Source: Aliiglaciecola lipolytica
GTDB taxonomy: Bacteria; Pseudomonadota; Gammaproteobacteria; Enterobacterales; Alteromonadaceae
Assembly (NCBI RefSeq): GCF_018860635.1
Contig: NZ_JAHKPT010000035.1
Coordinates: 374,241-438,240, forward strand
Length of the DNA: 64,000 nucleotides
Direction of reading: 5' to 3'
Positions 1 to 64,000 of the stretch are shown here, piece after piece. Position 1 is the first letter of the stretch. Each line of letters opens with the position of its first letter. The notes under the pieces were generated by a model that saw nothing but the letters and a program-made list of their open reading frames with translations, was not told where the DNA came from and searched no databases. The translations under genes and the position numbers were made by a program.

Positions 1-602
1 TTTTTTTCAGTAAAGATGATGCAACAAATACGTTTTCGCCAGTATGTTTATACGGTATTAACAAGGATGAAAATTTATTCTTGGTAAATCAACAGTGGCA
101 AGCGAACTATATTCCTTTAACTATGCAACGTTTGCCTTTTTACATTGCCACTCAAAATACCACGCAAGACGGTGTAGCTACTCAAGAGTATGTGATCAGT
201 ATTGATCTCGACTCGCCAAAAATATCGACAGAACAGGGCATTGATTTATTCTTAGAGCATGGAGGTAATAGCGAATACCTCGAAAAAGTGGTCACTGTGC
301 TTGATAACCTTCATCATGGCTTACAAGAAAACCAACCATTTATTAAAACGCTGATTAAACATGGTCTACTTGAATCAGTTACCTTAGAACTTGATTTAGT
401 CAATGGTGTAAAACATAGCTTATTGGGTTTTTATACCATAAACGAAGATACGCTTGAGCAGCTAAGTCATGATGTAATTGCCCAGCTGCATTCACAAGGT
501 TATTTAGCACAAATTTATATGGTAATCGCTTCACAAGTGCATATTCGTGATTTAGTGGCACTTAAAAATGCGCAGCTGGTATCACAAAAGATCGCCGTAT
601 AG
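1..602 (+). CDS. SapC family protein (5'-partial)
   Basis: The reading frame is open from the first base of the window, so the gene begins upstream and only its C-terminal about 199 residues are present. The visible start (FFSKDDATNTFSPVCLYGI, then NKDENLFL) aligns well with the middle of the second SapC protein at 33636-34370 (FFRRKETSGYYAICILGFDKNENLFL), which supports both the family call and the truncation. SapC (PF07277) is named from Campylobacter S-layer loci. In Alteromonadales and Caulobacter-type bacteria it recurs beside TonB receptors and flavin halogenases, with unknown biochemical role. The next gene, a cupin-like protein, starts 12 bases downstream, which suggests one operon. 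An in-frame ATG-less start at position 81 (ttg) would cut into the conserved region and is not credible. Confidence 0.85.
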   Translation, partial: FFSKDDATNTFSPVCLYGINKDENLFLVNQQWQANYIPLTMQRLPFYIATQNTTQDGVATQEYVISIDLDSPKISTEQGIDLFLEHGGNSEYLEKVVTVLDNLHHGLQENQPFIKTLIKHGLLESVTLELDLVNGVKHSLLGFYTINEDTLEQLSHDVIAQLHSQGYLAQIYMVIASQVHIRDLVALKNAQLVSQKIAV

Positions 603-614
603 AAGTGTATTGCT

Positions 615-1625
615 ATGGCAAATTGTGTAGAAAGCTTTCAAACAATCTCGGGCCTAACACCTGATACCTTACCCGCAAAGTTATTAAACTCCGCAGTGCC
701 AATCGTGTTAAAAGGCTTTGTCAGTGAGTGGCCTTTAGTGAGAGCAGGGCAGATATCAGATAACACTGCAATTGATTATTTACAGCAGTTTTATCAGGGT
801 TTTTTAGTAAACACTTGTACGATCCCAGCGGATCAACATGGTGTGATTTCGTATAACAGCGATATGACAAGTTTTAACTTTGCTAATAAGCAGGCTGCAT
901 TCATCGATGTTCTTAAGCAAATAGTTGATACTGCAAATCAGCCTGTAGCCGAAACTATATATATAGGCTCCACCAGTATTGCCCAGTGTTTACCTAAACT
1001 CGTTGATTTATGTTCTGTCGCGCCATTAAATCAAGGCTGCTTATTTAATTTATGGGCTGGTGGCAAAGTAACTGTGCCTGCGCATTATGATGTAGCGCAA
1101 AATTTAGCATGCTGCGTTACCGGTAAAAGACGTTTTACGTTATTCGCACCAGAGCAAATTGAGAACTTATATATTGGCCCATTGGATAGAGCCCCTGGTG
1201 GTCAACCTATTAGTTTAACGACAACAAAGAATCTTGATGATACGCAATTTCCAAAATTTAAAGATGCACTAAAAACCGCATATATAGTCGACCTTGAACC
1301 GGGTGATGCACTTATTCTACCTAGTATGTGGTGGCATCAAGTAGAAGGACTTGGCACATTAAATATACTGTTTAATTATTGGTTTAAAAATACCCCTGCT
1401 TTTTATGGCCAACCCAGAAACGCATTACATCATGCCATTTTAAGTATACGTAATTTACCTAAACATGAACGCACCGCATGGCAGCAGTTGTTTAATTATT
1501 ACGTATTTTCTGAAAACGAATTTACACATATTCCAGAGCATGCACAAACCTTGTTAGCAAGCCCGATGGATGAGCTGACTGCGCGAAAATTAAGAGCTGA
1601 ATTACAAAATAAATTAAGACGTTAA
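615..1625 (+). CDS. Cupin-like (JmjC-type, Cupin_8) domain protein
   Basis: A 336-residue cytosolic protein of the Cupin_8/JmjC-like family, whose known members are Fe(II)/2-oxoglutarate oxygenases, often protein hydroxylases. A metal-binding pair is visible at His157-x-Asp159 (in HYDVAQN), with a likely third ligand His241 in the conserved WWHQVE stretch. The LACCVTGKRRFTLFAP region between them is typical of the family. It is closely related to the protein at 34380-35405, including shared GPL..PGGQ and YW..TP motifs. It lies between SapC and a flavin-dependent halogenase in a tight operon. The substrate is unknown. Neighbouring oxygenases make a tailoring role on a protein or aromatic compound plausible, but this is inference. 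Confidence 0.85.
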   Translation: MANCVESFQTISGLTPDTLPAKLLNSAVPIVLKGFVSEWPLVRAGQISDNTAIDYLQQFYQGFLVNTCTIPADQHGVISYNSDMTSFNFANKQAAFIDVLKQIVDTANQPVAETIYIGSTSIAQCLPKLVDLCSVAPLNQGCLFNLWAGGKVTVPAHYDVAQNLACCVTGKRRFTLFAPEQIENLYIGPLDRAPGGQPISLTTTKNLDDTQFPKFKDALKTAYIVDLEPGDALILPSMWWHQVEGLGTLNILFNYWFKNTPAFYGQPRNALHHAILSIRNLPKHERTAWQQLFNYYVFSENEFTHIPEHAQTLLASPMDELTARKLRAELQNKLRR

Positions 1626-1647
1626 GCGAGTAGGTAGGTACAGAATC

Positions 1648-3132
1648 ATGAATCAAAATGCGATAAAAAAAATAGTCATAGCCGGGGGAGGGACCGCTGG
1701 TTGGATGTGTTGTGCTGCAATAGCAAAATTGTTGGGTAAAAATATTGAAGTCAGCTTAATTGAGTCTGATTTAATTCCCACCGTTGGAGTTGGTGAGTCA
1801 ACCATTCCGACTTTGCATATCTTTCATGACTTACTAAAAATTAGTGAATCAGAATTCATGGCAGCCACCAATGCTACATTTAAGTTAGGTATTTCGTTTG
1901 AAGGCTGGAAGCAAGAGCAGCAAAACTATTTTCATTCATTTGGTTATGTAGGACAAGGATGCTGGGCTGCCGGTTTTCAGCACTTTTGGCTAAAGGGAAT
2001 GCAACAAGGGGTTGCAGCAGACATTGGCGACTATTGCACTGAGCACTTAGCAAGCCGTTTGGGGAAATTTGCCGTTGTGCCTAATCAAGATCGTAAGCAC
2101 GCTTATCAGCTAGATGCTGGACTATACGCTAAGTTTTTACGCAATTTTGCTGAGCAACACGGTGCTAAACGTATAGAAGGCATGATCAACTCAGTTAACT
2201 TAGAGCCTAGTAATGGCTTTATTAAATCGCTAACGTTAGGTGATGGAAACGTCATTGAGGGTGATTTGTTTATTGATTGCACCGGTTTTAAAGGGTTACT
2301 AATAGAGCAAGCATTGCATACCGGATACGAAGATTGGGGCCACTGGTTACCGAGCGATAGCGCCGTTGCTGTGCAAACAGAATTAGTAAACCATCCAGTA
2401 CCATATACACGAGCTATGGCGCATAAGTGCGGCTGGCAGTGGCAAATACCGCTACAAAATCGCCGTGGTAATGGCTTGGTTTTTTGCAGTAAATACATGA
2501 GCGATGAAGAGGCAAAAACAGCATTACTAAACAATGTTGAAGGTAACCTAATCAATGAACCTCGTGTTATAAAATATCGTACGGGAACACGGCGTAAGCA
2601 TTGGAACAAAAACTGTGTTGCTATTGGTTTATCCAGCGGATTTATAGAGCCACTAGAGTCAACCAGTATTCATTTAATTCAACAAAGTATTGTTAGATTA
2701 ATGCAAAACATGCCCACCAAAGCAATAGAATCAAGCTATCAAGATGACTTCAACAACAAAATGCGTTTTGAAGCTGAGAATATTCGTGATTTTATCGTGC
2801 TGCATTACCATGTCACGCAACGCAACGACAGTGACTTTTGGCGTTACTGTAAGAATATGTCAATCCCTGAGTCACTTGCTAAACGTATTGAACTATTTTT
2901 ACAAAGTGGGCATGTCTATAAAGCCGAGCAAGAACTCTTTGGTGAGGCATCGTGGTTACAAGTGATGTTAGGACAAGGTTTAATGCCACAAAATTATCAC
3001 CCAATAGTTGATAGTATGAGTGATGAGGAGCTAAAACACTTTTTACAATCAATTAAAAATCACGTTGCTAAAAAAGCAAATAGCCTACCAAATCATATTG
3101 ATTTTATTAATCATTATTGCAAATCTAGGTAA
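1648..3132 (+). CDS. Flavin-dependent tryptophan halogenase family protein
   Basis: A 494-residue member of PF04820. The N-terminus carries the FAD-binding dinucleotide fold (IVIAGGGTAGWMCCAAIA). The family's diagnostic WxWxIP motif is present as WQWQIP, the catalytic lysine region as ATFKLGI, and the conserved glutamate region as GFIEPLESTSIHL. In characterised members, FADH2 and oxygen make hypohalous acid, which is delivered through the lysine to an aromatic substrate. The true substrate here is unknown. Such genes beside TonB receptors and SapC are widespread in xylan and glucan loci. It follows the cupin gene by 22 bases and precedes the DUF6445 gene by 5, so co-transcription is likely. 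A paralogue lies at 35450-36922. Confidence 0.9.
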   Translation: MNQNAIKKIVIAGGGTAGWMCCAAIAKLLGKNIEVSLIESDLIPTVGVGESTIPTLHIFHDLLKISESEFMAATNATFKLGISFEGWKQEQQNYFHSFGYVGQGCWAAGFQHFWLKGMQQGVAADIGDYCTEHLASRLGKFAVVPNQDRKHAYQLDAGLYAKFLRNFAEQHGAKRIEGMINSVNLEPSNGFIKSLTLGDGNVIEGDLFIDCTGFKGLLIEQALHTGYEDWGHWLPSDSAVAVQTELVNHPVPYTRAMAHKCGWQWQIPLQNRRGNGLVFCSKYMSDEEAKTALLNNVEGNLINEPRVIKYRTGTRRKHWNKNCVAIGLSSGFIEPLESTSIHLIQQSIVRLMQNMPTKAIESSYQDDFNNKMRFEAENIRDFIVLHYHVTQRNDSDFWRYCKNMSIPESLAKRIELFLQSGHVYKAEQELFGEASWLQVMLGQGLMPQNYHPIVDSMSDEELKHFLQSIKNHVAKKANSLPNHIDFINHYCKSR

Positions 3133-3137
3133 GTATT

Positions 3138-3839
3138 ATGTTAGCGCTTGGCAATTATATTCAGCCTCAATATGAGTTTATAGGGCAAGAACAAACCCCC
3201 ATTATTATTATTGACAATTACTTAAGTGAGCCGCAGTTAGTTATAAATTTAGCGCAAAACCACAGTGAGTTTAAACCTGATACAGTGACTCAGTATCCTG
3301 GTTTGCGTATGCCACTGCCAAAGCAATATGTGGTTGATTACTTAAAACCCCTTATACAAGGGTTTTATAAAGTATTTAAAATTGGGCAAACACTAATGCC
3401 ACGTCCAAAAGACAACTGCTTGTCGTTAATTACCAAAACACCAGAACAGTTATCAGCAGTACAAACCTTGCCACATTTTGATACCAATGACCCTAACTTA
3501 ATTGCGATAATTCACTACCTTGGTGAAGGAGCGCATGGCGGCACAGGTTTTTTCAGGCATAAAAAAACCGAGTTTGAAACAATAAACTCGCACCGAAAAC
3601 ACATCTATTTAACCCATGCGCAAAATTACCTTATAAACAACAGTCATGCCAAACCAGCGTATTGCACCGCACAGCACAGTGAATTTGAGTGTTATAAGAG
3701 CATACCTTATAAACCTAACCGTCTTATTGTATTTCCGGGTTACTTGTTGCATTCAAGTTTGCTCGATAACACGACCGATATTTCATCATGCCCACAAACA
3801 GGCCGCTTAACTGCCAATATGTTTGTGCACTTTAAATAG
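3138..3839 (+). CDS. DUF6445 family protein, putative 2OG-Fe(II)-like oxygenase
   Basis: A 233-residue protein without signal peptide or membrane segment. It matches my recollection of DUF6445, a family that sits next to SapC and halogenase genes. A possible iron-binding facial triad is visible: HFD in LPHFDTNDPN near residue 115, and a distal His in GYLLHSSLL near 203. An Arg near 223 (TGRLTANMF) is placed like a 2-oxoglutarate-binding residue. The reaction is unknown. The gene starts 5 bases after the halogenase stop. The second SapC/cupin/halogenase set in this window has no DUF6445 partner, so the protein is an optional addition to the module. Confidence 0.75.
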   Translation: MLALGNYIQPQYEFIGQEQTPIIIIDNYLSEPQLVINLAQNHSEFKPDTVTQYPGLRMPLPKQYVVDYLKPLIQGFYKVFKIGQTLMPRPKDNCLSLITKTPEQLSAVQTLPHFDTNDPNLIAIIHYLGEGAHGGTGFFRHKKTEFETINSHRKHIYLTHAQNYLINNSHAKPAYCTAQHSEFECYKSIPYKPNRLIVFPGYLLHSSLLDNTTDISSCPQTGRLTANMFVHFK

Positions 3840-3846
3840 GAATTCT

Positions 3847-4662
3847 ATGTTTAGTCATGTATATAAACTTGGGCTATTAAGCTTTGTTTTGTTAGCTCAG
3901 AGTGTTGTAACGGCGCAAAATAGCTTTGCTACCGGTTTTGATAATCTCCCTAAAAAACAATTTAACGTACTCTTGTTTACCAAAACGACTGGTTGGCACC
4001 ATAAATCACAAACTCAAGGGGTTCAGGCGCTTGAACGTTTAGCCGATAAGCACTTTTTTAATTTAATATGGCATGAAGAAAGCCATTATTTTAATGATGA
4101 CTACTTAAACAATGTGGATGTAGTGGTCTTTTTATCAACCACGGGCGATATTTTAAACCTAAAAGAGCAAGCCGCGTTTGAGCGATTTATAAGAGCAGGT
4201 AAAGGCTTTGTTGGTATTCATAGCGCGTCAGATACTGAATACGATTGGCAGTGGTATCAAAAGCTGGTGGGACGCACCTTTAATATTCATCCAGTTGTGC
4301 AAACCGCTGTGTTAAGCAAAGTACCTAATAATAACTTTATTGGCTTAAACCACATGCCGCAAAAAATGTTATGGACTGACGAGTGGTATGAGTTTGGCCC
4401 AGAGCTAACTAAGTTAAACTATTTACTTACGGTTGATGAGCAAAGTTACAACCCAAATGCCGATTGGGGTAATGACAAAACAGGTTCGGGTATGGGGGGT
4501 AGACACCCCATCTCATGGTATCACAATTACGATGGCGGTCGCTCATTTTATACAGCCCTTGGGCATACCAATGCAGTGTATAAAAGTGAGTTTTTAACCG
4601 AGCATATTTATGGCGGTATTTATTGGGCTGCAACCGGTAAGGGGGTGAAAACAAGTAACTAA
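3847..4662 (+). CDS. Secreted ThuA-like domain protein
   Basis: The start at the ATG preceded by TAGGAATTCT is preferred over an in-frame ATG at 3823, which would lie inside the DUF6445 gene. The protein begins MFSHVYKLGLLSFVLLAQSV, followed by VTAQ, a good Sec signal peptide. The mature part (about 250 residues) is a ThuA-like domain (PF06283): LLFTKTTGWHHKSQ, DVVVFLSTTGDILN, GFVGIHSASDTEYDW, and a C-terminal GRSFYTALGHT. The fold is glutamine-amidotransferase-like. Its exact chemistry in glycan loci is unsettled, with roles proposed in disaccharide or keto-sugar turnover. It is last in the SapC-cupin-halogenase-DUF6445 run and converges on the lactonase gene. Confidence 0.85.
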   Translation: MFSHVYKLGLLSFVLLAQSVVTAQNSFATGFDNLPKKQFNVLLFTKTTGWHHKSQTQGVQALERLADKHFFNLIWHEESHYFNDDYLNNVDVVVFLSTTGDILNLKEQAAFERFIRAGKGFVGIHSASDTEYDWQWYQKLVGRTFNIHPVVQTAVLSKVPNNNFIGLNHMPQKMLWTDEWYEFGPELTKLNYLLTVDEQSYNPNADWGNDKTGSGMGGRHPISWYHNYDGGRSFYTALGHTNAVYKSEFLTEHIYGGIYWAATGKGVKTSN

Positions 4663-4665
4663 AAA

Positions 4666-4685
4666 TAGGGAGTATTCACTCCCTA
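4666..4685. terminator. Hairpin between converging ThuA and lactonase genes
   Basis: An 8-bp perfect stem (TAGGGAGT / ACTCCCTA) with a 4-base loop lies between the converging 3' ends at 4662 and 4721. An A-run on its left side gives a U-tract on the minus-strand transcript, so it terminates the lactonase gene best and may act in both directions. Confidence 0.65.
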
Positions 4686-4720
4686 ACTGAAATTAACTAT
4701 TATCGCATTTACATGGTAGT

Positions 4721-5695
4721 TTAATTGTTTAACCCAGGTATTTTTACATCCAGTGTAAACAACCCCTTAGCTGTGGTGATTAGTAAAGTTTTGCGATCTG
4801 TACCACCAAATGCAAGGTTAGTCACATTCGGGCCAATTTCAATCTTATCGATCCAGCTGCCGCTGGGTGAGTAAATATTAATAACGCCTTTACTGTGGCT
4901 GCTTACGTAAATATTACCAGCGCAATCTACTTTTATACCATCGGGAGAGGTTACTTTTATAAAGTCTTCCCGCGGCGAAATCTCACTGTGTTCATTAATT
5001 GTGTATTTACTTACTCGGTTACTAAAATCGCCGATATACAAGGTTTGTTGATCGGGGGAGAGTGCAACTCCGTTGGGTTTTTCAAGGCTTGCGTCAACTA
5101 AACTAATTTCACCAGTACTGCTTAGTTTATAAACACCTGTGTAAGGCATTTGTTGTGTGCGTTCACCTAATTGCCAATTAGGATCAGTAAAATAAATATC
5201 ACCATTTTTATGCATGGTCATATCGTTAGGGGAGTTAAAACTCAAGCCATTAAACTTATTAACTACCACCGTATTTGTTTTAGTTTTTATATTGATTTTA
5301 GCAAGCGACTGCGAGTTGTGATTAAGGTTATATAAAATCTCGCCCTTGGCGTATAGGCCATTGCTACCACTGTGCTTTAAATAAGTGGTAATGGTATTAG
5401 GCAAAACTAATTTATAAATGGTCGAGTCCGGGCCAAATGCTTGCGAGCTGGCAAAGTTCATTTCTGAAAAATAAAACGCATTATCTTGGCTTGACCACGT
5501 TGGTCCCTCTAAAAACAGAAACTTGTCACTAACAAGAGTTGGCCTTGAGTCAGTTATTATGGGTGACTGTCCATTTGTTTGGCATTGCGATGTATTTAGT
5601 ACAGGTGAATCATGAGGTTGTTGGGCTAATGCAGCTTGATGAAAAGAGAGCATTAAAACGACGAAGCTTAGTTCTTTTTTTGGTATTTTTAGCAT
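4721..5695 (-). CDS. Secreted SMP-30/gluconolactonase-type lactonase
   Basis: A 324-residue six-bladed propeller protein of the SMP-30/gluconolactonase/LRE family. An N-terminal signal peptide (MLKIPKKELSFVVLMLSFHQ, then AALAQ) predicts a periplasmic location. Family motifs are visible: FLEGPTW (metal Glu), SPNDMTMHKNGDIYFTDPNW (Asn/Asp metal and substrate site), PNGVALSPDQQTLYIGD and SPDGIKVDCAGNIYVS. These enzymes open sugar lactones with a divalent metal. Because it is divergent from a GH10 xylanase, xylono- or uronolactone is a reasonable substrate guess, not demonstrated. It shares the 117-bp promoter region, with its ATAGTC palindrome, with the xylanase. Confidence 0.85.
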   Translation of the reverse strand: MLKIPKKELSFVVLMLSFHQAALAQQPHDSPVLNTSQCQTNGQSPIITDSRPTLVSDKFLFLEGPTWSSQDNAFYFSEMNFASSQAFGPDSTIYKLVLPNTITTYLKHSGSNGLYAKGEILYNLNHNSQSLAKINIKTKTNTVVVNKFNGLSFNSPNDMTMHKNGDIYFTDPNWQLGERTQQMPYTGVYKLSSTGEISLVDASLEKPNGVALSPDQQTLYIGDFSNRVSKYTINEHSEISPREDFIKVTSPDGIKVDCAGNIYVSSHSKGVINIYSPSGSWIDKIEIGPNVTNLAFGGTDRKTLLITTAKGLFTLDVKIPGLNN

Positions 5696-5731
5696 AGATG
5701 ATAACTCGCTGTTGCTTAACGTATAACTAAA

Positions 5732-5748
5732 ATAGTCCTTTTGACTAT
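5732..5748. promoter_or_regulatory. Palindrome ATAGTC-N5-GACTAT in xylanase/lactonase promoter
   Basis: The sequence ATAGTCCTTTTGACTAT has perfect 6-base arms and a 5-base spacer. It sits in the divergent region between the lactonase and the GH10 gene, about 65 bases before the xylanase start. A matching element in inverted orientation precedes the GH10 gene at 42549. The binding protein is unknown and the operator role is inferred from symmetry and recurrence. Confidence 0.5.
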
Positions 5749-5812
5749 AACATTTATTTTTTTCGTTGTATGATATTTATCGAAAGTAATAACGAATCAA
5801 CGGAGCACTCAT

Positions 5813-6946
5813 ATGTATAAGAAACTCATACTCCCACTACTTTTGCTTATCGGGCCTTGGTGCGTAAACGCCCAAACAGATGTTGAACTTAAAAAGGCCT
5901 TTGCCGACGCGTTTAAAATAGGTGTTGCCGTAAACCAAGACATAGTGACAGGTAAAAACGCTGCCGCACAGTCTATTATTGCCAAGCAATTTAATACCGT
6001 TACCCTTGAAAATGCCATGAAAGCAGAAGTAATTTATCCAGAAAAAGGGCAAGTAGATTTTAGTGGTGCGGATGCGTTTATAGATTTTGCCAAGCAAAAT
6101 AATATGTTTACCGTAGGCCACACCTTAGTGTGGCATAACCAAACACCTGATTGGTTTTTTACAAATAGCAAAAACGAGCCAAATACTCCAGCACAGCAGT
6201 TAGAGCAAATGCGTAAACATATAGAGTTGGTAGCAGGGCGCTACAAAAACAAAGTAGATGCGTGGGATGTAGTAAACGAAGTCATCGCTGATGACGGCTC
6301 TTATCGCCCAACTGTGTGGGTTAACCGCGTAGGCGATGGCGATACTATGGTAAAAGCCGCGTTTAAATACGCCCAGCAGTATTCACCGAATACTGAGCTT
6401 TACTACAACGACTTTAATGCATGGCGACCAGAAAAAAGAGACGGCATTATTCGGATGATCAAAATGCTGCAAAAAGAAGGTATTCGTATTGATGGCGTTG
6501 GCATACAAGCACACTGGGGACTTAACTTCCCAAAAATGGAATACATTGAACAAGCCATTGAGGCATACGCTGCACTGGGTATAAAAGTGATGATCACCGA
6601 GCTTGATATAGACGTGCTGCCTTTAACAAAAGAAGGGCAAATTACTGGCAGCGATATGATGAAGCCACAGTTTCAGCTAGAAGAATTTGAAACTTACCTC
6701 GACCCATACAAAAAAGGTTTACCCAGCGACGTAGCAGCGCAATTAAACGACCGTTATAAATCGTTATTTGAACTGTTTTACGCAAAACGCGACAAGATTG
6801 ACCGCGTGACTTTTTGGGGCCTACACGATGGCATGTCATGGAAAAACGATTACCCTATCCCAAACAGAACAAACTACCCATTACTCTGGGACCGTAATTT
6901 AAGCCCTAAGCCGATTATTAAAACGATTATCGATGTTAGTCGCTAA
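5813..6946 (+). CDS. GH10 endo-1,4-beta-xylanase, secreted
   Basis: A 377-residue single-domain glycoside hydrolase family 10 enzyme. The signal peptide is MYKKLILPLLLLIGPWCVNA, with cleavage before QT. The acid/base Glu is about residue 156 (WDVVNEVIADDG) and the nucleophile about residue 263 (MITELDID). Other GH10 marks are HTLVWHNQTPDWF, YYNDFN, GVGIQAHW and FWGLHDGMSW. GH10 enzymes hydrolyse the beta-1,4-xylan backbone, retaining configuration; compact ones without binding modules often work on xylo-oligosaccharides in the periplasm. The start follows AACGGAGCACTCAT, a clear ribosome site. It is close to the GH10 at 42549-43700 (same EEFETYL/FNPYP region and C-terminal layout). Confidence 0.95.
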   Translation: MYKKLILPLLLLIGPWCVNAQTDVELKKAFADAFKIGVAVNQDIVTGKNAAAQSIIAKQFNTVTLENAMKAEVIYPEKGQVDFSGADAFIDFAKQNNMFTVGHTLVWHNQTPDWFFTNSKNEPNTPAQQLEQMRKHIELVAGRYKNKVDAWDVVNEVIADDGSYRPTVWVNRVGDGDTMVKAAFKYAQQYSPNTELYYNDFNAWRPEKRDGIIRMIKMLQKEGIRIDGVGIQAHWGLNFPKMEYIEQAIEAYAALGIKVMITELDIDVLPLTKEGQITGSDMMKPQFQLEEFETYLDPYKKGLPSDVAAQLNDRYKSLFELFYAKRDKIDRVTFWGLHDGMSWKNDYPIPNRTNYPLLWDRNLSPKPIIKTIIDVSR

Positions 6947-6962
6947 ATCTCTGTGTAGGTTA

Positions 6963-6996
6963 AAGCCGAGTATGTTTTTCATGCTCGGCTTTTTTG
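6963..6996 (+). terminator. Rho-independent terminator of GH10 gene
   Basis: A 12-bp stem with one G-T pair (AAGCCGAGTATG / CATGCTCGGCTT), a T5 loop and a following T-run lies 16 bases after the xylanase stop. It is a classical intrinsic terminator. Confidence 0.9.
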
Positions 6997-7229
6997 TGTT
7001 TGGTCGGTTTGTCACAAAGAGAAATGAATCAGAAGTGCCTAATGATTTTATTGCTTCATAAAAGTAAGAAAGTGATGAAGTGGCGATTCAGTTTTTTTGG
7101 TAAGCGAGCCATCTGCATCTATGGTTTAACATCAATGGTAACCTTATAATCGGCGAGCTAGCTGTTGAGCAAGAAAATAACCAGTGGAAAGTAAGCCTGC
7201 TGAAGCGATTATATTAACCACTTAGAGCC

Positions 7230-7602
7230 CACTTTATTTATCCAAACAATGTATGCCGGTGCAAATGGTTTTTTACTAAAAGAATTTGATGCAGGGAAGC
7301 TTGAAACGGCCATTGACATTATGTTCAATGGGGGCATGTTAGTCGCACCTGTATTGTTAAACCAATTAATTAAGTCATGAACAGCTTAATACCTTTGCTG
7401 ATCCTGATATTGAGTCATTAAGTAAAAGGGAGCGGGCAATCTCAAAGTTGATCGTTGGTGGATATTCAAACAAGAAAATGGCTGAAACAGTTTTTTAGCT
7501 GAAGGTACGGTTAAAAACCATGTTTCGAATATACTGGCTAAACTGAATATCCGAGATTGAACCCGTGCAGCGCTTAAAGCCCTCAGTACAAAATTGATTT
7601 AA
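7230..7602 (+). pseudogene. Decayed LuxR/NarL-type response regulator
   Basis: Translated in pieces, this stretch gives the end of a receiver domain (MYAGANGFLLKEFDAGKLET, then AIDIMFNGGMLVAP) and a degraded LuxR HTH (GTVKNHVSNILAKLNIRD, then TRAALKALSTKLI). They are interrupted by stops (after LIKS; after ETVF; before TRAAL) and frame changes. The HTH pattern of LSKRE..ILKLIVGGYSNKKMAE is recognisable when frames are joined. No start or intact phosphoacceptor domain is found upstream. It is a dead gene. The preceding bases 6997-7229 carry only short, unrecognised open stretches and probably more of the same debris. Confidence 0.75.
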
Positions 7603-7689
7603 TCTACCTAAACCGGTTAGAGGGTAATTCCTTTTCTTTTTGTGCAGGGGCTTTTTTGTCATTTTATGATCGCTAGTGGTTGTGAGTTT

Positions 7690-7977
7690 TTACTTTGCCA
7701 GTTTGAACGTTTCTACCTTTTTTGACTCTATCCAGTCAGTTGTTTTCTGATTAAAACTTTTGAAGTGACTCGTCATTAAATGTTGCTCAAATGCTTTGGC
7801 TGACTCGTAGATTTCATACAAAAATACTTCATTGTTGTTTTCTTTGCTCGTGCACACATCAAAGTAATGACATTCAGATTCTAGATCTAAAGAATCTTTC
7901 GCTTGTTTATTTACGGCTTCCATAAATTGAGCTTGGAAAGTGTCTTTAACAATGAATTTTACGGTAACTACAAACAT
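7690..7977 (-). CDS. Antibiotic biosynthesis monooxygenase (ABM/YgiN-like) domain protein
   Basis: A 95-residue single ferredoxin-like alpha/beta-barrel protein. Its pattern is typical of PF03992: MFVVTVKFIVKD at the first strand, a mid-protein E-S-ECHYFDVC strand, and FLYEIYESAKAFEQHLMTSH (the conserved E-x-W/Y...H segment). Members include quinol monooxygenases and small-molecule mutarotase-like proteins, so the reaction cannot be assigned. It starts 8 bases downstream of the OtnC-like gene on the same strand and is probably the last gene of the acid-sugar kinase operon. There it may handle a reactive intermediate (inference). Confidence 0.75.
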   Translation of the reverse strand: MFVVTVKFIVKDTFQAQFMEAVNKQAKDSLDLESECHYFDVCTSKENNNEVFLYEIYESAKAFEQHLMTSHFKSFNQKTTDWIESKKVETFKLAK

Positions 7978-7985
7978 AAATTTCC

Positions 7986-8624
7986 TTAAGGTTTAGTGTT
8001 CTGTTTTAGGTGACTTATTTGGCTGTCGGTCAGTAGACGAGGCTGTTTGTTACTAAGCATAAAGGCCAACTTACAGCTTTCTTCCAATTCTTCCATCCCA
8101 TAGACACAGGCATCAATAGTTTGGGCAGATACAATCGGTCCATGGTTAGCCATGATGACGCCCGCATGCTTTGTTGCGACCTCGCCTACGGCGACTGCCA
8201 AACCTGCATCGCCAGGAGCAAAATAGGGCACACAAGCAATCGCCCCTAAGCGCATTGTAAGATACGGCGTATAAGTGGGAACACAGTCAGCTACATTATC
8301 TACAGGCAAACATGACCAGGCTGTTGCATAAGAGGAATGCAAATGAATTATGCAGTTGTCTTGGGGGCGTTTATCGTACATGGCCTTGTGTAAGCTAAAT
8401 TCTTTAGAAGCCTTACTGCCGCGGATCAAATTACCTTGTTGATCGATAACAGACAGCTCGTCTTCTTGTAAAAAACCAAAACACGTATTGGTCGGGGTGA
8501 TGACCCAGCCACTGTCAATGCGAACACTCATATTCGCTGAGGCGCCAGAGGTTAAGCCGCGCTCGAAAATAGAGCGGGCGTACTGGACGATTTTTTGTTT
8601 TGCGGTTTTTTCGTCTATCGACAT
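7986..8624 (-). CDS. otnC: OtnC-like class II aldolase family 3-oxo-tetronate-4-phosphate decarboxylase
   Basis: A 212-residue class II aldolase/adducin-domain protein, the usual OtnC length. Metal-binding histidines are visible in HLHSSYATAWS and in MANHGPIV, and the catalytic Glu region is SKEFSLH. OtnC decarboxylates 3-oxo-tetronate 4-phosphate to dihydroxyacetone phosphate after a DUF1537 kinase has phosphorylated the acid (established for DUF1537 pathways). The gene overlaps the kinase gene by 10 bases (8615-8624), which supports translational coupling and a shared pathway. The exact tetronate stereoisomer cannot be read from sequence. Confidence 0.8.
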   Translation of the reverse strand: MSIDEKTAKQKIVQYARSIFERGLTSGASANMSVRIDSGWVITPTNTCFGFLQEDELSVIDQQGNLIRGSKASKEFSLHKAMYDKRPQDNCIIHLHSSYATAWSCLPVDNVADCVPTYTPYLTMRLGAIACVPYFAPGDAGLAVAVGEVATKHAGVIMANHGPIVSAQTIDACVYGMEELEESCKLAFMLSNKQPRLLTDSQISHLKQNTKP

Positions 8625-9913
8625 GTGAGTTTCTCCAGCGCAGATTGAAAAAAGGTTTGATCACCAAAATTACCTGACTTCAATGCAAGATTGATGATTG
8701 GTGGTGTTATGGAATGCAATATGGGAACACCGGGGCTGACACTCTGGCCAATTTCGAAAGCAGGTATATCTAAACGCTTTACAATGGCCCCTGAGGTTTC
8801 ACCGCCAGCAACAATAATATTTTTAAAACCAGCCTTAATACAGTCTTCAGCCAGTTTAGCTAAGGTTCCTTCTAGTAACACTTGGGATTTTTCAAAGCCT
8901 ATTTCACTTTGTACCTTATCGACCACTTCTTTCGAGGATGTGGTGTAAATTAAGGGGGCTGCAGATTTGTTTTGCAGGGCCCATGCGAGTATCTGCTCAT
9001 AGGTTTGGCTTTGATTTAACAGTTTAAAAGGGTCAATATAAAGTGCTGGGTGTGCTTGTTTGTAATCAGCCACTTGCCGCTGGGTCATGGCAGAACAGCT
9101 ACCACTGAGTATTAGTGTCGGCCCATCCGTCTGTTGCGTTGTGTTTTTTACTGAATTAGCTACCCAGCCATATTGAGCAAATTCATGAGTGAGATTGGTA
9201 GCTAAACCTGAACCGCCAGTGATGAGGGGGAATGCATCTACATTTCGACCAATGCGTTCTAAATGCTCGGTACTTAAGGTATCCAGTACGATATATCGAT
9301 AATTTTTCGCCGCTGCACGTAACGCTGCTTTAAAATAGACCTCATCTCCTTCGATACAGTGATAGGGAATGTTTACCGCTTTACCTCGCCCCTGAGCTTC
9401 AATGAGCCGCACCACCGAGGAGTCTTGCATAGGCGTTAAAGGGTGATCTTTTAAGGGACTCTCATTTAAGGGAGCATCACCAACAAAAAGGTGGCCCATG
9501 TATACCGTTCTGTCATTAACAGGTAGTGCAGGACAAATAATCGTACTTGATAATTTTAATGCATCAAGCAGCGCATCTATTACTGGGCCAATATTACCTT
9601 TAGGTGTTGAGTCAAATGTTGAGCAGTATTTAAAGTAGTACTTGCGACAGCCCAATCCTTGCAGCCAGTATAAGGCGGCGAGCGATGTTTCAACTGCATC
9701 ACTAGCGTCTACAGTACGTGTTTTCAGAGCGACGACTATGGCGTCATAACCCTCTAGCTCAAGTTCAGAATCAAGGGGGAAACGGTTGATCTGTACGGTT
9801 TTTAAACCACTATTAACCAGAAAGCTGGCTAAGTCCGAAGCCCCCGTAAAGTCATCAGCAATACAACCGAGAATGGGTTTCTGCAGGTAATTATTCATAA
9901 CGCATTGTTCCAT
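8615..9913 (-). CDS. otnK: Four-carbon acid sugar kinase (DUF1537, OtnK-like)
   Basis: About 430 residues with the two-domain DUF1537 layout. The N-terminal acid-sugar-binding domain has CIADDFTGASDLASFLV near the start. The C-terminal nucleotide-binding domain has ILSGSCSAMTQRQ near residue 270 and AGGETSGAIVKRLDI with SPGVPIL near 375. The kinase phosphorylates the 4-OH of an erythronate/threonate-like acid. The protein may start at 9898 (MNNYLQKP), which places GGA at better spacing, rather than at 9913. It overlaps otnC. The promoter region upstream holds paired ATGTATACAT-type operators, so GntR control is likely. Confidence 0.85.
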   Translation of the reverse strand: MEQCVMNNYLQKPILGCIADDFTGASDLASFLVNSGLKTVQINRFPLDSELELEGYDAIVVALKTRTVDASDAVETSLAALYWLQGLGCRKYYFKYCSTFDSTPKGNIGPVIDALLDALKLSSTIICPALPVNDRTVYMGHLFVGDAPLNESPLKDHPLTPMQDSSVVRLIEAQGRGKAVNIPYHCIEGDEVYFKAALRAAAKNYRYIVLDTLSTEHLERIGRNVDAFPLITGGSGLATNLTHEFAQYGWVANSVKNTTQQTDGPTLILSGSCSAMTQRQVADYKQAHPALYIDPFKLLNQSQTYEQILAWALQNKSAAPLIYTTSSKEVVDKVQSEIGFEKSQVLLEGTLAKLAEDCIKAGFKNIIVAGGETSGAIVKRLDIPAFEIGQSVSPGVPILHSITPPIINLALKSGNFGDQTFFQSALEKLTCR

Positions 9914-9970
9914 CTAAATGACGATTACCAAAAAAATATATTGACATCGTAACGTCAGTAAATTTAAATT

Positions 9971-9982
9971 AATGTATACATT
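9971..9982. promoter_or_regulatory. GntR-type operator, perfect palindrome AATGTATACATT
   Basis: A perfect 12-base palindrome 58 bases upstream of the kinase start. The same core occurs at 28101-28120 and 30284-30320. TGT-AT-ACA fits the T-GT-Nx-AC-A pattern of FadR-subgroup GntR regulators, and one such regulator is encoded at 29271-29963. The assignment is by co-occurrence and has not been shown experimentally. Confidence 0.65.
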
Positions 9983-9990
9983 GGAGTTAG

Positions 9991-10006
9991 ATTAACTTAT
10001 ACATTG
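9991..10006. promoter_or_regulatory. Second, degenerate GntR-type operator
   Basis: ATTAACTTATACATTG matches the ATTAATGTATACATTG pattern at 14 of 16 positions. Its centre is 23 bases from the perfect site at 9971, close to two helical turns and similar to the paired sites before the TonB receptor gene. Confidence 0.5.
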
Positions 10007-10262
10007 TTTCTTTTGCAATACTTATCTCTACTAAAATTGCACTTAAATCAGGTTAGAAACGCATATGGTTACCCATACTAGCGATCTATAGGTATAGCTA
10101 TTTGGCAAGGTAGTGGAGATTAAATTGAGCAGTGAAAGCGACAGAAAAACTTGAAAACACATTGTCAAATGATGATGAACTTCTAATTGTGTAGTTGTGA
10201 TGATTAAAGCGTGTCGATTAGAAAACACTTACATTTAGTAACTTAGGATGATTGGGGCTAAC

Positions 10263-11369
10263 ATGAGCGGTAAAAAACAATTTACAATAACAGTATTTCC
10301 AGGTGACGGTATTGGCCATGAGGTCACGCCTCCGTGTCTCGATTTACTGAACAAAGTAGCGGAAAAAGTGGGAGGATTTTCTTTAAATTTCATCTCTTTC
10401 GAAGCTGGAGCCGCATACTATAAAAAAACGGGTGTATCTCTTCCCGAAGAAGCTCTTGAACATGCTAAACAATCGGATGCGACATTATTAGCTTGTATGG
10501 GGATGCCAAGTATTCGCTATCCAGATGGTAGGGAAATTGCCCCGCAGTTAGAGTTACGCGAAAAGCTTGATCTCTTCGCAGGTGTTCGGCCCGTTAAAAC
10601 GTTACCTGGCTTACCTTTACCTCTGCAAGACGCGCGAGCTAAAAATCTAGATTTTGTATTAATCCGCGAAAGTACCGAAGGGCTTTTTGCGAGTCGGACA
10701 AACTTTATCATTAAAGGTGAAGGAGCCGATGAAGCTGCTTTTGATACACAAAAAATAAGCCGTAAAGGGTGCGAGCGCTTGTTCGATTTTGCGTTTAATT
10801 TTGCAAAAGAGAGAAAACGTAAAGGCTATACAGGGAATGTGACCTGTGTGGATAAAGCAAATGTGTTAGGTTCGTTTTATTTTATGCGGCAAATTTTCGA
10901 TGAAATGGCCAGTAAGCATTCTGATATAGAAGCAGACCATGTATATGTCGATGCAGCAGCGCTGCAGATGGTTAGCAAACCATGGATTTTCGATGTCATG
11001 GTAACTGAAAATATGTTTGGTGACATTCTATCTGATCTCGGTGCTGGGCTGATGGGCGGTATGGGCATGGCCCCGTCTGCTGATATTGGTGAAAACAATG
11101 CTGTTTTTCAACCATGTCATGGCAGTGCCCCAGACATTATTGGCCAGGGTAAAGCGAACCCTACTGCAATGTTTTTGTCCGGCGCGTTAATGCTGGATTG
11201 GTTGGGGACTCAATATGATAACGCGGCAGCAATTCAGGCTGGTCTCTTAATAAATACAGCCGTTGAAAATGCCTACGCAAGTTCGAATATTTTGCCTTAT
11301 GAACTAGGTGGTGCCTGTGGAACTGATACGATCACGCGCAGTATTATGGATGAGTTAGATAAGCTATAA
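10263..11369 (+). CDS. Isocitrate/isopropylmalate dehydrogenase family enzyme (tartrate dehydrogenase-like)
   Basis: A beta-decarboxylating-type NAD(P) dehydrogenase of about 368 residues; an alternative start lies at 10248. Diagnostic parts: FPGDGIGHEV at the N-terminus, the substrate-binding arginines in LREKLDLFAGVRP, IRESTEGLFASR, DKANVL, the metal aspartates in NMFGDILSDLGAGLMGG, and the adenine loop HGSAPDIIGQGKANP. The family oxidises a 2-hydroxy acid next to a carboxylated carbon. Placed opposite a DUF1537 kinase and OtnC, it could do the 3-oxidation carried out elsewhere by PdxA2 or LtnD (inference). True leucine biosynthesis is unlikely, since no leu genes are adjacent. Confidence 0.8.
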   Translation: MSGKKQFTITVFPGDGIGHEVTPPCLDLLNKVAEKVGGFSLNFISFEAGAAYYKKTGVSLPEEALEHAKQSDATLLACMGMPSIRYPDGREIAPQLELREKLDLFAGVRPVKTLPGLPLPLQDARAKNLDFVLIRESTEGLFASRTNFIIKGEGADEAAFDTQKISRKGCERLFDFAFNFAKERKRKGYTGNVTCVDKANVLGSFYFMRQIFDEMASKHSDIEADHVYVDAAALQMVSKPWIFDVMVTENMFGDILSDLGAGLMGGMGMAPSADIGENNAVFQPCHGSAPDIIGQGKANPTAMFLSGALMLDWLGTQYDNAAAIQAGLLINTAVENAYASSNILPYELGGACGTDTITRSIMDELDKL

Positions 11370-11462
11370 ACCGCAGCTAAGACTAATGATTGATTGTTCA
11401 CAAACATCACTAGCCATTGACATCGCAAAGTATTCACTTAGGGAACGACACGGGGAATTAAT

Positions 11463-12470
11463 ATGTTAAGAACCTTACTCATATCTTTATTTTCTTTTTT
11501 ATTTGTTAGCGCAGGGGCAGATGCAAAACAGCGCTATCCAAAACGACCGATTACAACGACTGTCGTTTGGTCTGCTGGTGGCGGCACTGACGCGGCAAAT
11601 CGAGTGATTATGGCTGAAATGTCGAAAGAACTCGGTGTGCGGATCAATGTGACGAATATGACGGGTGGCATCTCAGGTTCAATAGGCATGAGTTCTACTT
11701 TAAGGAAACGCCCTGATGGATATAATTTGGTTGGCCTAGCAAGCTCAAATGTATCTGCAGCGGTTAATGGTGGATGGGGAGAGAAATTCGAGGTGTGGTA
11801 TCCCTTTATAGTGGGTAGTTCTCCAGATGTTATATCCGTTAAAATGGATTCTCCTTACCATTCACTTGCCGAGTTGATCGCAGCGGCTAAATCCGCTCCC
11901 GGCAGTTTCAGTGCAGGCGCCGGTGGCTTGGGTAGTAATCATCATCTACATTTACTGGAACTCAGTAAAATTGCAGACATAGATATCAGTTTTATCCCTT
12001 ATCCGGGTTCAGCTCCATCGCAAACTGCGGTGATAACCGGCGAGGTTGATTTCGTCATAACCTCCATGGCAGAACAATCCCAATTAATACGAGGCAACAA
12101 ATTAAGACCCCTAGCTATGCTGCATCCAGAAGCCTTTGAGATGCATGATGGCAAGAAAATTCCTAGTGCCTTTGTGGATTTTCCTGAGTTGTCTAAACAT
12201 CTACCTATTAGTCAAGCCATTGGTTTTGCAGTGAATAATCAGGCTTCAGCAGAGGTTAAAAGTCAACTCGCTTCAGCCTTTAAAAAGGCGATGGCTTCAC
12301 CTGTACTCAAAGACTGGGCACGGCAGAACTACTATGAGTTAAGCGGTGTGTATGGTGAGGCTGCACAGCAAGAGTTTGCTCGCTTAGAGTCGCTTTTTGC
12401 TTGGTCATTAGAAGCCCTAAATGCCAGCAAGGTGTCACCCGAAACACTCAATATTCCGCGACCTAATTGA
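11463..12470 (+). CDS. tctC: Tripartite tricarboxylate transporter substrate-binding protein (TctC/Bug)
   Basis: A 335-residue periplasmic receptor with signal peptide MLRTLLISLFSFLFVSAGAD (cleavage after DAKA-like ADA). The mature protein shows the Bug-family pattern: YPKRPITTTVVWSAGGGTDA, then a GS.G...L..RPDGY segment, and FIPYPGSAPSQTAVITGEVD. It captures a carboxylate for the TctAB permease encoded immediately downstream. Substrates of Bug receptors range widely over organic acids. The acid-sugar kinase context suggests an aldonate or tetronate, which is inference. It ends one base before tctB. Confidence 0.88.
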   Translation: MLRTLLISLFSFLFVSAGADAKQRYPKRPITTTVVWSAGGGTDAANRVIMAEMSKELGVRINVTNMTGGISGSIGMSSTLRKRPDGYNLVGLASSNVSAAVNGGWGEKFEVWYPFIVGSSPDVISVKMDSPYHSLAELIAAAKSAPGSFSAGAGGLGSNHHLHLLELSKIADIDISFIPYPGSAPSQTAVITGEVDFVITSMAEQSQLIRGNKLRPLAMLHPEAFEMHDGKKIPSAFVDFPELSKHLPISQAIGFAVNNQASAEVKSQLASAFKKAMASPVLKDWARQNYYELSGVYGEAAQQEFARLESLFAWSLEALNASKVSPETLNIPRPN

Positions 12471-12471
12471 T

Positions 12472-13275
12472 ATGAAGCAGGAAATTCAGATTAGCACGGA
12501 AATGGACGAGAAGAGTCGTACATTAGCTCGTGCAAATTTTAAAGTAGGGTTAGTGGTTTTTATCATTTGTGTTGTATTTTTTGTGCATACTTTATCCTTT
12601 CCGATGACAGGCTCGTACGGTGGTGTAGAAAATCAGTGGTATGTGTCTCCCGCCTTATTTCCACTATCGGTGCTGAGTATATTGATCCTATTGAGCGGGA
12701 TAATGATCATCAAGGTGTGGAAGGAGTGTGATTATTTCAGTTCACTAACCGTGCAAAGTGTCAATGCAGCTAGCATGGATAGTAAAACTCAAGATAAATG
12801 GTACGTCATCACGCTTTTGTGTGTGTATATTTACGTCTACATTCCCTCGGCGGATTTTTACTTAGTAACCTGTCTGTTCCTGTTATCGCTCATGCTGAGG
12901 TTTTACCTGAAGCTTACTGGATTGTGGCGTGGTGTATTATATGTGCACATCCCGCTAGCTATCGTCCTGCTTAGTGTTCGCAGTATACATAGCGATGTTT
13001 TTAGTTGGTTTTTAGTTAGTAGTATTGTTGATGAGCAGCATATTTTGATTAACGACTTATGTTGTGCTGCGGCCTTAGGTTTGCAGCTATTCGCCAGTGT
13101 GATTCGTTTAAAGCCTGAGCCAGCTAAGGTGCTGAGAGTGTGGATATACAGCTTATTGATTCCCCTGATACTAATCTGTGTTTTTAGTTTTTTACTCTAT
13201 GTACCAATGCCTGTTGAATATGGCAGTGTTTCGAGTTTTCTGAATTATCTCGTTTACGATGTTCTAGGGATTTGA
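12472..13275 (+). CDS. tctB: Tripartite tricarboxylate transporter small membrane protein (TctB), unusually long
   Basis: The start is taken at the ATG one base after the tctC stop; a longer frame from 12421 would lie inside tctC. The protein is about 267 residues. TctB proteins are usually about 140-180 residues with four membrane helices. Here the expected helices (FKVGLVVFIICVVFFV, ALFPLSVLSILILLSGI, WYVITLLCVYIYVYI, FYLVTCLFLLSLML) are followed by a further C-terminal hydrophobic part with additional segments near residues 175-250. It meets tctA end to start. Family assignment rests mainly on position between tctC and tctA and on topology. Confidence 0.75.
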   Translation: MKQEIQISTEMDEKSRTLARANFKVGLVVFIICVVFFVHTLSFPMTGSYGGVENQWYVSPALFPLSVLSILILLSGIMIIKVWKECDYFSSLTVQSVNAASMDSKTQDKWYVITLLCVYIYVYIPSADFYLVTCLFLLSLMLRFYLKLTGLWRGVLYVHIPLAIVLLSVRSIHSDVFSWFLVSSIVDEQHILINDLCCAAALGLQLFASVIRLKPEPAKVLRVWIYSLLIPLILICVFSFLLYVPMPVEYGSVSSFLNYLVYDVLGI

Positions 13276-13280
13276 CAGCT

Positions 13281-14813
13281 ATGATTGACCAGTTTTTACA
13301 GTTCTTTAGTATTCTTTTTAACTTAGTCTCACAGCCCAGTAATTTACTCATACTTTTTGCTTCTAGTTTTATCGGGATTTTGTTTGGTGCGATGCCTGGA
13401 TTAACGGCCACCTTAGGTATCGCATTGCTGACAACGCTGACCTATAGTCTCAACACAGATACCGCTCTTATTTCGTTGTTGGGCATGTACGTGGGAGCGG
13501 TTTACGGAGGGTCTTACCCAGCTATTCTATTAAATATTCCAGGCACCCCCGCTGCTGCTGCTACAGCGCTAGACGGATACCCTATGGCTAAACGCGGCGA
13601 AGGGGCAAAAGCATTAGGTTTAACCACTACCGCATCGCTGATTGGTACACTTATTGGGCTGGTCTTCTTAGTGGTTTTATCTCCCGCTATTGCTACTGTC
13701 GCCCTGCAGTTCACATCTTGGGAATTTTTCTTATTGGCTTTGTTCGGTATTATTATTAGTGGCTCTATTACTAGTCAAGATCTTGTTATAAAAGGCTGGA
13801 TAACAGGTTTCTTGGGGTTGTTATTATCCACCATAGGGCGTGATTCACTGCAGTACTTTCCGCGCTATACCTTCGAGCAAAGTCAGCTCGACAGTGGACT
13901 TGAAATAGTACCTGTATTGATTGGCGTATTTGGTATACCTCAAGTTATCCGTGTCTTGAGTGATAGAGATACATTGGGTAAGCCCTCGAAATTATCCAGA
14001 GTGTTACCCGAGCTTGCTGCCATCAAGCGTAATATTAAGCATATATTTCGCTCAGCTGGTGTCGGTGTTGGTATTGGTTCAGTGCCTGGCATTGGAGAAG
14101 ATATTGCAGGGTGGGTGAGTTATAGTGCGGCTAAAAAAACATCAACTCCTGAAGAGCAAAAGAAATTTGGCCATGGGTCCGAAGCAGCCATCGTTTCATC
14201 TGAGACCGCTAATAACGCCTGTGTAGGTGGGGCATTGATCCCTCTGCTAACCTTGGGCATACCTGGTAGCCCGCCAGCAGCCATGTTATTGGGGGCTTTA
14301 CTATTGCATGGCATTACCCCAGGGCCAACCATTGAGATTGATCATCCCAATTTTCTATTAGAGGTAACGGCCATCCTTGTACTGGCGTCTTTGGCGATGT
14401 GGGCCAATGGTATGTTACTAGCAAAACAAGTACTAAAGCTATTGCAGGTGCCCCCCCCCTTATTTATTCCTGTGGTAGGTGCGCTTTGTGTGCTGGGCGC
14501 CTATTCCTTAGGTATTAATATTTTTAATCTTTACATAATGCTGCCGGTGGGTATTTGTGCCTACTTTTTAAGTGAAATGAAGTTTCCCTTAGCTCCTCTA
14601 GTGATCGGGTTGGTGCTGGGTAGCATGGCAGATGAGAGCCTTAGGCGCGCTTTGATGTTATCTGAGGGATCCTTTTGGCCTTTATTTGAGCGACCCGTTG
14701 CCGTAATTTTACTGCTTATCATTGTGTCTTTTTGCATAATTCAGATCCCTTTGATTCGACGTGGTGGCAATGCATTTATGAACCGCTTTTTTAGACGTAC
14801 CGCTCGTCAGTAG
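13281..14813 (+). CDS. tctA: Tripartite tricarboxylate transporter large permease (TctA)
   Basis: A 510-residue polytopic membrane protein with the conserved TctA signatures GAMPGLTATLGIALLTTLTY near residue 35 and GSYPAILLNIPGTPAAAATA, then LDGYPMAKRGEGAKALG, near 85. A second GIPGSPPAAMLLGALLLHGI lies near residue 330, as expected from the internal repeat. ATG at 13281 is preferred over TTG at 13272, since TCTAGGGA precedes it at suitable spacing. It completes the TctCBA secondary transporter, driven by proton or sodium gradient. Confidence 0.93.
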   Translation: MIDQFLQFFSILFNLVSQPSNLLILFASSFIGILFGAMPGLTATLGIALLTTLTYSLNTDTALISLLGMYVGAVYGGSYPAILLNIPGTPAAAATALDGYPMAKRGEGAKALGLTTTASLIGTLIGLVFLVVLSPAIATVALQFTSWEFFLLALFGIIISGSITSQDLVIKGWITGFLGLLLSTIGRDSLQYFPRYTFEQSQLDSGLEIVPVLIGVFGIPQVIRVLSDRDTLGKPSKLSRVLPELAAIKRNIKHIFRSAGVGVGIGSVPGIGEDIAGWVSYSAAKKTSTPEEQKKFGHGSEAAIVSSETANNACVGGALIPLLTLGIPGSPPAAMLLGALLLHGITPGPTIEIDHPNFLLEVTAILVLASLAMWANGMLLAKQVLKLLQVPPPLFIPVVGALCVLGAYSLGINIFNLYIMLPVGICAYFLSEMKFPLAPLVIGLVLGSMADESLRRALMLSEGSFWPLFERPVAVILLLIIVSFCIIQIPLIRRGGNAFMNRFFRRTARQ

Positions 14814-14843
14814 GCGACATACAAACTCAAGGTGTTGTAAAAG

Positions 14844-15902
14844 ATGAATAACGTATTGCGAGTAGCCTGTTCAGGCACAGGGTATTTTAGTCAATTTCAT
14901 TATGAAGCATGGAATCGGCTGGATAAGGTCAAACTTGTGGGGCTATGTAACCGAGACCTAGAGAAAGCCAAGCATTTCGCTCAGACTTACAAAATTGAGC
15001 ATTATTATCAGAACTTAGAAGTGATGCTGCGCGAACTGAAACCAGATTTTTTGGATATTATTACCCCCCCCGTAACCCATCTTGAGGCTGTGACTGTAGC
15101 TGCCAAGTTGGGGATAGATGTATGTTGTCAAAAGCCATTTGGTGAAAACTTCGAGCAGGCTAAGCAAATGGTGACAATAGCAAAAGACGCGGGGATTAAA
15201 CTAGTTATTCACGAGAATTTTCGTTTTATGCCTTGGATCCGTAAAGCCAAAGAGGTGATTGATAGTGGAGTTTTAGGACAGATATTAAATGTGCAATTTA
15301 ATCTTCGACCGGGCGATGGTCAGGGGAAAGATGCCTACTTAGCACGACAGGCTTATTTTCAAGAAATGCCTAAGTTTTTGATCCACGAAACGGGTATACA
15401 CATAGTGGACGTTTTCCGCTATTTTTTTGGTGAACCTCACTCTGTTTATGCCCAACTTCGTCGTTGTAATCCTGTGATAAAAGGGGAAGACGCGGGTATA
15501 GTTATTTTTCAATTCGCCCACAACTTGCAAGCTGTCTTAGATGGTAATCGGTTATTAGATCATAGCAGTTCTAATACTCGTCGTACAATGGGAGAGTGCC
15601 AAGTCGAAGGAACACAGGGGACCTTAAACATTGATGGGGAAGGGCGAATATGGCTGCGAAAAATAAACGAGAAAATAAGTAACGAATTACCTTACATGTG
15701 GCAAGACGCAAATTTTGGTGGGGACTGTGTTTACCAAACGATAAAGCATATTGTGCAGCACTACCTCCAAGACACGCCATTGGAAAATCAAGGATTCGAA
15801 TACTTACACAATATTTTAGTTGAACAGGCTATTTATCAGTCTCATGAGCAGCGTAGCTGCATTGATTTGCCGCTGCAGGCGAGTATTGAGGTAACACCAT
15901 GA
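14844..15902 (+). CDS. Gfo/Idh/MocA family oxidoreductase
   Basis: A 352-residue NAD(P)-dependent dehydrogenase. The N-terminal Rossmann fold begins VACSGTGYFSQFHYEAW, and the catalytic-lysine motif is CQKPFGEN, where EKP is usual and Glu is replaced by Gln. A conserved HETGIHIVDVFRYFFG segment lies in the C-terminal domain. The family oxidises sugars or cyclitols, often to lactones. The following SMP-30 lactonase gene overlaps by 4 bases (ATGA), so a sugar-to-lactone-to-acid pair is a strong contextual inference. It could feed the kinase pathway or supply the missing first step of the Weimberg block. Confidence 0.85.
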   Translation: MNNVLRVACSGTGYFSQFHYEAWNRLDKVKLVGLCNRDLEKAKHFAQTYKIEHYYQNLEVMLRELKPDFLDIITPPVTHLEAVTVAAKLGIDVCCQKPFGENFEQAKQMVTIAKDAGIKLVIHENFRFMPWIRKAKEVIDSGVLGQILNVQFNLRPGDGQGKDAYLARQAYFQEMPKFLIHETGIHIVDVFRYFFGEPHSVYAQLRRCNPVIKGEDAGIVIFQFAHNLQAVLDGNRLLDHSSSNTRRTMGECQVEGTQGTLNIDGEGRIWLRKINEKISNELPYMWQDANFGGDCVYQTIKHIVQHYLQDTPLENQGFEYLHNILVEQAIYQSHEQRSCIDLPLQASIEVTP

Positions 15903-16906
15903 GCACTATGTCGATAAATGACGCGCAGTTTATCGGTTCGGGGCTGGTGCGACCTGAATGTGTGCTAGCAACCAAAGCTGGGAATTTATATGTATCTGAT
16001 TTTCGTGGCGGTGTCACCAAAATCTCATCGACTGGACAGGTGCAATTTATTGGGGGAGAAGACGTAGAGGGGCTCGGCAAACTCAAACCCAATGGCATTT
16101 GCATGTTAGCAGATGGTAGTTTTTTGGTGGCTCACCTTGGAGATGATAGCGGTGGCATTTATCGTGTCTATCGTGATAACAAGATAGAACCCTTTTTAAC
16201 CGAAGTTGAGGGGCAAGCCCTGCCCCCTACCAATTTTATTTTACTTGATCATCAAGAACGTCTTTGGATAACTGTTAGCACACGTCAGTCACCGAGAGCA
16301 AAAGGTTATAGGCGTGATGTGGCTGACGGTTTCATCGTGTTGGTGGATGGCTATGGGCCGCGAATTGTGGCTGATAACATTGGTTATACAAATGAGGTCT
16401 GCGTCACGCCAGATGGTAAAACCCTTTATGCAAATGCGACCTTTGCTCGTCAAACGCTCGCCTTTGATATAGATGAAAATAATAATCTTGGTAATCGACG
16501 TATCGTTGCCCAGTACCAAAAGGGAATTTTCCCCGATGGGCTGACGATGGATGAAAGTGGCTTTCTATGGATAACCAGTATTGTCAGCAATAGTATTCTA
16601 AGGGTCGATCCAAAAACGTCTCAAGTGGATCTTATGATGCAAGATGTAGAAGAACGTCATGTCAACTGGGTTGAAGACGCCTTCATTCAGGGGGCAATGA
16701 ACAGTAGCCATCTGAGTACTGCACAAAGTAAGGTTTTTAAGAATATTAGCTCCTTAGCATTTGGTGGTTTGGATCGCCGCACTCTGTATCTTGGGTGTTT
16801 GTTGGGGGAAGCCGTCGCCGTTTTATACGGAGCTGTGACAGGGGTGGCTCCAGCACATTGGAATTTTGACTCAGATACTGAGTACACTATAGCTAAAAAA
16901 GTTTAG
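15899..16906 (+). CDS. Cytosolic SMP-30/gluconolactonase-like lactonase
   Basis: A 335-residue propeller without a signal peptide, unlike the secreted paralogue at 4721. Motifs: RPECVLATKAGNLYVSDFRG, KPNGICMLADGSFLVAHLGD, YTNEVCVTPDGKTLYANATF, FPDGLTMDESGFLWITSI and a C-terminal LAFGGLDRRTLYLGCL. ATGA overlap with the Gfo/Idh gene implies translational coupling. The likely role is hydrolysis of the sugar lactone made by that dehydrogenase. Xylonolactone and tetronolactone are both possible. It converges on the 2-hydroxyacid dehydrogenase gene. Confidence 0.82.
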   Translation: MSTMSINDAQFIGSGLVRPECVLATKAGNLYVSDFRGGVTKISSTGQVQFIGGEDVEGLGKLKPNGICMLADGSFLVAHLGDDSGGIYRVYRDNKIEPFLTEVEGQALPPTNFILLDHQERLWITVSTRQSPRAKGYRRDVADGFIVLVDGYGPRIVADNIGYTNEVCVTPDGKTLYANATFARQTLAFDIDENNNLGNRRIVAQYQKGIFPDGLTMDESGFLWITSIVSNSILRVDPKTSQVDLMMQDVEERHVNWVEDAFIQGAMNSSHLSTAQSKVFKNISSLAFGGLDRRTLYLGCLLGEAVAVLYGAVTGVAPAHWNFDSDTEYTIAKKV

Positions 16907-16935
16907 ATAATTGGTTAACTAAGCTTCAGAATATA

Positions 16936-17907
16936 TTAATAACCAGAGATCTTTGTAACTTGGTTTCTCAGCGGCTGTTCAGTGGTATAACGTTGCAAGT
17001 TTTCCAATGCTACGTCCCGCCAAGCCTCAATCACCTGATCGTATGTCCCTCCTAGGTGAGGTGTGATCAATAAGTTGTCAAGAGTCCATAAAGGCGAGTC
17101 TTTGCTTAGTGGCTCTTGGGTACACACGTCTATGCCTGCCCCAAAAAGCACACCTGTTGTTAGCGCGTTTGCGAGTTCATCTTCATTTACTGCATTACCT
17201 CTTCCAATATTAAAAAAGAAAGCAGGTTTTTTCATACAGGCAAAAAAACGGCTGTCAAATAGGTGATTAGTTTGTGTCGTTCTGGGTAGGCATGAAACTA
17301 CAATGTTGGCTTTTAGGGCTACCTGGTTTAAATCAGCTAAGGGGTAAACTTCATCCACATTGACGTTGGTTTTGCTTGGATCTCGTCTTATGCCAATAAC
17401 ATAGGCACCAAATGCTTTTAGGCGCGTCGCGATGGCTATTCCAACCGAGCCAAGCCCAACAAGTAGTACCGTTTTACCTCGAATTTGGAATAAAGAGTCA
17501 CACTCAGCCAAACTAATCTGCTGCCAAGAAGCCTTTTGTTGATTTCTCACAGCGGTTGGAATGCCGCGTAATACCCCCAACAACAAGGCCATTAGATGGT
17601 CTGCAACTACATCAAAATGGCCATCAGAACAATTGGTCAGCAAAAAAGGTCTATGCACTAAATCAGGCTGGTTTTGTAGCCATTCTACACCGGTACCAAA
17701 TTGTTGAAACCATTTTAAATTAGGTAATAGCGACAAATATTCACGGGGGAAATCACCAAGTACAATCTCTATTTCATTAATATGCTTGTGTATTTTTTCT
17801 ATGTCGGTAGTCACTAATACTTCTCTCTTGCCAGCATACTTCATCAATGTATTATGAGATTGTGCATCCATAAATCGATCTTCAATCCACATGATTATTT
17901 TGCTCAT
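16936..17907 (-). CDS. D-isomer-specific 2-hydroxyacid dehydrogenase (GhrA-like)
   Basis: A 323-residue NAD(P)-dependent dehydrogenase. The nucleotide-binding loop is LVGLGSVGIAIATRLKAFGA near residue 150; NIGRGNAVNEDELANAL, IDVCTQEPL and ITPHLGGTY give the Arg/Glu/His catalytic set. Relatives reduce glyoxylate, hydroxypyruvate or other 2-keto acids. It overlaps the upstream symporter gene by 4 bases (17904-17907). In a Weimberg context it might reduce or salvage a 2-keto acid or glycolaldehyde-derived product, for which there is only neighbourhood evidence. Confidence 0.85.
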   Translation of the reverse strand: MSKIIMWIEDRFMDAQSHNTLMKYAGKREVLVTTDIEKIHKHINEIEIVLGDFPREYLSLLPNLKWFQQFGTGVEWLQNQPDLVHRPFLLTNCSDGHFDVVADHLMALLLGVLRGIPTAVRNQQKASWQQISLAECDSLFQIRGKTVLLVGLGSVGIAIATRLKAFGAYVIGIRRDPSKTNVNVDEVYPLADLNQVALKANIVVSCLPRTTQTNHLFDSRFFACMKKPAFFFNIGRGNAVNEDELANALTTGVLFGAGIDVCTQEPLSKDSPLWTLDNLLITPHLGGTYDQVIEAWRDVALENLQRYTTEQPLRNQVTKISGY

Positions 17908-19232
17908 AAATTTCTACCTTCTTTATTTGAAAACCATGCACGATTTAATTTGTAAAAATGCAACAAACCAAAAGCAACTAAAGCACCTATGGCAGGACTT
18001 GCTGCAAAAATAGTCACAATACCATTCTTGGCTGCCTCAGTTTGTATAATATTAGCTTGGTAACCATAAGAACTTAATAACCAACCAGTTAACGCACCGC
18101 CAATTGCAATACCAAATTTCAAGCTTAATAAATGTCCAGATATACTCATTGCCATCGGCCCATTGCCCTTTTTCTCTCTACCATAATCGACAGTATCAGG
18201 GATAGTAGAAAACAATATAGGGATAAAAATCATATGAAAAAACTGAGTCATAAAATTAATCATAAACGCAACGTATATCATATCCGTCGGCACATTGAGT
18301 AGAATGAAATTTGTTGCCGCAACGCCCAAACATGCAAATTTCATGAGCTTAACTTTACATATTTTTTTGGTTACCCAACTAGTAAACATGGCACCACATA
18401 TACCACCAATCATACTGGTTGTTACAAAGGTTGATACGAGCGATTCTTGGCCAAGATAATAAGTAACATAATACGGCATAACACCACCACGCATGGCCAC
18501 GGTTACTAATAAGGAAAATGTCACTGTAGCCATAACCCACCATTGGTCATTACGTAAAACGGCGAATATATCACTTTTAATGGTTACTTTTTTGGTGACT
18601 TCTATTACACGCTCTTTTGTATAGGAAAAGCATGCTATAAAACATAAAATTGCAATAATTGAAAGTACAACCATGGCTAGCGAGAACCCTAGCTGTTTAT
18701 TACCTTCACCAAAATAAGAAACCATTGGTAATGTTAAAGCCGCAACGATAACGCCGCCTACTTTAGCCATTGCAAAACGCCAAGCTTGAACTGATGCTCG
18801 CTCTTGTGTGTCTCGCGTTAAGATCCCTCCAAGTGCCGAATATGGAATGTTAATAGCGGTGTAAGCTGTCATCATTAATGCGTAAGTAATATAAGCATAA
18901 ATTAACTTATTTGACTCATTCGTATCAGGTGTTGTGAAGGCTAACACTGCTAGAATTCCATAGGGAATAGCCATCCATAAAAGATAAGGGCGATAACGTC
19001 CCCAACGAGATTTGGTTCTGTCAGCTAACGCACCCATTAACGGATCGGTAATAGCGTCAAATACTCTAACTACCAACATCAATGTGCCAGCAGCAGCGGC
19101 AGATATACCAAAAACATCGGTGTAAAAAAACATCATATAAATGATTACTACTTGAAAAACGATATTGCTACCTGTATCTCCAAGTCCGTAAGCTAACTTT
19201 TCTTTTGTTGTTAGTTTAACTTTGGATCCCAT
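17904..19232 (-). CDS. GPH-family sugar:cation symporter (MFS, xyloside transporter type)
   Basis: A 442-residue, 12-helix transporter of the glycoside-pentoside-hexuronide family. The N-terminus is typical (KLAYGLGDTGSNIVFQVV, then a YTDVFGISAAAAGT loop), and the family's cytosolic signature is present: DPLMGALADRTKSRWGRYRPYLLW. It imports pentosides or hexuronides with Na+ or H+. Position after the Weimberg genes and before a dehydrogenase suggests a xyloside, xylose or xylonate substrate. A hairpin at 19434-19470 separates it from the upstream dehydrogenase, so it may be expressed less or from its own promoter. Confidence 0.87.
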   Translation of the reverse strand: MGSKVKLTTKEKLAYGLGDTGSNIVFQVVIIYMMFFYTDVFGISAAAAGTLMLVVRVFDAITDPLMGALADRTKSRWGRYRPYLLWMAIPYGILAVLAFTTPDTNESNKLIYAYITYALMMTAYTAINIPYSALGGILTRDTQERASVQAWRFAMAKVGGVIVAALTLPMVSYFGEGNKQLGFSLAMVVLSIIAILCFIACFSYTKERVIEVTKKVTIKSDIFAVLRNDQWWVMATVTFSLLVTVAMRGGVMPYYVTYYLGQESLVSTFVTTSMIGGICGAMFTSWVTKKICKVKLMKFACLGVAATNFILLNVPTDMIYVAFMINFMTQFFHMIFIPILFSTIPDTVDYGREKKGNGPMAMSISGHLLSLKFGIAIGGALTGWLLSSYGYQANIIQTEAAKNGIVTIFAASPAIGALVAFGLLHFYKLNRAWFSNKEGRNL

Positions 19233-19433
19233 GTCACCTTTTCCTTTACGTGAATAATTATTATTGGCACGTATCTGTACCGCTCGTTTAGTTGGTTGGC
19301 GTGGCCAGTTATATTATTGAAAATCTATTCTTGGTCTATCCATGTGACTATGTCCTTAGGGAAAACAGGCTCCCAGTTACTGCTGGGCTATCAAGTATTC
19401 CACTTGCTGACACTCCGCTGGTTATAAATAAGC

Positions 19434-19470
19434 TGTCTAACCCACTGATAGTTCAGCAGGGGGTTAGACA
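19434..19470 (-). terminator. Hairpin downstream of semialdehyde dehydrogenase gene
   Basis: A perfect 10-bp stem (TGTCTAACCC / GGGTTAGACA) with a 17-base loop begins 14 bases after the dehydrogenase stop on the minus strand. No strong U-tract follows, so it is more likely a partial terminator or processing site than a full stop. The flanking bases 19233-19433 hold the symporter promoter region. Confidence 0.5.
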
Positions 19471-19483
19471 TAATGATCGCAAA

Positions 19484-21073
19484 CTAAGATTGCTTCACTG
19501 GCGAAGCGGTAAAACAACCGTTAATTCGACGGACTATTTTGCGCGGATTTTCGTCTGCTAATTCTGGGGGTAACAAGTAAGCAGGCGTATCTTGGTAGGC
19601 AACAAATTTAGCAAATCGATGAATTGCGTCAATGCCGACACTGGTTGATGCCCCATTTGACGAAGCGGGATAGGGACCACCATGATGCTGTGAACCACAA
19701 ACTTCAACGCCAGTAGGAAAACCATTAAATATAATTCTGCCGGCTTTTTGCTCTAATACCGGCAGTAGCTCCGCAATAAGCCCTTGGTCTTGTTCGGTGG
19801 CATGGATTGAAGAGGTAAGGTTTCCTTTTAGTACATTGGCCACTGCTAACATTTGCTGTTCATTGTCACATTCGACAAGCAAAGTTGCGGGGCCAAATAT
19901 TTCGTTTTGCATAGCCTCATTATTTAAGAATGCGGTAGCGGATGTACTAAGCAATATACTTGCGGGCATTAGAGGCTCGAGCAAGGCATTATCTTTTTTA
20001 TTGAGCCATTGAACATCATTGTAAGCGATGAAATCTTTTACTCCTGCAACAAAGGCAGTGCCGATGTTTTTATTCAACATCGGAGTTTTGGGTTGACTAT
20101 TAAGTCCTTGAGTGAAAGCCTCAATAAAGTCGGGGTGCTTTTCAATTACAATGATTCCTGGTGATGTGCAGAATTGGCCTGTGCCCATGCATACTGACGC
20201 GGCAAGTTTAGTTGCTAAGTTATTTGCGTCTTGTTGCAGCACCTTGTGGGTGAAAAACATTGGGTTAGTGCTACCCATTTCTGCAAATACGGGAATAGGC
20301 GTATCCCGTTTAGCCGCCGCGTTCATGATGGCACGGCCACCTTGCAAAGAGCCGGTAAAACCAACGCCTTGGATCAAAGGATCTGTGACTAATTGCTCAG
20401 ACAGCGAAATCTCGTTGCCTTGCAGCAAGGAAAATACACCATTGGGCATGCCACATTTAGTGATGGCCTTGTCAATTGCACGGGCTAAAAGGGCGTTTGT
20501 TGTTGGATGAGTAGGGTGCCCTTTTAATACCACGGTGTTACCAGCCGCTAATGCTGATATGGTATCACCACCAAGTGCGCCAAATGCAAAAGGGAAATTA
20601 GATGCACCAAACACCGCAATAGGTCCTATGGGCTTTAGCATCTTACGCAGGTCTGGTTTGGGTAGTGGTTGCCTTTGTGGCTCAGCCGTATCAATGCTAG
20701 CTTGAACCCAACTGCTGTCTTTTACGATTTTAGCAAATGCGTTAATTTGGTTGAGAGTACGAGCTCGCTCACCGGTTAATCTTGGTATACCTAGGCCACA
20801 TTCTTCGTTGCACAAGGTAAGTAAATCGTCGCCTAAAGCTTGGATTTCTTCAGCAATGGTGCTTAAAAATTCACTGCGTTTTATAGGGCTTATACGTGAG
20901 AATTGCAAAAACGCCGACCATGCGGCATGAGTTGCTGTAGTTACTTCCTGTGTTTGACAGTTGTAAAATGGGCTTAAAAGCTCTGAAGTAACTGGGTTTT
21001 GTGCGCAAAAAGCTGGCCCAGTTGGGGAAACCCATTCACCGGCTATGTAAGACTGTTGATTGACTTGGGTCAT
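19484..21073 (-). CDS. NADP-dependent 2-ketoglutarate semialdehyde dehydrogenase (aldehyde dehydrogenase family)
   Basis: A 529-residue aldehyde dehydrogenase of the ketoglutarate-semialdehyde/fatty-aldehyde subgroup, which is longer than the usual ALDH. The catalytic cysteine is about residue 302 (GTGQFCTSPG), the general base Glu about 265 (FAEMGSTNP), and the cofactor loop VGFTGSLQGGRAIM. It oxidises 2,5-dioxopentanoate to 2-oxoglutarate, the last step of the Weimberg pathway. The gene follows xylX by 10 bases and is co-oriented with xylD and a GH43 gene. That context, more than the fold, fixes the substrate. Confidence 0.88.
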   Translation of the reverse strand: MTQVNQQSYIAGEWVSPTGPAFCAQNPVTSELLSPFYNCQTQEVTTATHAAWSAFLQFSRISPIKRSEFLSTIAEEIQALGDDLLTLCNEECGLGIPRLTGERARTLNQINAFAKIVKDSSWVQASIDTAEPQRQPLPKPDLRKMLKPIGPIAVFGASNFPFAFGALGGDTISALAAGNTVVLKGHPTHPTTNALLARAIDKAITKCGMPNGVFSLLQGNEISLSEQLVTDPLIQGVGFTGSLQGGRAIMNAAAKRDTPIPVFAEMGSTNPMFFTHKVLQQDANNLATKLAASVCMGTGQFCTSPGIIVIEKHPDFIEAFTQGLNSQPKTPMLNKNIGTAFVAGVKDFIAYNDVQWLNKKDNALLEPLMPASILLSTSATAFLNNEAMQNEIFGPATLLVECDNEQQMLAVANVLKGNLTSSIHATEQDQGLIAELLPVLEQKAGRIIFNGFPTGVEVCGSQHHGGPYPASSNGASTSVGIDAIHRFAKFVAYQDTPAYLLPPELADENPRKIVRRINGCFTASPVKQS

Positions 21074-21083
21074 AGTTCGACTC

Positions 21084-22265
21084 CTATATTAAGTTGCGTT
21101 GTGCGAGGTTATTCATTAAGACACTGATACCAAATTCCCAAGGCGGAATTTCATTTGAAAAGTGCACCGTGTTGACCAAAGAGCCGAGCTTTTGTGCTGA
21201 AATGCTAACGATGTCGCCGGGCTTATGGGTGAAACCTTTGTCTTTTTCGTCTCTGTCTTGTGTAGGAGTAAACAACGTGCCTGTGAACAAGGCCAATCCA
21301 TCGGGATATTGATGGCAATCAGAAATCGTTTGAGAAACTAAATCTTCAATGTCGCGACTGATTTTTGTCATGTCATTAGTCGCATTAAGTTGATAGTCAT
21401 CTTGTATTCCACTAACACTAAGTTTTACCTGAGCGGATTTAAGCTGGGTGAGGGTAAAAGTGTTATCAAATAATCTAATGATGGGGCCAATTGCGCAGGA
21501 AGCATTGTTGTCCTTTGCTTTACCTAATAACAAAGCGCTACGACCTTCAATATCGCGCAGGTTAACATCATTCCCTAGGGTGGCACCGACTATTTTTCCT
21601 CGGCTGTTTATCGCTAAAACAATTTCCGGCTCCGGATTATTCCAAGTTGATATGGGGTGAATACCTATTTCTGCGCCAAAACCAACGGAAGAAAGCGGTT
21701 GTGCTTTAGTGAAAACCTCAGCATAAGGGCCAATGCCAACCTCAAGGTATTGTGACCACATATTTTCTTTTATCAGTACTCGTTTTAACTCTTCTGCGGC
21801 TACTGAACCAGGTACTAAATTATCAACCGACGTACCTAGAGTATGAGTGATTTTATCGCGTATTGTTTTTGCTACATGTGGATCGCCTCCGGCTTTTTCT
21901 TCTATTACGCGTTCAAGCATGGAGCCCACAAATGTCACACCGCATGCTTTAATCGCTTGTAAATCAAAAGGTGATAGCAAGTGCAGGTAGCTTTTATCTA
22001 ATGGTTTGTCTAGTGAGTTGTTAAAGAGTGCTTCAACACTACCCAGATAGGGCAAAGCCATATCTTCTAAGTCAGCTTTAGTTATGCTTTTTTCTATTAA
22101 TGCGGAACAGGTGGGGGCTAAATTTGACAAGTCATAAACGCCCGATTGTGATAACCAAACCGGCGCTGGACCAGCAACAGCATTGTTAGACGAAGTTGGT
22201 AGCCATGCCCTCGCAATCAATGTGCCTGCAAACCCGTCTTCGGGTAGATATTTTTCTATGTTCAT
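21084..22265 (-). CDS. xylX: 2-keto-3-deoxy-D-xylonate dehydratase (XylX, FAH family)
   Basis: A 393-residue protein of the fumarylacetoacetate-hydrolase fold. It closely resembles Caulobacter XylX as I remember it: YLEVGIGPYAEVFTKAQPLS, WNNPEPEIVLAI, LGNDVNLRDIEGRSALLLGK, AKDNNASCAIGP, and CHQYPDGLALFTGTLF. The metal-binding acidic residues lie in the NNPEPE and NDVNLRD segments. It dehydrates 2-keto-3-deoxy-D-xylonate (or the L-arabonate analogue) to 2-ketoglutarate semialdehyde. It lies between xylD and the semialdehyde dehydrogenase in one minus-strand operon. Confidence 0.9.
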   Translation of the reverse strand: MNIEKYLPEDGFAGTLIARAWLPTSSNNAVAGPAPVWLSQSGVYDLSNLAPTCSALIEKSITKADLEDMALPYLGSVEALFNNSLDKPLDKSYLHLLSPFDLQAIKACGVTFVGSMLERVIEEKAGGDPHVAKTIRDKITHTLGTSVDNLVPGSVAAEELKRVLIKENMWSQYLEVGIGPYAEVFTKAQPLSSVGFGAEIGIHPISTWNNPEPEIVLAINSRGKIVGATLGNDVNLRDIEGRSALLLGKAKDNNASCAIGPIIRLFDNTFTLTQLKSAQVKLSVSGIQDDYQLNATNDMTKISRDIEDLVSQTISDCHQYPDGLALFTGTLFTPTQDRDEKDKGFTHKPGDIVSISAQKLGSLVNTVHFSNEIPPWEFGISVLMNNLAQRNLI

Positions 22266-22297
22266 TTAAGTAAACCTATTAAATAATGTAAGTCACA

Positions 22298-24076
22298 CTA
22301 ATGGTTGTGACGAGGTAGTTTGTGTGAAATTTTATGGTACTTTGTTGCCAATTCGATAATCCCGCCTTGAGACAGATCGCTAACCGTGCTGCGATAGATT
22401 TCTTGCCAGGGCGTGTCAGATACCGGTGTCGAGAGAGTCTTATTTTGTTTACGCTTTGCCATTTCTTCCTGGCTTAAAGCCACATCACATTTTCCGTTAA
22501 TCAAATCGATGCGCAGCATATCGCCGCTTTCGATATAGGCGAGTCCTCCACCGGTGGAGCTTTCAGGGGAAACGTGCAAGATCGAGGGGCTGTCAGAGGT
22601 TCCCGACTGCCTGCCGTCCCCCAGTGTGGGTAAACTCGTGATCCCTTTCTCTATAAGGTAGTTTGGGGGTTGCATGTTGACTACCTCAGCAGAGCCAGGC
22701 CAGCCTACGGGGCCTGCACCGCGCAATACAAGTATGCAAGATGCGTCAATGTTTAAGGCAGGATTATTGATGTTTTTATGGTAGTCCTCAGCATTTTCAA
22801 ACACCACAGCCCTAGCGTTAAACACGCCCTCACTACCGGGTTGCGATAGAAAACGCTGTTTGAAATCAGGAGATATAACACTGGTTTTCATTATCGCGAA
22901 ATCGAAGAAATTTCCCGAGAGTACCGCGAACCCAGCATTGTCTAACATGGGGGCGTTGAAGGGTTTTATAACCGCTCTATCGCTGGTTTGTTTACCTTGT
23001 ATATTGTCTTTCAATAAATGACCAGATACGGTCAGCACATCTCCGTCTAATTCACCGGCTTCTAGTAGCTCCCATAATACGGCTGGCACACCGCCAGCAC
23101 GATGAAAGCGTTCGCCTAAAAATTCCCCACTAGGTTGTACATTGACTAACAGTGGAATGGGTCTGGCTAGTTCATTCCAATCTTGGGCGCTTATTTCGAC
23201 GCCCGCATGTTTTGCCATCGCCATAAGATGAGGCTGTGCATTGGTAGAACCACCTATAGCGGCAATAAGTTTCATTGCGTTGATAAAAGCCGCGCGTGTG
23301 AGAATACGTGATGGCACTAAGTCTTCGTAGACCATTTTCACAATACGCTCACCGGTACGATAGGCGATTTGACCTCGCTCTCGATAAGGAGCAGGAATCG
23401 CAGCACATCCGGTTAGAGACATGCCCAGTGCTTCTGCTACCGAATTCATAGTTAAGGCGGTGCCCATCGTATTGCAGTGTCCCGCTGAAGGCGCTGAACT
23501 CATGGCTAAATTGAGAAATTCTTCTTCGTCTATTTCACCCGCTGCGAGTCGCTTTCTTGAACGCCAGATCACGGTCCCAGAACCGACTAGTTCATTATTA
23601 TGCCAACCATCTAACATTGGACCTCCAGACAAAACGATGGATGGTATATCAACAGTAGACGCCGCCATAAGGCTTGAAGGTGTGGTTTTGTCGCAGCCGG
23701 TGGTAAATACGACGCCGTCAATGGGATAGCCGTACAATATTTCGACCAAGCCTAGATAGGCCAGATTTCTGTCTAAAGCGGCGGTAGGGCGGCGGCAGTT
23801 TTCAAAAATCGGATGACTTGGAAATTCGATGGGTATGCCACCGGCTGCTTGAATACCGTCTTTTACCCGGGCAGCAAGCTCTATATGTATACGATTACAA
23901 GGCGCAAGATCACTGCCTGATTGGGCAATACCTATAATAGGTTTACCGGAGCGTAGCTCTTCTGGTGTAATGCCATAATTCATAAAGCGCTCTAAATATA
24001 AAGCAGTGAGGTCAATGTGTTCTTTGTTGTCGAACCAATCTTGAGAGCGAAAACGCGTTTTTTTATGTGCGGTCAT
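22298..24076 (-). CDS. xylD: D-xylonate dehydratase (XylD, IlvD/Edd family)
   Basis: A 592-residue IlvD/Edd dehydratase. The [2Fe-2S]-ligating cysteines expected in pentonate dehydratases are present at 60 (LAPCNRIH), 128 (TTGCDKTTP) and 201 (SAGHCNTMGTA). The sequence closely resembles Caulobacter XylD as I remember it, including the start FRSQDWFDN..HIDLTALYLE and the C-terminal KLPRHNH. It converts D-xylonate to 2-keto-3-deoxy-D-xylonate. It overlaps the upstream GH43 gene by 14 bases, so release of xylose and its oxidative catabolism are translationally linked. Confidence 0.93.
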   Translation of the reverse strand: MTAHKKTRFRSQDWFDNKEHIDLTALYLERFMNYGITPEELRSGKPIIGIAQSGSDLAPCNRIHIELAARVKDGIQAAGGIPIEFPSHPIFENCRRPTAALDRNLAYLGLVEILYGYPIDGVVFTTGCDKTTPSSLMAASTVDIPSIVLSGGPMLDGWHNNELVGSGTVIWRSRKRLAAGEIDEEEFLNLAMSSAPSAGHCNTMGTALTMNSVAEALGMSLTGCAAIPAPYRERGQIAYRTGERIVKMVYEDLVPSRILTRAAFINAMKLIAAIGGSTNAQPHLMAMAKHAGVEISAQDWNELARPIPLLVNVQPSGEFLGERFHRAGGVPAVLWELLEAGELDGDVLTVSGHLLKDNIQGKQTSDRAVIKPFNAPMLDNAGFAVLSGNFFDFAIMKTSVISPDFKQRFLSQPGSEGVFNARAVVFENAEDYHKNINNPALNIDASCILVLRGAGPVGWPGSAEVVNMQPPNYLIEKGITSLPTLGDGRQSGTSDSPSILHVSPESSTGGGLAYIESGDMLRIDLINGKCDVALSQEEMAKRKQNKTLSTPVSDTPWQEIYRSTVSDLSQGGIIELATKYHKISHKLPRHNH

Positions 24077-25715
24077 GGTCTACATCTTTCGTTAAATTGT
24101 TACTAGAGGGAATGGGGCGATATTCAAACTGTTGGAAATCGGCATGAATACCTCTGTTGCTTAAATCACTGCAATGTAAACAGACGAATGCCCCGGTGAA
24201 AAAGCCTTTGCCTTTGACATAATCATCGGATAATTTCCACGCCTCGAAAGTCAAATCGATAGGACTCCAGTTGTCTTTTTCTAAGGCGTAGCTAAAGGAT
24301 AGTGTTTGCGCTCTAACGCTTACTTTGAGTGCTACCGACTCTTGCCATGCGGGTAGTGCTATGGGGCAGTCGTATAGAAAATATTTGGCATCGTTGTTAT
24401 CAAGTTGGATTATTTTTAGGCTGCGCGAGCCAAGAGCACTATCAAAATCGATGAAACAATAAATCCAATTTTGGGTATTGTAGTAACAAACGAGCCCCGC
24501 ATTTTGTTGTGGATTGACAGGTTTGAACGACAAAGTGGTTAAGGCGTCAAACTGAAAATGTTTCCATCTGTGGCCAACGGTCGCTTGGGTAAATTGTGAG
24601 ATAAGAGGATCACGACCAAATAGTCTTAAGCACTTATTGTCAGAGCATATCTCGCCTAACTCTTCACTAAATGGCACGCGCAGTGTCTGCCATTCTGCAT
24701 CTAACTTCTCTGAGTCAAACCGATCAATAAAGATTTCATCAGGAGCATCGTTTGAGCTTGAAAAGTCAGGAGCGGTTATCGCTGATTTTGCATGTTGGCC
24801 ACCGACTACATAGGGCCAATTATCTCGCCACTCAATTTGATCAATTGCGGTTTCACGACCTAAGGGACAATAGCCCTTTGTTTGTTCTGGCGCGGATTGA
24901 GTATTAGTATTTAACGGACGGCCTACTAAAAACACCATGTACCATTGGCTATTATGGGTTTGCAACATTGCCCCGTGCCCGGCTTTTTGCAATGCATGTT
25001 CGGGCATGTGAGCACTGGTTAAAATCGTCTCGTCGGGATGTAACTCAAAAGGTCCTGTTAGTTCACGACTTCGCAGTACAATAACTGCATGATCGTAAGC
25101 TGTACCGCCCTCTGCGACGAATAGATAGTAGTAGCCTCCTACCTGATAAATGTGTGGCGCCTCTGTTAGTTTTCGCTCAGTACCGGTGAATATAATGCTG
25201 CTTTTTTCAGACAGGCTACGCGTATCATGAAAATACTCTTGTAATACAATGTGATTGTGAGGGTTGCTATGATGACGAGGACCCCATTCTCGATAGGTAA
25301 TATATTTTTTGCCTGATGCATCATGAAACAACGAGGGGTCAAACCCTGCAAATGGTAGCTGAATAGGCTCGCTCCATGGTCCCTCTATGTTAGACGCGGT
25401 TACCAAAAAGTTATCACCGCATTTCCATGGGCTTTCTACACTTTTTACGTTTGAATACACTAACCAAAAAAGACCATCATGATGAGTTAAGCAGGGAGCC
25501 CAAACTCCGCCAGAGTTAGGGATACCTCGCATATCTAGTTGGCTTACCCGATCGAGTGGATATGCAACCAATTGCCAATCTTGCAAGTTCTTGCTGTGAT
25601 AAATGCGAACCCCAGGAAACCATTCGAATGTGGAAGTGGCTAAGTAGTAGTTGTCACCTTGACGGCAGATGACGGGGTCGGGATTGAAGCCTTTAATAAT
25701 AGGGTTGCTAATCAT
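24063..25715 (-). CDS. GH43 beta-xylosidase/arabinofuranosidase (Weimberg operon)
   Basis: A 550-residue cytosolic GH43 with a C-terminal beta-sandwich, the standard length for the XynB-type subfamily. Catalytic residues are visible: base Asp in GFNPDPVI near residue 12, pKa modulator Asp in FAGFDPSLFHD near 125, acid Glu in LTEAPHIYQ near 190. ATG at 25715 is preferred to a GTG at 25721. No signal peptide is seen, so it acts on imported xylo-oligosaccharides. It is first in the operon with xylD, xylX and the semialdehyde dehydrogenase. A LacI-type operator lies about 100 bases upstream. A paralogue is at 52217-53827. Confidence 0.92.
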   Translation of the reverse strand: MISNPIIKGFNPDPVICRQGDNYYLATSTFEWFPGVRIYHSKNLQDWQLVAYPLDRVSQLDMRGIPNSGGVWAPCLTHHDGLFWLVYSNVKSVESPWKCGDNFLVTASNIEGPWSEPIQLPFAGFDPSLFHDASGKKYITYREWGPRHHSNPHNHIVLQEYFHDTRSLSEKSSIIFTGTERKLTEAPHIYQVGGYYYLFVAEGGTAYDHAVIVLRSRELTGPFELHPDETILTSAHMPEHALQKAGHGAMLQTHNSQWYMVFLVGRPLNTNTQSAPEQTKGYCPLGRETAIDQIEWRDNWPYVVGGQHAKSAITAPDFSSSNDAPDEIFIDRFDSEKLDAEWQTLRVPFSEELGEICSDNKCLRLFGRDPLISQFTQATVGHRWKHFQFDALTTLSFKPVNPQQNAGLVCYYNTQNWIYCFIDFDSALGSRSLKIIQLDNNDAKYFLYDCPIALPAWQESVALKVSVRAQTLSFSYALEKDNWSPIDLTFEAWKLSDDYVKGKGFFTGAFVCLHCSDLSNRGIHADFQQFEYRPIPSSNNLTKDVDHDRT

Positions 25716-25814
25716 TTGCACCAGAGCAGTCTCTCTATTTATGTTTCGTTTTGTTCAGCCAATAGGTGATGGAGATACAAACGCTTTACGTTACTAATTT
25801 GTTAACCAATCTAA

Positions 25815-25832
25815 AATGTTCCCGGTAACATT
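25815..25832. promoter_or_regulatory. LacI-type operator AATGTTCCCGGTAACATT
   Basis: A palindrome with one symmetric mismatch pair (arms AATGTT/AACATT around CCGG), about 100 bases upstream of the GH43-xylD-xylX operon. It shares 13 of 18 positions with a site at 28119-28136 in front of the LacI gene at 28241. A CG-centred palindrome is typical of LacI-family operators. The pairing with that regulator is inferred. Confidence 0.55.
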
Positions 25833-26057
25833 TCAAGGCGTCATGTCACTATGAGTAACTAACGTAAAGATTAAATGCCTTTCCATAATGCATTTACTAT
25901 CTGACTCTGTTCCCCTATCTAACATTGCAGATAAGATGGGGAGCAGTGTGGCATTTTATCTTGAAGACAATTATTGCTTGTAGGTTTAATCAGCTTATTA
26001 GGCAGATAGTGTTTTGCTAGGCGCGATAAAGCTGACTTTTTAGTAGTTGCTACGAAG

Positions 26058-26087
26058 AGCTCATAAACGGGTCTTAGTTTATGAGCT
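26058..26087 (-). terminator. Hairpin downstream of kelch gene
   Basis: A perfect 11-bp stem (AGCTCATAAAC / GTTTATGAGCT) with an 8-base loop lies about 20 bases past the kelch stop on the minus strand. The U-tract is poor, so efficiency is uncertain. Confidence 0.55.
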
Positions 26088-26105
26088 TCTACCTATCACT
26101 TAGTG

Positions 26106-27104
26106 TTATTTAAACATATCGTCGGCCAATATCCGTTCAACTGAATCGAGTTCAGGAGAGCCGCCTTGCATACCCGAGCCTGATGCTATCCAAAGGTAGC
26201 CGTTCATCTTTATGACACCACTACCATGTCTTCCTTGTATCAAAGATGGGGCAGATGACCACTGACCTTGCAATATATCGTAACGGTGAACTTCTTCATG
26301 GGCTTTATTTGGGTTGGCACTTTCTCCGCCTACCGCGATGAAGCTGTTATGCTCAGCGTACACTGAAAGACCTGCTCTAGGTATTGGTAGCTCCTGAGGG
26401 AGGGTCGACCATGTTTGACTAGCTATATCGAATACATCGACCTTTTCTTCAACTAATTCAAATACTTTATTTTGCGCACCCAACGTTCGCCGCCCACCAA
26501 TCACATAGATTTTATTGTCTATCAATACCCCTTGAGCGTGATCGCGAGAATGGGGGGCGTTGGGTAAGATAGACCACTTTTGGGTGCGTAAATCTAGGCT
26601 GTCAACCCAGCTTACGTTACCGTCGAGGTGACCATTTGTAATTCCACCAATCAAATAAAGTATGTCTTGGTTTACCACTGCAATAGCACTACCCCTTAGT
26701 CTCTCTTTGGGAATGGCCGTGCCCTGTTGCCAAGCATTTTTATGGGGTGAAAAAAAGTAAATGTGTGCTACTGGCTTTTCATCAGGGTATTGACCCGTCA
26801 GCGCGCCGGCAATAAGGATTTGGTCTTGCCACACAACAGGTTGAAAATGATGTAGTTCAAGAGGTGAAGGTGATAGGTTTCGCCAATTTAGGTTACTAGG
26901 TTCAAGCTCATCAACTGACTTAATACCTCGCCCACCAATTAAATACCCCTTGTTGTTTAATTGTACAAATCCAGCTTCATGGCGCACTGAAAATGTGCCA
27001 TTAGTTTCTACTTGGTCCCAGGTTTGTTGTGCCGCAAAAGCCATCACACTGCATGCATACAGCAAACCTACAATGAGTCGTTTTGGATTGAAAAGAGTCA
27101 ACAT
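26106..27104 (-). CDS. Secreted kelch-repeat protein
   Basis: A 332-residue protein with signal peptide (MLTLFNPKRLIVGLLYACSV, cleavage after AFA) and a six-blade kelch propeller. Repeated GG-W units are visible: YLIGGRG..., LYLIGGITNGHLDG, IYVIGGRRTLG, FIAVGGES, each followed by a conserved Trp such as LRTQKWSILP and ASQTWSTLP. Bacterial relatives include sialic-acid mutarotase NanM and uncharacterised glycan-locus proteins, so a sugar epimerase or binding role is possible but unproven. It follows the nucleoside-hydrolase-like gene by 9 bases on the same strand, so the two are probably one operon. Confidence 0.8.
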   Translation of the reverse strand: MLTLFNPKRLIVGLLYACSVMAFAAQQTWDQVETNGTFSVRHEAGFVQLNNKGYLIGGRGIKSVDELEPSNLNWRNLSPSPLELHHFQPVVWQDQILIAGALTGQYPDEKPVAHIYFFSPHKNAWQQGTAIPKERLRGSAIAVVNQDILYLIGGITNGHLDGNVSWVDSLDLRTQKWSILPNAPHSRDHAQGVLIDNKIYVIGGRRTLGAQNKVFELVEEKVDVFDIASQTWSTLPQELPIPRAGLSVYAEHNSFIAVGGESANPNKAHEEVHRYDILQGQWSSAPSLIQGRHGSGVIKMNGYLWIASGSGMQGGSPELDSVERILADDMFK

Positions 27105-27113
27105 TGTCTACGG

Positions 27114-27944
27114 CTACCTGTTGAATTTAGCAAAAAATTGCTCAACGGTGTCGACCTCTGTAATACCTAAAATCCAGATTACTTCTACTAAATCTGAAAA
27201 ATCAGCGCCGCCATAGTGAATACTATCATTCTGGTATCGCTCATTTACACCGTTATATTGGGTACTAATTGCGTTAGCTATTTTCCATACCTGTGATGAT
27301 GGTAAATTGTCCGCTTCAAGTTTTTTCACTGAAAAAGAAGTGTTATTAAAGCCCGGGGAGCCATTTGCTGCGACATTGCCATCAGGTACTTTGACATAAG
27401 TAGTGTGGGCTTTAACAAAGGCTAGGGCATCCTTACTGGTTTCATTTTCATTCCATGTACTGTGTTGAACTACAATAATTTGGTCTTTCGTTAGCGGTTT
27501 ATTCATTTGCGCCAAGTTGTGAAGTAGTTCTTGAGTAAAATCACTTTGACCGGCTTCTGCAACCCATACACGTCCACCTGATGCGATAGTTTGCGTAATG
27601 CGTTGTGCGGTGGCAGCAAGTGCCTGTTTACGTTGCATATGGGCATCGGTCCAATTGTTTTTAAACACTAAATCAAATAGCGAATCTGCTGGCACATATA
27701 AACCACCTTGCACACCATAGGTGCCACTAACAGCAAAATAGTTAATATTTTCAAAAGCTTTAGCTTTTATAATAAGATCCAGAGCGGCGATGGTATGTAT
27801 ATCATCCACGTCAGTTTTGAGGTCAAAATTTAGCAATAGTAAGTCTTTAGTTTTATCGAACTGGGGGACATCGTTAGCGGCGTGGCTCAATAGTGAGAAT
27901 AAAACAGACACTGTAAAGAGGGTAAGTAAGTAAAGCCTTTTCAT
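27114..27944 (-). CDS. Secreted nucleoside-hydrolase-like protein
   Basis: A 276-residue protein with signal peptide MKRLYLLTLFTVSVLFSLLS (cleavage after SHA). The mature start LLLLNFDLKTDVDDIHTIAA resembles the metal-binding aspartate cluster (DxxxDDxxA) of nucleoside hydrolases and DUF1593 proteins. Later segments VWVAEAGQSDFTQELLHNL and DFSDLVEVIWILG are consistent with that fold. I do not recognise a specific characterised family, and ribosyl hydrolysis is only a possibility. Its promoter region contains the perfect 20-base GntR palindrome, about 160 bases upstream, so it may belong to that regulon together with the kelch gene. Confidence 0.6.
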   Translation of the reverse strand: MKRLYLLTLFTVSVLFSLLSHAANDVPQFDKTKDLLLLNFDLKTDVDDIHTIAALDLIIKAKAFENINYFAVSGTYGVQGGLYVPADSLFDLVFKNNWTDAHMQRKQALAATAQRITQTIASGGRVWVAEAGQSDFTQELLHNLAQMNKPLTKDQIIVVQHSTWNENETSKDALAFVKAHTTYVKVPDGNVAANGSPGFNNTSFSVKKLEADNLPSSQVWKIANAISTQYNGVNERYQNDSIHYGGADFSDLVEVIWILGITEVDTVEQFFAKFNR

Positions 27945-28100
27945 TTTAAAATTCCTTAAAGAAACGGGTTAGATTTATTGTATTTAAGTCATCATATACA
28001 TGACTTAACAGCCAACATGGTTTTGAAAGCCTGACTCACCTTTTACTTTATATTGAGTCACTTCAATAACTAAGTTGAGCGGGTAGTCTCAATTTAGCGA

Positions 28101-28120
28101 TATTAATGTATACATTAATA
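28101..28120. promoter_or_regulatory. Perfect 20-base GntR-type palindrome
   Basis: TATTAATGTATACATTAATA is a perfect 20-base palindrome in the 296-base divergent region between the nucleoside-hydrolase-like gene and the LacI gene. It is the strongest example of the ATGTATACAT operator class in this window and can control both directions. It overlaps by two bases the LacI-type site at 28119. Confidence 0.7.
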
Positions 28121-28136
28121 AGTTACCAGTAACATA
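28119..28136. promoter_or_regulatory. LacI-type operator-like site, possible autoregulation
   Basis: TAAGTTACCAGTAACATA shares the GTT-x-CC-x-GTAACAT pattern with the site before the Weimberg operon (13 of 18 positions). It lies 105 bases before the LacI gene and abuts the GntR palindrome, so the two regulators might compete here. This is a weaker call than the GntR sites. Confidence 0.4.
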
Positions 28137-28240
28137 AACTATGTTCAATAGTTTATTTTCATAAGAGACTTTTCCTGACAGTGCTTATTTAATAGATTAT
28201 TGTGAGTAAATAATGCTAAAAATATTTGTGATTGAGATAG

Positions 28241-29245
28241 ATGAGTAAAAACAAAGCAAAAAGAACGACATTACAAGACATTGCAGACGTAGTTGGCATG
28301 ACAAAAATGACCGTCAGTCGCTATATGAAGAATCCCAATTTGGTCAAAGTTTCTTCCCGTATTCAGATTGAGTCAGCGATAAACAAATTAGGCTACATTC
28401 CTAATCGAGCCCCAAATATCTTATCGAAGGGGAAGAGCCACGCAATTGGTGTACTTTTTCCATCAATATCTAATCATGTTTTTGATGAAGTATTGCGTGG
28501 TATTGAGTCGGTTACTGAGCCCGCGGGTTATCAAATTATGATTGCTCATTACAGCTATTCAAAAGAACTCGAAGAAAAACGTATAGGCTCCTTACTTGGA
28601 TATCATGTGGACGGCCTTATCTTGTCTGAGAATGTACATACTGCAAATACATTACGGATGATCAGTTCATCTGGTGTTCCGGTGACAGAAATAATGGATA
28701 CCTGTACTCCCCCGATCCAACAGGCTGTTGGGTTCAATAATATGCAAGCGTCACAAAAAATGACGGAAAAGCTTATTCAAAAAGGATACAAGAATATCGC
28801 TTATATTGGCGCGAAAGGGGATGTACGGGATATATTGCGGCAAAGAGGTTATGAAGCAGCCATTGCAGAGCATGCACTTAAGCCTTTGATATTTCGTTCT
28901 CCGGATGTATCGTCGATTCGTTTAGGATCAGAAATACTGGATAGCATTCTTAGGGTACGTCCTAAAGTAGATGCGGCAATTTGTACCAATGACGATGTGG
29001 CCATGGGAGTGTTATTGAGCTGTAAGAAAAAGGGGATTCTGATCCCTGATGAACTTGCGGTTTCTGGCATGCATGGGCATGAGATGGGGCAGCTATATTC
29101 TCCCAAGCTGGCAAGTGTCATTACGCCGAGGTTTAATATTGGTAAAGTCGCTGCAGAGCAACTGCTGTCTCGTATTGATGGTGTGCAAGTTATCGATGAG
29201 TGCATCGATCTCGGATTCGAAATTAACGATGGTGAGAGTATTTAA
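28241..29245 (+). CDS. LacI family transcriptional regulator
   Basis: A 334-residue repressor. The N-terminal HTH is clear (TLQDIADVVGMTKMTVSRYM, residues about 9-28, then hinge-helix region NRAPNILSKGKSHAIGVLFP). The periplasmic-binding-like effector domain follows, with DGLILSE, VGFNNMQAS and ICTNDDVAMGV. The best candidate targets are the GH43-xylD-xylX operon and its own promoter, because a shared palindromic element occurs at both. The effector is not predictable; a pathway intermediate such as xylonate is plausible. It is convergent with the GntR gene, 25 bases apart. Confidence 0.9.
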   Translation: MSKNKAKRTTLQDIADVVGMTKMTVSRYMKNPNLVKVSSRIQIESAINKLGYIPNRAPNILSKGKSHAIGVLFPSISNHVFDEVLRGIESVTEPAGYQIMIAHYSYSKELEEKRIGSLLGYHVDGLILSENVHTANTLRMISSSGVPVTEIMDTCTPPIQQAVGFNNMQASQKMTEKLIQKGYKNIAYIGAKGDVRDILRQRGYEAAIAEHALKPLIFRSPDVSSIRLGSEILDSILRVRPKVDAAICTNDDVAMGVLLSCKKKGILIPDELAVSGMHGHEMGQLYSPKLASVITPRFNIGKVAAEQLLSRIDGVQVIDECIDLGFEINDGESI

Positions 29246-29270
29246 AATATGATTATACAGCATTTCGGCT

Positions 29271-29963
29271 CTATAGATTATCAAACCTATACTTTTCGAT
29301 GATATTGAGTAAGTTTTGCTTACCTTTCTGACGATGTAAGCTATGTATTTCCGCTGCTTTTTTTGCATTCCCAGCTCGAATAGCCTCTACAACTGCTTTA
29401 TGATCAGCTGTCGAATCTGTGGGTTTATTACGTAGTTCAAGTGTAAAGTAGCGAACTCTATGGGCTTGCCCCCAGAACTGAAGAACCGCCTGCTTCAAGC
29501 GAACATTTCCGCATAATTCTAATAAACACAGATGAAACTCTTCATCAGCTTCGGCCCACTCTTTCAAATTGTCTTGTTGTAATGCCTTTTCCATCCGCAA
29601 TGTAGGCAGTTCAAGCTGCTTAAGCTCTTGTTCTGTAATAGTCTTTTTTGCGACCTTTTCAGCTAGTATCTTAGCGGCCTGAGCCTCTAATGCGGTCATG
29701 ATGTCATAAATTTCGTTCATGTCAGTAGCGGATATAGGCTTAATAAATATACCTCGTCTAGGTCTGATTTCTATCAAACCTTCTTTTTCAAGCTGTACAC
29801 ACGCTTCACGAATGGGTGTTCGACTAATGTTGAGTTTTTCTACCAATACTTTCTCTAGTATTTGATCGCCTGCTCTGAACTCATTTTCCAAAATCAAAGC
29901 ACGGATAGTCTGATAGGCCTTTTCAGAAAGGGATAATGCACTGGTTTTCATTGGTATATTCAT
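29271..29963 (-). CDS. GntR family (FadR/FCD subgroup) transcriptional regulator
   Basis: A 230-residue regulator. The N-terminal winged helix shows the GntR pattern LSEKAYQTIRALILENEFRA, then ILEKVLVEKLNISRTPIREA near residue 45. The C-terminal helical FCD effector domain carries the metal-type residues in EADEEFHLCLLEL and in ADHKAVVEAI. FCD regulators sense sugar acids or organic acids. Five ATGTATACAT-class sites in the window fit its expected operator symmetry. They lie before the otn kinase operon, the LacI gene and the TonB receptor. A start at the internal MKTSAL is an alternative. Confidence 0.9.
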   Translation of the reverse strand: MNIPMKTSALSLSEKAYQTIRALILENEFRAGDQILEKVLVEKLNISRTPIREACVQLEKEGLIEIRPRRGIFIKPISATDMNEIYDIMTALEAQAAKILAEKVAKKTITEQELKQLELPTLRMEKALQQDNLKEWAEADEEFHLCLLELCGNVRLKQAVLQFWGQAHRVRYFTLELRNKPTDSTADHKAVVEAIRAGNAKKAAEIHSLHRQKGKQNLLNIIEKYRFDNL

Positions 29964-30393
29964 ACATGTCTTCTTTTACTAGTTGCAGATGATCGTTTTA
30001 AATAGATAGGTGTTTTTCTGGGTGAAAATATTAGGGGGATTATCCTTGCTTTCAATTTTCGTCATCCATTTATTGGCTATTTTCACTAAAGAATATTTGA
30101 ATATATTTTAACTCATCTGATCCTTATTAAAAACTTAATATAGCTTGTTTTACTATGAGTTTATGAACTCCACATTTCTTAATGTCGGGGACATATAGTA
30201 CGGAATTATTTAAAAGGGTGGTAATTTTTTATCGATTGTAAGTTGGGTGTTAATTTTTGGCGTTGACATGTTAACTATTTGTGATTAATGTATACATAGA
30301 TGAATGATAATGTATACACTGTGGTGTGCAGGCTCTTTCGTCTACCGTCACACATAATCTAATTAACAGGAAGAAGAGCAAAAGGCTTAAAAT
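29964..30393. other. Intergenic region carrying GntR and TonB receptor promoters
   Basis: A 430-base AT-rich divergent region. A good promoter for the receptor is visible: TTGACA at 30263-30268, 17 bases, then TAATGT at 30286-30291, which is embedded in the first GntR operator. The leader before the receptor start contains an AGGAAGAAG stretch. The part from 29990 to 30240 has no recognised element. Confidence 0.6.
30284..30320. promoter_or_regulatory. Two tandem GntR-type operators overlapping the TonB receptor promoter
   Basis: ATTAATGTATACATA (30284-30298) and ATAATGTATACACT (30307-30320) are two copies of the palindrome with centres 22 bases apart, near two helical turns. The first covers the probable -10 element (TAATGT), which indicates repression by steric block, relieved by an acid-sugar effector. 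Confidence 0.65.
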
Positions 30394-33300
30394 ATGAACA
30401 CACACAATAAGTTTAAAAAGTCAGTGCTGACAAAGAGTATATCGCTGTTGTTGACGTCATCAGTCATCATGCCGACCATTGCACAAGAGTCTCCACCCAA
30501 TGACGGAACTGAAGTCATTGCCGTTACTGGGATTCGCGGTAGTTTGTTTAACTCGATGAATCTTAAAAGAGATTCAGAAGGAGTAGTTGACGCTATTTCT
30601 TCGGAAGATATTGGTAAATTCCCCTCTACGAATTTAGCTGAATCATTACAACGTATTCCTGGTGTATCGATCGACCGAGTAAACGGAGAAGGATCACAGG
30701 TTACAGTACGTGGTTTTGGTGCTGACTTTAATCAGGTAACACTGAATGGTCGTACCATGCCCACCGCGAATGTGCCAATAGTCGGTGCAGGTAGTAGTGG
30801 CAGTGCTTCAGGTGCTTCAGGACGAGCGTTTGATTTTTCAAATTTATCCTCTGATGGGGTGCAGATACTAGAAGTATTTAAAACCGGCCGTGCAGATATT
30901 TCTTCAGGTGGTATTGGGGCAACTGTTAATGTTGTGACACGACGTCCACTGGGAACTGCGGGTCTGCAAGGCTCAATAAGTGCTAAAGCAATACATGATA
31001 CATCGGTAGATGGAGGAAGCAGTATTACTCCTGAAATTGGTGGTTCTTTTAGTTGGGCAAATGAAGATAATACGTTTGGTATTGGTTTTTTTGGTGGGAT
31101 ATCAAATCGAGATAGTGCTGCAGCAGGAGCTACATCGTCATCGTGGAATGTGATCCCATATTCTGAGTTTTTAGGGCTAACTACCGAAGATACTATTATT
31201 ACTAATGCACCTGCTTCTTTAGACCAATATGTGACTTTACCAAGAGATAGTCGCTACCAATTTTCAGAATTTGAACGCGAGCGTAGTAATGGTCAGTTAG
31301 TGTTACAGTTTGCACCGAGCGAAAATTTGTCAATGACAGCAGATTACACTTTTGCTGTGAATAAAGGAGTGGAAGAAAAAGTAGAATTTTATAATTGGTT
31401 CAATCGTCCCTTCACTGAGGTGGTATTTGACGATAGTCCGGTGCCAACTACTATTTTCATAAAAGAAAGAGCAATCAATAAAGGCGGCGGAATGCCTCAG
31501 GTTATGCGTGCAACAAAAGATGAGTTAAGTTCTTTTGGTTTCAACGCTGAATACTATTTAAATGATTCAGTTACGTTAACGTTCGATGGTCACTCTTCGA
31601 AGGCTGAAGTAACGCCTGACTCTCCAATGGGGTATACAGAAATTAATGTTGGTTTAGATCATAAATACGGTAACTCACCAACAGATTCAGCATTTCAATC
31701 GGTTGATTATAGTGGTGCAATTCCCGTGCGTACAGTTGAAACAATATCAGGAGCGACAGTTATTCGTCCTGAAATAGTTGCAAGTCAAGTTGCTAGTTTA
31801 CGTAAGGTCACACAAATTAACGAAATTGATCAATACGATTTTCGTGCTGATTGGGTGTTAGAGGATGGAGCAAACTTAACGGTTGGTGCTAATTACCGAA
31901 CCCAGAAGAATGTTGCCGATAGAACTGATTACCAACAAATTTTAGGAAATTGGGGGTCTGAATACCCTGGAGACGTAGAAAATTTAGCTCCTGGTTCGCT
32001 TGAAACTTTTTGCCTATCTTGTAAATTTAATGATCACACAATAGGTGGTGGCACGACTTCTGTTGGTGGAGCAACTAACAATGAAGTATATGCTGTTCGA
32101 GGAAATGCTGCGGATATTTTTGCTGCACTTTCGCCAGCTTATGAAGCCGGATACTCAAGTGCATCTTCTAGACCTCTTCGCGTTACAAGTAGCGCTTATG
32201 ATGTTATTGAAGAAGATGTTACATCTATTTTTGTTCAGCTTACAAATGAATTTCAAATTGGCGGCTTAGACGCATATTTGAACGTGGGGCTTAGATATGA
32301 ACAAACCGATGTTACTGCAACAACTGAATCATCTCCAACATCTGCCATTATTTGGCAAGGCGATAATGATTTTGCTAAGTCTGCGGCTGCATCGAGTTCT
32401 GGATTTTCTTCAGATTCATCTTACAGTAACTTGTTACCAAACATTGATCTTGCGATTAACCTAACTGATGAAGTTAAAGTACGAGCGTCATACAGTAAAA
32501 CACTTGCAAGAGCGACATATAACAATTTATACGCTAGCGACAATGCAAATTCCCCTTCAGGTCCTACGGCTTTAGGAAACGTGGTAACGGGCAGTAAAGG
32601 TAATCCAGGGTTAAAACCATTAGAATCAGATAACTATGATGTGTCTGTAGAATGGTACTTCGATGAAACTAGTTATGTTTCAGCAGGCTTGTTTTCTAAG
32701 CGTGTAAGTAACTTTGTTGGTCGTGAAACGGTTAATGGTAACTTGTTTGGTTTACGTGATGCTTCGTCTGGCGCACCAGGTACTCGTTCAGGTATGGCAC
32801 TGGAAATACTTGACAACTTAGGGGTGCTAGCAAACGAAATTAATCTATTTGCTGCAGCTGTATACGTTGACCAATCAGAAAGTATGGCCGAAGCAATGGC
32901 GTTGTTTATGGCTAATCAAGATGCTGATGGGAATATAGAGGATGCAGAATATGATCGTCTCGAAGGTAGCTTTGAGATAGTACCAAACAGTGATGATCCC
33001 TTATTCAACTTTGCTTTGAATCAACCTATCAACAATAATTCAGCTGAAATTAACGGGCTAGAGCTTCAAGCTCAGCACTTTTTTGGTGAATCAGGATTTG
33101 GCATTGTGGGTAGTTATACTGTAGTTAACGGAGATGTTGGATACGATATCTCTGGAGCTCCTAATGTATCTCAATTTGCATTACAAGGCTTGAGTGATAC
33201 TGCAAACGTTACCTTGATTTACGAAAAGAATGGTTGGTCAAGTCGCTTAGCCTACAACTGGAGAGATGAATTCCTTGCTTCAGCCAATGATGGCAGCGGA

Positions 33301-33504
33301 TTTAACAATCCTGTCTTTGTTGAAGATTATGGTCAGTTAGATTTCAACCTTAGTTATTCGTTTAATGATCAATTAGCAGTATCTTTTGATGCAATTAATT
33401 TAAATGAAGAAAGATCGAGATCGTTTTCGCGTTCGAAAACAGATTTACACTTTATTCGCGAAAATGCAGCGCGTTATTACTTAGGCGTAAGATACAAGTT
33501 TTAA
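30394..33504 (+). CDS. TonB-dependent receptor (oligosaccharide uptake, outer membrane)
   Basis: A 1036-residue outer-membrane receptor. After a signal peptide (cleaved after TIAQ-like AQ near residue 31), a TonB box EVIAVTGIRG appears, then the plug domain: DIGKFPSTNLAESLQRIPGV, VRGFGADFNQVTLNGRTMP. The long beta-barrel ends with RYYLGVRYKF, a typical C-terminal aromatic signature. It belongs to the large proteobacterial class for complex glycans (TIGR01782-like). Its substrate is probably a xylan-derived oligosaccharide or linked acid sugar. The GntR operators in its promoter tie it to acid-sugar catabolism. It is followed by a terminator and then a SapC/cupin/halogenase trio. Confidence 0.95.
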   Translation: MNTHNKFKKSVLTKSISLLLTSSVIMPTIAQESPPNDGTEVIAVTGIRGSLFNSMNLKRDSEGVVDAISSEDIGKFPSTNLAESLQRIPGVSIDRVNGEGSQVTVRGFGADFNQVTLNGRTMPTANVPIVGAGSSGSASGASGRAFDFSNLSSDGVQILEVFKTGRADISSGGIGATVNVVTRRPLGTAGLQGSISAKAIHDTSVDGGSSITPEIGGSFSWANEDNTFGIGFFGGISNRDSAAAGATSSSWNVIPYSEFLGLTTEDTIITNAPASLDQYVTLPRDSRYQFSEFERERSNGQLVLQFAPSENLSMTADYTFAVNKGVEEKVEFYNWFNRPFTEVVFDDSPVPTTIFIKERAINKGGGMPQVMRATKDELSSFGFNAEYYLNDSVTLTFDGHSSKAEVTPDSPMGYTEINVGLDHKYGNSPTDSAFQSVDYSGAIPVRTVETISGATVIRPEIVASQVASLRKVTQINEIDQYDFRADWVLEDGANLTVGANYRTQKNVADRTDYQQILGNWGSEYPGDVENLAPGSLETFCLSCKFNDHTIGGGTTSVGGATNNEVYAVRGNAADIFAALSPAYEAGYSSASSRPLRVTSSAYDVIEEDVTSIFVQLTNEFQIGGLDAYLNVGLRYEQTDVTATTESSPTSAIIWQGDNDFAKSAAASSSGFSSDSSYSNLLPNIDLAINLTDEVKVRASYSKTLARATYNNLYASDNANSPSGPTALGNVVTGSKGNPGLKPLESDNYDVSVEWYFDETSYVSAGLFSKRVSNFVGRETVNGNLFGLRDASSGAPGTRSGMALEILDNLGVLANEINLFAAAVYVDQSESMAEAMALFMANQDADGNIEDAEYDRLEGSFEIVPNSDDPLFNFALNQPINNNSAEINGLELQAQHFFGESGFGIVGSYTVVNGDVGYDISGAPNVSQFALQGLSDTANVTLIYEKNGWSSRLAYNWRDEFLASANDGSGFNNPVFVEDYGQLDFNLSYSFNDQLAVSFDAINLNEERSRSFSRSKTDLHFIRENAARYYLGVRYKF

Positions 33505-33513
33505 TAAATGATC

Positions 33514-33552
33514 AGTCAAACCGCTATTATTAGCGGTTTGACTATTTTATTA
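33514..33552 (+). terminator. Terminator after TonB receptor gene
   Basis: A perfect 13-bp stem (AGTCAAACCGCTA / TAGCGGTTTGACT) with a TTAT loop, followed by ATTTTATT, 10 bases after the stop. It separates the receptor transcript from the downstream SapC genes, at least partly. Confidence 0.88.
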
Positions 33553-33635
33553 AAACGATGCATATCATGTTTTTGAGTGCAATAAATATTATTTAAGTAT
33601 CTTATTTGATGTAATAAAAAGTAAATAGGTGTTAA

Positions 33636-34370
33636 ATGTCGAATTATATAGCACTAGATTGTGTGGCTCACCAAAACCTGAAAGTATGTACTCAATACGA
33701 TGAGGTATTTGGGGGTAACACCAATCATGCACTCGTTTTTCCTACCGAATTTGAAGTCCTACACAGAGAATATCCGATTTTTTTCCGTCGTAAGGAAACT
33801 TCAGGTTATTACGCTATCTGTATTTTAGGATTTGATAAAAATGAAAACCTTTTTCTAGAGAATGGGAATTGGGCTGCACGCTCTATCCCCGCTATGTTTA
33901 TGCGAGGGCCATTTGCACTGCAACTCACACATAATGAAAATGCGCTCCAGACAGAGGCTGAGCCTATAGTAATGGTTGACCTTGATAACGCACGCATAAA
34001 TCCAGATGTTGGAGAGTCAATATTTCAAGCTCATGGCGGTTATACTCCATATTTTAAGGAGATACTTCAAGCCATGCGTAAGATCCATGTGGGTAATCAA
34101 AGTACAGAATCTTTCTTTGCCATTTTAGATAAATTTAAACTGATAGAGCCTATTGAAATAAAGGTCGATATGGCAGAGAAAGGTACCTATAACATAGCCG
34201 ATCTGTTCACGATAAGCCGTGAGCGCTTAGCAGAATTATGTTCTGATGAATTGCATGAATTAAATAGTTTGGGATTACTCGAACATTGTTTTTCTGTGGT
34301 ATCGTCTGCTGGCAACATGTCGCACCTAGTGAATATGAAAATACGTAGCTCTGTATCGTCCAAATCATAG
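33636..34370 (+). CDS. SapC family protein (complete copy)
   Basis: A 244-residue protein, the full-length relative of the truncated gene at the left edge. Conserved parts: YPIFFRRKETSGYYAICILG, NKNENLFLENGNW, FMRGPFAL, and IFQAHGGYTPYFKEILQAM. There is no signal peptide. The family has no established enzyme activity; it may be a fold used to organise or bind the modification partners. It is the first gene of a second SapC-cupin-halogenase operon and lies 131 bases after the TonB receptor. The next gene starts 9 bases downstream. Confidence 0.87.
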   Translation: MSNYIALDCVAHQNLKVCTQYDEVFGGNTNHALVFPTEFEVLHREYPIFFRRKETSGYYAICILGFDKNENLFLENGNWAARSIPAMFMRGPFALQLTHNENALQTEAEPIVMVDLDNARINPDVGESIFQAHGGYTPYFKEILQAMRKIHVGNQSTESFFAILDKFKLIEPIEIKVDMAEKGTYNIADLFTISRERLAELCSDELHELNSLGLLEHCFSVVSSAGNMSHLVNMKIRSSVSSKS

Positions 34371-34379
34371 GTAAAGACA

Positions 34380-35405
34380 ATGAACTATGATAATACCCTC
34401 CATACAATTAAAGCGTGTCAGTTTAATGAAATAGACTTTAATGCCCTGACTGAATTAGGGCGACCATGTTTAATAAAAGGTGCGATTGCTGACTCTCCTT
34501 TAGTACTTAAAGGCAAACACTCATTAAGCTTGGCACAAGAGTATTTAAAAGCTTTTTATACGCAAAAACCTATGTTGGTTTATCAATGCGAAGCTGAGGC
34601 AAAAGGTCGATTTTTCTATAACGCACAATTTGATGGAATGAACTTCACAACAAACTTTGCGCAATTAACAGATTTTTTTAACGATATAGAACAGGAACAG
34701 CAGACTCATAGTAACAAGGCTTTTTATATCGGCTCAGCCAGACTGAATGACTATTTTCCAGAACTACTGAAGACTAATTTACCCATCGATCATAACAACC
34801 TTTCTGGGCATTCAGCCCAAGCTGGAATTTGGCTTGGTAATAAAACTACAGCGGTTACTCACTTTGATACTTCAAATAATATTGCGGCCTGTATGCTTGG
34901 TCGGCGCAGATTTACTTTGTTTCCACCGACCCAAAGTGGCAACTTATATCCAGGACCTTTAGAACCAACACCCGGTGGACAAGTATTAAGTATGGTAGAT
35001 ATTTCAGCACCTGACTTTGAACGTTACCCCAAGGCACGCGAGGCTCTTAAACATGCAATCATTGTAGACTTAGAGCCAGGCGACTTGTTAGTTTATCCTG
35101 CATTGTGGTGGCATCAAGTTGAAGCATTAGATGACTTTAACGTGATGTTCAACTACTGGTGGAATAGCACTCCTGATTATGTTGATGACCCAATGGCTAC
35201 CTTATTACATGGCATGCTGAGTTTGCGTGATCGGCCACAAAGTGAAAAAGACGCATGGCAGGCATTATTTCAATATTACATTTTTGAAGACAAGCAGCAG
35301 GCACGACAACATTTACCTCAGCATACATGGGGAGCCTTACGCGATTTAGATGAATTAGGTTCTCGGGTATTGCGTAATAAAGTGTTGAAAAAGATTAATC
35401 GCTAA
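34380..35405 (+). CDS. Cupin-like (JmjC-type, Cupin_8) domain protein, second copy
   Basis: A 341-residue paralogue of the protein at 615-1625. The metal-binding residues are conserved at His161-x-Asp163 (THFDTSNN) and about His245 (WWHQVE), and the stretch GRRRFTLFPPTQ, then GPLEPTPGGQVLS, matches closely. It is likely an Fe(II)/2-oxoglutarate oxygenase acting on an unknown substrate. It is translated from a start 9 bases after the SapC stop and followed by the halogenase gene. Confidence 0.85.
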   Translation: MNYDNTLHTIKACQFNEIDFNALTELGRPCLIKGAIADSPLVLKGKHSLSLAQEYLKAFYTQKPMLVYQCEAEAKGRFFYNAQFDGMNFTTNFAQLTDFFNDIEQEQQTHSNKAFYIGSARLNDYFPELLKTNLPIDHNNLSGHSAQAGIWLGNKTTAVTHFDTSNNIAACMLGRRRFTLFPPTQSGNLYPGPLEPTPGGQVLSMVDISAPDFERYPKAREALKHAIIVDLEPGDLLVYPALWWHQVEALDDFNVMFNYWWNSTPDYVDDPMATLLHGMLSLRDRPQSEKDAWQALFQYYIFEDKQQARQHLPQHTWGALRDLDELGSRVLRNKVLKKINR

Positions 35406-35449
35406 AGATTTTGGCAAGTATTTATTGCTTAGCTCATAGGAAGTTTCAA

Positions 35450-36922
35450 ATGAAAAAGGTACAAAAAGTGGTCATCGCGGGTGGCGGTACAGCGGGATGG
35501 ATAGCAGCAGCGACCCTATCAAGTCAATTGGGTAGTCTAATTGATATCACCCTCATTGAATCTGCCGATATTGGAACCGTTGGCGTGGGCGAAGCAACCA
35601 TACCGACACATAAAGCCTTTCACCGTCTTATTGGCGTTGACGAGCAAAAATTTTTGCAAAAAACCCAAGCGACCTTCAAATTAGGTATTGAATTTAGTAA
35701 TTGGGGCAATATAGGTGATAGTTACTTTCATACCTTTGGTCAGATTGGACGTTCTACATGGATGGGCGACTTTCAACACTTGTGGCAACACGCCAAGACA
35801 CTAGGTTGGGCTGGCGACTTACAAGATTATTGCGTCGAACTTCAAGCGGCTAAAGCAGGCAAATTTGGCATAGACAATAAAACCAACATTAACTATGCCT
35901 ATCATTTAGATGCAGGTTTATACGCATCTTTTTTATGTGAATTTAGTCAACAGCGGGGCGTTAAGCGAATTGAAGGCACAATTGAGCACGTAACAATGGA
36001 TAGTAAAAATGACCATATTAGCCACCTTGTCTTAAGTAATGGTACTAGTGTTGCGGGGGATTTATTTATAGATTGTACTGGCTTCAAAGGACTACTCATT
36101 AACGGTGCCTTGGGAGTGGGGTTTGAAGACTGGTCACATTGGTTACCTATGGATAGTGCATGGGCTGTGCAAACCCAAGGAATGCAGCCAATCCCACCGT
36201 ACACAAAATCGATTGCTCACGATGCTAGTTGGCAATGGCGGATCCCTCTGCAAAACAGAGTGGGAAACGGCTTGGTTTTCTGCAGTGCATATAATTCTGA
36301 ACAAGATGCGCTACAGTTACTCACAGATAACATTGAGGGTAATATGATCACCGAGCCTCGTTTGTTAAAGTTCAAAACAGGTAAACGTAAAAAAGCCTGG
36401 TTTAAAAATTGTGTGGCTATGGGCCTTGCTAGTGGCTTTCTCGAGCCTCTTGAATCAACTAGCATTCATCTTAGTCAAATAGCAGCAACAAGATTAGTAC
36501 AGATGTTTCCTTTTAATGGCATGGATGAAAGCCTCCAAACCCATTACAACAATAGCGTTGATGGTGAGGTAAATAGCATAAGAGACTTCATTATTTTGCA
36601 TTATAACTTGAACCAACGGCCTGAGCCTTTTTGGCAACATGTTGCAACTATGGCAATTCCGGACTCACTTCGACATAGGATGGAGCTATACACTAAAACC
36701 TCAATCGCGTATCAAAATGATGCAGATCTATTTCGTGTGGATTCTTGGAACCAAGTAATGATGGGTCAAGGGGCTAAAGTTGAAGGCTATCATCAAATGG
36801 GTCGCTTAGTTGCAAACGATAACTTACGCCAAGCGTTTAACGACTTACACAAGAACATCAAAATATTGGTTGAAGGCATGCCGATGCATGATGACTTTTT
36901 GAATCAATATGGCGTTCTTTAG
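35450..36922 (+). CDS. Flavin-dependent tryptophan halogenase family protein, second copy
   Basis: A 490-residue PF04820 protein. FAD motif VVIAGGGTAGWIAAATL at the N-terminus, catalytic-lysine region ATFKLGIEFSNW, diagnostic WQWRIP, and EPLESTSIHL near residue 335. ATG at 35450, preceded by AGGAAG at good spacing, is preferred over 35411. It is about the same length as the first copy and similar along its length. The substrate is unknown. It ends within the GH3 remnant: the frame for that remnant begins before this gene's stop codon, which suggests the 3' end was the site of a deletion. Confidence 0.9.
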   Translation: MKKVQKVVIAGGGTAGWIAAATLSSQLGSLIDITLIESADIGTVGVGEATIPTHKAFHRLIGVDEQKFLQKTQATFKLGIEFSNWGNIGDSYFHTFGQIGRSTWMGDFQHLWQHAKTLGWAGDLQDYCVELQAAKAGKFGIDNKTNINYAYHLDAGLYASFLCEFSQQRGVKRIEGTIEHVTMDSKNDHISHLVLSNGTSVAGDLFIDCTGFKGLLINGALGVGFEDWSHWLPMDSAWAVQTQGMQPIPPYTKSIAHDASWQWRIPLQNRVGNGLVFCSAYNSEQDALQLLTDNIEGNMITEPRLLKFKTGKRKKAWFKNCVAMGLASGFLEPLESTSIHLSQIAATRLVQMFPFNGMDESLQTHYNNSVDGEVNSIRDFIILHYNLNQRPEPFWQHVATMAIPDSLRHRMELYTKTSIAYQNDADLFRVDSWNQVMMGQGAKVEGYHQMGRLVANDNLRQAFNDLHKNIKILVEGMPMHDDFLNQYGVL

Positions 36923-37208
36923 TCCAGTCAAGTATTCAAATTTGATTATCGACGATAGCAAGGCACAAGCCAATGGCGTCATTAAAGCCAGAGTAAACAT
37001 AACTAATACTGGGCAACATGATGGCGAGGAAGTAGTGCAATTTTCTGTGCACGACAAATTCGCCTCTGTTACCAGTCCGGTTAAGCAGTTAAAAGGCTTT
37101 AAGAGTGTTACTTTAAAAACCGAAGAGTCGGCGAAGCTCGAATTTAGTTTTCCGGTAAATATGTTGGCGTTTTACGATGCGCAAATGCAGCTTATTGTCG
37201 AACCCTGA
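36920..37208 (+). pseudogene. C-terminal fragment of a GH3 beta-glucosidase/xylosidase (Fn3-like domain)
   Basis: The open frame 36909-37208 reads FSPVKYSNLIIDDSKAQANG, VNITNTGQHDGEEVVQFSVH, VTSPVKQLKGFKSVTLK and MLAFYDAQMQLIVEP. This is the fibronectin III-like C-terminal domain of GH3 enzymes (PF14310): EVVQ, the PV-LKGF core and the final YD...VEP are diagnostic. No GH3 catalytic domain is present upstream, where the halogenase gene sits. The fragment has no proper start and is a remnant of a deleted GH3 gene. It could still be translated by coupling, but function is doubtful. Confidence 0.75.
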
Positions 37209-37509
37209 GACATAGAATTAATGGTGGGAAGTTCATCAATGGTTATCCGGCAAAGTGTAGTTTTAAAAGTGTCAAGGGATACTTGAGTTATCTATCAAGA
37301 ACAAAAAGTTTATTTGAGCAAGGTGCAAATATTTTAGTTAGGCACCAGTAAAATCAGAAGGAGCTCTATTTAAATATTTAAAAACTGGTTGGGTTTCTAT
37401 TTGTGCTGATGGAAAGTACAAATGGCAACCTGAGATTATGGATCAATAGAATAGGAAGCTGATTCCTTAGTGAAGCCGACGAAAAACAAAGAGCGAAGAA
37501 ATTATTACC
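37209..37509. other. Intergenic region before GH26-like gene, probable gene debris
   Basis: About 300 bases without an intact gene. A short open stretch (YLKTGWVSICADGKYKWQPE, near 37370-37446) resembles coding sequence but is not recognised. The promoter of the GH26-like gene presumably lies in the last 100 bases. Confidence 0.45.
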
Positions 37510-38592
37510 ATGAAAATTAAATTATTTATTCTAAGTGTGTTGGTTGCTATTGCCAGTTGCCAAAAGATCCTACAAGAAGGCATAGATTCACCTGAGGCAA
37601 AAAAACCAATTGCCTCTGCGGCTTTCGTATCTGAATATATGCCTCGCAAGTATTTTGGTGCAGTATTAGAGCCTGAAAGTGGAATTATTCACGGGGCAGG
37701 TCAGGACGTAGAAAGTTTCAATCATTATTCTTCATTATTTACTGATGAGCATAAACCACTTATCTACATGACATATGTCAGTATTAGTAAAGGAAGTGCG
37801 GAAGTTGAGAAATGGAAAAGTAAATTAAAAAAGGAAATAGATAGCCAAGTTAAACATAATACCGTGTTGCAAATTGGTTTGAGTTTTACTGGTGGTAATG
37901 ATAAAGGAAAAGGTCTTGCAGAAGATGCTGCCAGTGGTGAATTCGACGAGGCTATTGACCAAGTTATACAATCACTTATTGAGTTAAATCGTCCTGCGTA
38001 TTTAAGAATAGGGTACGAGTTTGAAGGTAGTTGGAATGGATATACTCCAAATGCTTATGTTGCTACTTTTAAACGCATAGTGAATAAAGCGAGAGATCAA
38101 GGACTTAAAAAAATAGCCTATGTTTGGTGCTCTGGTGGCGGTTCTGCAAATTTCATTACCTTCGACGAACTTATGAAATATTATCCTGGAGATGAATATG
38201 TTGATTGGTGGGGAGTCGATATATTTTCGCCAGAAGAAATCTCTAATCCTTGGCTTGGTAAATTTTATGCGTTATCTGCAAAACATGGAAAACCGGTGAT
38301 GATCGGCGAAACAACTCCTCGTCATGTAGGTGTTAACAACGGTAAAAAAAGCTGGGACGCTTGGTACGGGCCATTTTTTAATATGGTAAAGCAACATCCT
38401 GAAATAAAAGCTATTAGCTATATTAATTGGGATTGGGACTATTGGGCTAAATTTCTAGATTTCCCTTGGCACAATTGGAAAGATGCTAGATTAGAGAAAA
38501 ATAATGTTGTTCGCGAAGCGTATATTCAAGAAATGAATGACCCTATTTGGTTACACTCTCAGAACTTTAATGCTATTCCTTTAGATAAATAA
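37510..38592 (+). CDS. GH26-like glycoside hydrolase lipoprotein
   Basis: A 360-residue lipoprotein; the signal MKIKLFILSVLVAIASC ends in a lipobox (IASC). The mature part reads as a clan-A (beta/alpha)8 hydrolase. A catalytic acid/base candidate is Glu170 or Glu172 in YLRIGYEFEGSWNGY. The nucleophile candidate is Glu267 in KPVMIGETTPRH; SYINWDWDYW and VDWWGVDIFSP are further barrel-end motifs. This pattern fits GH26-type enzymes, which include mannanases and beta-1,3-xylanases. Since every neighbour is xylan-related, a xylanase-like activity is inferred. Other clan-A families are possible. Confidence 0.6.
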   Translation: MKIKLFILSVLVAIASCQKILQEGIDSPEAKKPIASAAFVSEYMPRKYFGAVLEPESGIIHGAGQDVESFNHYSSLFTDEHKPLIYMTYVSISKGSAEVEKWKSKLKKEIDSQVKHNTVLQIGLSFTGGNDKGKGLAEDAASGEFDEAIDQVIQSLIELNRPAYLRIGYEFEGSWNGYTPNAYVATFKRIVNKARDQGLKKIAYVWCSGGGSANFITFDELMKYYPGDEYVDWWGVDIFSPEEISNPWLGKFYALSAKHGKPVMIGETTPRHVGVNNGKKSWDAWYGPFFNMVKQHPEIKAISYINWDWDYWAKFLDFPWHNWKDARLEKNNVVREAYIQEMNDPIWLHSQNFNAIPLDK

Positions 38593-39326
38593 ACGAATTA
38601 ACTATGTGTGCTGGCTTTTCAAATTATATTTGTTCTTAAATTTGTTAGCGAAACTAAAGGTAAAAGACTCGAACAAATGGATGAGTTCTAGCATAGTTTT
38701 TATTTAGATATCAGGGCTGTTCGTTTTTAATTACATTTCATTTGTATACTTACGCAGTTCTGAAAGCTGGATTAGGTAAAAGCCTCACCCTACTCGATGT
38801 GTTTGGGGAATTTCATCCAGATAAAATTAATAATTATCTCATTGCATTAGATATTAACAGCTTTTAAATATGCCTCATTTTATGAGGGCAAACAAGCTTA
38901 AGCAGCCGCGATCAAAGTATTCTTTCATTACTACTCCACGATGCTGATTATACAAATAGGTCAAATTTTGATCTTGATGGTTATTGTTAAATAGACTATA
39001 ACAGTGTTGGTTTTAAGTTAAATTTATAACTTTATATTTACATTTAAAATGTAAGGATAAAAATAATTTAATTTTAGCCTTAACTATAAGTATCTCAATA
39101 AAAAAATAGTCCCTTTTGTTTTTTATTGAGAGACGCTGTTTTTATAAGAGATGTTATAAAAAGAAGAATAAATAGCTGTATTTTATCTAATTAAGTTGTA
39201 GTCATAATGAATAAAACTAGTGTGTAATGCGATAAAAATAGCCTTTTATAACCGCTGAATTTACATGACGACTATTGCACCTTGATAAAAACAACTCATT
39301 TATTGCTTTAGTATAAGGAATAAAAA
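38593..39326. other. Long AT-rich intergenic region with hairpin and fragment
   Basis: 734 bases without an intact gene. A 57-codon open stretch at 38697-38867 (plus strand) includes AVLKAGLGKSLTLLDVFGEF, then HPDKINNYLIALD. It has no start codon and looks like the remnant of a gene I cannot identify. A long hairpin lies at 39103-39141. Upstream of the next GH10 gene are an ATAGTC half-site (39116-39121) and AT-rich promoter-like sequence. Confidence 0.5.
39103..39141. repeat. Inverted repeat with 13-bp arms, upstream of GH10 gene
   Basis: Arms TCTCAATAAAAAA and TTTTTTATTGAGA are perfectly complementary around a 13-base loop that itself contains ATAGTCCCTTTTG, the same half-site found at other xylanase promoters. 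The element lies about 190 bases before the GH10 start. It could be a bidirectional terminator (A-run and T-run) or a regulatory hairpin. Confidence 0.6.
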
Positions 39327-41543
39327 ATGAAGAAATCGATCATTTGTTACACTGGGCTTGCAACTTTATTGTTGCTATTAGTGGCATGCGGAGATGATAA
39401 CAGCATGGAAGACTCTGAAGCGGAAACTCCTATAGTCGAAGTGCCTGAAACACCAGAACTTGTAGCAGTAGAAATAGCCAATGGCGGCTTTGAGGAAGAC
39501 ACCGCTGGTGAAACGTCTCCGCTAGGAAATTGGGTATTCAGACCAGACCAAGAGCCAAACGCGGCTTCTACTATTGAAGTAATCGAATCGGAACAAGGGC
39601 TAAACAGCTATAAAGGCACAAAAGCTGTTGAGGTTGTTGTTAGTGCATTAGGGGATAATCCTTGGGGTATTGAAATAGCCTATGAAGATATTCTTGTCAC
39701 TGGTGGTACAAACTATGAGTTTAGTGTTTGGGTCAAAGGTGAAAAGGGTACCAGTGCCGATTTTTGGGTGCAAACCCCCGCGCCTGCATATGGTCAACGC
39801 AGTTTAGTAAAGGAAACACTCACTGGTGAGTGGCAAAAAATCACATTGACAGCAAGCACGGCAGAAGCTGATTCTTTAATTAGGTTAGCGATCCATTTTT
39901 CGAAAACAGAGAACATCAATAAACCGATTTATATTGACGAATTTTCCGGCTTTGTTTTAGAGGATGTGCCTGCTGAAGAAATACCTGAGGTTCAATATAG
40001 CCCGGTTACCGCACAAAGCTTAAAAGCAATCGCTCCTGGCTTTAACTTGGGGGCAGCCGTTCCTGCCGGTGGATTTGATAACAGTATAATAGACAGACCA
40101 GAAGTAAAAACTATCATTGAACAGCATTTTAATCAGTTATCTGCTGAAAACATTATGAAGCCTACTTATATGCAACCAGTGCAAGGCGAGTTTTTTTATG
40201 ATGATGCTGATGAACTTGTTAACTATGCGAAAGATAATGCACTCACTGTACACGGTCATGTGTTTATTTGGCATTCACAAATAGCACCTTGGATGCAAAG
40301 CTTCGAAGGTGATAGAGACGATTGGGTGACTATGATGGAAGAGCATATAACACAAGTCGCCACCCACTTTGAAGAGGCAGGTGAAAACGATACCGTTGTT
40401 AGTTGGGATGTAGTTAACGAAGCCTTTATGGAAAATGGCAAATACCGTGGTGAAAAAACCACGAATGATAGTGCCGATGAATCTGTATGGTTTGAAAATA
40501 TAGGCGCTGAATTTTTGCCGTTAGCATTTAAAGCCGCAAGAGCAGCCGATCCCGATGCTGATTTATACTACAACGATTACAACCTTATTTGGAATGCTGA
40601 TAAATTAGATGCTGTTATAGCGATGGTTAACGATTTTCACGCTCATGGCGTACCTATTGATGGTGTAGGTTTTCAATCTCATATTTCACTCAATAGCCCA
40701 GACATTGCAACAATTCAAGCTCAGCTACAAAAAGTGGTTGATATTCGCCCTAAAATCAAAGTAAAAATCACCGAACTAGACGTTCGTATGAACAACGAAG
40801 GTGGGACGCCCTTAACTTACCTAAGTAGTGAAAGGGCTGATGAACAAAAGCGGTATTACTACGATGTTGTTAAAACATATCTGGAAACAGTGCCTGTAGA
40901 TCAGCGCGGTGGTATTACTTTTTGGGGCGTAATTGATGGAGATAGCTGGTTACAAAACTGGCCAGCCCCGACTACCGAATGGCCGCTGTTATTCTTTAAT
41001 GATTACACGGCAAAGCCAGCATTACAAGGTGTTGCAGATGCGTTAGAAGAGCTAATTGAAGTCGTAGACGCTCCAGTGGCTGAAAATAAATTAACCAATG
41101 GTGACTTTGAAGCCGGACTTACGTCATGGCAAACTCGAGGCAGTGCCAATATTACGCTCGCAACAACACAGGCGCATAGTGGCAATAATAGTGCTTTAGT
41201 GCAAGGGAGAACAGAAACATGGAACGGAATTCAAAAAGATGTAAAAGGCTTATTCACAGCAGGTGAAATGTATAAAGTCTCTGCCTGGGTCAAGTTATCT
41301 GATGACAGTGCTACAGTGTCGCCAGGAATCAAATTAACGCTAGAAATAGCTCACGCTAGCACCGAGTACCTTGAGCTAACGCCTGTGACAACTGTTGCCG
41401 CCGGTGACTGGGTACAGCTAACAGGCACTTATACTCATTCGTACACAACCGAAGAAAGCGTAGCCTTACTCTATATTGAATCAAATGAACTCACTGCAGA
41501 CTTTTATGTAGATGATGTATCGGTAACATTGATAGAAGAGTAA
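39327..41543 (+). CDS. GH10 xylanase lipoprotein with two carbohydrate-binding modules
   Basis: A 738-residue multidomain enzyme. Lipobox LLVAC at about residue 21, then an acidic linker. Residues about 50-210 form a CBM4/9/22-type module (IANGGFEED...GNWVFRP; YEFSVWVKGEKG). The GH10 catalytic domain (about 230-575) has acid/base Glu365 (SWDVVNEAFME) and nucleophile Glu483 (VKITELDVRM). A second CBM4/9/22-type module occupies about 585-738 (LTNGDFEAGLTSWQTRG, MYKVSAWVKL, FYVDDVSVTLIEE). It probably sits on the outer membrane or cell surface and attacks insoluble xylan, complementing the two single-domain GH10 enzymes. Confidence 0.93.
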   Translation: MKKSIICYTGLATLLLLLVACGDDNSMEDSEAETPIVEVPETPELVAVEIANGGFEEDTAGETSPLGNWVFRPDQEPNAASTIEVIESEQGLNSYKGTKAVEVVVSALGDNPWGIEIAYEDILVTGGTNYEFSVWVKGEKGTSADFWVQTPAPAYGQRSLVKETLTGEWQKITLTASTAEADSLIRLAIHFSKTENINKPIYIDEFSGFVLEDVPAEEIPEVQYSPVTAQSLKAIAPGFNLGAAVPAGGFDNSIIDRPEVKTIIEQHFNQLSAENIMKPTYMQPVQGEFFYDDADELVNYAKDNALTVHGHVFIWHSQIAPWMQSFEGDRDDWVTMMEEHITQVATHFEEAGENDTVVSWDVVNEAFMENGKYRGEKTTNDSADESVWFENIGAEFLPLAFKAARAADPDADLYYNDYNLIWNADKLDAVIAMVNDFHAHGVPIDGVGFQSHISLNSPDIATIQAQLQKVVDIRPKIKVKITELDVRMNNEGGTPLTYLSSERADEQKRYYYDVVKTYLETVPVDQRGGITFWGVIDGDSWLQNWPAPTTEWPLLFFNDYTAKPALQGVADALEELIEVVDAPVAENKLTNGDFEAGLTSWQTRGSANITLATTQAHSGNNSALVQGRTETWNGIQKDVKGLFTAGEMYKVSAWVKLSDDSATVSPGIKLTLEIAHASTEYLELTPVTTVAAGDWVQLTGTYTHSYTTEESVALLYIESNELTADFYVDDVSVTLIEE

Positions 41544-41576
41544 TTAAGCTAAATAAAAGTTATTAAACCCAGATTA

Positions 41577-41648
41577 AATAGTCTGTATTGTTTTATGCAG
41601 GCTATTTTTTTGTATAAAAAAGCCTGATATGAGATCAGGCTATTTTTC
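41577..41648 (+). terminator. Tandem intrinsic terminators after GH10 gene
   Basis: First hairpin AATAGTCTG/CAGGCTATT (with one G-T pair) plus T7 at 41577-41611. The second is a perfect 8-bp stem AGCCTGAT/ATCAGGCT plus a T-run at 41621-41648. Two in a row after the large xylanase gene mark a strict transcript end. Confidence 0.85.
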
Positions 41649-41722
41649 TTCTAAAGCGAAGTGTTACTTAATCTCTTCGCACATAACTCTCTTGATCTAT
41701 TTCAGTTAAAAGCGACCGAAAT

Positions 41723-42166
41723 TTACTTAGCTTGATATCTCACGACTACAAATTTAAGCGGTATATCGCCGTCGTTATAAATGCCGTGCATGTCATTAGG
41801 GGCTGCAAATAAAATATCTCCAGCTTTAGCTGGTTGGCTTTTTCCATTGAGTGTCCAAGTGCCTGAGCCTTCGATAATCATTAAATATTCTTCATCAGGA
41901 TGCTGGTGAGCGGGGTGTATTTCGTTATGGGGTTTAATAACGGCAACACCGGTAATAGCGCCCTTAGTGAGTGGCGTATCCCCATAAAAGTAAGTATGAA
42001 AATCAGCGCCTTCGTAGTGAGTGATGTGCGCTTCTTTTTGACTCACAATCGCTGATGTTAGTTGCGTGGGGTTATCTGTAGCACTCACGGGTAATGCAAG
42101 ACTAAATGCAGCAACGGATGTCAGCAATACGTCGTTTACTATATGTTTAACTGTTGAATGATTCAT
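41723..42166 (-). CDS. Exported cupin-domain protein
   Basis: A 147-residue protein; the N-terminus NDVLLTSVAAFSLALPVSAT, with cleavage after ALPVSA, looks like an export signal. The core is a small cupin (PF07883): HPAHQHPDEEYLMIIEGSGT contains the His-x-His...Glu metal motif 1, and APNDMHGIYNDGD the second His motif. The function is unknown; such cupins bind a metal and may be isomerases, dioxygenases or sugar-binding proteins. It is divergent from the GH10 gene at 42549 and shares its 382-base promoter region, which contains the ATAGTC-type element. Confidence 0.75.
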   Translation of the reverse strand: MNHSTVKHIVNDVLLTSVAAFSLALPVSATDNPTQLTSAIVSQKEAHITHYEGADFHTYFYGDTPLTKGAITGVAVIKPHNEIHPAHQHPDEEYLMIIEGSGTWTLNGKSQPAKAGDILFAAPNDMHGIYNDGDIPLKFVVVRYQAK

Positions 42167-42548
42167 GGTGATTATCCTTGTTATATTTACTGCTTAGTTT
42201 TATTCGGTATACCCAGTCGTTATCGGTCGAATTTAGTGGTGTAACGCGGATGCTGGTTTGCTCTGCACGGATATAAAGACTAAATATCAATGAGACGATA
42301 AATGCGCTAATGATTAATGACAGCTTTATTGTTGTTTTTCATATATGTCTTTTCTGATCAACAAACTAACTGGAGGCATTGATTGTTCAGTCTATTTTAA
42401 TAAATAATTGTTGTCAAAAGGACTATATCTAAAATTGTGCATTTGAATAGCAAAATTTCGTAAATATTTTTGTTTAAAAGTAATGGTCTGATTGACAATT
42501 AGGTGCTAAATTTACTTTTGCAACATAAAAATAGAAAACAGGTACAAC
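42167..42548. other. Divergent promoter region, cupin and GH10 genes
   Basis: 382 bases, AT-rich, no credible gene. It holds the operator-like element at 42409-42425, and a GGTATACC palindrome core at 42211-42218 close to the cupin start. Other parts look plain. Confidence 0.55.
42409..42425. promoter_or_regulatory. ATAGTC-type operator copy before GH10 gene
   Basis: GTTGTCAAAAGGACTAT is the reverse-orientation match to ATAGTC-CTTTT-GACTAT at 5732-5748, with an identical spacer and one exact arm. The other arm matches at 4 of 6 bases. It lies about 125 bases before the GH10 start. Recurrence at two xylanase promoters supports a shared regulator. Confidence 0.5.
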
Positions 42549-43700
42549 ATGCACAAAAATAAACTGACTATCGCTATTTTATTTGGAGTGTCGAGTTTTA
42601 CACTCGGCTGTAATAACTCTACAGAGCAGAATGCTGCAACAACCCCCATTGTTGAAAAAGCTCCAGAGCAATCAACACTCAAGGCTCGATTTAAAGATCA
42701 CTTTAAAATAGGTACTGCCATTAGTCGTGATCAAATTTTGGGTGTATTGCCTGATGATTTAAATGTGGCAAAGGCGCAATTTAATACATTTACTCCTGAA
42801 AACTCAATGAAGTGGGAGCGCATTCATCCACAGCCTGATGTGTATGATTTTGAAGCCCCTGATGCCTTAGTTGAATATGCACAAGAGAATAACCAAGAGT
42901 TAGTTGGACATACATTAGTGTGGCATTCACAAACACCAGATTGGGTTTTTGAGGATGAACAAGGCGAGCCGCTTACTCGGGAAGCATTACTTAAACGTAT
43001 GCAAGACCACATTTTTACAGTCGCAGGGCGCTATAGGGACCGCATTTTTGCCTGGGACGTTGTAAACGAAGCCCTTAACGAAGACGGCACGCTGCGCGAG
43101 TCTAAATGGAGCACCATTATAGGTGATGACTTTATAGAATACGCATTTACATATGCCAAGCAGGCTGCGCCTAATGCCAAGCTATATTACAACGATTACA
43201 ACTTGTATAAGCCAGAAAAAAGAGCTGGCGCATTAGCGCTTATTAAAAACTTGCAAAGCAAAGGCATTCAAATAGATGGTATTGGAATGCAAGCACATTA
43301 TTCGTTAGATAACCCTGAACTTTCGTTAATGGAAGATTCTATTGTCGCGTACGCTGCAACAGGGATTGATGTGATGATCACAGAACTTGATATTTCGGTA
43401 TTGCCGTTCCCAGAAAGTGAAGAACAAGGGGCTGATATTTCGTTAGATATTGCCCTGCAAGAGCGTTTTAATCCATACCCTGATGGTTTGCCTTCTGAGG
43501 TAAATAAGCAGTTGGGCAAGCGCTACAAAGAGGTGTTTGCAATCCTCAAAAAACATGGCGATAAAATAAGCCGCGTGACATTTTGGGGCGTAAGCGATGC
43601 ACGCACTTGGCGTAATGATTGGCCAATGCAAGGACGCACAGATTACCCATTATTAATCGACCGAGAGTTAAAACTGAAAAGCTTTGTAAACGATTTATAA
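42549..43700 (+). CDS. GH10 endo-xylanase lipoprotein
   Basis: A 383-residue single-domain GH10 with a lipoprotein signal (SSFTLGC, lipidated Cys at about residue 21). Acid/base Glu174 (WDVVNEALNEDG) and nucleophile Glu279 (MITELDISVLP). HTLVWHSQTPDWVF, YYNDYNLYKPEKR and FWGVSDARTW are further GH10 marks. It is a close relative of the enzyme at 5813-6946, with the same insertion around FNPYPDGLPSEV. Membrane anchoring suggests action on oligosaccharides in the periplasm or on the outer membrane. Confidence 0.95.
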   Translation: MHKNKLTIAILFGVSSFTLGCNNSTEQNAATTPIVEKAPEQSTLKARFKDHFKIGTAISRDQILGVLPDDLNVAKAQFNTFTPENSMKWERIHPQPDVYDFEAPDALVEYAQENNQELVGHTLVWHSQTPDWVFEDEQGEPLTREALLKRMQDHIFTVAGRYRDRIFAWDVVNEALNEDGTLRESKWSTIIGDDFIEYAFTYAKQAAPNAKLYYNDYNLYKPEKRAGALALIKNLQSKGIQIDGIGMQAHYSLDNPELSLMEDSIVAYAATGIDVMITELDISVLPFPESEEQGADISLDIALQERFNPYPDGLPSEVNKQLGKRYKEVFAILKKHGDKISRVTFWGVSDARTWRNDWPMQGRTDYPLLIDRELKLKSFVNDL

Positions 43701-43725
43701 TCGCAAATAAAATTTCATCTCCCGT

Positions 43726-43754
43726 AAAGGATCGCTAAATAGCGATCCTTTTTT
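43726..43754 (+). terminator. Intrinsic terminator after GH10 gene
   Basis: A perfect 10-bp stem (AAGGATCGCT / AGCGATCCTT), loop AAAT, then a T-run, 26 bases after the stop. It also lies just before the 3' end of the converging epimerase pseudogene. Confidence 0.88.
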
Positions 43755-43758
43755 GGTT

Positions 43759-44726
43759 TTATAGTGTTGTTAAACAATAATTAATATGTGTTTGCAGAGG
43801 GGGTTCTGGGGCTAAAAAGGTAAATGGGAAATGTGGATTATTAGGGCTGTCGGGGCAAAACTGTGGCTCAAGGCAAATACCGTCAAAGGCATTAAAAGTA
43901 TCTTTTAAATGATGCCCTGTATACACCTGAATAGCAGGGTAATTAGAGAGCACGTTAAGCATTAGTTTATTGTCGGGGCTAGTAAGCTCTGCATGTTGAT
44001 TTATGGTTTGTAGGTTGAGTGTTTGTTCGCTCACAAAGTTGTGATCAATTTTATCGGCTTTATTGAGTATGCGCGCACTTGTGTAGTCAAAAGGCGCATT
44101 ATCAACCGGCGTTACTGAGCCTGTAGGAATGGACTGTGCATCGACAGGCGTATAATGCGCTGCTGCCAGTTTTAACGTATGGCCTTGAGCACAGTTATTA
44201 ATGCCATTTAAATTAAAATACGGGTGCGATGTAGGCCCCGCAATAGTTTTTTATTACTGGTAATCGTAAATTTAATTTCAAGGTTACTTTGATTTTTGCT
44301 ATTGGTTGTAAAACGATATAGCACATTAAATGTGGTTTTACCGGGGTAGCCGTTGTAACCATTGGGTAGGGTAATACTTAAACTTAGCGCATCTTTTTAA
44401 TGGTAATCGAGTTGCCAAAATAAGTCGCTTAATGCTTTGTCACCACCATGGAGTTGGTTGGTGCCTTCGTTTTTATTAAGCGCATAGGCTATATTATCAA
44501 TGTGTATTTGAGCGTTACTTAATCTGTTTGCATAAGGCCCGGCTACAGAACCCAAGTAAAACGGATCGCTCAAATAGTCATTAATATTAGCGTAGCCAAG
44601 TATGATATTGCGCTTTTTATTATCAACATGGGTAACCCAGCTGGTAAGCCGGGCACCGTAGTTAATAATAGAAATAGTGTCGTTTGCCTCATTACTTAGT
44701 GTGTATTGAACAATTGAAGTTGTCAT
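43759..44726 (-). pseudogene. galM: Aldose 1-epimerase (mutarotase), disrupted
   Basis: Three pieces on the minus strand reassemble into a GalM-like protein. The N-terminal piece (44397-44726) has INYGARLTSWVTH, GPYANRLSNAQIHID and NQLHGGDKALSDLFWQLDYH. It ends at an in-frame TAA, and the same frame resumes with KDALSLSITLPNGYNGYPG. A one-base loss in an A-run near 44246 then shifts frame into TIAGPTSHPYFNLNG. The C-terminal piece (to 43759) has PAIQVYTGHHLKDTF and LEPQFCPDSPNNPHF with the catalytic Glu. One nonsense and one frameshift make it nonfunctional, unless the bases are sequencing errors. Confidence 0.82.
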
Positions 44727-44741
44727 GGTTTTCACTTTTTT

Positions 44742-45125
44742 CTAATTATTCATTCTGGCCTTTTTTATTTCTTCTTTTACGATTGGGTAAAGGTCGTATG
44801 TTGGATAAAACTCAGTGCTGTAGGCTTTCCAACCATAACGTTCTATTGATAAGTTTACTTTTGGTAATAGCGCTGCTGGGAAACGTAATGTCACTACTTG
44901 CCCTATGCCCATCATTACTTTCCAAGATTCTACCGTTGCGCCCTCTGGCGGGAAGTGTTTGTAAAAGTTAGCGTCGTTGAGTATTTGTTTTATTTCAGGG
45001 AGGTTTTTTGATTGGTCGTGCTTTAAAAAAATCGTTAGCATTAATTCATCATTTTGGGTGTCATTTGCCCATGTATTAAAACTAGTACTAGCACTAAAGA
45101 GCATAATTAATAGTAAGTATTTCAT
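44742..45125 (-). CDS. Small exported protein of unknown function
   Basis: A 127-residue protein with a probable signal peptide (MKYLLLIMLFSASTSFNTWA). The mature part is about 105 residues, rich in charged residues: DELMLTIFLKHDQSKNLPEI, NFYKHFPPEGATVESWKVMM, GIGQVVTLRFPAALLPKVNL. The last part looks like a small alpha/beta fold. I do not recognise the family. It lies 16 bases before the epimerase pseudogene and downstream of the transketolase gene on the same strand. No function is assigned. Confidence 0.65.
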   Translation of the reverse strand: MKYLLLIMLFSASTSFNTWANDTQNDELMLTIFLKHDQSKNLPEIKQILNDANFYKHFPPEGATVESWKVMMGIGQVVTLRFPAALLPKVNLSIERYGWKAYSTEFYPTYDLYPIVKEEIKKARMNN

Positions 45126-45203
45126 AATTCACCTTTGTTATTTAACTATGAAAATGCGCCGAGTTTTGGGAGGCTTAGCGCATTAATTGGACAAAATTTG
45201 TTA

Positions 45204-47222
45204 TTAAGTGTTGGCTTTTATTAACGCCTGCGCGGTACTCACTACATTTTGGGTGGTAAAGCCAAAGTGCGCTAATAACACGTTACCTGGCGCCGACTCA
45301 CCAAAGGTGCTCATACCAATCACTTTGCCTTGTAAGCCAACATATTTAAACCAGAAATCTTGGTGTGATGTTTCAATTGCAATGCGGTTTACTACCGAAT
45401 TTGGTAATACACTTTGCTTGTAATCATCTGATTGCTGATCAAACAAGGTCGTGCTTGGCATTGAAACTACACGTACTGCAACACCTTGAGTTGTGAGCTC
45501 TTTTGCGGCTTGTATTGCTAAATCAACCTCAGATCCCGTTGCAATTAAAATAAGCTCAGGCGCTTTACTACTATCGCTAAGTATATAGCCGCCTTTTTCT
45601 ATGTCGTTAATTTGCTGAGCTGTACGTGGCTGGTGGTTTAGCCCTTGGCGACTAAAAATAAGTGCTGTAGGTTGTTGCTGATTTTGTATTGCGTTTTTCC
45701 ACGAAACGGCGGTTTCTACCGCATCACATGGGCGCCATGTTACAAGGTTTGGCGTCATACGCAGATTGGCTAGTTGCTCAATAGGTTGGTGAGTTGGACC
45801 GTCTTCACCTTGGCCAATCGAGTCATGAGTATACACAAATATATTTTGAATACCCATGAGTGCCGACATTCTTACTGCGTTACGGGCATATTCCATAAAC
45901 ATTAAAAATGTTGCACCGTAATTAATAAAGCCAGAGTGCAGAGATATGCCATTCATAATGCCGCTCATACCAAATTCGCGCACACCATAAAACAGGTAAT
46001 TACCGCTGGCGTCATCTGCGCTTATGCCTTTAGAGCCAGACCAAAGTGTTAAGTTAGAACCGGCTAAATCGGCAGAGCCACCCAGTAACTCTGGTAAATA
46101 CGGGGCAAAGGCTTCAATAGTGTTTTGCGATGCTTTACGGGTGGCAATGTTGGCCGCGTCTTTATTGCATTGTGCAATATAGTTATTTGCAATGTCTTCA
46201 AAGTTTTCAGGCAGAGTACGTTTAATAACGCGGCGCTCAAATTCTTTGGCAAGCTCAGGGTAGCGGCTGGCGTAATCGCTAAACAGTTGCTGCCATTGCT
46301 GTTGTTTTTCATCACCGCTTTTTTTTGCGTCCCAATGGGCGTAAATATCATCGCTGATACTAAATGCTTCACGTGGTAGATTTAAAAATTTGCGCGCAGC
46401 CGCTATTTCATCATTACCCAGTGGCGAGCCATGGCAATCGTGCGAGCCTGATTTATTTGGTGAGCCATAACCAATCACAGTTTTACAACAAAGTAGGGTG
46501 GGTTTATCGCTTACTTGTTTAGCTTGTGAAATGGCGTTAGCTATTTGCTCAGGGTCGTGTCCGTCAATATCTGTTATTACATGCCAGCCATAAGCATCAA
46601 AGCGTTTCGCTGTATCGTCGGTAAACCAGCCTTCTACGTGACCGTCGATGGATATGCCATTATCATCCCAAAAGGCAATAAGTTTACCTAGGCCTAATGT
46701 GCCTGCAAGCGAACATGCTTCGTGCGATATGCCTTCCATTAAACAGCCATCGCCCATAAAACAGTAAGTGTAATGATCTACTATATCAAAACTCTCTTTG
46801 TTAAATTGTGCGGCGAGGGCTTTTTCGGCAATAGCCATGCCCACTGCATTTGATACACCTGCGCCAAGCGGGCCTGTTGTTGTTTCAACACCTGGGGTAT
46901 AACCGTATTCAGGGTGACCTGGGGTTTTTGAATGCATTTGCCTAAATTGTTTAAGCTCGCTTAGTGGTAGTTCGTACCCACTTAAATGCAATAAAGAATA
47001 AATAAGCATAGATCCGTGACCGTTACTGAGTACAAAGCGGTCTCGGTTTGGCCAATTTGGATCGTTTGGATTGTGGTTTAAAAAGTCGTTCCACAGTACT
47101 TCGGCTATATCGGCCATACCCATCGGTGCGCCCGGATGCCCTGAGTTTGCTTGCTGGACCGCATCCATGCTGAGTGCGCGAATGGCATTTGCAAAGGGGG
47201 CACGAGAAGAAAGCTGAGTCAT
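45204..47222 (-). CDS. tkt: Transketolase
   Basis: A 672-residue thiamine-diphosphate enzyme of the non-oxidative pentose phosphate pathway. ThDP motif [20 protein letters not shown] with DDNGISIDG near residue 155-190; N-terminal [20 protein letters not shown]; pyrimidine-domain [14 protein letters not shown] and [20 protein letters not shown]. It transfers two-carbon units between xylulose 5-phosphate, ribose 5-phosphate and erythrose 4-phosphate. Its presence beside transaldolase, xylA and xylB makes this a dedicated copy for xylose catabolism; a separate housekeeping copy is likely elsewhere (inference). A terminator separates it from the transaldolase gene. Confidence 0.97.
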
Positions 47223-47242
47223 ATATTACCTTAAATATCATT

Positions 47243-47272
47243 AAAAAAGCCTGCGCGTAATTGGGCAGGCTT
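47243..47272 (-). terminator. Intrinsic terminator between transaldolase and transketolase genes
   Basis: On the minus strand the 8-bp stem AAGCCTGC/GCAGGCTT is followed by a T-run (47243-47248). It lies just past the transaldolase stop, so tkt may receive read-through only or have its own promoter. Confidence 0.75.
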
Positions 47273-47280
47273 ATAGGGAT

Positions 47281-48219
47281 TTAGTTTAGTAAGTCTTCAA
47301 CCAACTTAGCTAAAATACGCTGGTCTTTAGCAAAGTTACGAATACCTTCACCGAGCTTTTCACTGGCCATAGCATCTTCGTTGTGCTGCCATAAAAACTG
47401 CTGATGGGTAAGCTCGGTTATTTCACTTCGCGGTGCTTTTGTAATGTTTGCAGCGTCAAGCTTAGTAACCAGTTCACCTTCTTGGCTTTGTAAACTATTT
47501 AACAGTGCTGGCGATATAGTCAGTAAATCGCAGCCAGCAAGTTCGATTATTTCTTCAATGTTTCTAAAGCTTGCGCCCATTACCACGGTTTTATAATCGT
47601 ATTTTTTGTAGTACTGATAAATACCCGTAACCGATTGCACACCGGGATCTTCGTTTGGGGTGTAGTTTTTGTTTTCATGGGCTTTATACCAATCAAGAAT
47701 ACGACCAACAAACGGTGATATAAGCGTTACATTTGCTTGTGCACAGGCGATTGCCTGAGCCATAGAAAAAAGCAGCGTTAAGTTACACTTAATACCTTCT
47801 TTTTCTAGTTCCTCAGCGGCTTTAATACCTTCCCATGTTGAAGCAAGCTTAATAAGAACGCGGTCTTTTGAAATACCGGCATGCTCGTAAAGCGAAATGA
47901 GTTTACGCCCTTTGGCTATACTAGCTTGGGTATCAAAGGATAAACGCGCATCTACTTCACTTGATATACGCCCTGGTATCACTTTTAATATTTCACAACC
48001 GAAATTAACAATTAGTTGGTCGCAAATTGCGTCAACGTCATTGCCAGCTTTTTTAATTGCATCATCAATTAAATGTTTATACTGAGGTAATTTTGCAGCT
48101 TGTAAAATTAATGATGGGTTAGTTGTGGCGTCAACTGGTTGTAAGGCTTTGATTGACTCTACATCACCACTGTCGGCAACGACTGTGGTTACTTTTTTGA
48201 GTTGTTCTAACAAATTCAT
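47281..48219 (-). CDS. tal: Transaldolase
   Basis: A 312-residue class I transaldolase. The Schiff-base lysine lies in [12 protein letters not shown] near residue 130, and [13 protein letters not shown] marks the N-terminus; [14 protein letters not shown] and VMGASFRN are conserved barrel strands. It transfers dihydroxyacetone units from sedoheptulose 7-phosphate, completing xylose entry into the pentose phosphate pathway. It follows xylA by 39 bases, with a 24-base palindrome between them. Confidence 0.96.
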
Positions 48220-48228
48220 AATGATGTA

Positions 48229-48252
48229 CGCCTTGGCTTTAAAGCCAAGGCG
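48229..48252. repeat. Perfect 24-base palindrome between xylA and tal
   Basis: Arms CGCCTTGGCTTT and AAAGCCAAGGCG are fully complementary with no spacer. Located 6 bases past the xylA stop and 9 bases before tal, on the transcript it forms a strong hairpin without U-tract. It probably attenuates or protects the upstream mRNA end, giving more XylA than Tal. Confidence 0.75.
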
Positions 48253-48258
48253 ATGTCC

Positions 48259-49578
48259 TTAAACGTAGCGGTTAACAATATTCTCAAGTAGTTCCTGACG
48301 ACCAGAAACTTGCTTAGGATCGATATTTTTTTCGTGTACTAGCGCGGCAAGGCTATCTAGTGACTGTTCGCCTTTAAGAATGCTTTGACCTAGGTCGTCT
48401 TTCCAACCTGCGTAGCGTTTTTCAACAAAATCAATGAGTTCGCCACCTTCAAGCATAGCTGCTGCATTGAGTAATGCTTTAGCCATCGTATCCATACCGC
48501 CAATGTGACCAATAAATAAGTCATCGCGTTCACATGATTGACGACGTAGCTTAGTATCAAAGTTAAAGCCACCGGTCGTTAAACCACCTATTTTTAAAAT
48601 TTCGTACATAACGAGCGTACATTCTGCTACATCATTAGGGAATTGGTCTGTATCCCAACCGTTTTGCATGTCGCCACGGTTAGCATCAATGCTACCCATA
48701 ATGCCTTCGGCACATGCAACTGCAATTTCGTGGTGGAAACTATGACCTGCGAGTGTTGCATGGTTCGCTTCAATGTTTACTTTAATTTCGTCTTGTAATC
48801 CGTGCTTATATAAAAATCCTGCAACTGTTGCAGTATCGTAATCGTACTGATGCTTAGTTGGTTCTTGTGGTTTTGGTTCAATTAGTAATGTGCCTTTAAA
48901 ACCAATTTTTTTCTTGTGCTCAACAACCATTTTTAAGAAGCGTGCGTACTGTTCGCTTTCTTGTGCAAGATCTGTATTTAGTAGCGTATCGTAACCTTCA
49001 CGCCCCCCCCAAAGTACATAGTTTTCACCGCCTAAACGATGGGTAACTTCCATAGCATGTTTCACCTGCGCTGCTGCGTATGCATAAGTGTCTGGGTTTG
49101 GGTTAGTTGCTCCACCAGCACAAAAACGCTTGTTTGAGAATAAGTTAGCAGTACCCCAAAGTAGTTTTACACCGGTACGTTGCATTTCTTTTTCAATAAT
49201 GTTTGCTATGTGCGTTACGTTATCGTGGCTTTCTTGCAATGTTGCACCTTCAGGGGCAATATCAACATCATGAAAACAAAAGTAAGGTACGCCTAGTTTT
49301 TCATAAAATTCAAAGGCTACTTTTACTTTTTGTTCTGCAAGTTCAAGTTGATTGCCCACAGGTTGGATCCAAGGACGATCGAACGTACCTTCACCAAAAA
49401 TATCAAATCCCGTAGAACAAAAGTTATGCCAGTAACAGGCTGCAAAACGTAAATGTTCTTTCATTGTTTTGCCAAGAACGACTTTGTTTTCGTCGTAATA
49501 ACGAAATGCAAATGGGTTTTTAGAGTTTTCACCCTCAAATTTTATTTTTTCAACGTTAGTAAAAAATTGCTCGCTCAT
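48259..49578 (-). CDS. xylA: Xylose isomerase
   Basis: A 439-residue enzyme of the E. coli-type xylose isomerase class (about 440 residues). The catalytic His and Asp are in [12 protein letters not shown] near residue 100. Metal-binding motifs are [15 protein letters not shown] (Glu near 230), [15 protein letters not shown] and [18 protein letters not shown] at 49578 is chosen over 49590, because GGAG stands at suitable spacing. It interconverts D-xylose and D-xylulose. It lies between xylB and tal. Confidence 0.97.
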
Positions 49579-49608
49579 AATGTGCTCCATTAATCTTAAA
49601 TTATTGTA

Positions 49609-51066
49609 TTAAAAATATGCTTTTACACTTTGATAAAGTGCTTTGTATGTTTTGTATTGCTGTGTGTAAAAATCTTGCATAACTGTATCTGGCTCGATGG
49701 TTTTCGTTACTTTTCCATTTACACATACTTGTTGTGCAGGGATTTGTTCTACCCCTATTCGAGCAAGTCTCGCAGCGCCAAATGCTGGGCCAACTTCTGA
49801 GCTTTCTCGGTAAATTAGCGGACGGTTTAGTACGCTTGCGATGATTTTTCCCCATAGAGGGCTCTTCGCACCACCTCCGATGACAGTGACATCATCAATT
49901 TGTGCGCCAGCATCAAGCAGTACTTGCTGGCCATCGGCAAAGGCAAAAGCGACGCCTTCTAAAACTGCACGGCCAAGGACGGCGGCATCGGTATCACTGT
50001 CTAAACCAAAAAACACGCCTTTAGCTTCAGGGTTATTATGGGGGGTACGCTCGCCTGCTAAATATGGTAAAAATATCACTGAACTTGGTTTGCTAAAGTC
50101 ACATTTGCTAACTTGTTCAAGCAGTGCGCTTTCGCTTTCAAAATTGGTTAATTTAGTTACCCAGGTTAAACAGCTTGCTGCGCTTAACACCACTGACATT
50201 TGGTGCCAAGTGTTTGCAATGCAATGGCAAAAAGTATGTACTGCGCCCTCTGGGTTAGGCAGATATCTTTCGTTGGCGACAAAGTAAACGCCCGAAGTAC
50301 CTAATGATAGAAATGCTTTATTTGGCGTAATAACACCTACACCCGCCGCACCCGCAGCATTATCGCCACCACCGGCAATCACAGGCACTTGTTGCATGCC
50401 CCATTTAGCCGCAACGTCAGCTGTTAACGTGCCGGTAATTTCTGTGCCTTCAAAAAGAGTAGGCATGTGTTGTTCGGTTAAGCCGGTTGCAGTAAGCATT
50501 TTTTCTGACCATGCTCTTTTTTCAACATCTAGCCACAGTGTTCCTGCAGAGTCAGACATATCTGATGCAAAATCGCCAGTCATTAAAAAGCGTAGATAGT
50601 CTTTTGGCAGTAATACTTTAGCGACTTTTGCAAAGTTTTCAGGCTCATACTCTTTTAACCACACCAATTTAGGCGCAGTAAAACCTGGCATTGCAATGTT
50701 GCCAGTAATGCTTCGAGAGTTGGGTTCGCGTTTTTCAAGTTCTAAGCATTGTGATGCACTGCGTCCGTCGTTCCATAGAATGGCAGGGCGGATAACTTTA
50801 TTGTCTTTATCAAGTAACGTAGCGCCATGCATTTGACCAGAAAGCCCAATCGCTTTTACGGATTGTAGTAGTGCAGAGTGAGTATTTTTGAGCTCCTCAA
50901 TAGCGGTGCATGTAGCAAGCCACCAATCCGCAGGATTTTGCTCAGAAAATAGTGGTGCAGGGCGTGAAACGCTCAAAGATCCGCTCGCTTGAGCAAGTAA
51001 ACGGTCTTGCTCGTCTAAAATAATTACTTTTACACCCGAAGTGCCTAAATCGATACCAAGGAACAT
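49609..51066 (-). CDS. xylB: Xylulokinase
   Basis: A 485-residue FGGY kinase. Phosphate loop GIDLGTSGVKVIILDEQD at the N-terminus, SGQMHGATLLD, the catalytic Asp in ILWNDGRSA near residue 235-equivalent, FLPYLAGERTPHNNPEAKG (family signature), and the C-terminal GGGAKSPLWGKI. It phosphorylates D-xylulose to D-xylulose 5-phosphate. The 14-base xyl-box lies 28 bases before its start. It is first in the xylB-xylA-tal(-tkt) operon. Confidence 0.97.
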   Translation of the reverse strand: MFLGIDLGTSGVKVIILDEQDRLLAQASGSLSVSRPAPLFSEQNPADWWLATCTAIEELKNTHSALLQSVKAIGLSGQMHGATLLDKDNKVIRPAILWNDGRSASQCLELEKREPNSRSITGNIAMPGFTAPKLVWLKEYEPENFAKVAKVLLPKDYLRFLMTGDFASDMSDSAGTLWLDVEKRAWSEKMLTATGLTEQHMPTLFEGTEITGTLTADVAAKWGMQQVPVIAGGGDNAAGAAGVGVITPNKAFLSLGTSGVYFVANERYLPNPEGAVHTFCHCIANTWHQMSVVLSAASCLTWVTKLTNFESESALLEQVSKCDFSKPSSVIFLPYLAGERTPHNNPEAKGVFFGLDSDTDAAVLGRAVLEGVAFAFADGQQVLLDAGAQIDDVTVIGGGAKSPLWGKIIASVLNRPLIYRESSEVGPAFGAARLARIGVEQIPAQQVCVNGKVTKTIEPDTVMQDFYTQQYKTYKALYQSVKAYF

Positions 51067-51094
51067 AAATTGTTATACTCAAATGTTGTTGTAT

Positions 51095-51108
51095 TGTTAG
51101 CGCTAACA
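51095..51108. promoter_or_regulatory. xyl-box, LacI-type XylR operator
   Basis: TGTTAGCGCTAACA is a perfect 14-base palindrome in the divergent region between xylB and the Gfo/Idh gene at 51231. It matches the Xanthomonas xyl-box (TGGTAGCGCTAACA) in all but one base, as I recall it. An identical copy precedes the GH43 gene at 53880, next to a XylR-type repressor gene. Confidence 0.85.
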
Positions 51109-51230
51109 TTAATGATTTGGTATTGTTAAGTCAAGCTGGTTTTTTAAACTGGCGATAACAATTTATTTTCAATGGTTGTGTGATTATTAAGGTTAACTTA
51201 AATTTCTTTTTAAGATCATAAGGAAACAGT

Positions 51231-52187
51231 ATGAAAAAAATAAACTGGGGTATTATTGGCTGCGGTCGAATTGCTTCACAATTTTGTGAAGACTTAGCAC
51301 ATACCAACAGCGGAGTTGCGTATGCCGTTGCCGCAAGAAGTGGGAATGATGCAAATGCATTTGCTAGTAAGTATGGGGCAACACATGCTTATGAAGGATA
51401 TCAGACGTTATTTGACGATAAAGATGTTGATGTAGTTTACATTGCGACACCACATAACTTTCATTTCGAAAATGCCAGTGATGCCATTAAGGCAGGCAAA
51501 CATGTATTGTGCGAGAAGCCCATTACGGTTTCGGTTGATGAGTGTAAGCAGCTGTCTATATTGGCTAAAAAGCACGACGTATTTTTAATGGAAGCCATGT
51601 GGACGTACTTTTTACCTGCAATGCAAAAAGCAAAACAATGGGTAGAGCAAGGGAGGATTGGCACGATTAAGCATGTAAAAGCTGACTTTGGTTACCCTGT
51701 CCCTTTTAATCCCGACGGGCGTGAATATAATCCTGAATTAGCTGGCGGGTGCTTACTTGATATGGGAATTTACCCGCTCGCGATTGCCAATTACTTTTTA
51801 AATAGCGACCTTGAAAATTTGCACGTAAGAGCGAATATTCGATACAAAGGCGTGGAAGATGATGTACTTATTACCGCCAATTGTGGTGATGTAATGGTGA
51901 GCTTAGCAACGTCATTTCAATGCCGGTTAGGAAATAGCGCGTATATTATTGGCGATAAAGGCTATATAAAAATACCCGATGCGTTTAGAGCTTACGAGTG
52001 CTCATTGTATGAGCTTGATGATTTAATTGAGCATTTTGAAGATGGCAGGCAGTCCCAAGGTTATAGCTTTGAAGCCCAAGAAGTTGGGCGCTTACTGAGT
52101 GAAAATAAACGAGAGAGTGATATTATGAGTCACTCTCAAAGTTTACTTTTACAATCGCAAATGGAACGCATTAAAGCGTTGTTCTAA
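51231..52187 (+). CDS. Gfo/Idh/MocA oxidoreductase, candidate D-xylose dehydrogenase
   Basis: A 318-residue NAD(P)-dependent dehydrogenase. Rossmann start WGIIGCGRIASQF, catalytic CEKPITVSVDEC near residue 94 (intact EKP), AMWTYFLPAM and GGCLLDMGIYPLAIANYF. The closest described relatives by pattern are dimeric dihydrodiol/NADP D-xylose dehydrogenases. If it oxidises D-xylose it would feed the oxidative Weimberg genes at 19484-25715. It shares the xyl-box promoter region with xylB, so XylR probably controls it. Its presence in the isomerase cluster is notable. Confidence 0.8.
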   Translation: MKKINWGIIGCGRIASQFCEDLAHTNSGVAYAVAARSGNDANAFASKYGATHAYEGYQTLFDDKDVDVVYIATPHNFHFENASDAIKAGKHVLCEKPITVSVDECKQLSILAKKHDVFLMEAMWTYFLPAMQKAKQWVEQGRIGTIKHVKADFGYPVPFNPDGREYNPELAGGCLLDMGIYPLAIANYFLNSDLENLHVRANIRYKGVEDDVLITANCGDVMVSLATSFQCRLGNSAYIIGDKGYIKIPDAFRAYECSLYELDDLIEHFEDGRQSQGYSFEAQEVGRLLSENKRESDIMSHSQSLLLQSQMERIKALF

Positions 52188-52216
52188 ATAAGTCATTAGA
52201 CTGAACTGGCGGTGAT

Positions 52217-53827
52217 TTATTCGCCGCTAGGTTCGTCATAATTGAAAAATGAAAAGTGTGCTTCTTTATTTTGCCCCGATAAATCTTGGCATGCCATTCC
52301 TACAAATGCCCCTGTAAAGCAGGGGCGATACCCTTGCGGTGATTGCTGTACGTAATCGTCAGATAAAATACTGCCATCGAGCGTAGGGCCAAATTTTATC
52401 CAGCAATTTTCCTCAATGGCATAGTAAAACTGCAGTTGCGCCCCATTAAAATCAGCTTTTAAATATATAGGTCCATCAGTGTTTAGTTTAAGCGGCGCAA
52501 TCGGTGTGCTTGTTTGATATTTATCGCAGCTTATTATATTTAAATAACGCGGTGAGGTTTCATCGCCCACATCGCCGCCACAGATATGCAAATAGTAGTA
52601 ATGTGCGGTGTTGTAATAACACGCCAACCCCGCCATTTGCTGAAAACTTGTCGGCATAAAATCAACATGCGTTGTGCTAATTGTATGATGAGCCTGCACA
52701 CGTCGAGCAATAAAACTTTGCTGGTGTAATGAGCTTAGAGATTCTTTTCCCACTAGAGTGAGCGATGATTTTTGGGCATTTTTATATACCCAACTCTTGC
52801 ACATGGGTATGCGCAATGATTGAAAATCAACAGTAAGCTCATTTTTGCTAAAATCAATATGTCTACTAGGTTGAGGCTGTGGATTTAGTGTTAAGCCTTC
52901 AACAGGTACCTGCAACCTAGGGGCTTTGTTTGCGTGTTTTGCGGTGGGCCAACCATCGTCATTCCAAATTATTTGCTCAATCCCTGTTTCACGACCTGTA
53001 ATACAGCGACCGCGCTCAGACAGCGGTCTTGAGGTTAAAAATACCGTGTACCAATCACCGTTCTGTGTTTGAAAAAAGTCGCCATGGCCACATTTTTGTA
53101 GCGGATTACTAGGCTCATTAACTGCTGTGATAACTGGGTTATGCGGATGTACGTCGTATGGGCCAAATACGTTTTTAGAACGCGCCACGCTAATACAGTG
53201 CTCGTACCCGGTGCCGCCTTCAGCAGTGATCAAATAGTAGTAATCATCGCGTTTTAAAATGTGCGGACCTTCGGTACAGCCAAGCTCTGTGCCGGCAAAA
53301 ATGAGCTTAACGTCGCCAACTAATTTATTCGTTTCTAAACAAAGCTCTTGCATAACTATACCACCAAAAAATGCGTTGCTGCGGTGATCAACCAGCATGT
53401 TTAATAAATAGCTTTTGCCGTCATCATCATGAAAAATAGATGGATCAAAACCACTTGAGTTTAAGTAAGTAGCCTGAGACCATTTGCCGGTTATATCGTC
53501 GGTTGATACAAAGTAATTAGGGGTGTCTTTCCACGGACCATCAAAACTTTTTACATTGGTATACACTAAATAAAATCGGCCATTAGTATAGCTAAGTTGT
53601 GGTGCCCACACGCCGCATGAGTCGGGTACTCCGCGCATGTCGAGTTGCTCAATCGAATTAAGCGCTTGGCCTATAATTCGCCAATTTACTAAATCGGTAG
53701 AGTGATGAATTTGCACACCACCAAACCATTCAAATGTTGAGGTAGCAATGTAATAGTCGTCATTAACTCTGACAATGTTGGGATCTGGGTTAAAGCCTCT
53801 TAGTATTGGGTTTTGCAACATGCTCAT
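52217..53827 (-). CDS. GH43 beta-xylosidase (second copy)
   Basis: A 536-residue cytosolic GH43 of the same subfamily as 24063-25715. Base Asp in GFNPDPN near residue 13, pKa Asp in SSGFDPSIFHD near 128, acid Glu in CTEGPHILK near 186; the C-terminal sandwich contains AGLACYYNTAHYYYLH. It hydrolyses xylo-oligosaccharides or arabinosyl side chains. It has no signal peptide. The xyl-box at 53880-53893 lies 53 bases before its start. It converges on the Gfo/Idh gene. Confidence 0.93.
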   Translation of the reverse strand: MSMLQNPILRGFNPDPNIVRVNDDYYIATSTFEWFGGVQIHHSTDLVNWRIIGQALNSIEQLDMRGVPDSCGVWAPQLSYTNGRFYLVYTNVKSFDGPWKDTPNYFVSTDDITGKWSQATYLNSSGFDPSIFHDDDGKSYLLNMLVDHRSNAFFGGIVMQELCLETNKLVGDVKLIFAGTELGCTEGPHILKRDDYYYLITAEGGTGYEHCISVARSKNVFGPYDVHPHNPVITAVNEPSNPLQKCGHGDFFQTQNGDWYTVFLTSRPLSERGRCITGRETGIEQIIWNDDGWPTAKHANKAPRLQVPVEGLTLNPQPQPSRHIDFSKNELTVDFQSLRIPMCKSWVYKNAQKSSLTLVGKESLSSLHQQSFIARRVQAHHTISTTHVDFMPTSFQQMAGLACYYNTAHYYYLHICGGDVGDETSPRYLNIISCDKYQTSTPIAPLKLNTDGPIYLKADFNGAQLQFYYAIEENCWIKFGPTLDGSILSDDYVQQSPQGYRPCFTGAFVGMACQDLSGQNKEAHFSFFNYDEPSGE

Positions 53828-53879
53828 GGTATCGACCTTTTAAGTTTTTATTTATTAAGTCTCAATAGTATTATTTTAT

Positions 53880-53893
53880 TGTTAGCGCTAACA
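53880..53893. promoter_or_regulatory. xyl-box, second copy
   Basis: TGTTAGCGCTAACA, identical to the site at 51095-51108, lies between the GH43 gene and xylR. It can repress both the GH43 gene and, at longer distance, xylR itself (start 54037). Confidence 0.85.
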
Positions 53894-54036
53894 TTTTCGG
53901 TGTAGTATTGGACTTTGTCAATAAGTAATCATTTCAAGAATGCTGTAAACAGGTTCAAGCTTTGCAATTAGGTATAATGGAAAATTAAGAAAGTTAAATA
54001 TAACAATCAAATGATTGTGAATAGGTAATAGTAAAC

Positions 54037-55074
54037 ATGGCTGATCATAAAAGAGCAAGAATTCAAGATGTAGCCGAGCAGGCTGGTGTATCAATGATGA
54101 CAGTTTCGCGCGTGCTCAATCAAGACAAAAAAGTAAGCGTTAAAACCCGCGAAAAAGTAATGGCTGTTGTTGAGCAATTAAATTATCGGCCAAATGTGTC
54201 AGCAAGACGACTTGCAAGTACTAAATCTTTCTTTTTAGGGCTTTTATACGACAACCCAAGTGATACTTATATTAGCCAATTTTTGTTAGCAGCATTAAAA
54301 AAATGCCGAACTTTAGGTTATCACCTTGTGGTTGACGAAGCCCATGCTGAGATTAATAAAACCATTGAGTCGGTCAAGCAACTTATTGATGTAACTCAAG
54401 TTGATGGCATGATTTTACTGCCACCTATGTGCGATAATGAAGCGGTTTTAGATGTACTCACAAAAGCAAAGGTTCCGTTTATAAGAATAACCCCGGATAC
54501 TAAATTAAATCGTTCTCCTTATATATGCATGGATGATTATCAAGCTGCATTTGATGTGACAGAACACTTAATAAATCAAGGACATAGCAAAATAGCACAC
54601 ATTATTGGCGACGCTAAACAAGGTGTGAGCCGTTTACGTTATCAAGGTTATTTAGATGCGCTGCGCTCTAACCAAATAATTACGCCACCAGAGTATATAG
54701 AACAGGGCAGTTTTACCTATCAATCGGGTATGGAAGCAGCGGTGAAGTTACTTTCACTAGACGATAAGCCTACCGCTATTTTTGCAGCGAATGATGATAT
54801 GGCAGCAGCTGTTATTTCAATTGCACAAAAGCAAGGTATTAATATTCCTGATGAACTTTCGGTCGTTGGTTTTGATGATACACAACTTGCAACCGTTGTA
54901 TGGCCAAATATCTCTACAGTAAAACAGCCCATTAACGAAATGGCTGAGCTGTCTATTACTCTGCTCGCATCTGGGCAGTATAACGACTTAAGTAATGTAA
55001 AAAGCTTAGATTTAAGACATATTTTAGATTTTGAACTAATAGAAAGAGAATCCAGCTCAATAAACAACAATTGA
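54037..55074 (+). CDS. xylR: LacI-family xylose-responsive regulator (XylR type)
   Basis: A 345-residue repressor. N-terminal HTH RIQDVAEQAGVSMMTVSRVL (residues about 6-25) and hinge NVSARRLASTKSFFLGLLYD; effector domain with VDGMILLPPM, HIIGDAKQGVSRLRYQGYLD, IFAANDDMAAAVISIA and VVGFDDTQLATVVWP. Two identical TGTTAGCGCTAACA palindromes at xylB and the GH43 gene, plus a Xanthomonas parallel, point to control of the isomerase operon. The likely inducer is xylose or xylobiose. Confidence 0.9.
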   Translation: MADHKRARIQDVAEQAGVSMMTVSRVLNQDKKVSVKTREKVMAVVEQLNYRPNVSARRLASTKSFFLGLLYDNPSDTYISQFLLAALKKCRTLGYHLVVDEAHAEINKTIESVKQLIDVTQVDGMILLPPMCDNEAVLDVLTKAKVPFIRITPDTKLNRSPYICMDDYQAAFDVTEHLINQGHSKIAHIIGDAKQGVSRLRYQGYLDALRSNQIITPPEYIEQGSFTYQSGMEAAVKLLSLDDKPTAIFAANDDMAAAVISIAQKQGINIPDELSVVGFDDTQLATVVWPNISTVKQPINEMAELSITLLASGQYNDLSNVKSLDLRHILDFELIERESSSINNN

Positions 55075-55377
55075 AAGAGAAATATGTGCAAAGTTTTGAG
55101 CTGCAAAATCTATATAAAATAACAACAACACACAATATGGATACTTATAAACGACAAAGACAATGTGCTGTTATTAGTGTGTTTTTTTGTCGTAACCATT
55201 AGTAGCGCGAAATCAGCGAAGACGAGTTACCTCAGGAGCAAACTTACCTAGATGATTTGTACCATCGTGGCTCAGAACATGCCCACTATGACTACAAAGA
55301 TGCCCGCAATCGATTTAAAGCGCTTTAGCTTTTTATAAGGTAAGCCTTGCATATTTGAAAACCACAGAGCGGTTTTG

Positions 55378-55406
55378 GTTTTTACGGCAAAATCCGCCGT
55401 AAAAAC
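55378..55406. repeat. Inverted repeat GTTTTTACGGC-N7-GCCGTAAAAAC
   Basis: Perfect 11-base arms around a 7-base spacer, with no obvious U-tract on the plus strand. It follows the gene remnant and precedes the HTH/Fic promoter. It could be a terminator of the left insert or a mobile-element end. Confidence 0.55.
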
Positions 55407-55468
55407 AACGGAATTTAAAAAAATTGTCAATGTATATGTTTACTATTGTGGATTTGTGGTAAATATAT

Positions 55469-55499
55469 ATGTATACAAATTGGTGGTCGAAGTATACAT
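55469..55499. promoter_or_regulatory. Inverted pair ATGTATAC ... GTATACAT upstream of HTH/Fic genes
   Basis: Two 8-base arms separated by 15 bases lie about 80 bases before the mystery-protein A start. The layout suggests an operator for the encoded HTH protein (autoregulation, as in toxin-antitoxin loci). The arms resemble the GntR palindrome core, but as two separated half-sites, so a shared regulator is doubtful. Confidence 0.45.
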
Positions 55500-55576
55500 T
55501 TAAGTTGACTTTGGTGGGTGGCTGGTATATAAATATGTTGACTGAAATATCGTCATCGTAAACATAAAGGTCGACA

Positions 55577-56044
55577 ATGAGTATAGAGAAGATAGTTGCT
55601 AAGCAATATCGAGATAAAGTTAACCAAGCTGTAAAACAGTTTGGTGACTTCTCTATACATCCACAAGAAGGATGGCTAAGAACCGTTAGAACGGCACTAG
55701 GCATGTCAGGTACTCAATTGGCAAAGCGGCTTGGTGTTACCAAGGCTAGAGTGTCAAAAGCAGAACATGACGAACCTTCAGGTAGTGTAACATTGAAGAC
55801 AATGCAAAGCATGGCAGAGGCTATGGATTGTAAGTTTGTATATGCGGTCGTGCCAAATGAAGATGTAGAGGCAATCATCCAGCAACGGGCAAAGAGGAAA
55901 GCTCGGTTGCAGGTAAAAGCAGCCTCTACACATATGGCGCTGGAAGCACAGTCACTGAACAAAGAACAACTTGAATTCGAGATTGAACGAATTGCAGCAC
56001 AAATCATTGATAAGATGCCGTCAGATTTTTGGAATGATGAATGA
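55577..56044 (+). CDS. Mobile mystery protein A (HTH antitoxin-like regulator)
   Basis: A 155-residue protein with an Xre-type HTH near residues 42-75 (LGMSGTQLAKRLGVTKARVS, then KAEHDEPSG). Its C-terminus is rich in charged helices, EIERIAAQIIDKMPSDFWNDE. The pattern matches mobile mystery protein A (TIGR02612), which is always paired with the Fic protein B and occurs on plasmids and islands. Its stop overlaps the Fic start (ATGA at 56041), so translation is coupled. It probably acts as antitoxin and repressor of the operon (inference). Confidence 0.85.
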   Translation: MSIEKIVAKQYRDKVNQAVKQFGDFSIHPQEGWLRTVRTALGMSGTQLAKRLGVTKARVSKAEHDEPSGSVTLKTMQSMAEAMDCKFVYAVVPNEDVEAIIQQRAKRKARLQVKAASTHMALEAQSLNKEQLEFEIERIAAQIIDKMPSDFWNDE

Positions 56045-56646
56045 GCGATGATCATTCCAAATTTGGGGAATACCCAGAAGGCGCGACGCCTCTAGATCCA
56101 GATGAGCTTGCAGGCCTTCGTTTTAAGCATGTTTCGACCAGAGGTGAGCTTGACCAACTGGAACAAGCCGGTATCACAGACGGTATCAAATGGTTGGCCA
56201 AGCAGAAAAAGCCTGATGTATTATCGGAAGCTTTTGTTTGTGAACTACACAGAAAGTTATTTGATAGCGTTTGGTTTTGGGCGGGTACGTTCCGCCGTGT
56301 TGAAAAAAATATTGGTGTTGACCCGATTCAGGTGGCCGTTCAGTTAAGACAATTATTGGATGATGCAAAATATTGGATCGAACATGGATCCTATGAGCCC
56401 AAAGAACTGGCCGCAAGGTTTCATCATAAATTGGTCTATATCCATCCGTTCCCTAATGGTAACGGTCGTCATGCCCGAATCATGGCTGATGCGATATTAA
56501 CTAAACTATTAAATGAGCCTGCCATTGATTGGGCGGGTAATTACAGGCTGGAAGCCATGAATGAACGCCGCAATGAATATATTGCAGCGCTTCGAGCCGC
56601 CGATGGGCATGAGTTCAGTCCATTACTTAAGTTTGTCGGCGCTTGA
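56041..56646 (+). CDS. Mobile mystery protein B (Fic family, AMP-transferase toxin-like)
   Basis: A 201-residue Fic domain protein. The complete active-site motif is present (HPFPNGNGRHAR, catalytic His about residue 135), so AMP transfer is expected rather than degenerate. Upstream: LRFKHVSTRGELDQLEQAGI and FVCELHRKLFDSVWFWAGTF, typical for the B protein (TIGR02613). No clear inhibitory (S/T)xxxE(G/N) motif is seen in this protein, so neutralisation by protein A is plausible. The pair is inserted between the xylan locus and prfC. Confidence 0.88.
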   Translation: MSDDHSKFGEYPEGATPLDPDELAGLRFKHVSTRGELDQLEQAGITDGIKWLAKQKKPDVLSEAFVCELHRKLFDSVWFWAGTFRRVEKNIGVDPIQVAVQLRQLLDDAKYWIEHGSYEPKELAARFHHKLVYIHPFPNGNGRHARIMADAILTKLLNEPAIDWAGNYRLEAMNERRNEYIAALRAADGHEFSPLLKFVGA

Positions 56647-56763
56647 AAAAATGCTGGATCTTGATAAATAACTATCAACCTCCAGATCACAAGCCACCTT
56701 CTAGCAAGATATTGAGGGGGAATAACGTGTGTAAATTTAGGTGTATATAAGGGTTTTTTGGGT

Positions 56764-58350
56764 ATGAGTGGTAGCAATTTTATCAATGAAATCAATAAGC
56801 GAAGAACTTTCGCTATCATCTCGCACCCGGATGCGGGTAAAACCACGATCACTGAAAAAGTGCTTTTGTTTGGAAATGCTTTGCAAAAAGCAGGAACCGT
56901 CAAAGGCAAAAAATCCGGTCAGCACGCTAAGTCTGATTGGATGGAAATGGAAAAAGAGCGGGGTATCTCCGTTACTACTTCAGTGATGCAATTTCCGTAT
57001 AAAGAGCATTTGGTAAATTTGTTGGATACGCCTGGGCACGAAGACTTCTCAGAAGATACTTACCGAACTCTGACGGCTGTAGATTCTTGCTTGATGGTTA
57101 TAGATGCAGCCAAAGGTGTTGAAGCAAGAACTATCAAACTTATGGAGGTAACGCGTTTACGTGATACCCCAATCATTACGTTTGTAAATAAGTTGGATAG
57201 GGATACACGCGATCCTATCGACCTGTTAGACGAAATCGAAGATGTAATGAAAATTAAATGCGCACCTATTACTTGGCCAATAGGCATGGGCAAAGAATTC
57301 AAAGGTGTCTACCACTTGCTTAGAGATGAAACCATTCTTTACCAAACGGGAATGGGTCACACTATCCAAGAAGAACGGATTATCAAAGGTATTGATAATC
57401 CGTTGTTAGACGAAGCCATTGGTAGTTATGCAGAAGAACTACGTGAAATGTTGGATTTAGTAAAAGGCGCTTCACATGAATTTGATATGCAAGAGTTTTT
57501 AGATGGCGAACTGACACCGGTTTATTTTGGTACAGCTCTAGGTAATTTTGGTGTTGATCATATGTTGGATGGGTTGGTTGAATGGGCGCCCAAACCCCAG
57601 GGCAGGGAGTCTAATAATGGACTTGTACCCTCTGAGCAAAATAAATTCAGTGGTTTTGTGTTTAAAATTCAAGCCAATATGGATCCTAAACATCGAGATC
57701 GTATTGCATTTTGTCGCATTGTTTCTGGTAAATACGAAAAAGGCATGAAAATGCATCAAACTCGAATTGGCAAAGATGTACGTATATCTGATGCGCTTAC
57801 ATTCTTGGCCGGTGATCGCGCATTGCTAGAAGAAGCCTACGCTGGTGATATTATCGGGTTACATAATCACGGTTCGATTCAAATTGGTGATACTTTTACC
57901 TGGGGTGAAAAATTTCGGTTTGCGGGTATTCCTAATTTCGCACCAGAGTTATTTAAACGCATTCGCTTAAAAGATCCATTGAAGCAGAAACAGCTACAAA
58001 AGGGCCTAATTCAATTATCCGAAGAGGGCGCTGTGCAGGTATTTAGACCATTAGTGAACAATGATCTAATTGTAGGTGCTGTTGGGGTTTTGCAATTTGA
58101 TGTGGTCGTGGCGCGTTTAAAAGCCGAATATAATGTAGACGCATTATATGAGCATGTAAATGTCAGTACAGCCCGTTGGGTTTACAGTAAAGATGCTAAA
58201 AAGCTGGATGAATTTAGGCGTAAAGCAGAAATCAATTTAGCCCTAGATGGTGGCGACAACCTGACATATATCGCTCCTACTATGGTGAATTTGAATTTGT
58301 CTCGCGAACGCTATCCTGAAATCGAATTTCATACTACTCGTGAACACTAA
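56764..58350 (+). CDS. prfC: Peptide chain release factor 3
   Basis: About 528 residues, a translational GTPase. G1 [13 protein letters not shown], switch segment [13 protein letters not shown]3 [15 protein letters not shown]4 NKLDRD; C-terminal domains include [10 protein letters not shown] and [11 protein letters not shown]. It recycles RF1 and RF2 from the ribosome after peptide release. The ATG at 56764 is preferred to TTG at 56758. It lies 34 bases before argS. A housekeeping gene, it marks the border of the accessory region. Confidence 0.97.
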
Positions 58351-58384
58351 TACTTATAAATTACTAAGAAATTAAGTTTAAATT

Positions 58385-60121
58385 ATGAATTTACATACTG
58401 TCTTGTTAGACCGTTTTAAAGCCGCTTTAGTCGCCATAGGTGCTCCCGAAAACGCCCCTGCGCCTCTGGCAAAAAGCACGCGCCCAGAGTTCGGTGAATA
58501 CCAATTCAATGGCGCTATGGCGTTGGCAAAGTTATTAAAACAGAAGCCTAGAGATATCGCAGCAAAAATTGTGGATGCCGTTGAGTTAGATGATATCGCT
58601 GAAAAATTGGAAATTGCCGGTCCGGGTTTTATCAATATTCATTTGAACCCGCAATGGTTAGCAACACAATTACAAACTGCGTTTAGCGATGAGCGTTTAG
58701 GGGTTGAAAAGCAAGAAGCGAAAACCGTAGTGATTGACTATTCTTCTCCTAATCTCGCCAAAGAAATGCATGTCGGCCATCTTCGCAGCACAATCATAGG
58801 TGATGCTGTTGTAAAAGCCCTCGAATTTATGGGGCATAACGTTATTCGTCAGAATCATATGGGGGACTGGGGTACACAGTTTGGCATGTTGTTAGCCCAT
58901 TTGAGTGATAAAATTGCCGCTAACCAAGTAGCGGAAACCGCTTTATCTGACTTAGAAGATTTCTATCGTGAAGCTAAAGTTAGATTTGACGAAGAGCAAG
59001 GCTTTGCCGATCGCGCTAGACAATACGTAGTGAAACTGCAAGGTGGCGACGCTCACTGTTTGTCGTTGTGGCAAGATTTTATCGATATCTCAATTAAGCA
59101 TAGCGAAGAAGTGTACAACAAGTTGAATGTTTCCCTTACTCGCAAAGATATTATGGGTGAGAGCGCTTATAACGATGATTTAAAGCCTACCGTTGACGAA
59201 CTAAAACAAAAAGGCATCGCTGTAGAAGACCAAGGTGCGTTAGTTGTATTCATTCAAGAATTAGCCAATAAAGAAGGCGAGCCGGCAGTATACATAATCC
59301 AAAAGTCTGGTGGTGGGTATTTGTATTCAACTACCGATCAGGCTGCAATTCGCTACCGCTGTCAAAAGCTCCATGCAGATAGAACCTTAATCTTTACTGA
59401 TGCACGTCAAGCTTTACATTTTAAACAGACTGAAATTGTGGCACGAAAAGCAGGCTTTATTTCGGCACAACAAACCTATGAACATTGTCCATTTGGCATG
59501 ATGTTAGGCCAAGACGGTAAACCGTTTAAAACGCGCAGTGGCAGTACCGTAAAACTAGCTGATTTGCTAGATGAAGCTGTAGAGCGTGCTGAGAAATTGA
59601 TGGCGGCCAGAAAATCTGATTTCAGTGAGCAAGAACGTCAACAAATTGCTGAAAAAATTGGTATTAGCGCAGTTAAATACGCAGACTTGAGTAAAAATAG
59701 AACCACTGATTATATTTTTAATTGGGACTCAATGTTAAGTTTCGAAGGCAACACTGCGCCCTACATTCAATATGCTTACACCCGAGCCAATAAAATATTT
59801 AAAGATGGAGCCGGCGACACCAGCAATTTTGTGGCTAATTTTGATTTACAAAGTCCACAAGAGCGCACTCTAGCTGTTAAATTATTGCAATATGTTGAAG
59901 CGCTGAACTTGCTTACTAGTGAAGCAACGCCACACGTTTTATGTAGCTACTTGTACGATTTGGCCAGCAACTTTATGACTTTCTACGAAGCTTGCCCGAT
60001 ATTTAAAGATGGGGTAACTGAAGAGCAAAAAAATAGTCGCATTGCGCTCTCTGCTTTAACGGCAAAAACCATTAAGTCTGGTCTGGATTTGCTGGGTATT
60101 AGTACATTAGAGAAGATGTAG
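58385..60121 (+). CDS. argS: Arginyl-tRNA synthetase
   Basis: A 578-residue class I synthetase, normal length for gammaproteobacteria. Catalytic HIGH-type motif is AKEMHVGHLRSTIIGD near residue 125; the KMSKS-equivalent region is KPFKTRSGSTVKLADL near 380; the C-terminal DALR anticodon domain begins at about residue 455. It attaches arginine to tRNA-Arg. Immediately downstream of prfC in the same orientation. Confidence 0.97.
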   Translation: MNLHTVLLDRFKAALVAIGAPENAPAPLAKSTRPEFGEYQFNGAMALAKLLKQKPRDIAAKIVDAVELDDIAEKLEIAGPGFINIHLNPQWLATQLQTAFSDERLGVEKQEAKTVVIDYSSPNLAKEMHVGHLRSTIIGDAVVKALEFMGHNVIRQNHMGDWGTQFGMLLAHLSDKIAANQVAETALSDLEDFYREAKVRFDEEQGFADRARQYVVKLQGGDAHCLSLWQDFIDISIKHSEEVYNKLNVSLTRKDIMGESAYNDDLKPTVDELKQKGIAVEDQGALVVFIQELANKEGEPAVYIIQKSGGGYLYSTTDQAAIRYRCQKLHADRTLIFTDARQALHFKQTEIVARKAGFISAQQTYEHCPFGMMLGQDGKPFKTRSGSTVKLADLLDEAVERAEKLMAARKSDFSEQERQQIAEKIGISAVKYADLSKNRTTDYIFNWDSMLSFEGNTAPYIQYAYTRANKIFKDGAGDTSNFVANFDLQSPQERTLAVKLLQYVEALNLLTSEATPHVLCSYLYDLASNFMTFYEACPIFKDGVTEEQKNSRIALSALTAKTIKSGLDLLGISTLEKM

Positions 60122-60203
60122 CTAAAAGTTATATCCGGTTGCTAAAACTGCGGTATACATTCAGCTTCTAGCTTAAAATACAGGAATTGTTTTAAGATTA
60201 GCT

Positions 60204-60230
60204 AAAGGCAGTGTGATTAATACTGCCTTT
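60204..60230 (+). terminator. Hairpin after argS
   Basis: A perfect 9-bp stem (AAAGGCAGT / ACTGCCTTT) with a 9-base loop lies about 80 bases after argS. The U-tract is short, so efficiency is uncertain. The surrounding region also contains the prfB promoter. Confidence 0.6.
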
Positions 60231-60308
60231 ATGCTGTTTGCTATCTGTCCAAACGCCGCTAAATCCGGTAGAATCCACGCCCTAATTTAAAATACTCATA
60301 TAAGATTT

Positions 60309-61407
60309 ATGTTTGAAATCAATCCTATACAAAATTTGCTAGCAGACGTTAGAGAACGTAATGCTTTGCTTCGGGGGTATCTTTGACTTCGATCTTAAGA
60401 AAGAACGCTTAGAAGAAGTTAGCCGCGAACTAGAAAGTCCTGATGTTTGGAATGAACCTGCGCGTGCGCAAGCATTAGGTAAAGAGAAAGTTGCTTTAGA
60501 ACAAGTTGTTGAAACTATTGAAAAACTTGATCAAGGAACGGAAGATGTGGAAGGCTTACTTGAATTAGCTGTTGAAGCAGAAGATCAGGAAACCTTCGAT
60601 GAAGCTCAAGCTGAACTAGATCAGCTTGTTGAGAAACTTGAATTACTAGAGTTTCGCCGCATGTTCTCAGGACCGAACGATAGCAATGATTGTTATCTTG
60701 ATATTCAATCGGGATCTGGTGGGACCGAAGCCCAAGATTGGGCCAATATGATTCTGCGCATGTATTTGCGTTGGGGAGAAGCCCACGGTTTTAAACCAGA
60801 GTTAATTGAAGTCTCCGATGGCGATGTGGCAGGCATCAAAAGTGCCACTATTCGATTCGCTGGTGAATATGCATTTGGTTGGTTACGCACTGAAACAGGT
60901 GTACACCGCTTAGTAAGAAAATCGCCATTTGACTCGGGTAACCGTCGACATACGTCGTTTGCATCCGCGTTTGTTTATCCTGAAATCAATGATGATATAG
61001 AAATTGATATCAACCCTGCTGATTTGCGGATAGATACTTATCGTGCATCAGGTGCGGGGGGACAACACGTTAACCGTACAGATTCAGCGGTGCGAATTAC
61101 TCATTTACCCACTAATATAGTGGTGCAATGTCAGAATGACCGTTCACAACATAAAAATAAAGATCAGGCGTTTAAACAACTGAAGGCGAAACTTCACGAA
61201 TACGAAATGCAAAAACAGAATGATGAGAAGCAAGCCATGGAAGACAGTAAGTCAGATATTGGTTGGGGTAGTCAAATTCGTTCTTATGTTTTAGATGATT
61301 CGCGAATTAAAGATTTACGTACAGGTGTTGAAACCAGAAATACCCAAGCCGTGTTAGACGGTGACTTAGATAAATTTATTCAGGCCAGCTTAAAGTCTGG
61401 TCTTTAA
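60309..61407 (+). CDS. prfB: Peptide chain release factor 2, programmed +1 frameshift
   Basis: The gene begins ATGTTTGAAATCAATCC at 60309 and reads 25 codons to an in-frame TGA at 60384-60386, within CGGGGGTATCTTTGAC. This is the classical RF2 autoregulatory site: an internal Shine-Dalgarno-like GGGGG and a slippery CTT before TGA. A +1 shift continues in the frame to 61407 for a total of 365 residues, as in E. coli. The tripeptide SPF (UGA/UAA recognition) and GGQ ([12 protein letters not shown]) motifs are intact. The intact shift site means RF2 level controls its own synthesis. Confidence 0.97.
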
Positions 61408-61451
61408 CAAACATAGTCTTTTTAAAGATATAAACACTTTCAGGAAAGTCG

Positions 61452-62996
61452 ATGACTGACATTCAGCAAGATGAAAACAAATTGATTGCGGAACGCCGCA
61501 GTAAACTAGAACAAATTCGGAGCGAATGCAGCTCTAATGGTTTTCCAAATTCATTTAGACGTGAATTTTATAGCCAAGATTTACAGAACGAGTTTGGAGA
61601 GCACGAAAAAGAAGCCCTTGCTGACTTGGGTAAAGTGGTTAGTATCGCTGGACGTATACTCGCCAAACGTGGTCCATTTTTATTATTACAAGACATGAAA
61701 GGGCGTATTCAATCTTACGCTGCCAAAGATACCCAAAAAGATATTAAAGCCCGATACGGTAGCTTGGATATTGGTGACATTATTGGTGTAAAAGGCGTCT
61801 TACATAAATCTGGTAAAGGCGACTTGTATGTCAATATGGATGAATATCAGTTGCTCACAAAGTCATTGCGTCCATTGCCTGAAAAGTTCCACGGCTTGGC
61901 TGATCAAGAAACCAAATATCGTCAGCGTTATGTTGATCTGATCACTAATACGCAAACTCGTGATACTTTCATGATCCGCAGTAAAATTGTTACTGGTATC
62001 CGTAATTTCTTAACTGAAAGAAATTACATGGAAGTCGAAACGCCAATGCTTCAAGTGATTCCTGGTGGGGCTACAGCGAAACCTTTTGTCACTCATCATA
62101 ATGCGCTCGATATTGACATGTACCTACGTATTGCGCCTGAACTTTATTTGAAGCGTCTAGTGGTCGGTGGTTTTGAACGTGTGTTTGAAATTAACAGAAA
62201 CTTCCGTAATGAAGGTTTATCGACACGTCACAATCCTGAATTCACCATGCTTGAGTTTTATCAGGCGTATGCCGATTATCATGATTTGATGAATTTGACC
62301 GAAGACATGTTGCGCACTCTGGCGCAGGATGTATTGGGTAGCACTATTATTAAAAGTACTGAAAAAGACGTTGAAGGCAACGTTATTAGTGAGATCGAAT
62401 ATGACTTCGGTCAACCTTTCGAACGCCTGACTATGAATGACGCTGTCTTAAAATATTGGCCTGAAGCCAATGAAGCGGCAATTAAAGATCCAGAAAATCA
62501 TTTGGATGAACTAAAAGCCATGGCGAAACAGCTGAATATCAAAGAACCTGAAGTGGATGGTATTTGGGGAGCGGGTAAGTACTTGTGTGAAATCTTTGAA
62601 GCAACCGCAGAAGAGAAATTAATCCAACCTACTTTTATCACCGCCTATCCATGGGAAGTTTCACCTTTGGCTCGCCGTAACGATGAAAATCACTTTGTTA
62701 CCGATAGATTTGAGTTTTTTGTAGGTGGACGTGAGTTAGCCAATGGATTCTCGGAATTGAATGATTCTGAAGATCAAGCTGCACGATTTAAAAAGCAAGT
62801 AGAAGAAAAAGATGCTGGGGATGATGAAGCCATGCATTTTGATGAAGATTACATTACGGCACTTGAGTATGGTCTTCCACCTACTGCTGGCGAAGGGATT
62901 GGTATCGATCGCTTGGTCATGTTATTCACTGATAGTCCAACTATTAAAGACGTTATTTTATTCCCGCATATGAAGCCTCAGGCTCCACAGGAATAA
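61452..62996 (+). CDS. lysS: Lysyl-tRNA synthetase (class II)
   Basis: A 514-residue class II synthetase. The N-terminal OB-fold anticodon domain ([20 protein letters not shown]) covers about residues 60-170. Motif 2 is [15 protein letters not shown] and motif 3 [15 protein letters not shown] near the end. It charges tRNA-Lys. It follows prfB by 44 bases, the same prfB-lysS order as in many enterobacteria, so they are probably co-transcribed. A strong terminator lies at 63015-63056. Confidence 0.97.
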
Positions 62997-63014
62997 GTTT
63001 AAAGTATGGATCAG

Positions 63015-63056
63015 ATAGAGACTTATTATTTAAAGGTAATAAGTCTCTATTTTTTT
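63015..63056 (+). terminator. Terminator of lysS overlapping panE 3' end
   Basis: A perfect 14-bp stem (ATAGAGACTTATTA / TAATAAGTCTCTAT), 8-base loop, then T6. It lies 18 bases after lysS; the right half encodes the last residues and stop of the converging panE gene. It probably works for both strands. Confidence 0.92.
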
Positions 63057-63914
63057 GACCTGCTCAAACAACTCGTTGTTGAATGGCACTGGTATCGATA
63101 ATTGTTTTCCTTGGCTAACCACATAGCCACTAATATTTTCAATTTCTGTTTTGCGTTTATACTGCACATCTTGATGCATTGAAGAATAATTGCCTGCTGT
63201 TTTTTCAATAATTGCCATACAATTAGCGAACAATTCCTGCTGTGTTACCGCTAAATTTACAGCATTCATGAGCGTCGAAATTTCCTTAGTGACACCCATA
63301 ATTGTGCTGCGATATGGTTGTTTAGCTAATTCACCATTGGCAACGTTATGAATCGCGGTAAGTGGATTAATCACTGAGTTTACCGCTAATTTTCGCCACA
63401 AAATCTGTAAAATATCTTTATGCCAACTGCAGGGCGGCAATAGCTTTTCAAATACTTGTTGGTAACCCAAGTTATCGTCGCTGTTTCTTAACCATCCAGC
63501 TTGAGTTGCACCTATTCCTGTTACATTTAAGCCATCATACTGGGGTTTAAATGCTCCATAACTCGTGGTCGCAACTAAAATCGGATTGTTTGGTAACAAC
63601 TCCAAAATCTGTGCATGATCCACCATCCCATTGTGCAACAAAACCAACGGGACCTCAGCGCTCAATTGCGACTTAAATTGCCCGATAGCTGGAATGATTT
63701 GATAGGCCTTGAGTGGCAAAATGAATAAGCCTTGCTCAATAGTATCACTGCTACGCTGATAAACTGGGCGCAGTATTTCTTGTTGATGTACAGTCTGGCA
63801 ACGTATTTCTGATGGCGATTGATTGCGCACTACAATACGATAATCAAATTGCAAGTGGTGGCATTGCAAGGCCAATAAGTTACCTATTGCACCATTGCCT
63901 ACTATAGTCAGCAT
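63030..63914 (-). CDS. panE: 2-dehydropantoate 2-reductase (ketopantoate reductase, PanE/ApbA)
   Basis: About 294 residues; start chosen at MLTIVGNGAIGN (63914), because GGAGCGGGG precedes it, whereas the longer frame to 63971 adds a non-conserved leader. NADPH-binding GNGAIGNLLALQ at the N-terminus; the conserved lysine/asparagine region is ILWRKLAVNSVINPLTAI near residue 175, and the C-terminal SMHQDVQYKRKTEIENISGY contains the catalytic-site pattern. It reduces ketopantoate in coenzyme A biosynthesis. Confidence 0.92.
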   Translation of the reverse strand: MLTIVGNGAIGNLLALQCHHLQFDYRIVVRNQSPSEIRCQTVHQQEILRPVYQRSSDTIEQGLFILPLKAYQIIPAIGQFKSQLSAEVPLVLLHNGMVDHAQILELLPNNPILVATTSYGAFKPQYDGLNVTGIGATQAGWLRNSDDNLGYQQVFEKLLPPCSWHKDILQILWRKLAVNSVINPLTAIHNVANGELAKQPYRSTIMGVTKEISTLMNAVNLAVTQQELFANCMAIIEKTAGNYSSMHQDVQYKRKTEIENISGYVVSQGKQLSIPVPFNNELFEQVKKIETYYL

Positions 63915-64000
63915 TAAACCCCGCTCCGCCACGCTTGATAAATCCGAATGGCTATTTCGATAATTAGGCACGCTACAGAAATACCAATAATATCAGCATA

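Follow-up and report, generated by a model that had tools for sequence, protein, structure and literature searches.

When one locus carries two routes for the same sugar, it is natural to ask why neither has been lost. In a 64,000-nucleotide stretch of the Aliiglaciecola lipolytica genome (the window), an isomerase (XI) module, xylB-xylA-tal-tkt, and a Weimberg-type (W) module, GH43-xylD-xylX-aldehyde dehydrogenase, lie ∼26 kb apart, with one LacI-type gene and one GH43 gene near each (Table 1). The host is probably a marine bacterium carrying genes for xylan breakdown, and the locus seems to be a xylan-gene island with two separately built pentose modules, each repressed on its own.

Table 1. 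Coordinates of the features of both modules, as positions in the window
Feature	Position	Strand	Evidence or remark
D-2-hydroxyacid dehydrogenase family gene, adjoins GPH gene	16936..17907	-	Pfam 2-Hacid_dh_C
GPH-family symporter	17904..19232	-	TIGR00792 387 > 231.35
Lactonase scar in W operon	19233..19483	-	∼740 bp missing vs 20A4
Aldehyde dehydrogenase, presumed 2-ketoglutarate semialdehyde dehydrogenase	19484..21073	-	Pfam Aldedh, below every NCBIfam cut-off listed; 1eyy 420.8, 3v4c 379.8 bits
xylX, FAH-type 2-keto-3-deoxypentonate dehydratase	21084..22265	-	9kkt 350.4 bits; 2q18 79.4 bits
xylD, D-xylonate dehydratase class	22298..24076	-	5oyn 990.6 bits; PRK13017 subfamily 987 > 684
GH43a, beta-xylosidase-type	24063..25721	-	Pfam 310.6 bits
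W operator-like palindrome ATGTTACCGGGAACAT	25816..25831	-	94 bp from GH43a start
Kelch-repeat protein	26106..27104	-	Pfam Kelch; W block; signal-like N-terminus by eye
276-aa protein, no family assigned	27114..27944	-	W block; signal-like N-terminus by eye
LacI_a, GntR/IdnR-like putative W-module repressor	28241..29245	+	IdnR 387.6, GntR 383.4 bits, both below the model cut-offs
tkt transketolase	45204..47222	-	TIGR00232 987.9 > 682.25
tal transaldolase	47281..48219	-	TIGR00874 487.5 > 396.2
xylA xylose isomerase	48259..49590	-	TIGR02630 692.7 bits, cut-off 533.25
xylB xylulokinase	49609..51066	-	TIGR01312 579.3 > 380.25
XI operator-like palindrome TGTTAGCGCTAACA	51095..51108	.	between xylB and GfoIdh_b
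GfoIdh_b, Gfo/Idh/MocA dehydrogenase, candidate D-xylose 1-dehydrogenase	51231..52187	+	similarity; function inferred
GH43b, beta-xylosidase-type	52217..53827	-	GH43 + GH43_C2; Pfam 327.8 bits
XI operator-like palindrome TGTTAGCGCTAACA	53880..53893	.	52 bp from GH43b start
LacI_b, putative XI-module repressor	54037..55074	+	Pfam LacI + Peripla_BP_3

Two modules with separate operator-like sites

The open reading frames named in a first-pass annotation were found where it had placed them, and the separate GH43 and LacI genes that it had assigned to each module are present, the two GH43 proteins being 39% identical. The XI module (LacI_b, xylB-xylA-tal-tkt, and GH43b) would lead from xylose to pentose-phosphate intermediates; a second xylA, 64% identical to that of the window, lies on contig C13 of this genome. 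In the W module, the closest solved structure to XylD was 5oyn (database title, "Dehydratase, IlvD/Edd family"), which we take to be the xylonate dehydratase of Caulobacter crescentus, followed by galactonate dehydratase 7m3k (781.1 bits) and L-arabinonate dehydratase 5j83/9evv (463.7 bits). Cys60, Cys128, and Cys201, which had been named as the cluster cysteines, all align with cysteines of 5oyn and are presumably the cluster-holding residues. XylX matched best 9kkt, named as FAH family only, and then 2q18, a 2-keto-3-deoxy-D-arabinonate dehydratase. By these similarities, the D-xylonate dehydratase and 2-keto-3-deoxyxylonate dehydratase steps of the Weimberg pathway are predicted to be present, and a family search of the W operon proteins yielded no Dahms-type 2-keto-3-deoxyxylonate aldolase.

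The gene order GH43-XylD-XylX-2-ketoglutarate semialdehyde dehydrogenase-lactonase-GPH-2-hydroxyacid dehydrogenase, together with LacI_a and the genes for the Kelch-repeat and 276-aa proteins, is conserved in the relatives 20A4, G046, and G084, the last two having a cupin gene in addition. The W block of 20A4 is collinear with the window at 80 to 83% nucleotide identity. Relatives of LacI_a were 77% (G046), 78% (G084), and 96% (20A4) identical, and those of the 2-hydroxyacid dehydrogenase were 57%, 60%, and 78% identical, respectively; in three relatives, the Kelch-repeat protein reached 60 to 83% and the 276-aa protein 61 to 83%. The latter had no Pfam or NCBIfam match, and its structure model, of low confidence (mean pLDDT of 64.2), gave no Foldseek match at an E value of ≤0.001; a nucleoside hydrolase ranked 11th as a weak match.

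In each module, the operon carries a conserved palindrome, with a LacI gene close by whose product may bind to it. Exact copies of TGTTAGCGCTAACA number just two in this genome, both inside the XI module. Among 10 genomes searched, 7 have an exact copy upstream of xylB, namely, the 7 that have this xylA type; the second copy in G003, on contig C24, is without it. Relatives of LacI_b (61 to 65%) lie close to the corresponding genes in G046, G066, G003, G112, and G009; in the G084 stretches examined, the nearest protein was only 28% identical. ATGTTACCGGGAACAT has a single exact site in this genome and is also found upstream of GH43a in 20A4, G046, and G084. With one mismatch allowed, extra matches appeared on contig C10 of this genome (one), in G009 (one), in G023 (two), and in G046 (one more), and a reversed-sequence control matched in 3 of 10 genomes. 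That the modules are under separate operators, as had been proposed, is supported by these module-specific palindromes kept in relatives, and the sequence data likewise support two modules with separate LacI-type genes.

Several other features of the island were recorded: GH10 genes within and beside it, an XylE-like remnant at 38607 to 38664, and an aldose-epimerase-like gene split over two frames (43771 to 44720).

Linkage of the two routes in relatives

The premise that bacteria usually rely on one route did not hold among the XylX carriers of a family sample of 147 genomes, six of the seven also having XylA. Both routes in one genome are thus not unusual; their repeated linkage is less ordinary. 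XylX and XylA lie 12 to 22 kb apart in at least three other genomes (at least four with this one), one of them with a different W lineage. On contig C24 of G003, xylB-xylA-xylD-lactonase-SDR-GH43 form one apparent operon, and the presence of xylD with xylA and xylB in it fits parallel use, not an exclusive choice. Conversely, 20A4 has a single xylA of the other type (64%) and no XI palindrome; since its W block exists without the window's xylA type or this palindrome, the modules are separable.

XylA was found near XylX in none of 80 loci from the genome_contigs database (E ≤ 1e-20), which is not a fair test of linkage because flanks were ≤10 kb and many loci shorter, XylD was seen in only 13 of the 80, and three of the four counted linkages exceed 15 kb. 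At the class level, the association of XylX with XylA was not significant (1/7 versus 11/361; p = 0.21). G431, whose XylX and XylA share a contig at a distance of ∼10 kb, was rejected as a clean independent example: a dehydratase close by scores above the cut-off for L-arabinonate dehydratase (899.7 > 882), and the locus may belong to an arabinose route.

First steps of the oxidative route

Both routes had been described as complete-looking. This stands for the isomerase side, where xylA, xylB, tal, and tkt exceed their NCBIfam cut-offs, and fails for the Weimberg side. The W-operon lactonase, present in the three closest W loci (20A4, G046, and G084), has been destroyed here by a ∼740-bp deletion, and a family search of the operon proteins found no xylose dehydrogenase; by its own genes, the W module is therefore not self-sufficient from xylose. 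Elsewhere in this genome, the best match to this lactonase was 30% over ∼130 residues, and two weak SGL relatives (SGL_a and SGL_b) lie within the window. Sugar lactones can open without an enzyme. No PQQ glucose dehydrogenase scored above the cut-off in this genome (best, 161 versus 832.65 bits), and 20A4 has one (939.3 bits). The genome contains 14 SDR matches, the best at 41%. Genomic SDRs or the weak SGL relatives could supply the missing steps; SGL_b, to which the deleted lactonase shows weak SGL similarity, may help in lactone opening.

The best candidate for a dehydrogenase of the first Weimberg step is GfoIdh_b, which lies beside xylB and is divergent from it, with the XI palindrome in between. 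Among solved structures it is closest to 2o48, a dimeric dihydrodiol dehydrogenase (130.8 bits over nearly the full length), and the EKP motif is retained. Dimeric dihydrodiol dehydrogenase and the pig liver NADP D-xylose dehydrogenase have been reported to be identical (PMC2228372). Relatives at 50 to 57% identity occur in G046, G084, 20A4, and G112. Between GH43a and the GPH gene, no SDR or Gfo/Idh-type dehydrogenase is present in 20A4, G046, or G084, whereas in G066 and G003, which carry another W lineage, the operon itself includes an SDR and a lactonase, and GfoIdh_b has only distant matches (26%, and 32% over part of the length). This distribution fits a xylose dehydrogenase feeding the W module, and a Weimberg start from xylose would then be possible. 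The fit is loose: G112 is without XylX, and G001 has XylX and no GfoIdh_b match. In G023, XylX is accompanied by a GfoIdh_b match of 35% and, on a different contig, by an SDR of 53%.

GfoIdh_a (14844) and SGL_b (15899) were also considered as the missing Weimberg steps and rejected, as the block that contains both also comprises TctCBA, OtnK, OtnC, and a tartrate-dehydrogenase-like gene. OtnK scores above the cut-off for 3-oxo-tetronate kinase (515.9 > 350), and OtnC falls just below that of its own model (246.1 versus 250). A role of this block in apionate use was rejected as well (OiaK model, 100 bits; cut-off, 700).

Use of the two modules and comparison with known systems

The two modules resemble a pair of feeding lines more than they do an established switch. 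We consider it somewhat better than an even chance that the W module is mainly a xylonate branch beside the isomerase module, the routes being fed mainly by different substrates and able to run together with no need for a switch. The W module (LacI_a and GH43a-xylD-xylX-aldehyde dehydrogenase-GPH symporter-2-hydroxyacid dehydrogenase) would convert D-xylonate to 2-oxoglutarate, and the neighboring LacI proteins would bind the respective palindromes, with xylonate or a derived acid as the likely inducer of W. Xylonate would be imported by the GPH symporter or made from xylose by GfoIdh_b, and its lactone would open spontaneously or through another lactonase. XI would be fed by the sugar and W by the sugar acid, simultaneously. 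We favor this reading because XylD is nearest 5oyn and XylX nearest 9kkt, the three closest W relatives have no SDR or Gfo/Idh-type dehydrogenase between GH43a and the GPH gene, and the lactonase is deleted here, as well as because of the missing PQQ glucose dehydrogenase score above cut-off, the GntR/IdnR-like LacI_a, and the module-specific palindromes. The GH43 gene heading the W operon counts against it, fitting xylo-oligosaccharide over free xylonate. Also against it are the distribution of GfoIdh_b, the SDRs and SGL relatives that could serve the first steps, and the one-mismatch and control matches of the W palindrome.

Two full routes from xylose, switched by separate repressors, appear unlikely, although they are the strongest competitor. 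GfoIdh_b would then form xylonolactone, opened spontaneously or by SGL_a or SGL_b, and the W operon would complete the route. The position of GfoIdh_b across the XI palindrome from xylB, its nearest relative, its occurrence in the four genomes without an operon SDR (this one, G046, G084, and 20A4) and not in SDR-bearing G066 and G003, and the separate palindromes all speak for such a design. It is at odds with the deleted lactonase, the exceptions G001 and G112, the shared apparent operon on contig C24 of G003, and the XI palindrome not being reported beside GfoIdh_b in G046, G084, G112, and 20A4.

It is more doubtful that the substrate of the W module is a different pentonate or aldonate (D-arabinonate, for example) within a general sugar-acid island that includes the tetronate-type neighbors. 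D-Xylonate and D-arabinonate yield the same 2-keto-3-deoxy acid, and the second matches of XylX (2q18) and XylD (galactonate dehydratase), the adjacent OtnK above its cut-off, and a palindrome common to the W and tetronate-type blocks (AATGTATACATT) are compatible with this; the 14-base overlap of GH43a and xylD, the GH10 genes, and the score of XylD to 5oyn above other sugar-acid dehydratases argue against it. A still longer shot is that W is a branch for oxidized xylan ends, with xylosyl-xylonate imported by the GPH symporter and split by GH43a, so that xylose would enter XI and xylonate W simultaneously; linkage of the modules would in that case reflect a design that recurs under selection in the xylan eaters of this family, and neither redundancy nor a switch. 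Decay of the W module, with loss of its function in this strain, is very improbable: the lactonase deletion, the XylE-like remnant, and the two-frame epimerase-like gene point that way, but all six genes of the W operon retain uninterrupted reading frames, with 76 to 96% protein identity to 20A4, the W palindrome is unchanged, and lactones open unaided.

If W does serve oxidized xylan ends, xylan breakdown would include an aldonate stream missed by xylose-centered annotation. The at least four genomes with XylX-XylA linkage, with two W lineages, and a fifth with a partial oxidative route beside xylA and xylB in an apparent operon form a natural test set, in which one could ask whether the oxidative route acts as a line for xylonate, as a redox valve, or as a backup.

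A literature search found no paper on point by title for the Weimberg pathway in Alteromonas, nothing on marine xylan clusters that combine the Weimberg and isomerase routes, and no title on bacterial xylobionate use; one title concerned xylonic acid use by Enterobacter cloacae. In Escherichia coli yagEFGH, a GPH transporter and a GH43 gene lie beside a xylonate dehydratase, as here, but that system is of the aldolase (Dahms) type and its dehydratase belongs to a different family (window XylD reached 159.8 against the YjhG/YagF model, which has a cut-off of 808.15). The Weimberg operon xylXABCD of C. crescentus (named in PMC6475665) matches the W operon in the families of its XylD, XylX, and aldehyde dehydrogenase; unlike it, the W operon here is without xylose dehydrogenase and lactonase and has GH43, a GPH symporter, a 2-hydroxyacid dehydrogenase, and a GntR/IdnR-like LacI. 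The marine beta-1,3-xylan locus xul of Vibrio sp. EA2 includes GH26, GH43, xylA, and xylB, and a figure legend names Tal, Tkt, and LacI on related loci; in the accessible text, only the isomerase route is described, the paper does not contain the word "xylonate," and the regulator XylRA is XylR-like (PMC12125979). For Sphingomonas sanxanigenens NX02, isomerase, Weimberg, and Dahms routes are reported together in one genome (PMC10463938, PMC10884872); here, an isomerase module is accompanied by a Weimberg-type one. In Paraburkholderia xenovorans LB400, both Weimberg and isomerase routes have been inferred from the genome; as reported there, the Weimberg genes are on a megaplasmid and the isomerase genes distant (PMC12568896), whereas in the window the two modules lie ∼26 kb apart, next to xylan genes.

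Isomerase module and its palindrome

xylB, xylA, tal and tkt all passed their NCBIfam cut-offs and are preceded upstream by GH43b and the putative repressor gene LacI_b. The palindrome TGTTAGCGCTAACA occurs at exactly two exact sites in the whole 5.03-Mb host genome, both in this module. With two mismatches allowed, the window again held two matches versus 0.22 expected, a number reached by 1 of 100 shuffles, and the reversed control gave 0 matches in the 10 genomes searched. Six comparison genomes (G009, G046, G084, G066, G003 and G112) carry a single copy each, in every case upstream of a xylB; in G009, xylB-xylA is present without tal and tkt nearby. TGTTAGCGCTAACA was absent from G023, G001 and Paraglaciecola sp. 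20A4, in which xylA is of another type (62 to 64%) or was not found, and was not seen in the examined stretch of the second copy in G003 (contig C24). Within the fetched stretches of G084, LacI_b had no close relative (best match, 28%).

The window xylA is 79 to 86% identical to xylA of G046, G066, G003, G009 and G112. The host has another xylA, on contig C13, which shares 64% identity with the window gene and 81% with the sole xylA of 20A4. Because the window copy is thus closer to those of relatives than to the C13 gene, it looks accessory in this genome.

Features of the window and their positions
Feature	Position	Strand	Remarks
Two cupin_8 and tryptophan-halogenase-family gene sets	615-3839 and 33636-36922		DUF6445 accompanies one set; SapC and an upstream TonB receptor the other
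OtnC, OtnK, tartrate-dehydrogenase-like gene, TctCBA, Gfo/Idh/MocA and SGL genes	7986-16906		
AATGTATACATT	9971		Exact; between OtnK and tartrate-dehydrogenase-like gene
GH43a, xylD, xylX, aldehyde dehydrogenase, GPH symporter, 2-hydroxyacid dehydrogenase	25721 to 16936	-	Gaps -14, 32, 10, 251, -4 bases
Kelch protein and 276-aa protein	26106-27944		Signal-like N-termini by eye; paired in Weimberg-type block of 4 genomes including the host
AATGTATACATT	28105		Exact; between LacI_a and 276-aa gene
ATGTTACCGGGAACAT-type site	28120		Weaker, 3 mismatches
FCD-type GntR gene	29271		
AATGTATACATT	30287, 30309		One mismatch; upstream of TonB receptor
XylE-like sugar porter remnant	38607-38664		Short; 89.7% nucleotide identity to G084
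Aldose 1-epimerase-like gene	43771-44720		Spread over two frames
xylB, xylA, tal, tkt	51066-45204	-	Gaps 18, 39, 58 bases
TGTTAGCGCTAACA site 1			Exact; between xylB and GfoIdh_b, 28 bp from xylB start
TGTTAGCGCTAACA site 2			Exact; between GH43b and LacI_b
GfoIdh_b (Gfo/Idh/MocA gene)	51231-52187	+	Beside xylB
HTH gene, then Fic/DOC gene	55577-56646		Island edge, ahead of RF3, ArgS, RF-1/2 type and LysS-type genes

Weimberg-type module and the source of xylonate

The host would be a Paraglaciecola-like member of the Alteromonadaceae, presumably of marine origin. Among named loci, the one closest in XylX is that of 20A4 (89%), whose contig is collinear with the window by nucleotide alignment (80.1% over 7710-19432, 83.4% over 19461-25900 and 82.9% over 26098-36919). 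The 251-base gap in the operon is the scar of a lactonase gene, of which about 740 of the 891 bp found in 20A4 are missing at 19432/19461; nucleotide alignment recovered a short 3' piece, and tblastn gave no remnant. The gene is retained at the matching position in 20A4, G046 and G084, and its best match in the host (30% over about 130 residues) is SGL_a, inside the window. Between GH43a and the GPH gene, no sugar dehydrogenase was found in the window operon or in the corresponding regions of 20A4, G046 and G084. The first-pass annotation had described this side as a complete-looking xylose route, a description not supported by an operon in which no dehydrogenase was found and the lactonase is deleted. 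We lean slightly towards the module being mainly a xylonate branch.

Alternatively, the module would form a full second xylose route via GfoIdh_b, a candidate sugar dehydrogenase supplying xylonate. The nearest solved relative of GfoIdh_b is dimeric dihydrodiol dehydrogenase (130.8 bits), reported to be identical to pig-liver D-xylose dehydrogenase (PMC2228372). Relatives (50 to 57%) are present in G046, G084, 20A4 and G112, and only distant or partial ones in G066 and G003. Against such a role, G112 has a relative yet lacks XylX, while G001 carries XylX without a GfoIdh_b match and G023 carries it with a 35% match only; we consider this route unlikely. G066 and G003 possess another lineage of the module (XylX 53 and 51%, XylD 59 and 60% to the window) with an SDR and a lactonase within the operon. 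That SDR had 14 matches in the host (best, 41%), where no match to PQQ glucose dehydrogenase reached the model cut-off.

In the host, the sole exact site for the palindrome ATGTTACCGGGAACAT is 94 bp from where GH43a starts; 20A4, G046 and G084 carry it upstream of GH43a as well. Since one-mismatch sites occurred elsewhere (contig C10 of the host, G009, G046 and two in G023) and the reversed control matched in 3 of 10 genomes, only the exact site is strong. LacI_a was most similar to gluconate/idonate repressors, scoring below their cut-offs. The named genes and the separate operator-like sites, as open reading frames and conserved palindromes, were confirmed; the flux switching that had been suggested was not.

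At a locus of Flammeovirga sp. EKP202, XylX is 60% identical, accompanied by KGSADH (51%) and GH43 (43%), and no XylD match was obtained there at E ≤ 1e-20; transfer between phyla is possible.

Third palindrome and the tetronate-type block

AATGTATACATT had four matches in the window versus 0.42 expected, a number reached by 0 of 100 shuffles. Its sites occupy three gaps of the island, and 20A4 contains three exact copies in the corresponding gaps. The FCD-type GntR gene is possibly the regulator that owns them. The block starting with OtnC probably encodes a tetronate route, and its OtnK passes the 3-oxo-tetronate kinase model. By being shared between this block and the Weimberg-type block, AATGTATACATT links the two and supports a sugar-acid theme.

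Linkage and co-occurrence of the two modules

XylX and XylA are 26 kb apart in the window, and about 22 kb, 17 kb and 12 kb apart in G046, G084 and G066, respectively. As the blocks are arranged differently in G046 than in the window, linkage has either survived rearrangement or originated repeatedly. G066 combines the window's isomerase type with the other Weimberg-type lineage; 20A4 is the opposite case, having the Weimberg-type block without the isomerase module. On contig C24 of G003 (positions 4066-12327 of the locus), xylB-xylA-xylD-lactonase-SDR-GH43 share a strand and apparently form a single operon; the successive gaps are 50, 130, 5, -19 and 98 bases. The fetched part of C24 contained no XylX, the sole match of G003 being on C20, and its xylA is 98% identical to a further copy on C35. 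In G003 and G023, XylX and XylA matches fall on separate contigs.

In the family sample (E ≤ 1e-20), XylX was present in 7 and XylA in 40 of 147 genomes, and both in 6. Excluding the host, XylA occurred in 5 of 6 XylX carriers and in 34 of the 140 remaining genomes (p = 0.005 by Fisher's test, uncorrected for relatedness; G046 and G084 are congeneric). In the class sample (E ≤ 1e-40), the corresponding numbers were 8 and 13 of 369, with both in 2 (the host and G431), and the association without the host was not significant (p = 0.21). XylA was present in 13 of 18 XylX genomes examined, a chosen, non-random set in which G023 and G149 are apparently one genome. Published accounts also report both routes within a single genome in P. 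xenovorans LB400 and in S. sanxanigenens NX02.
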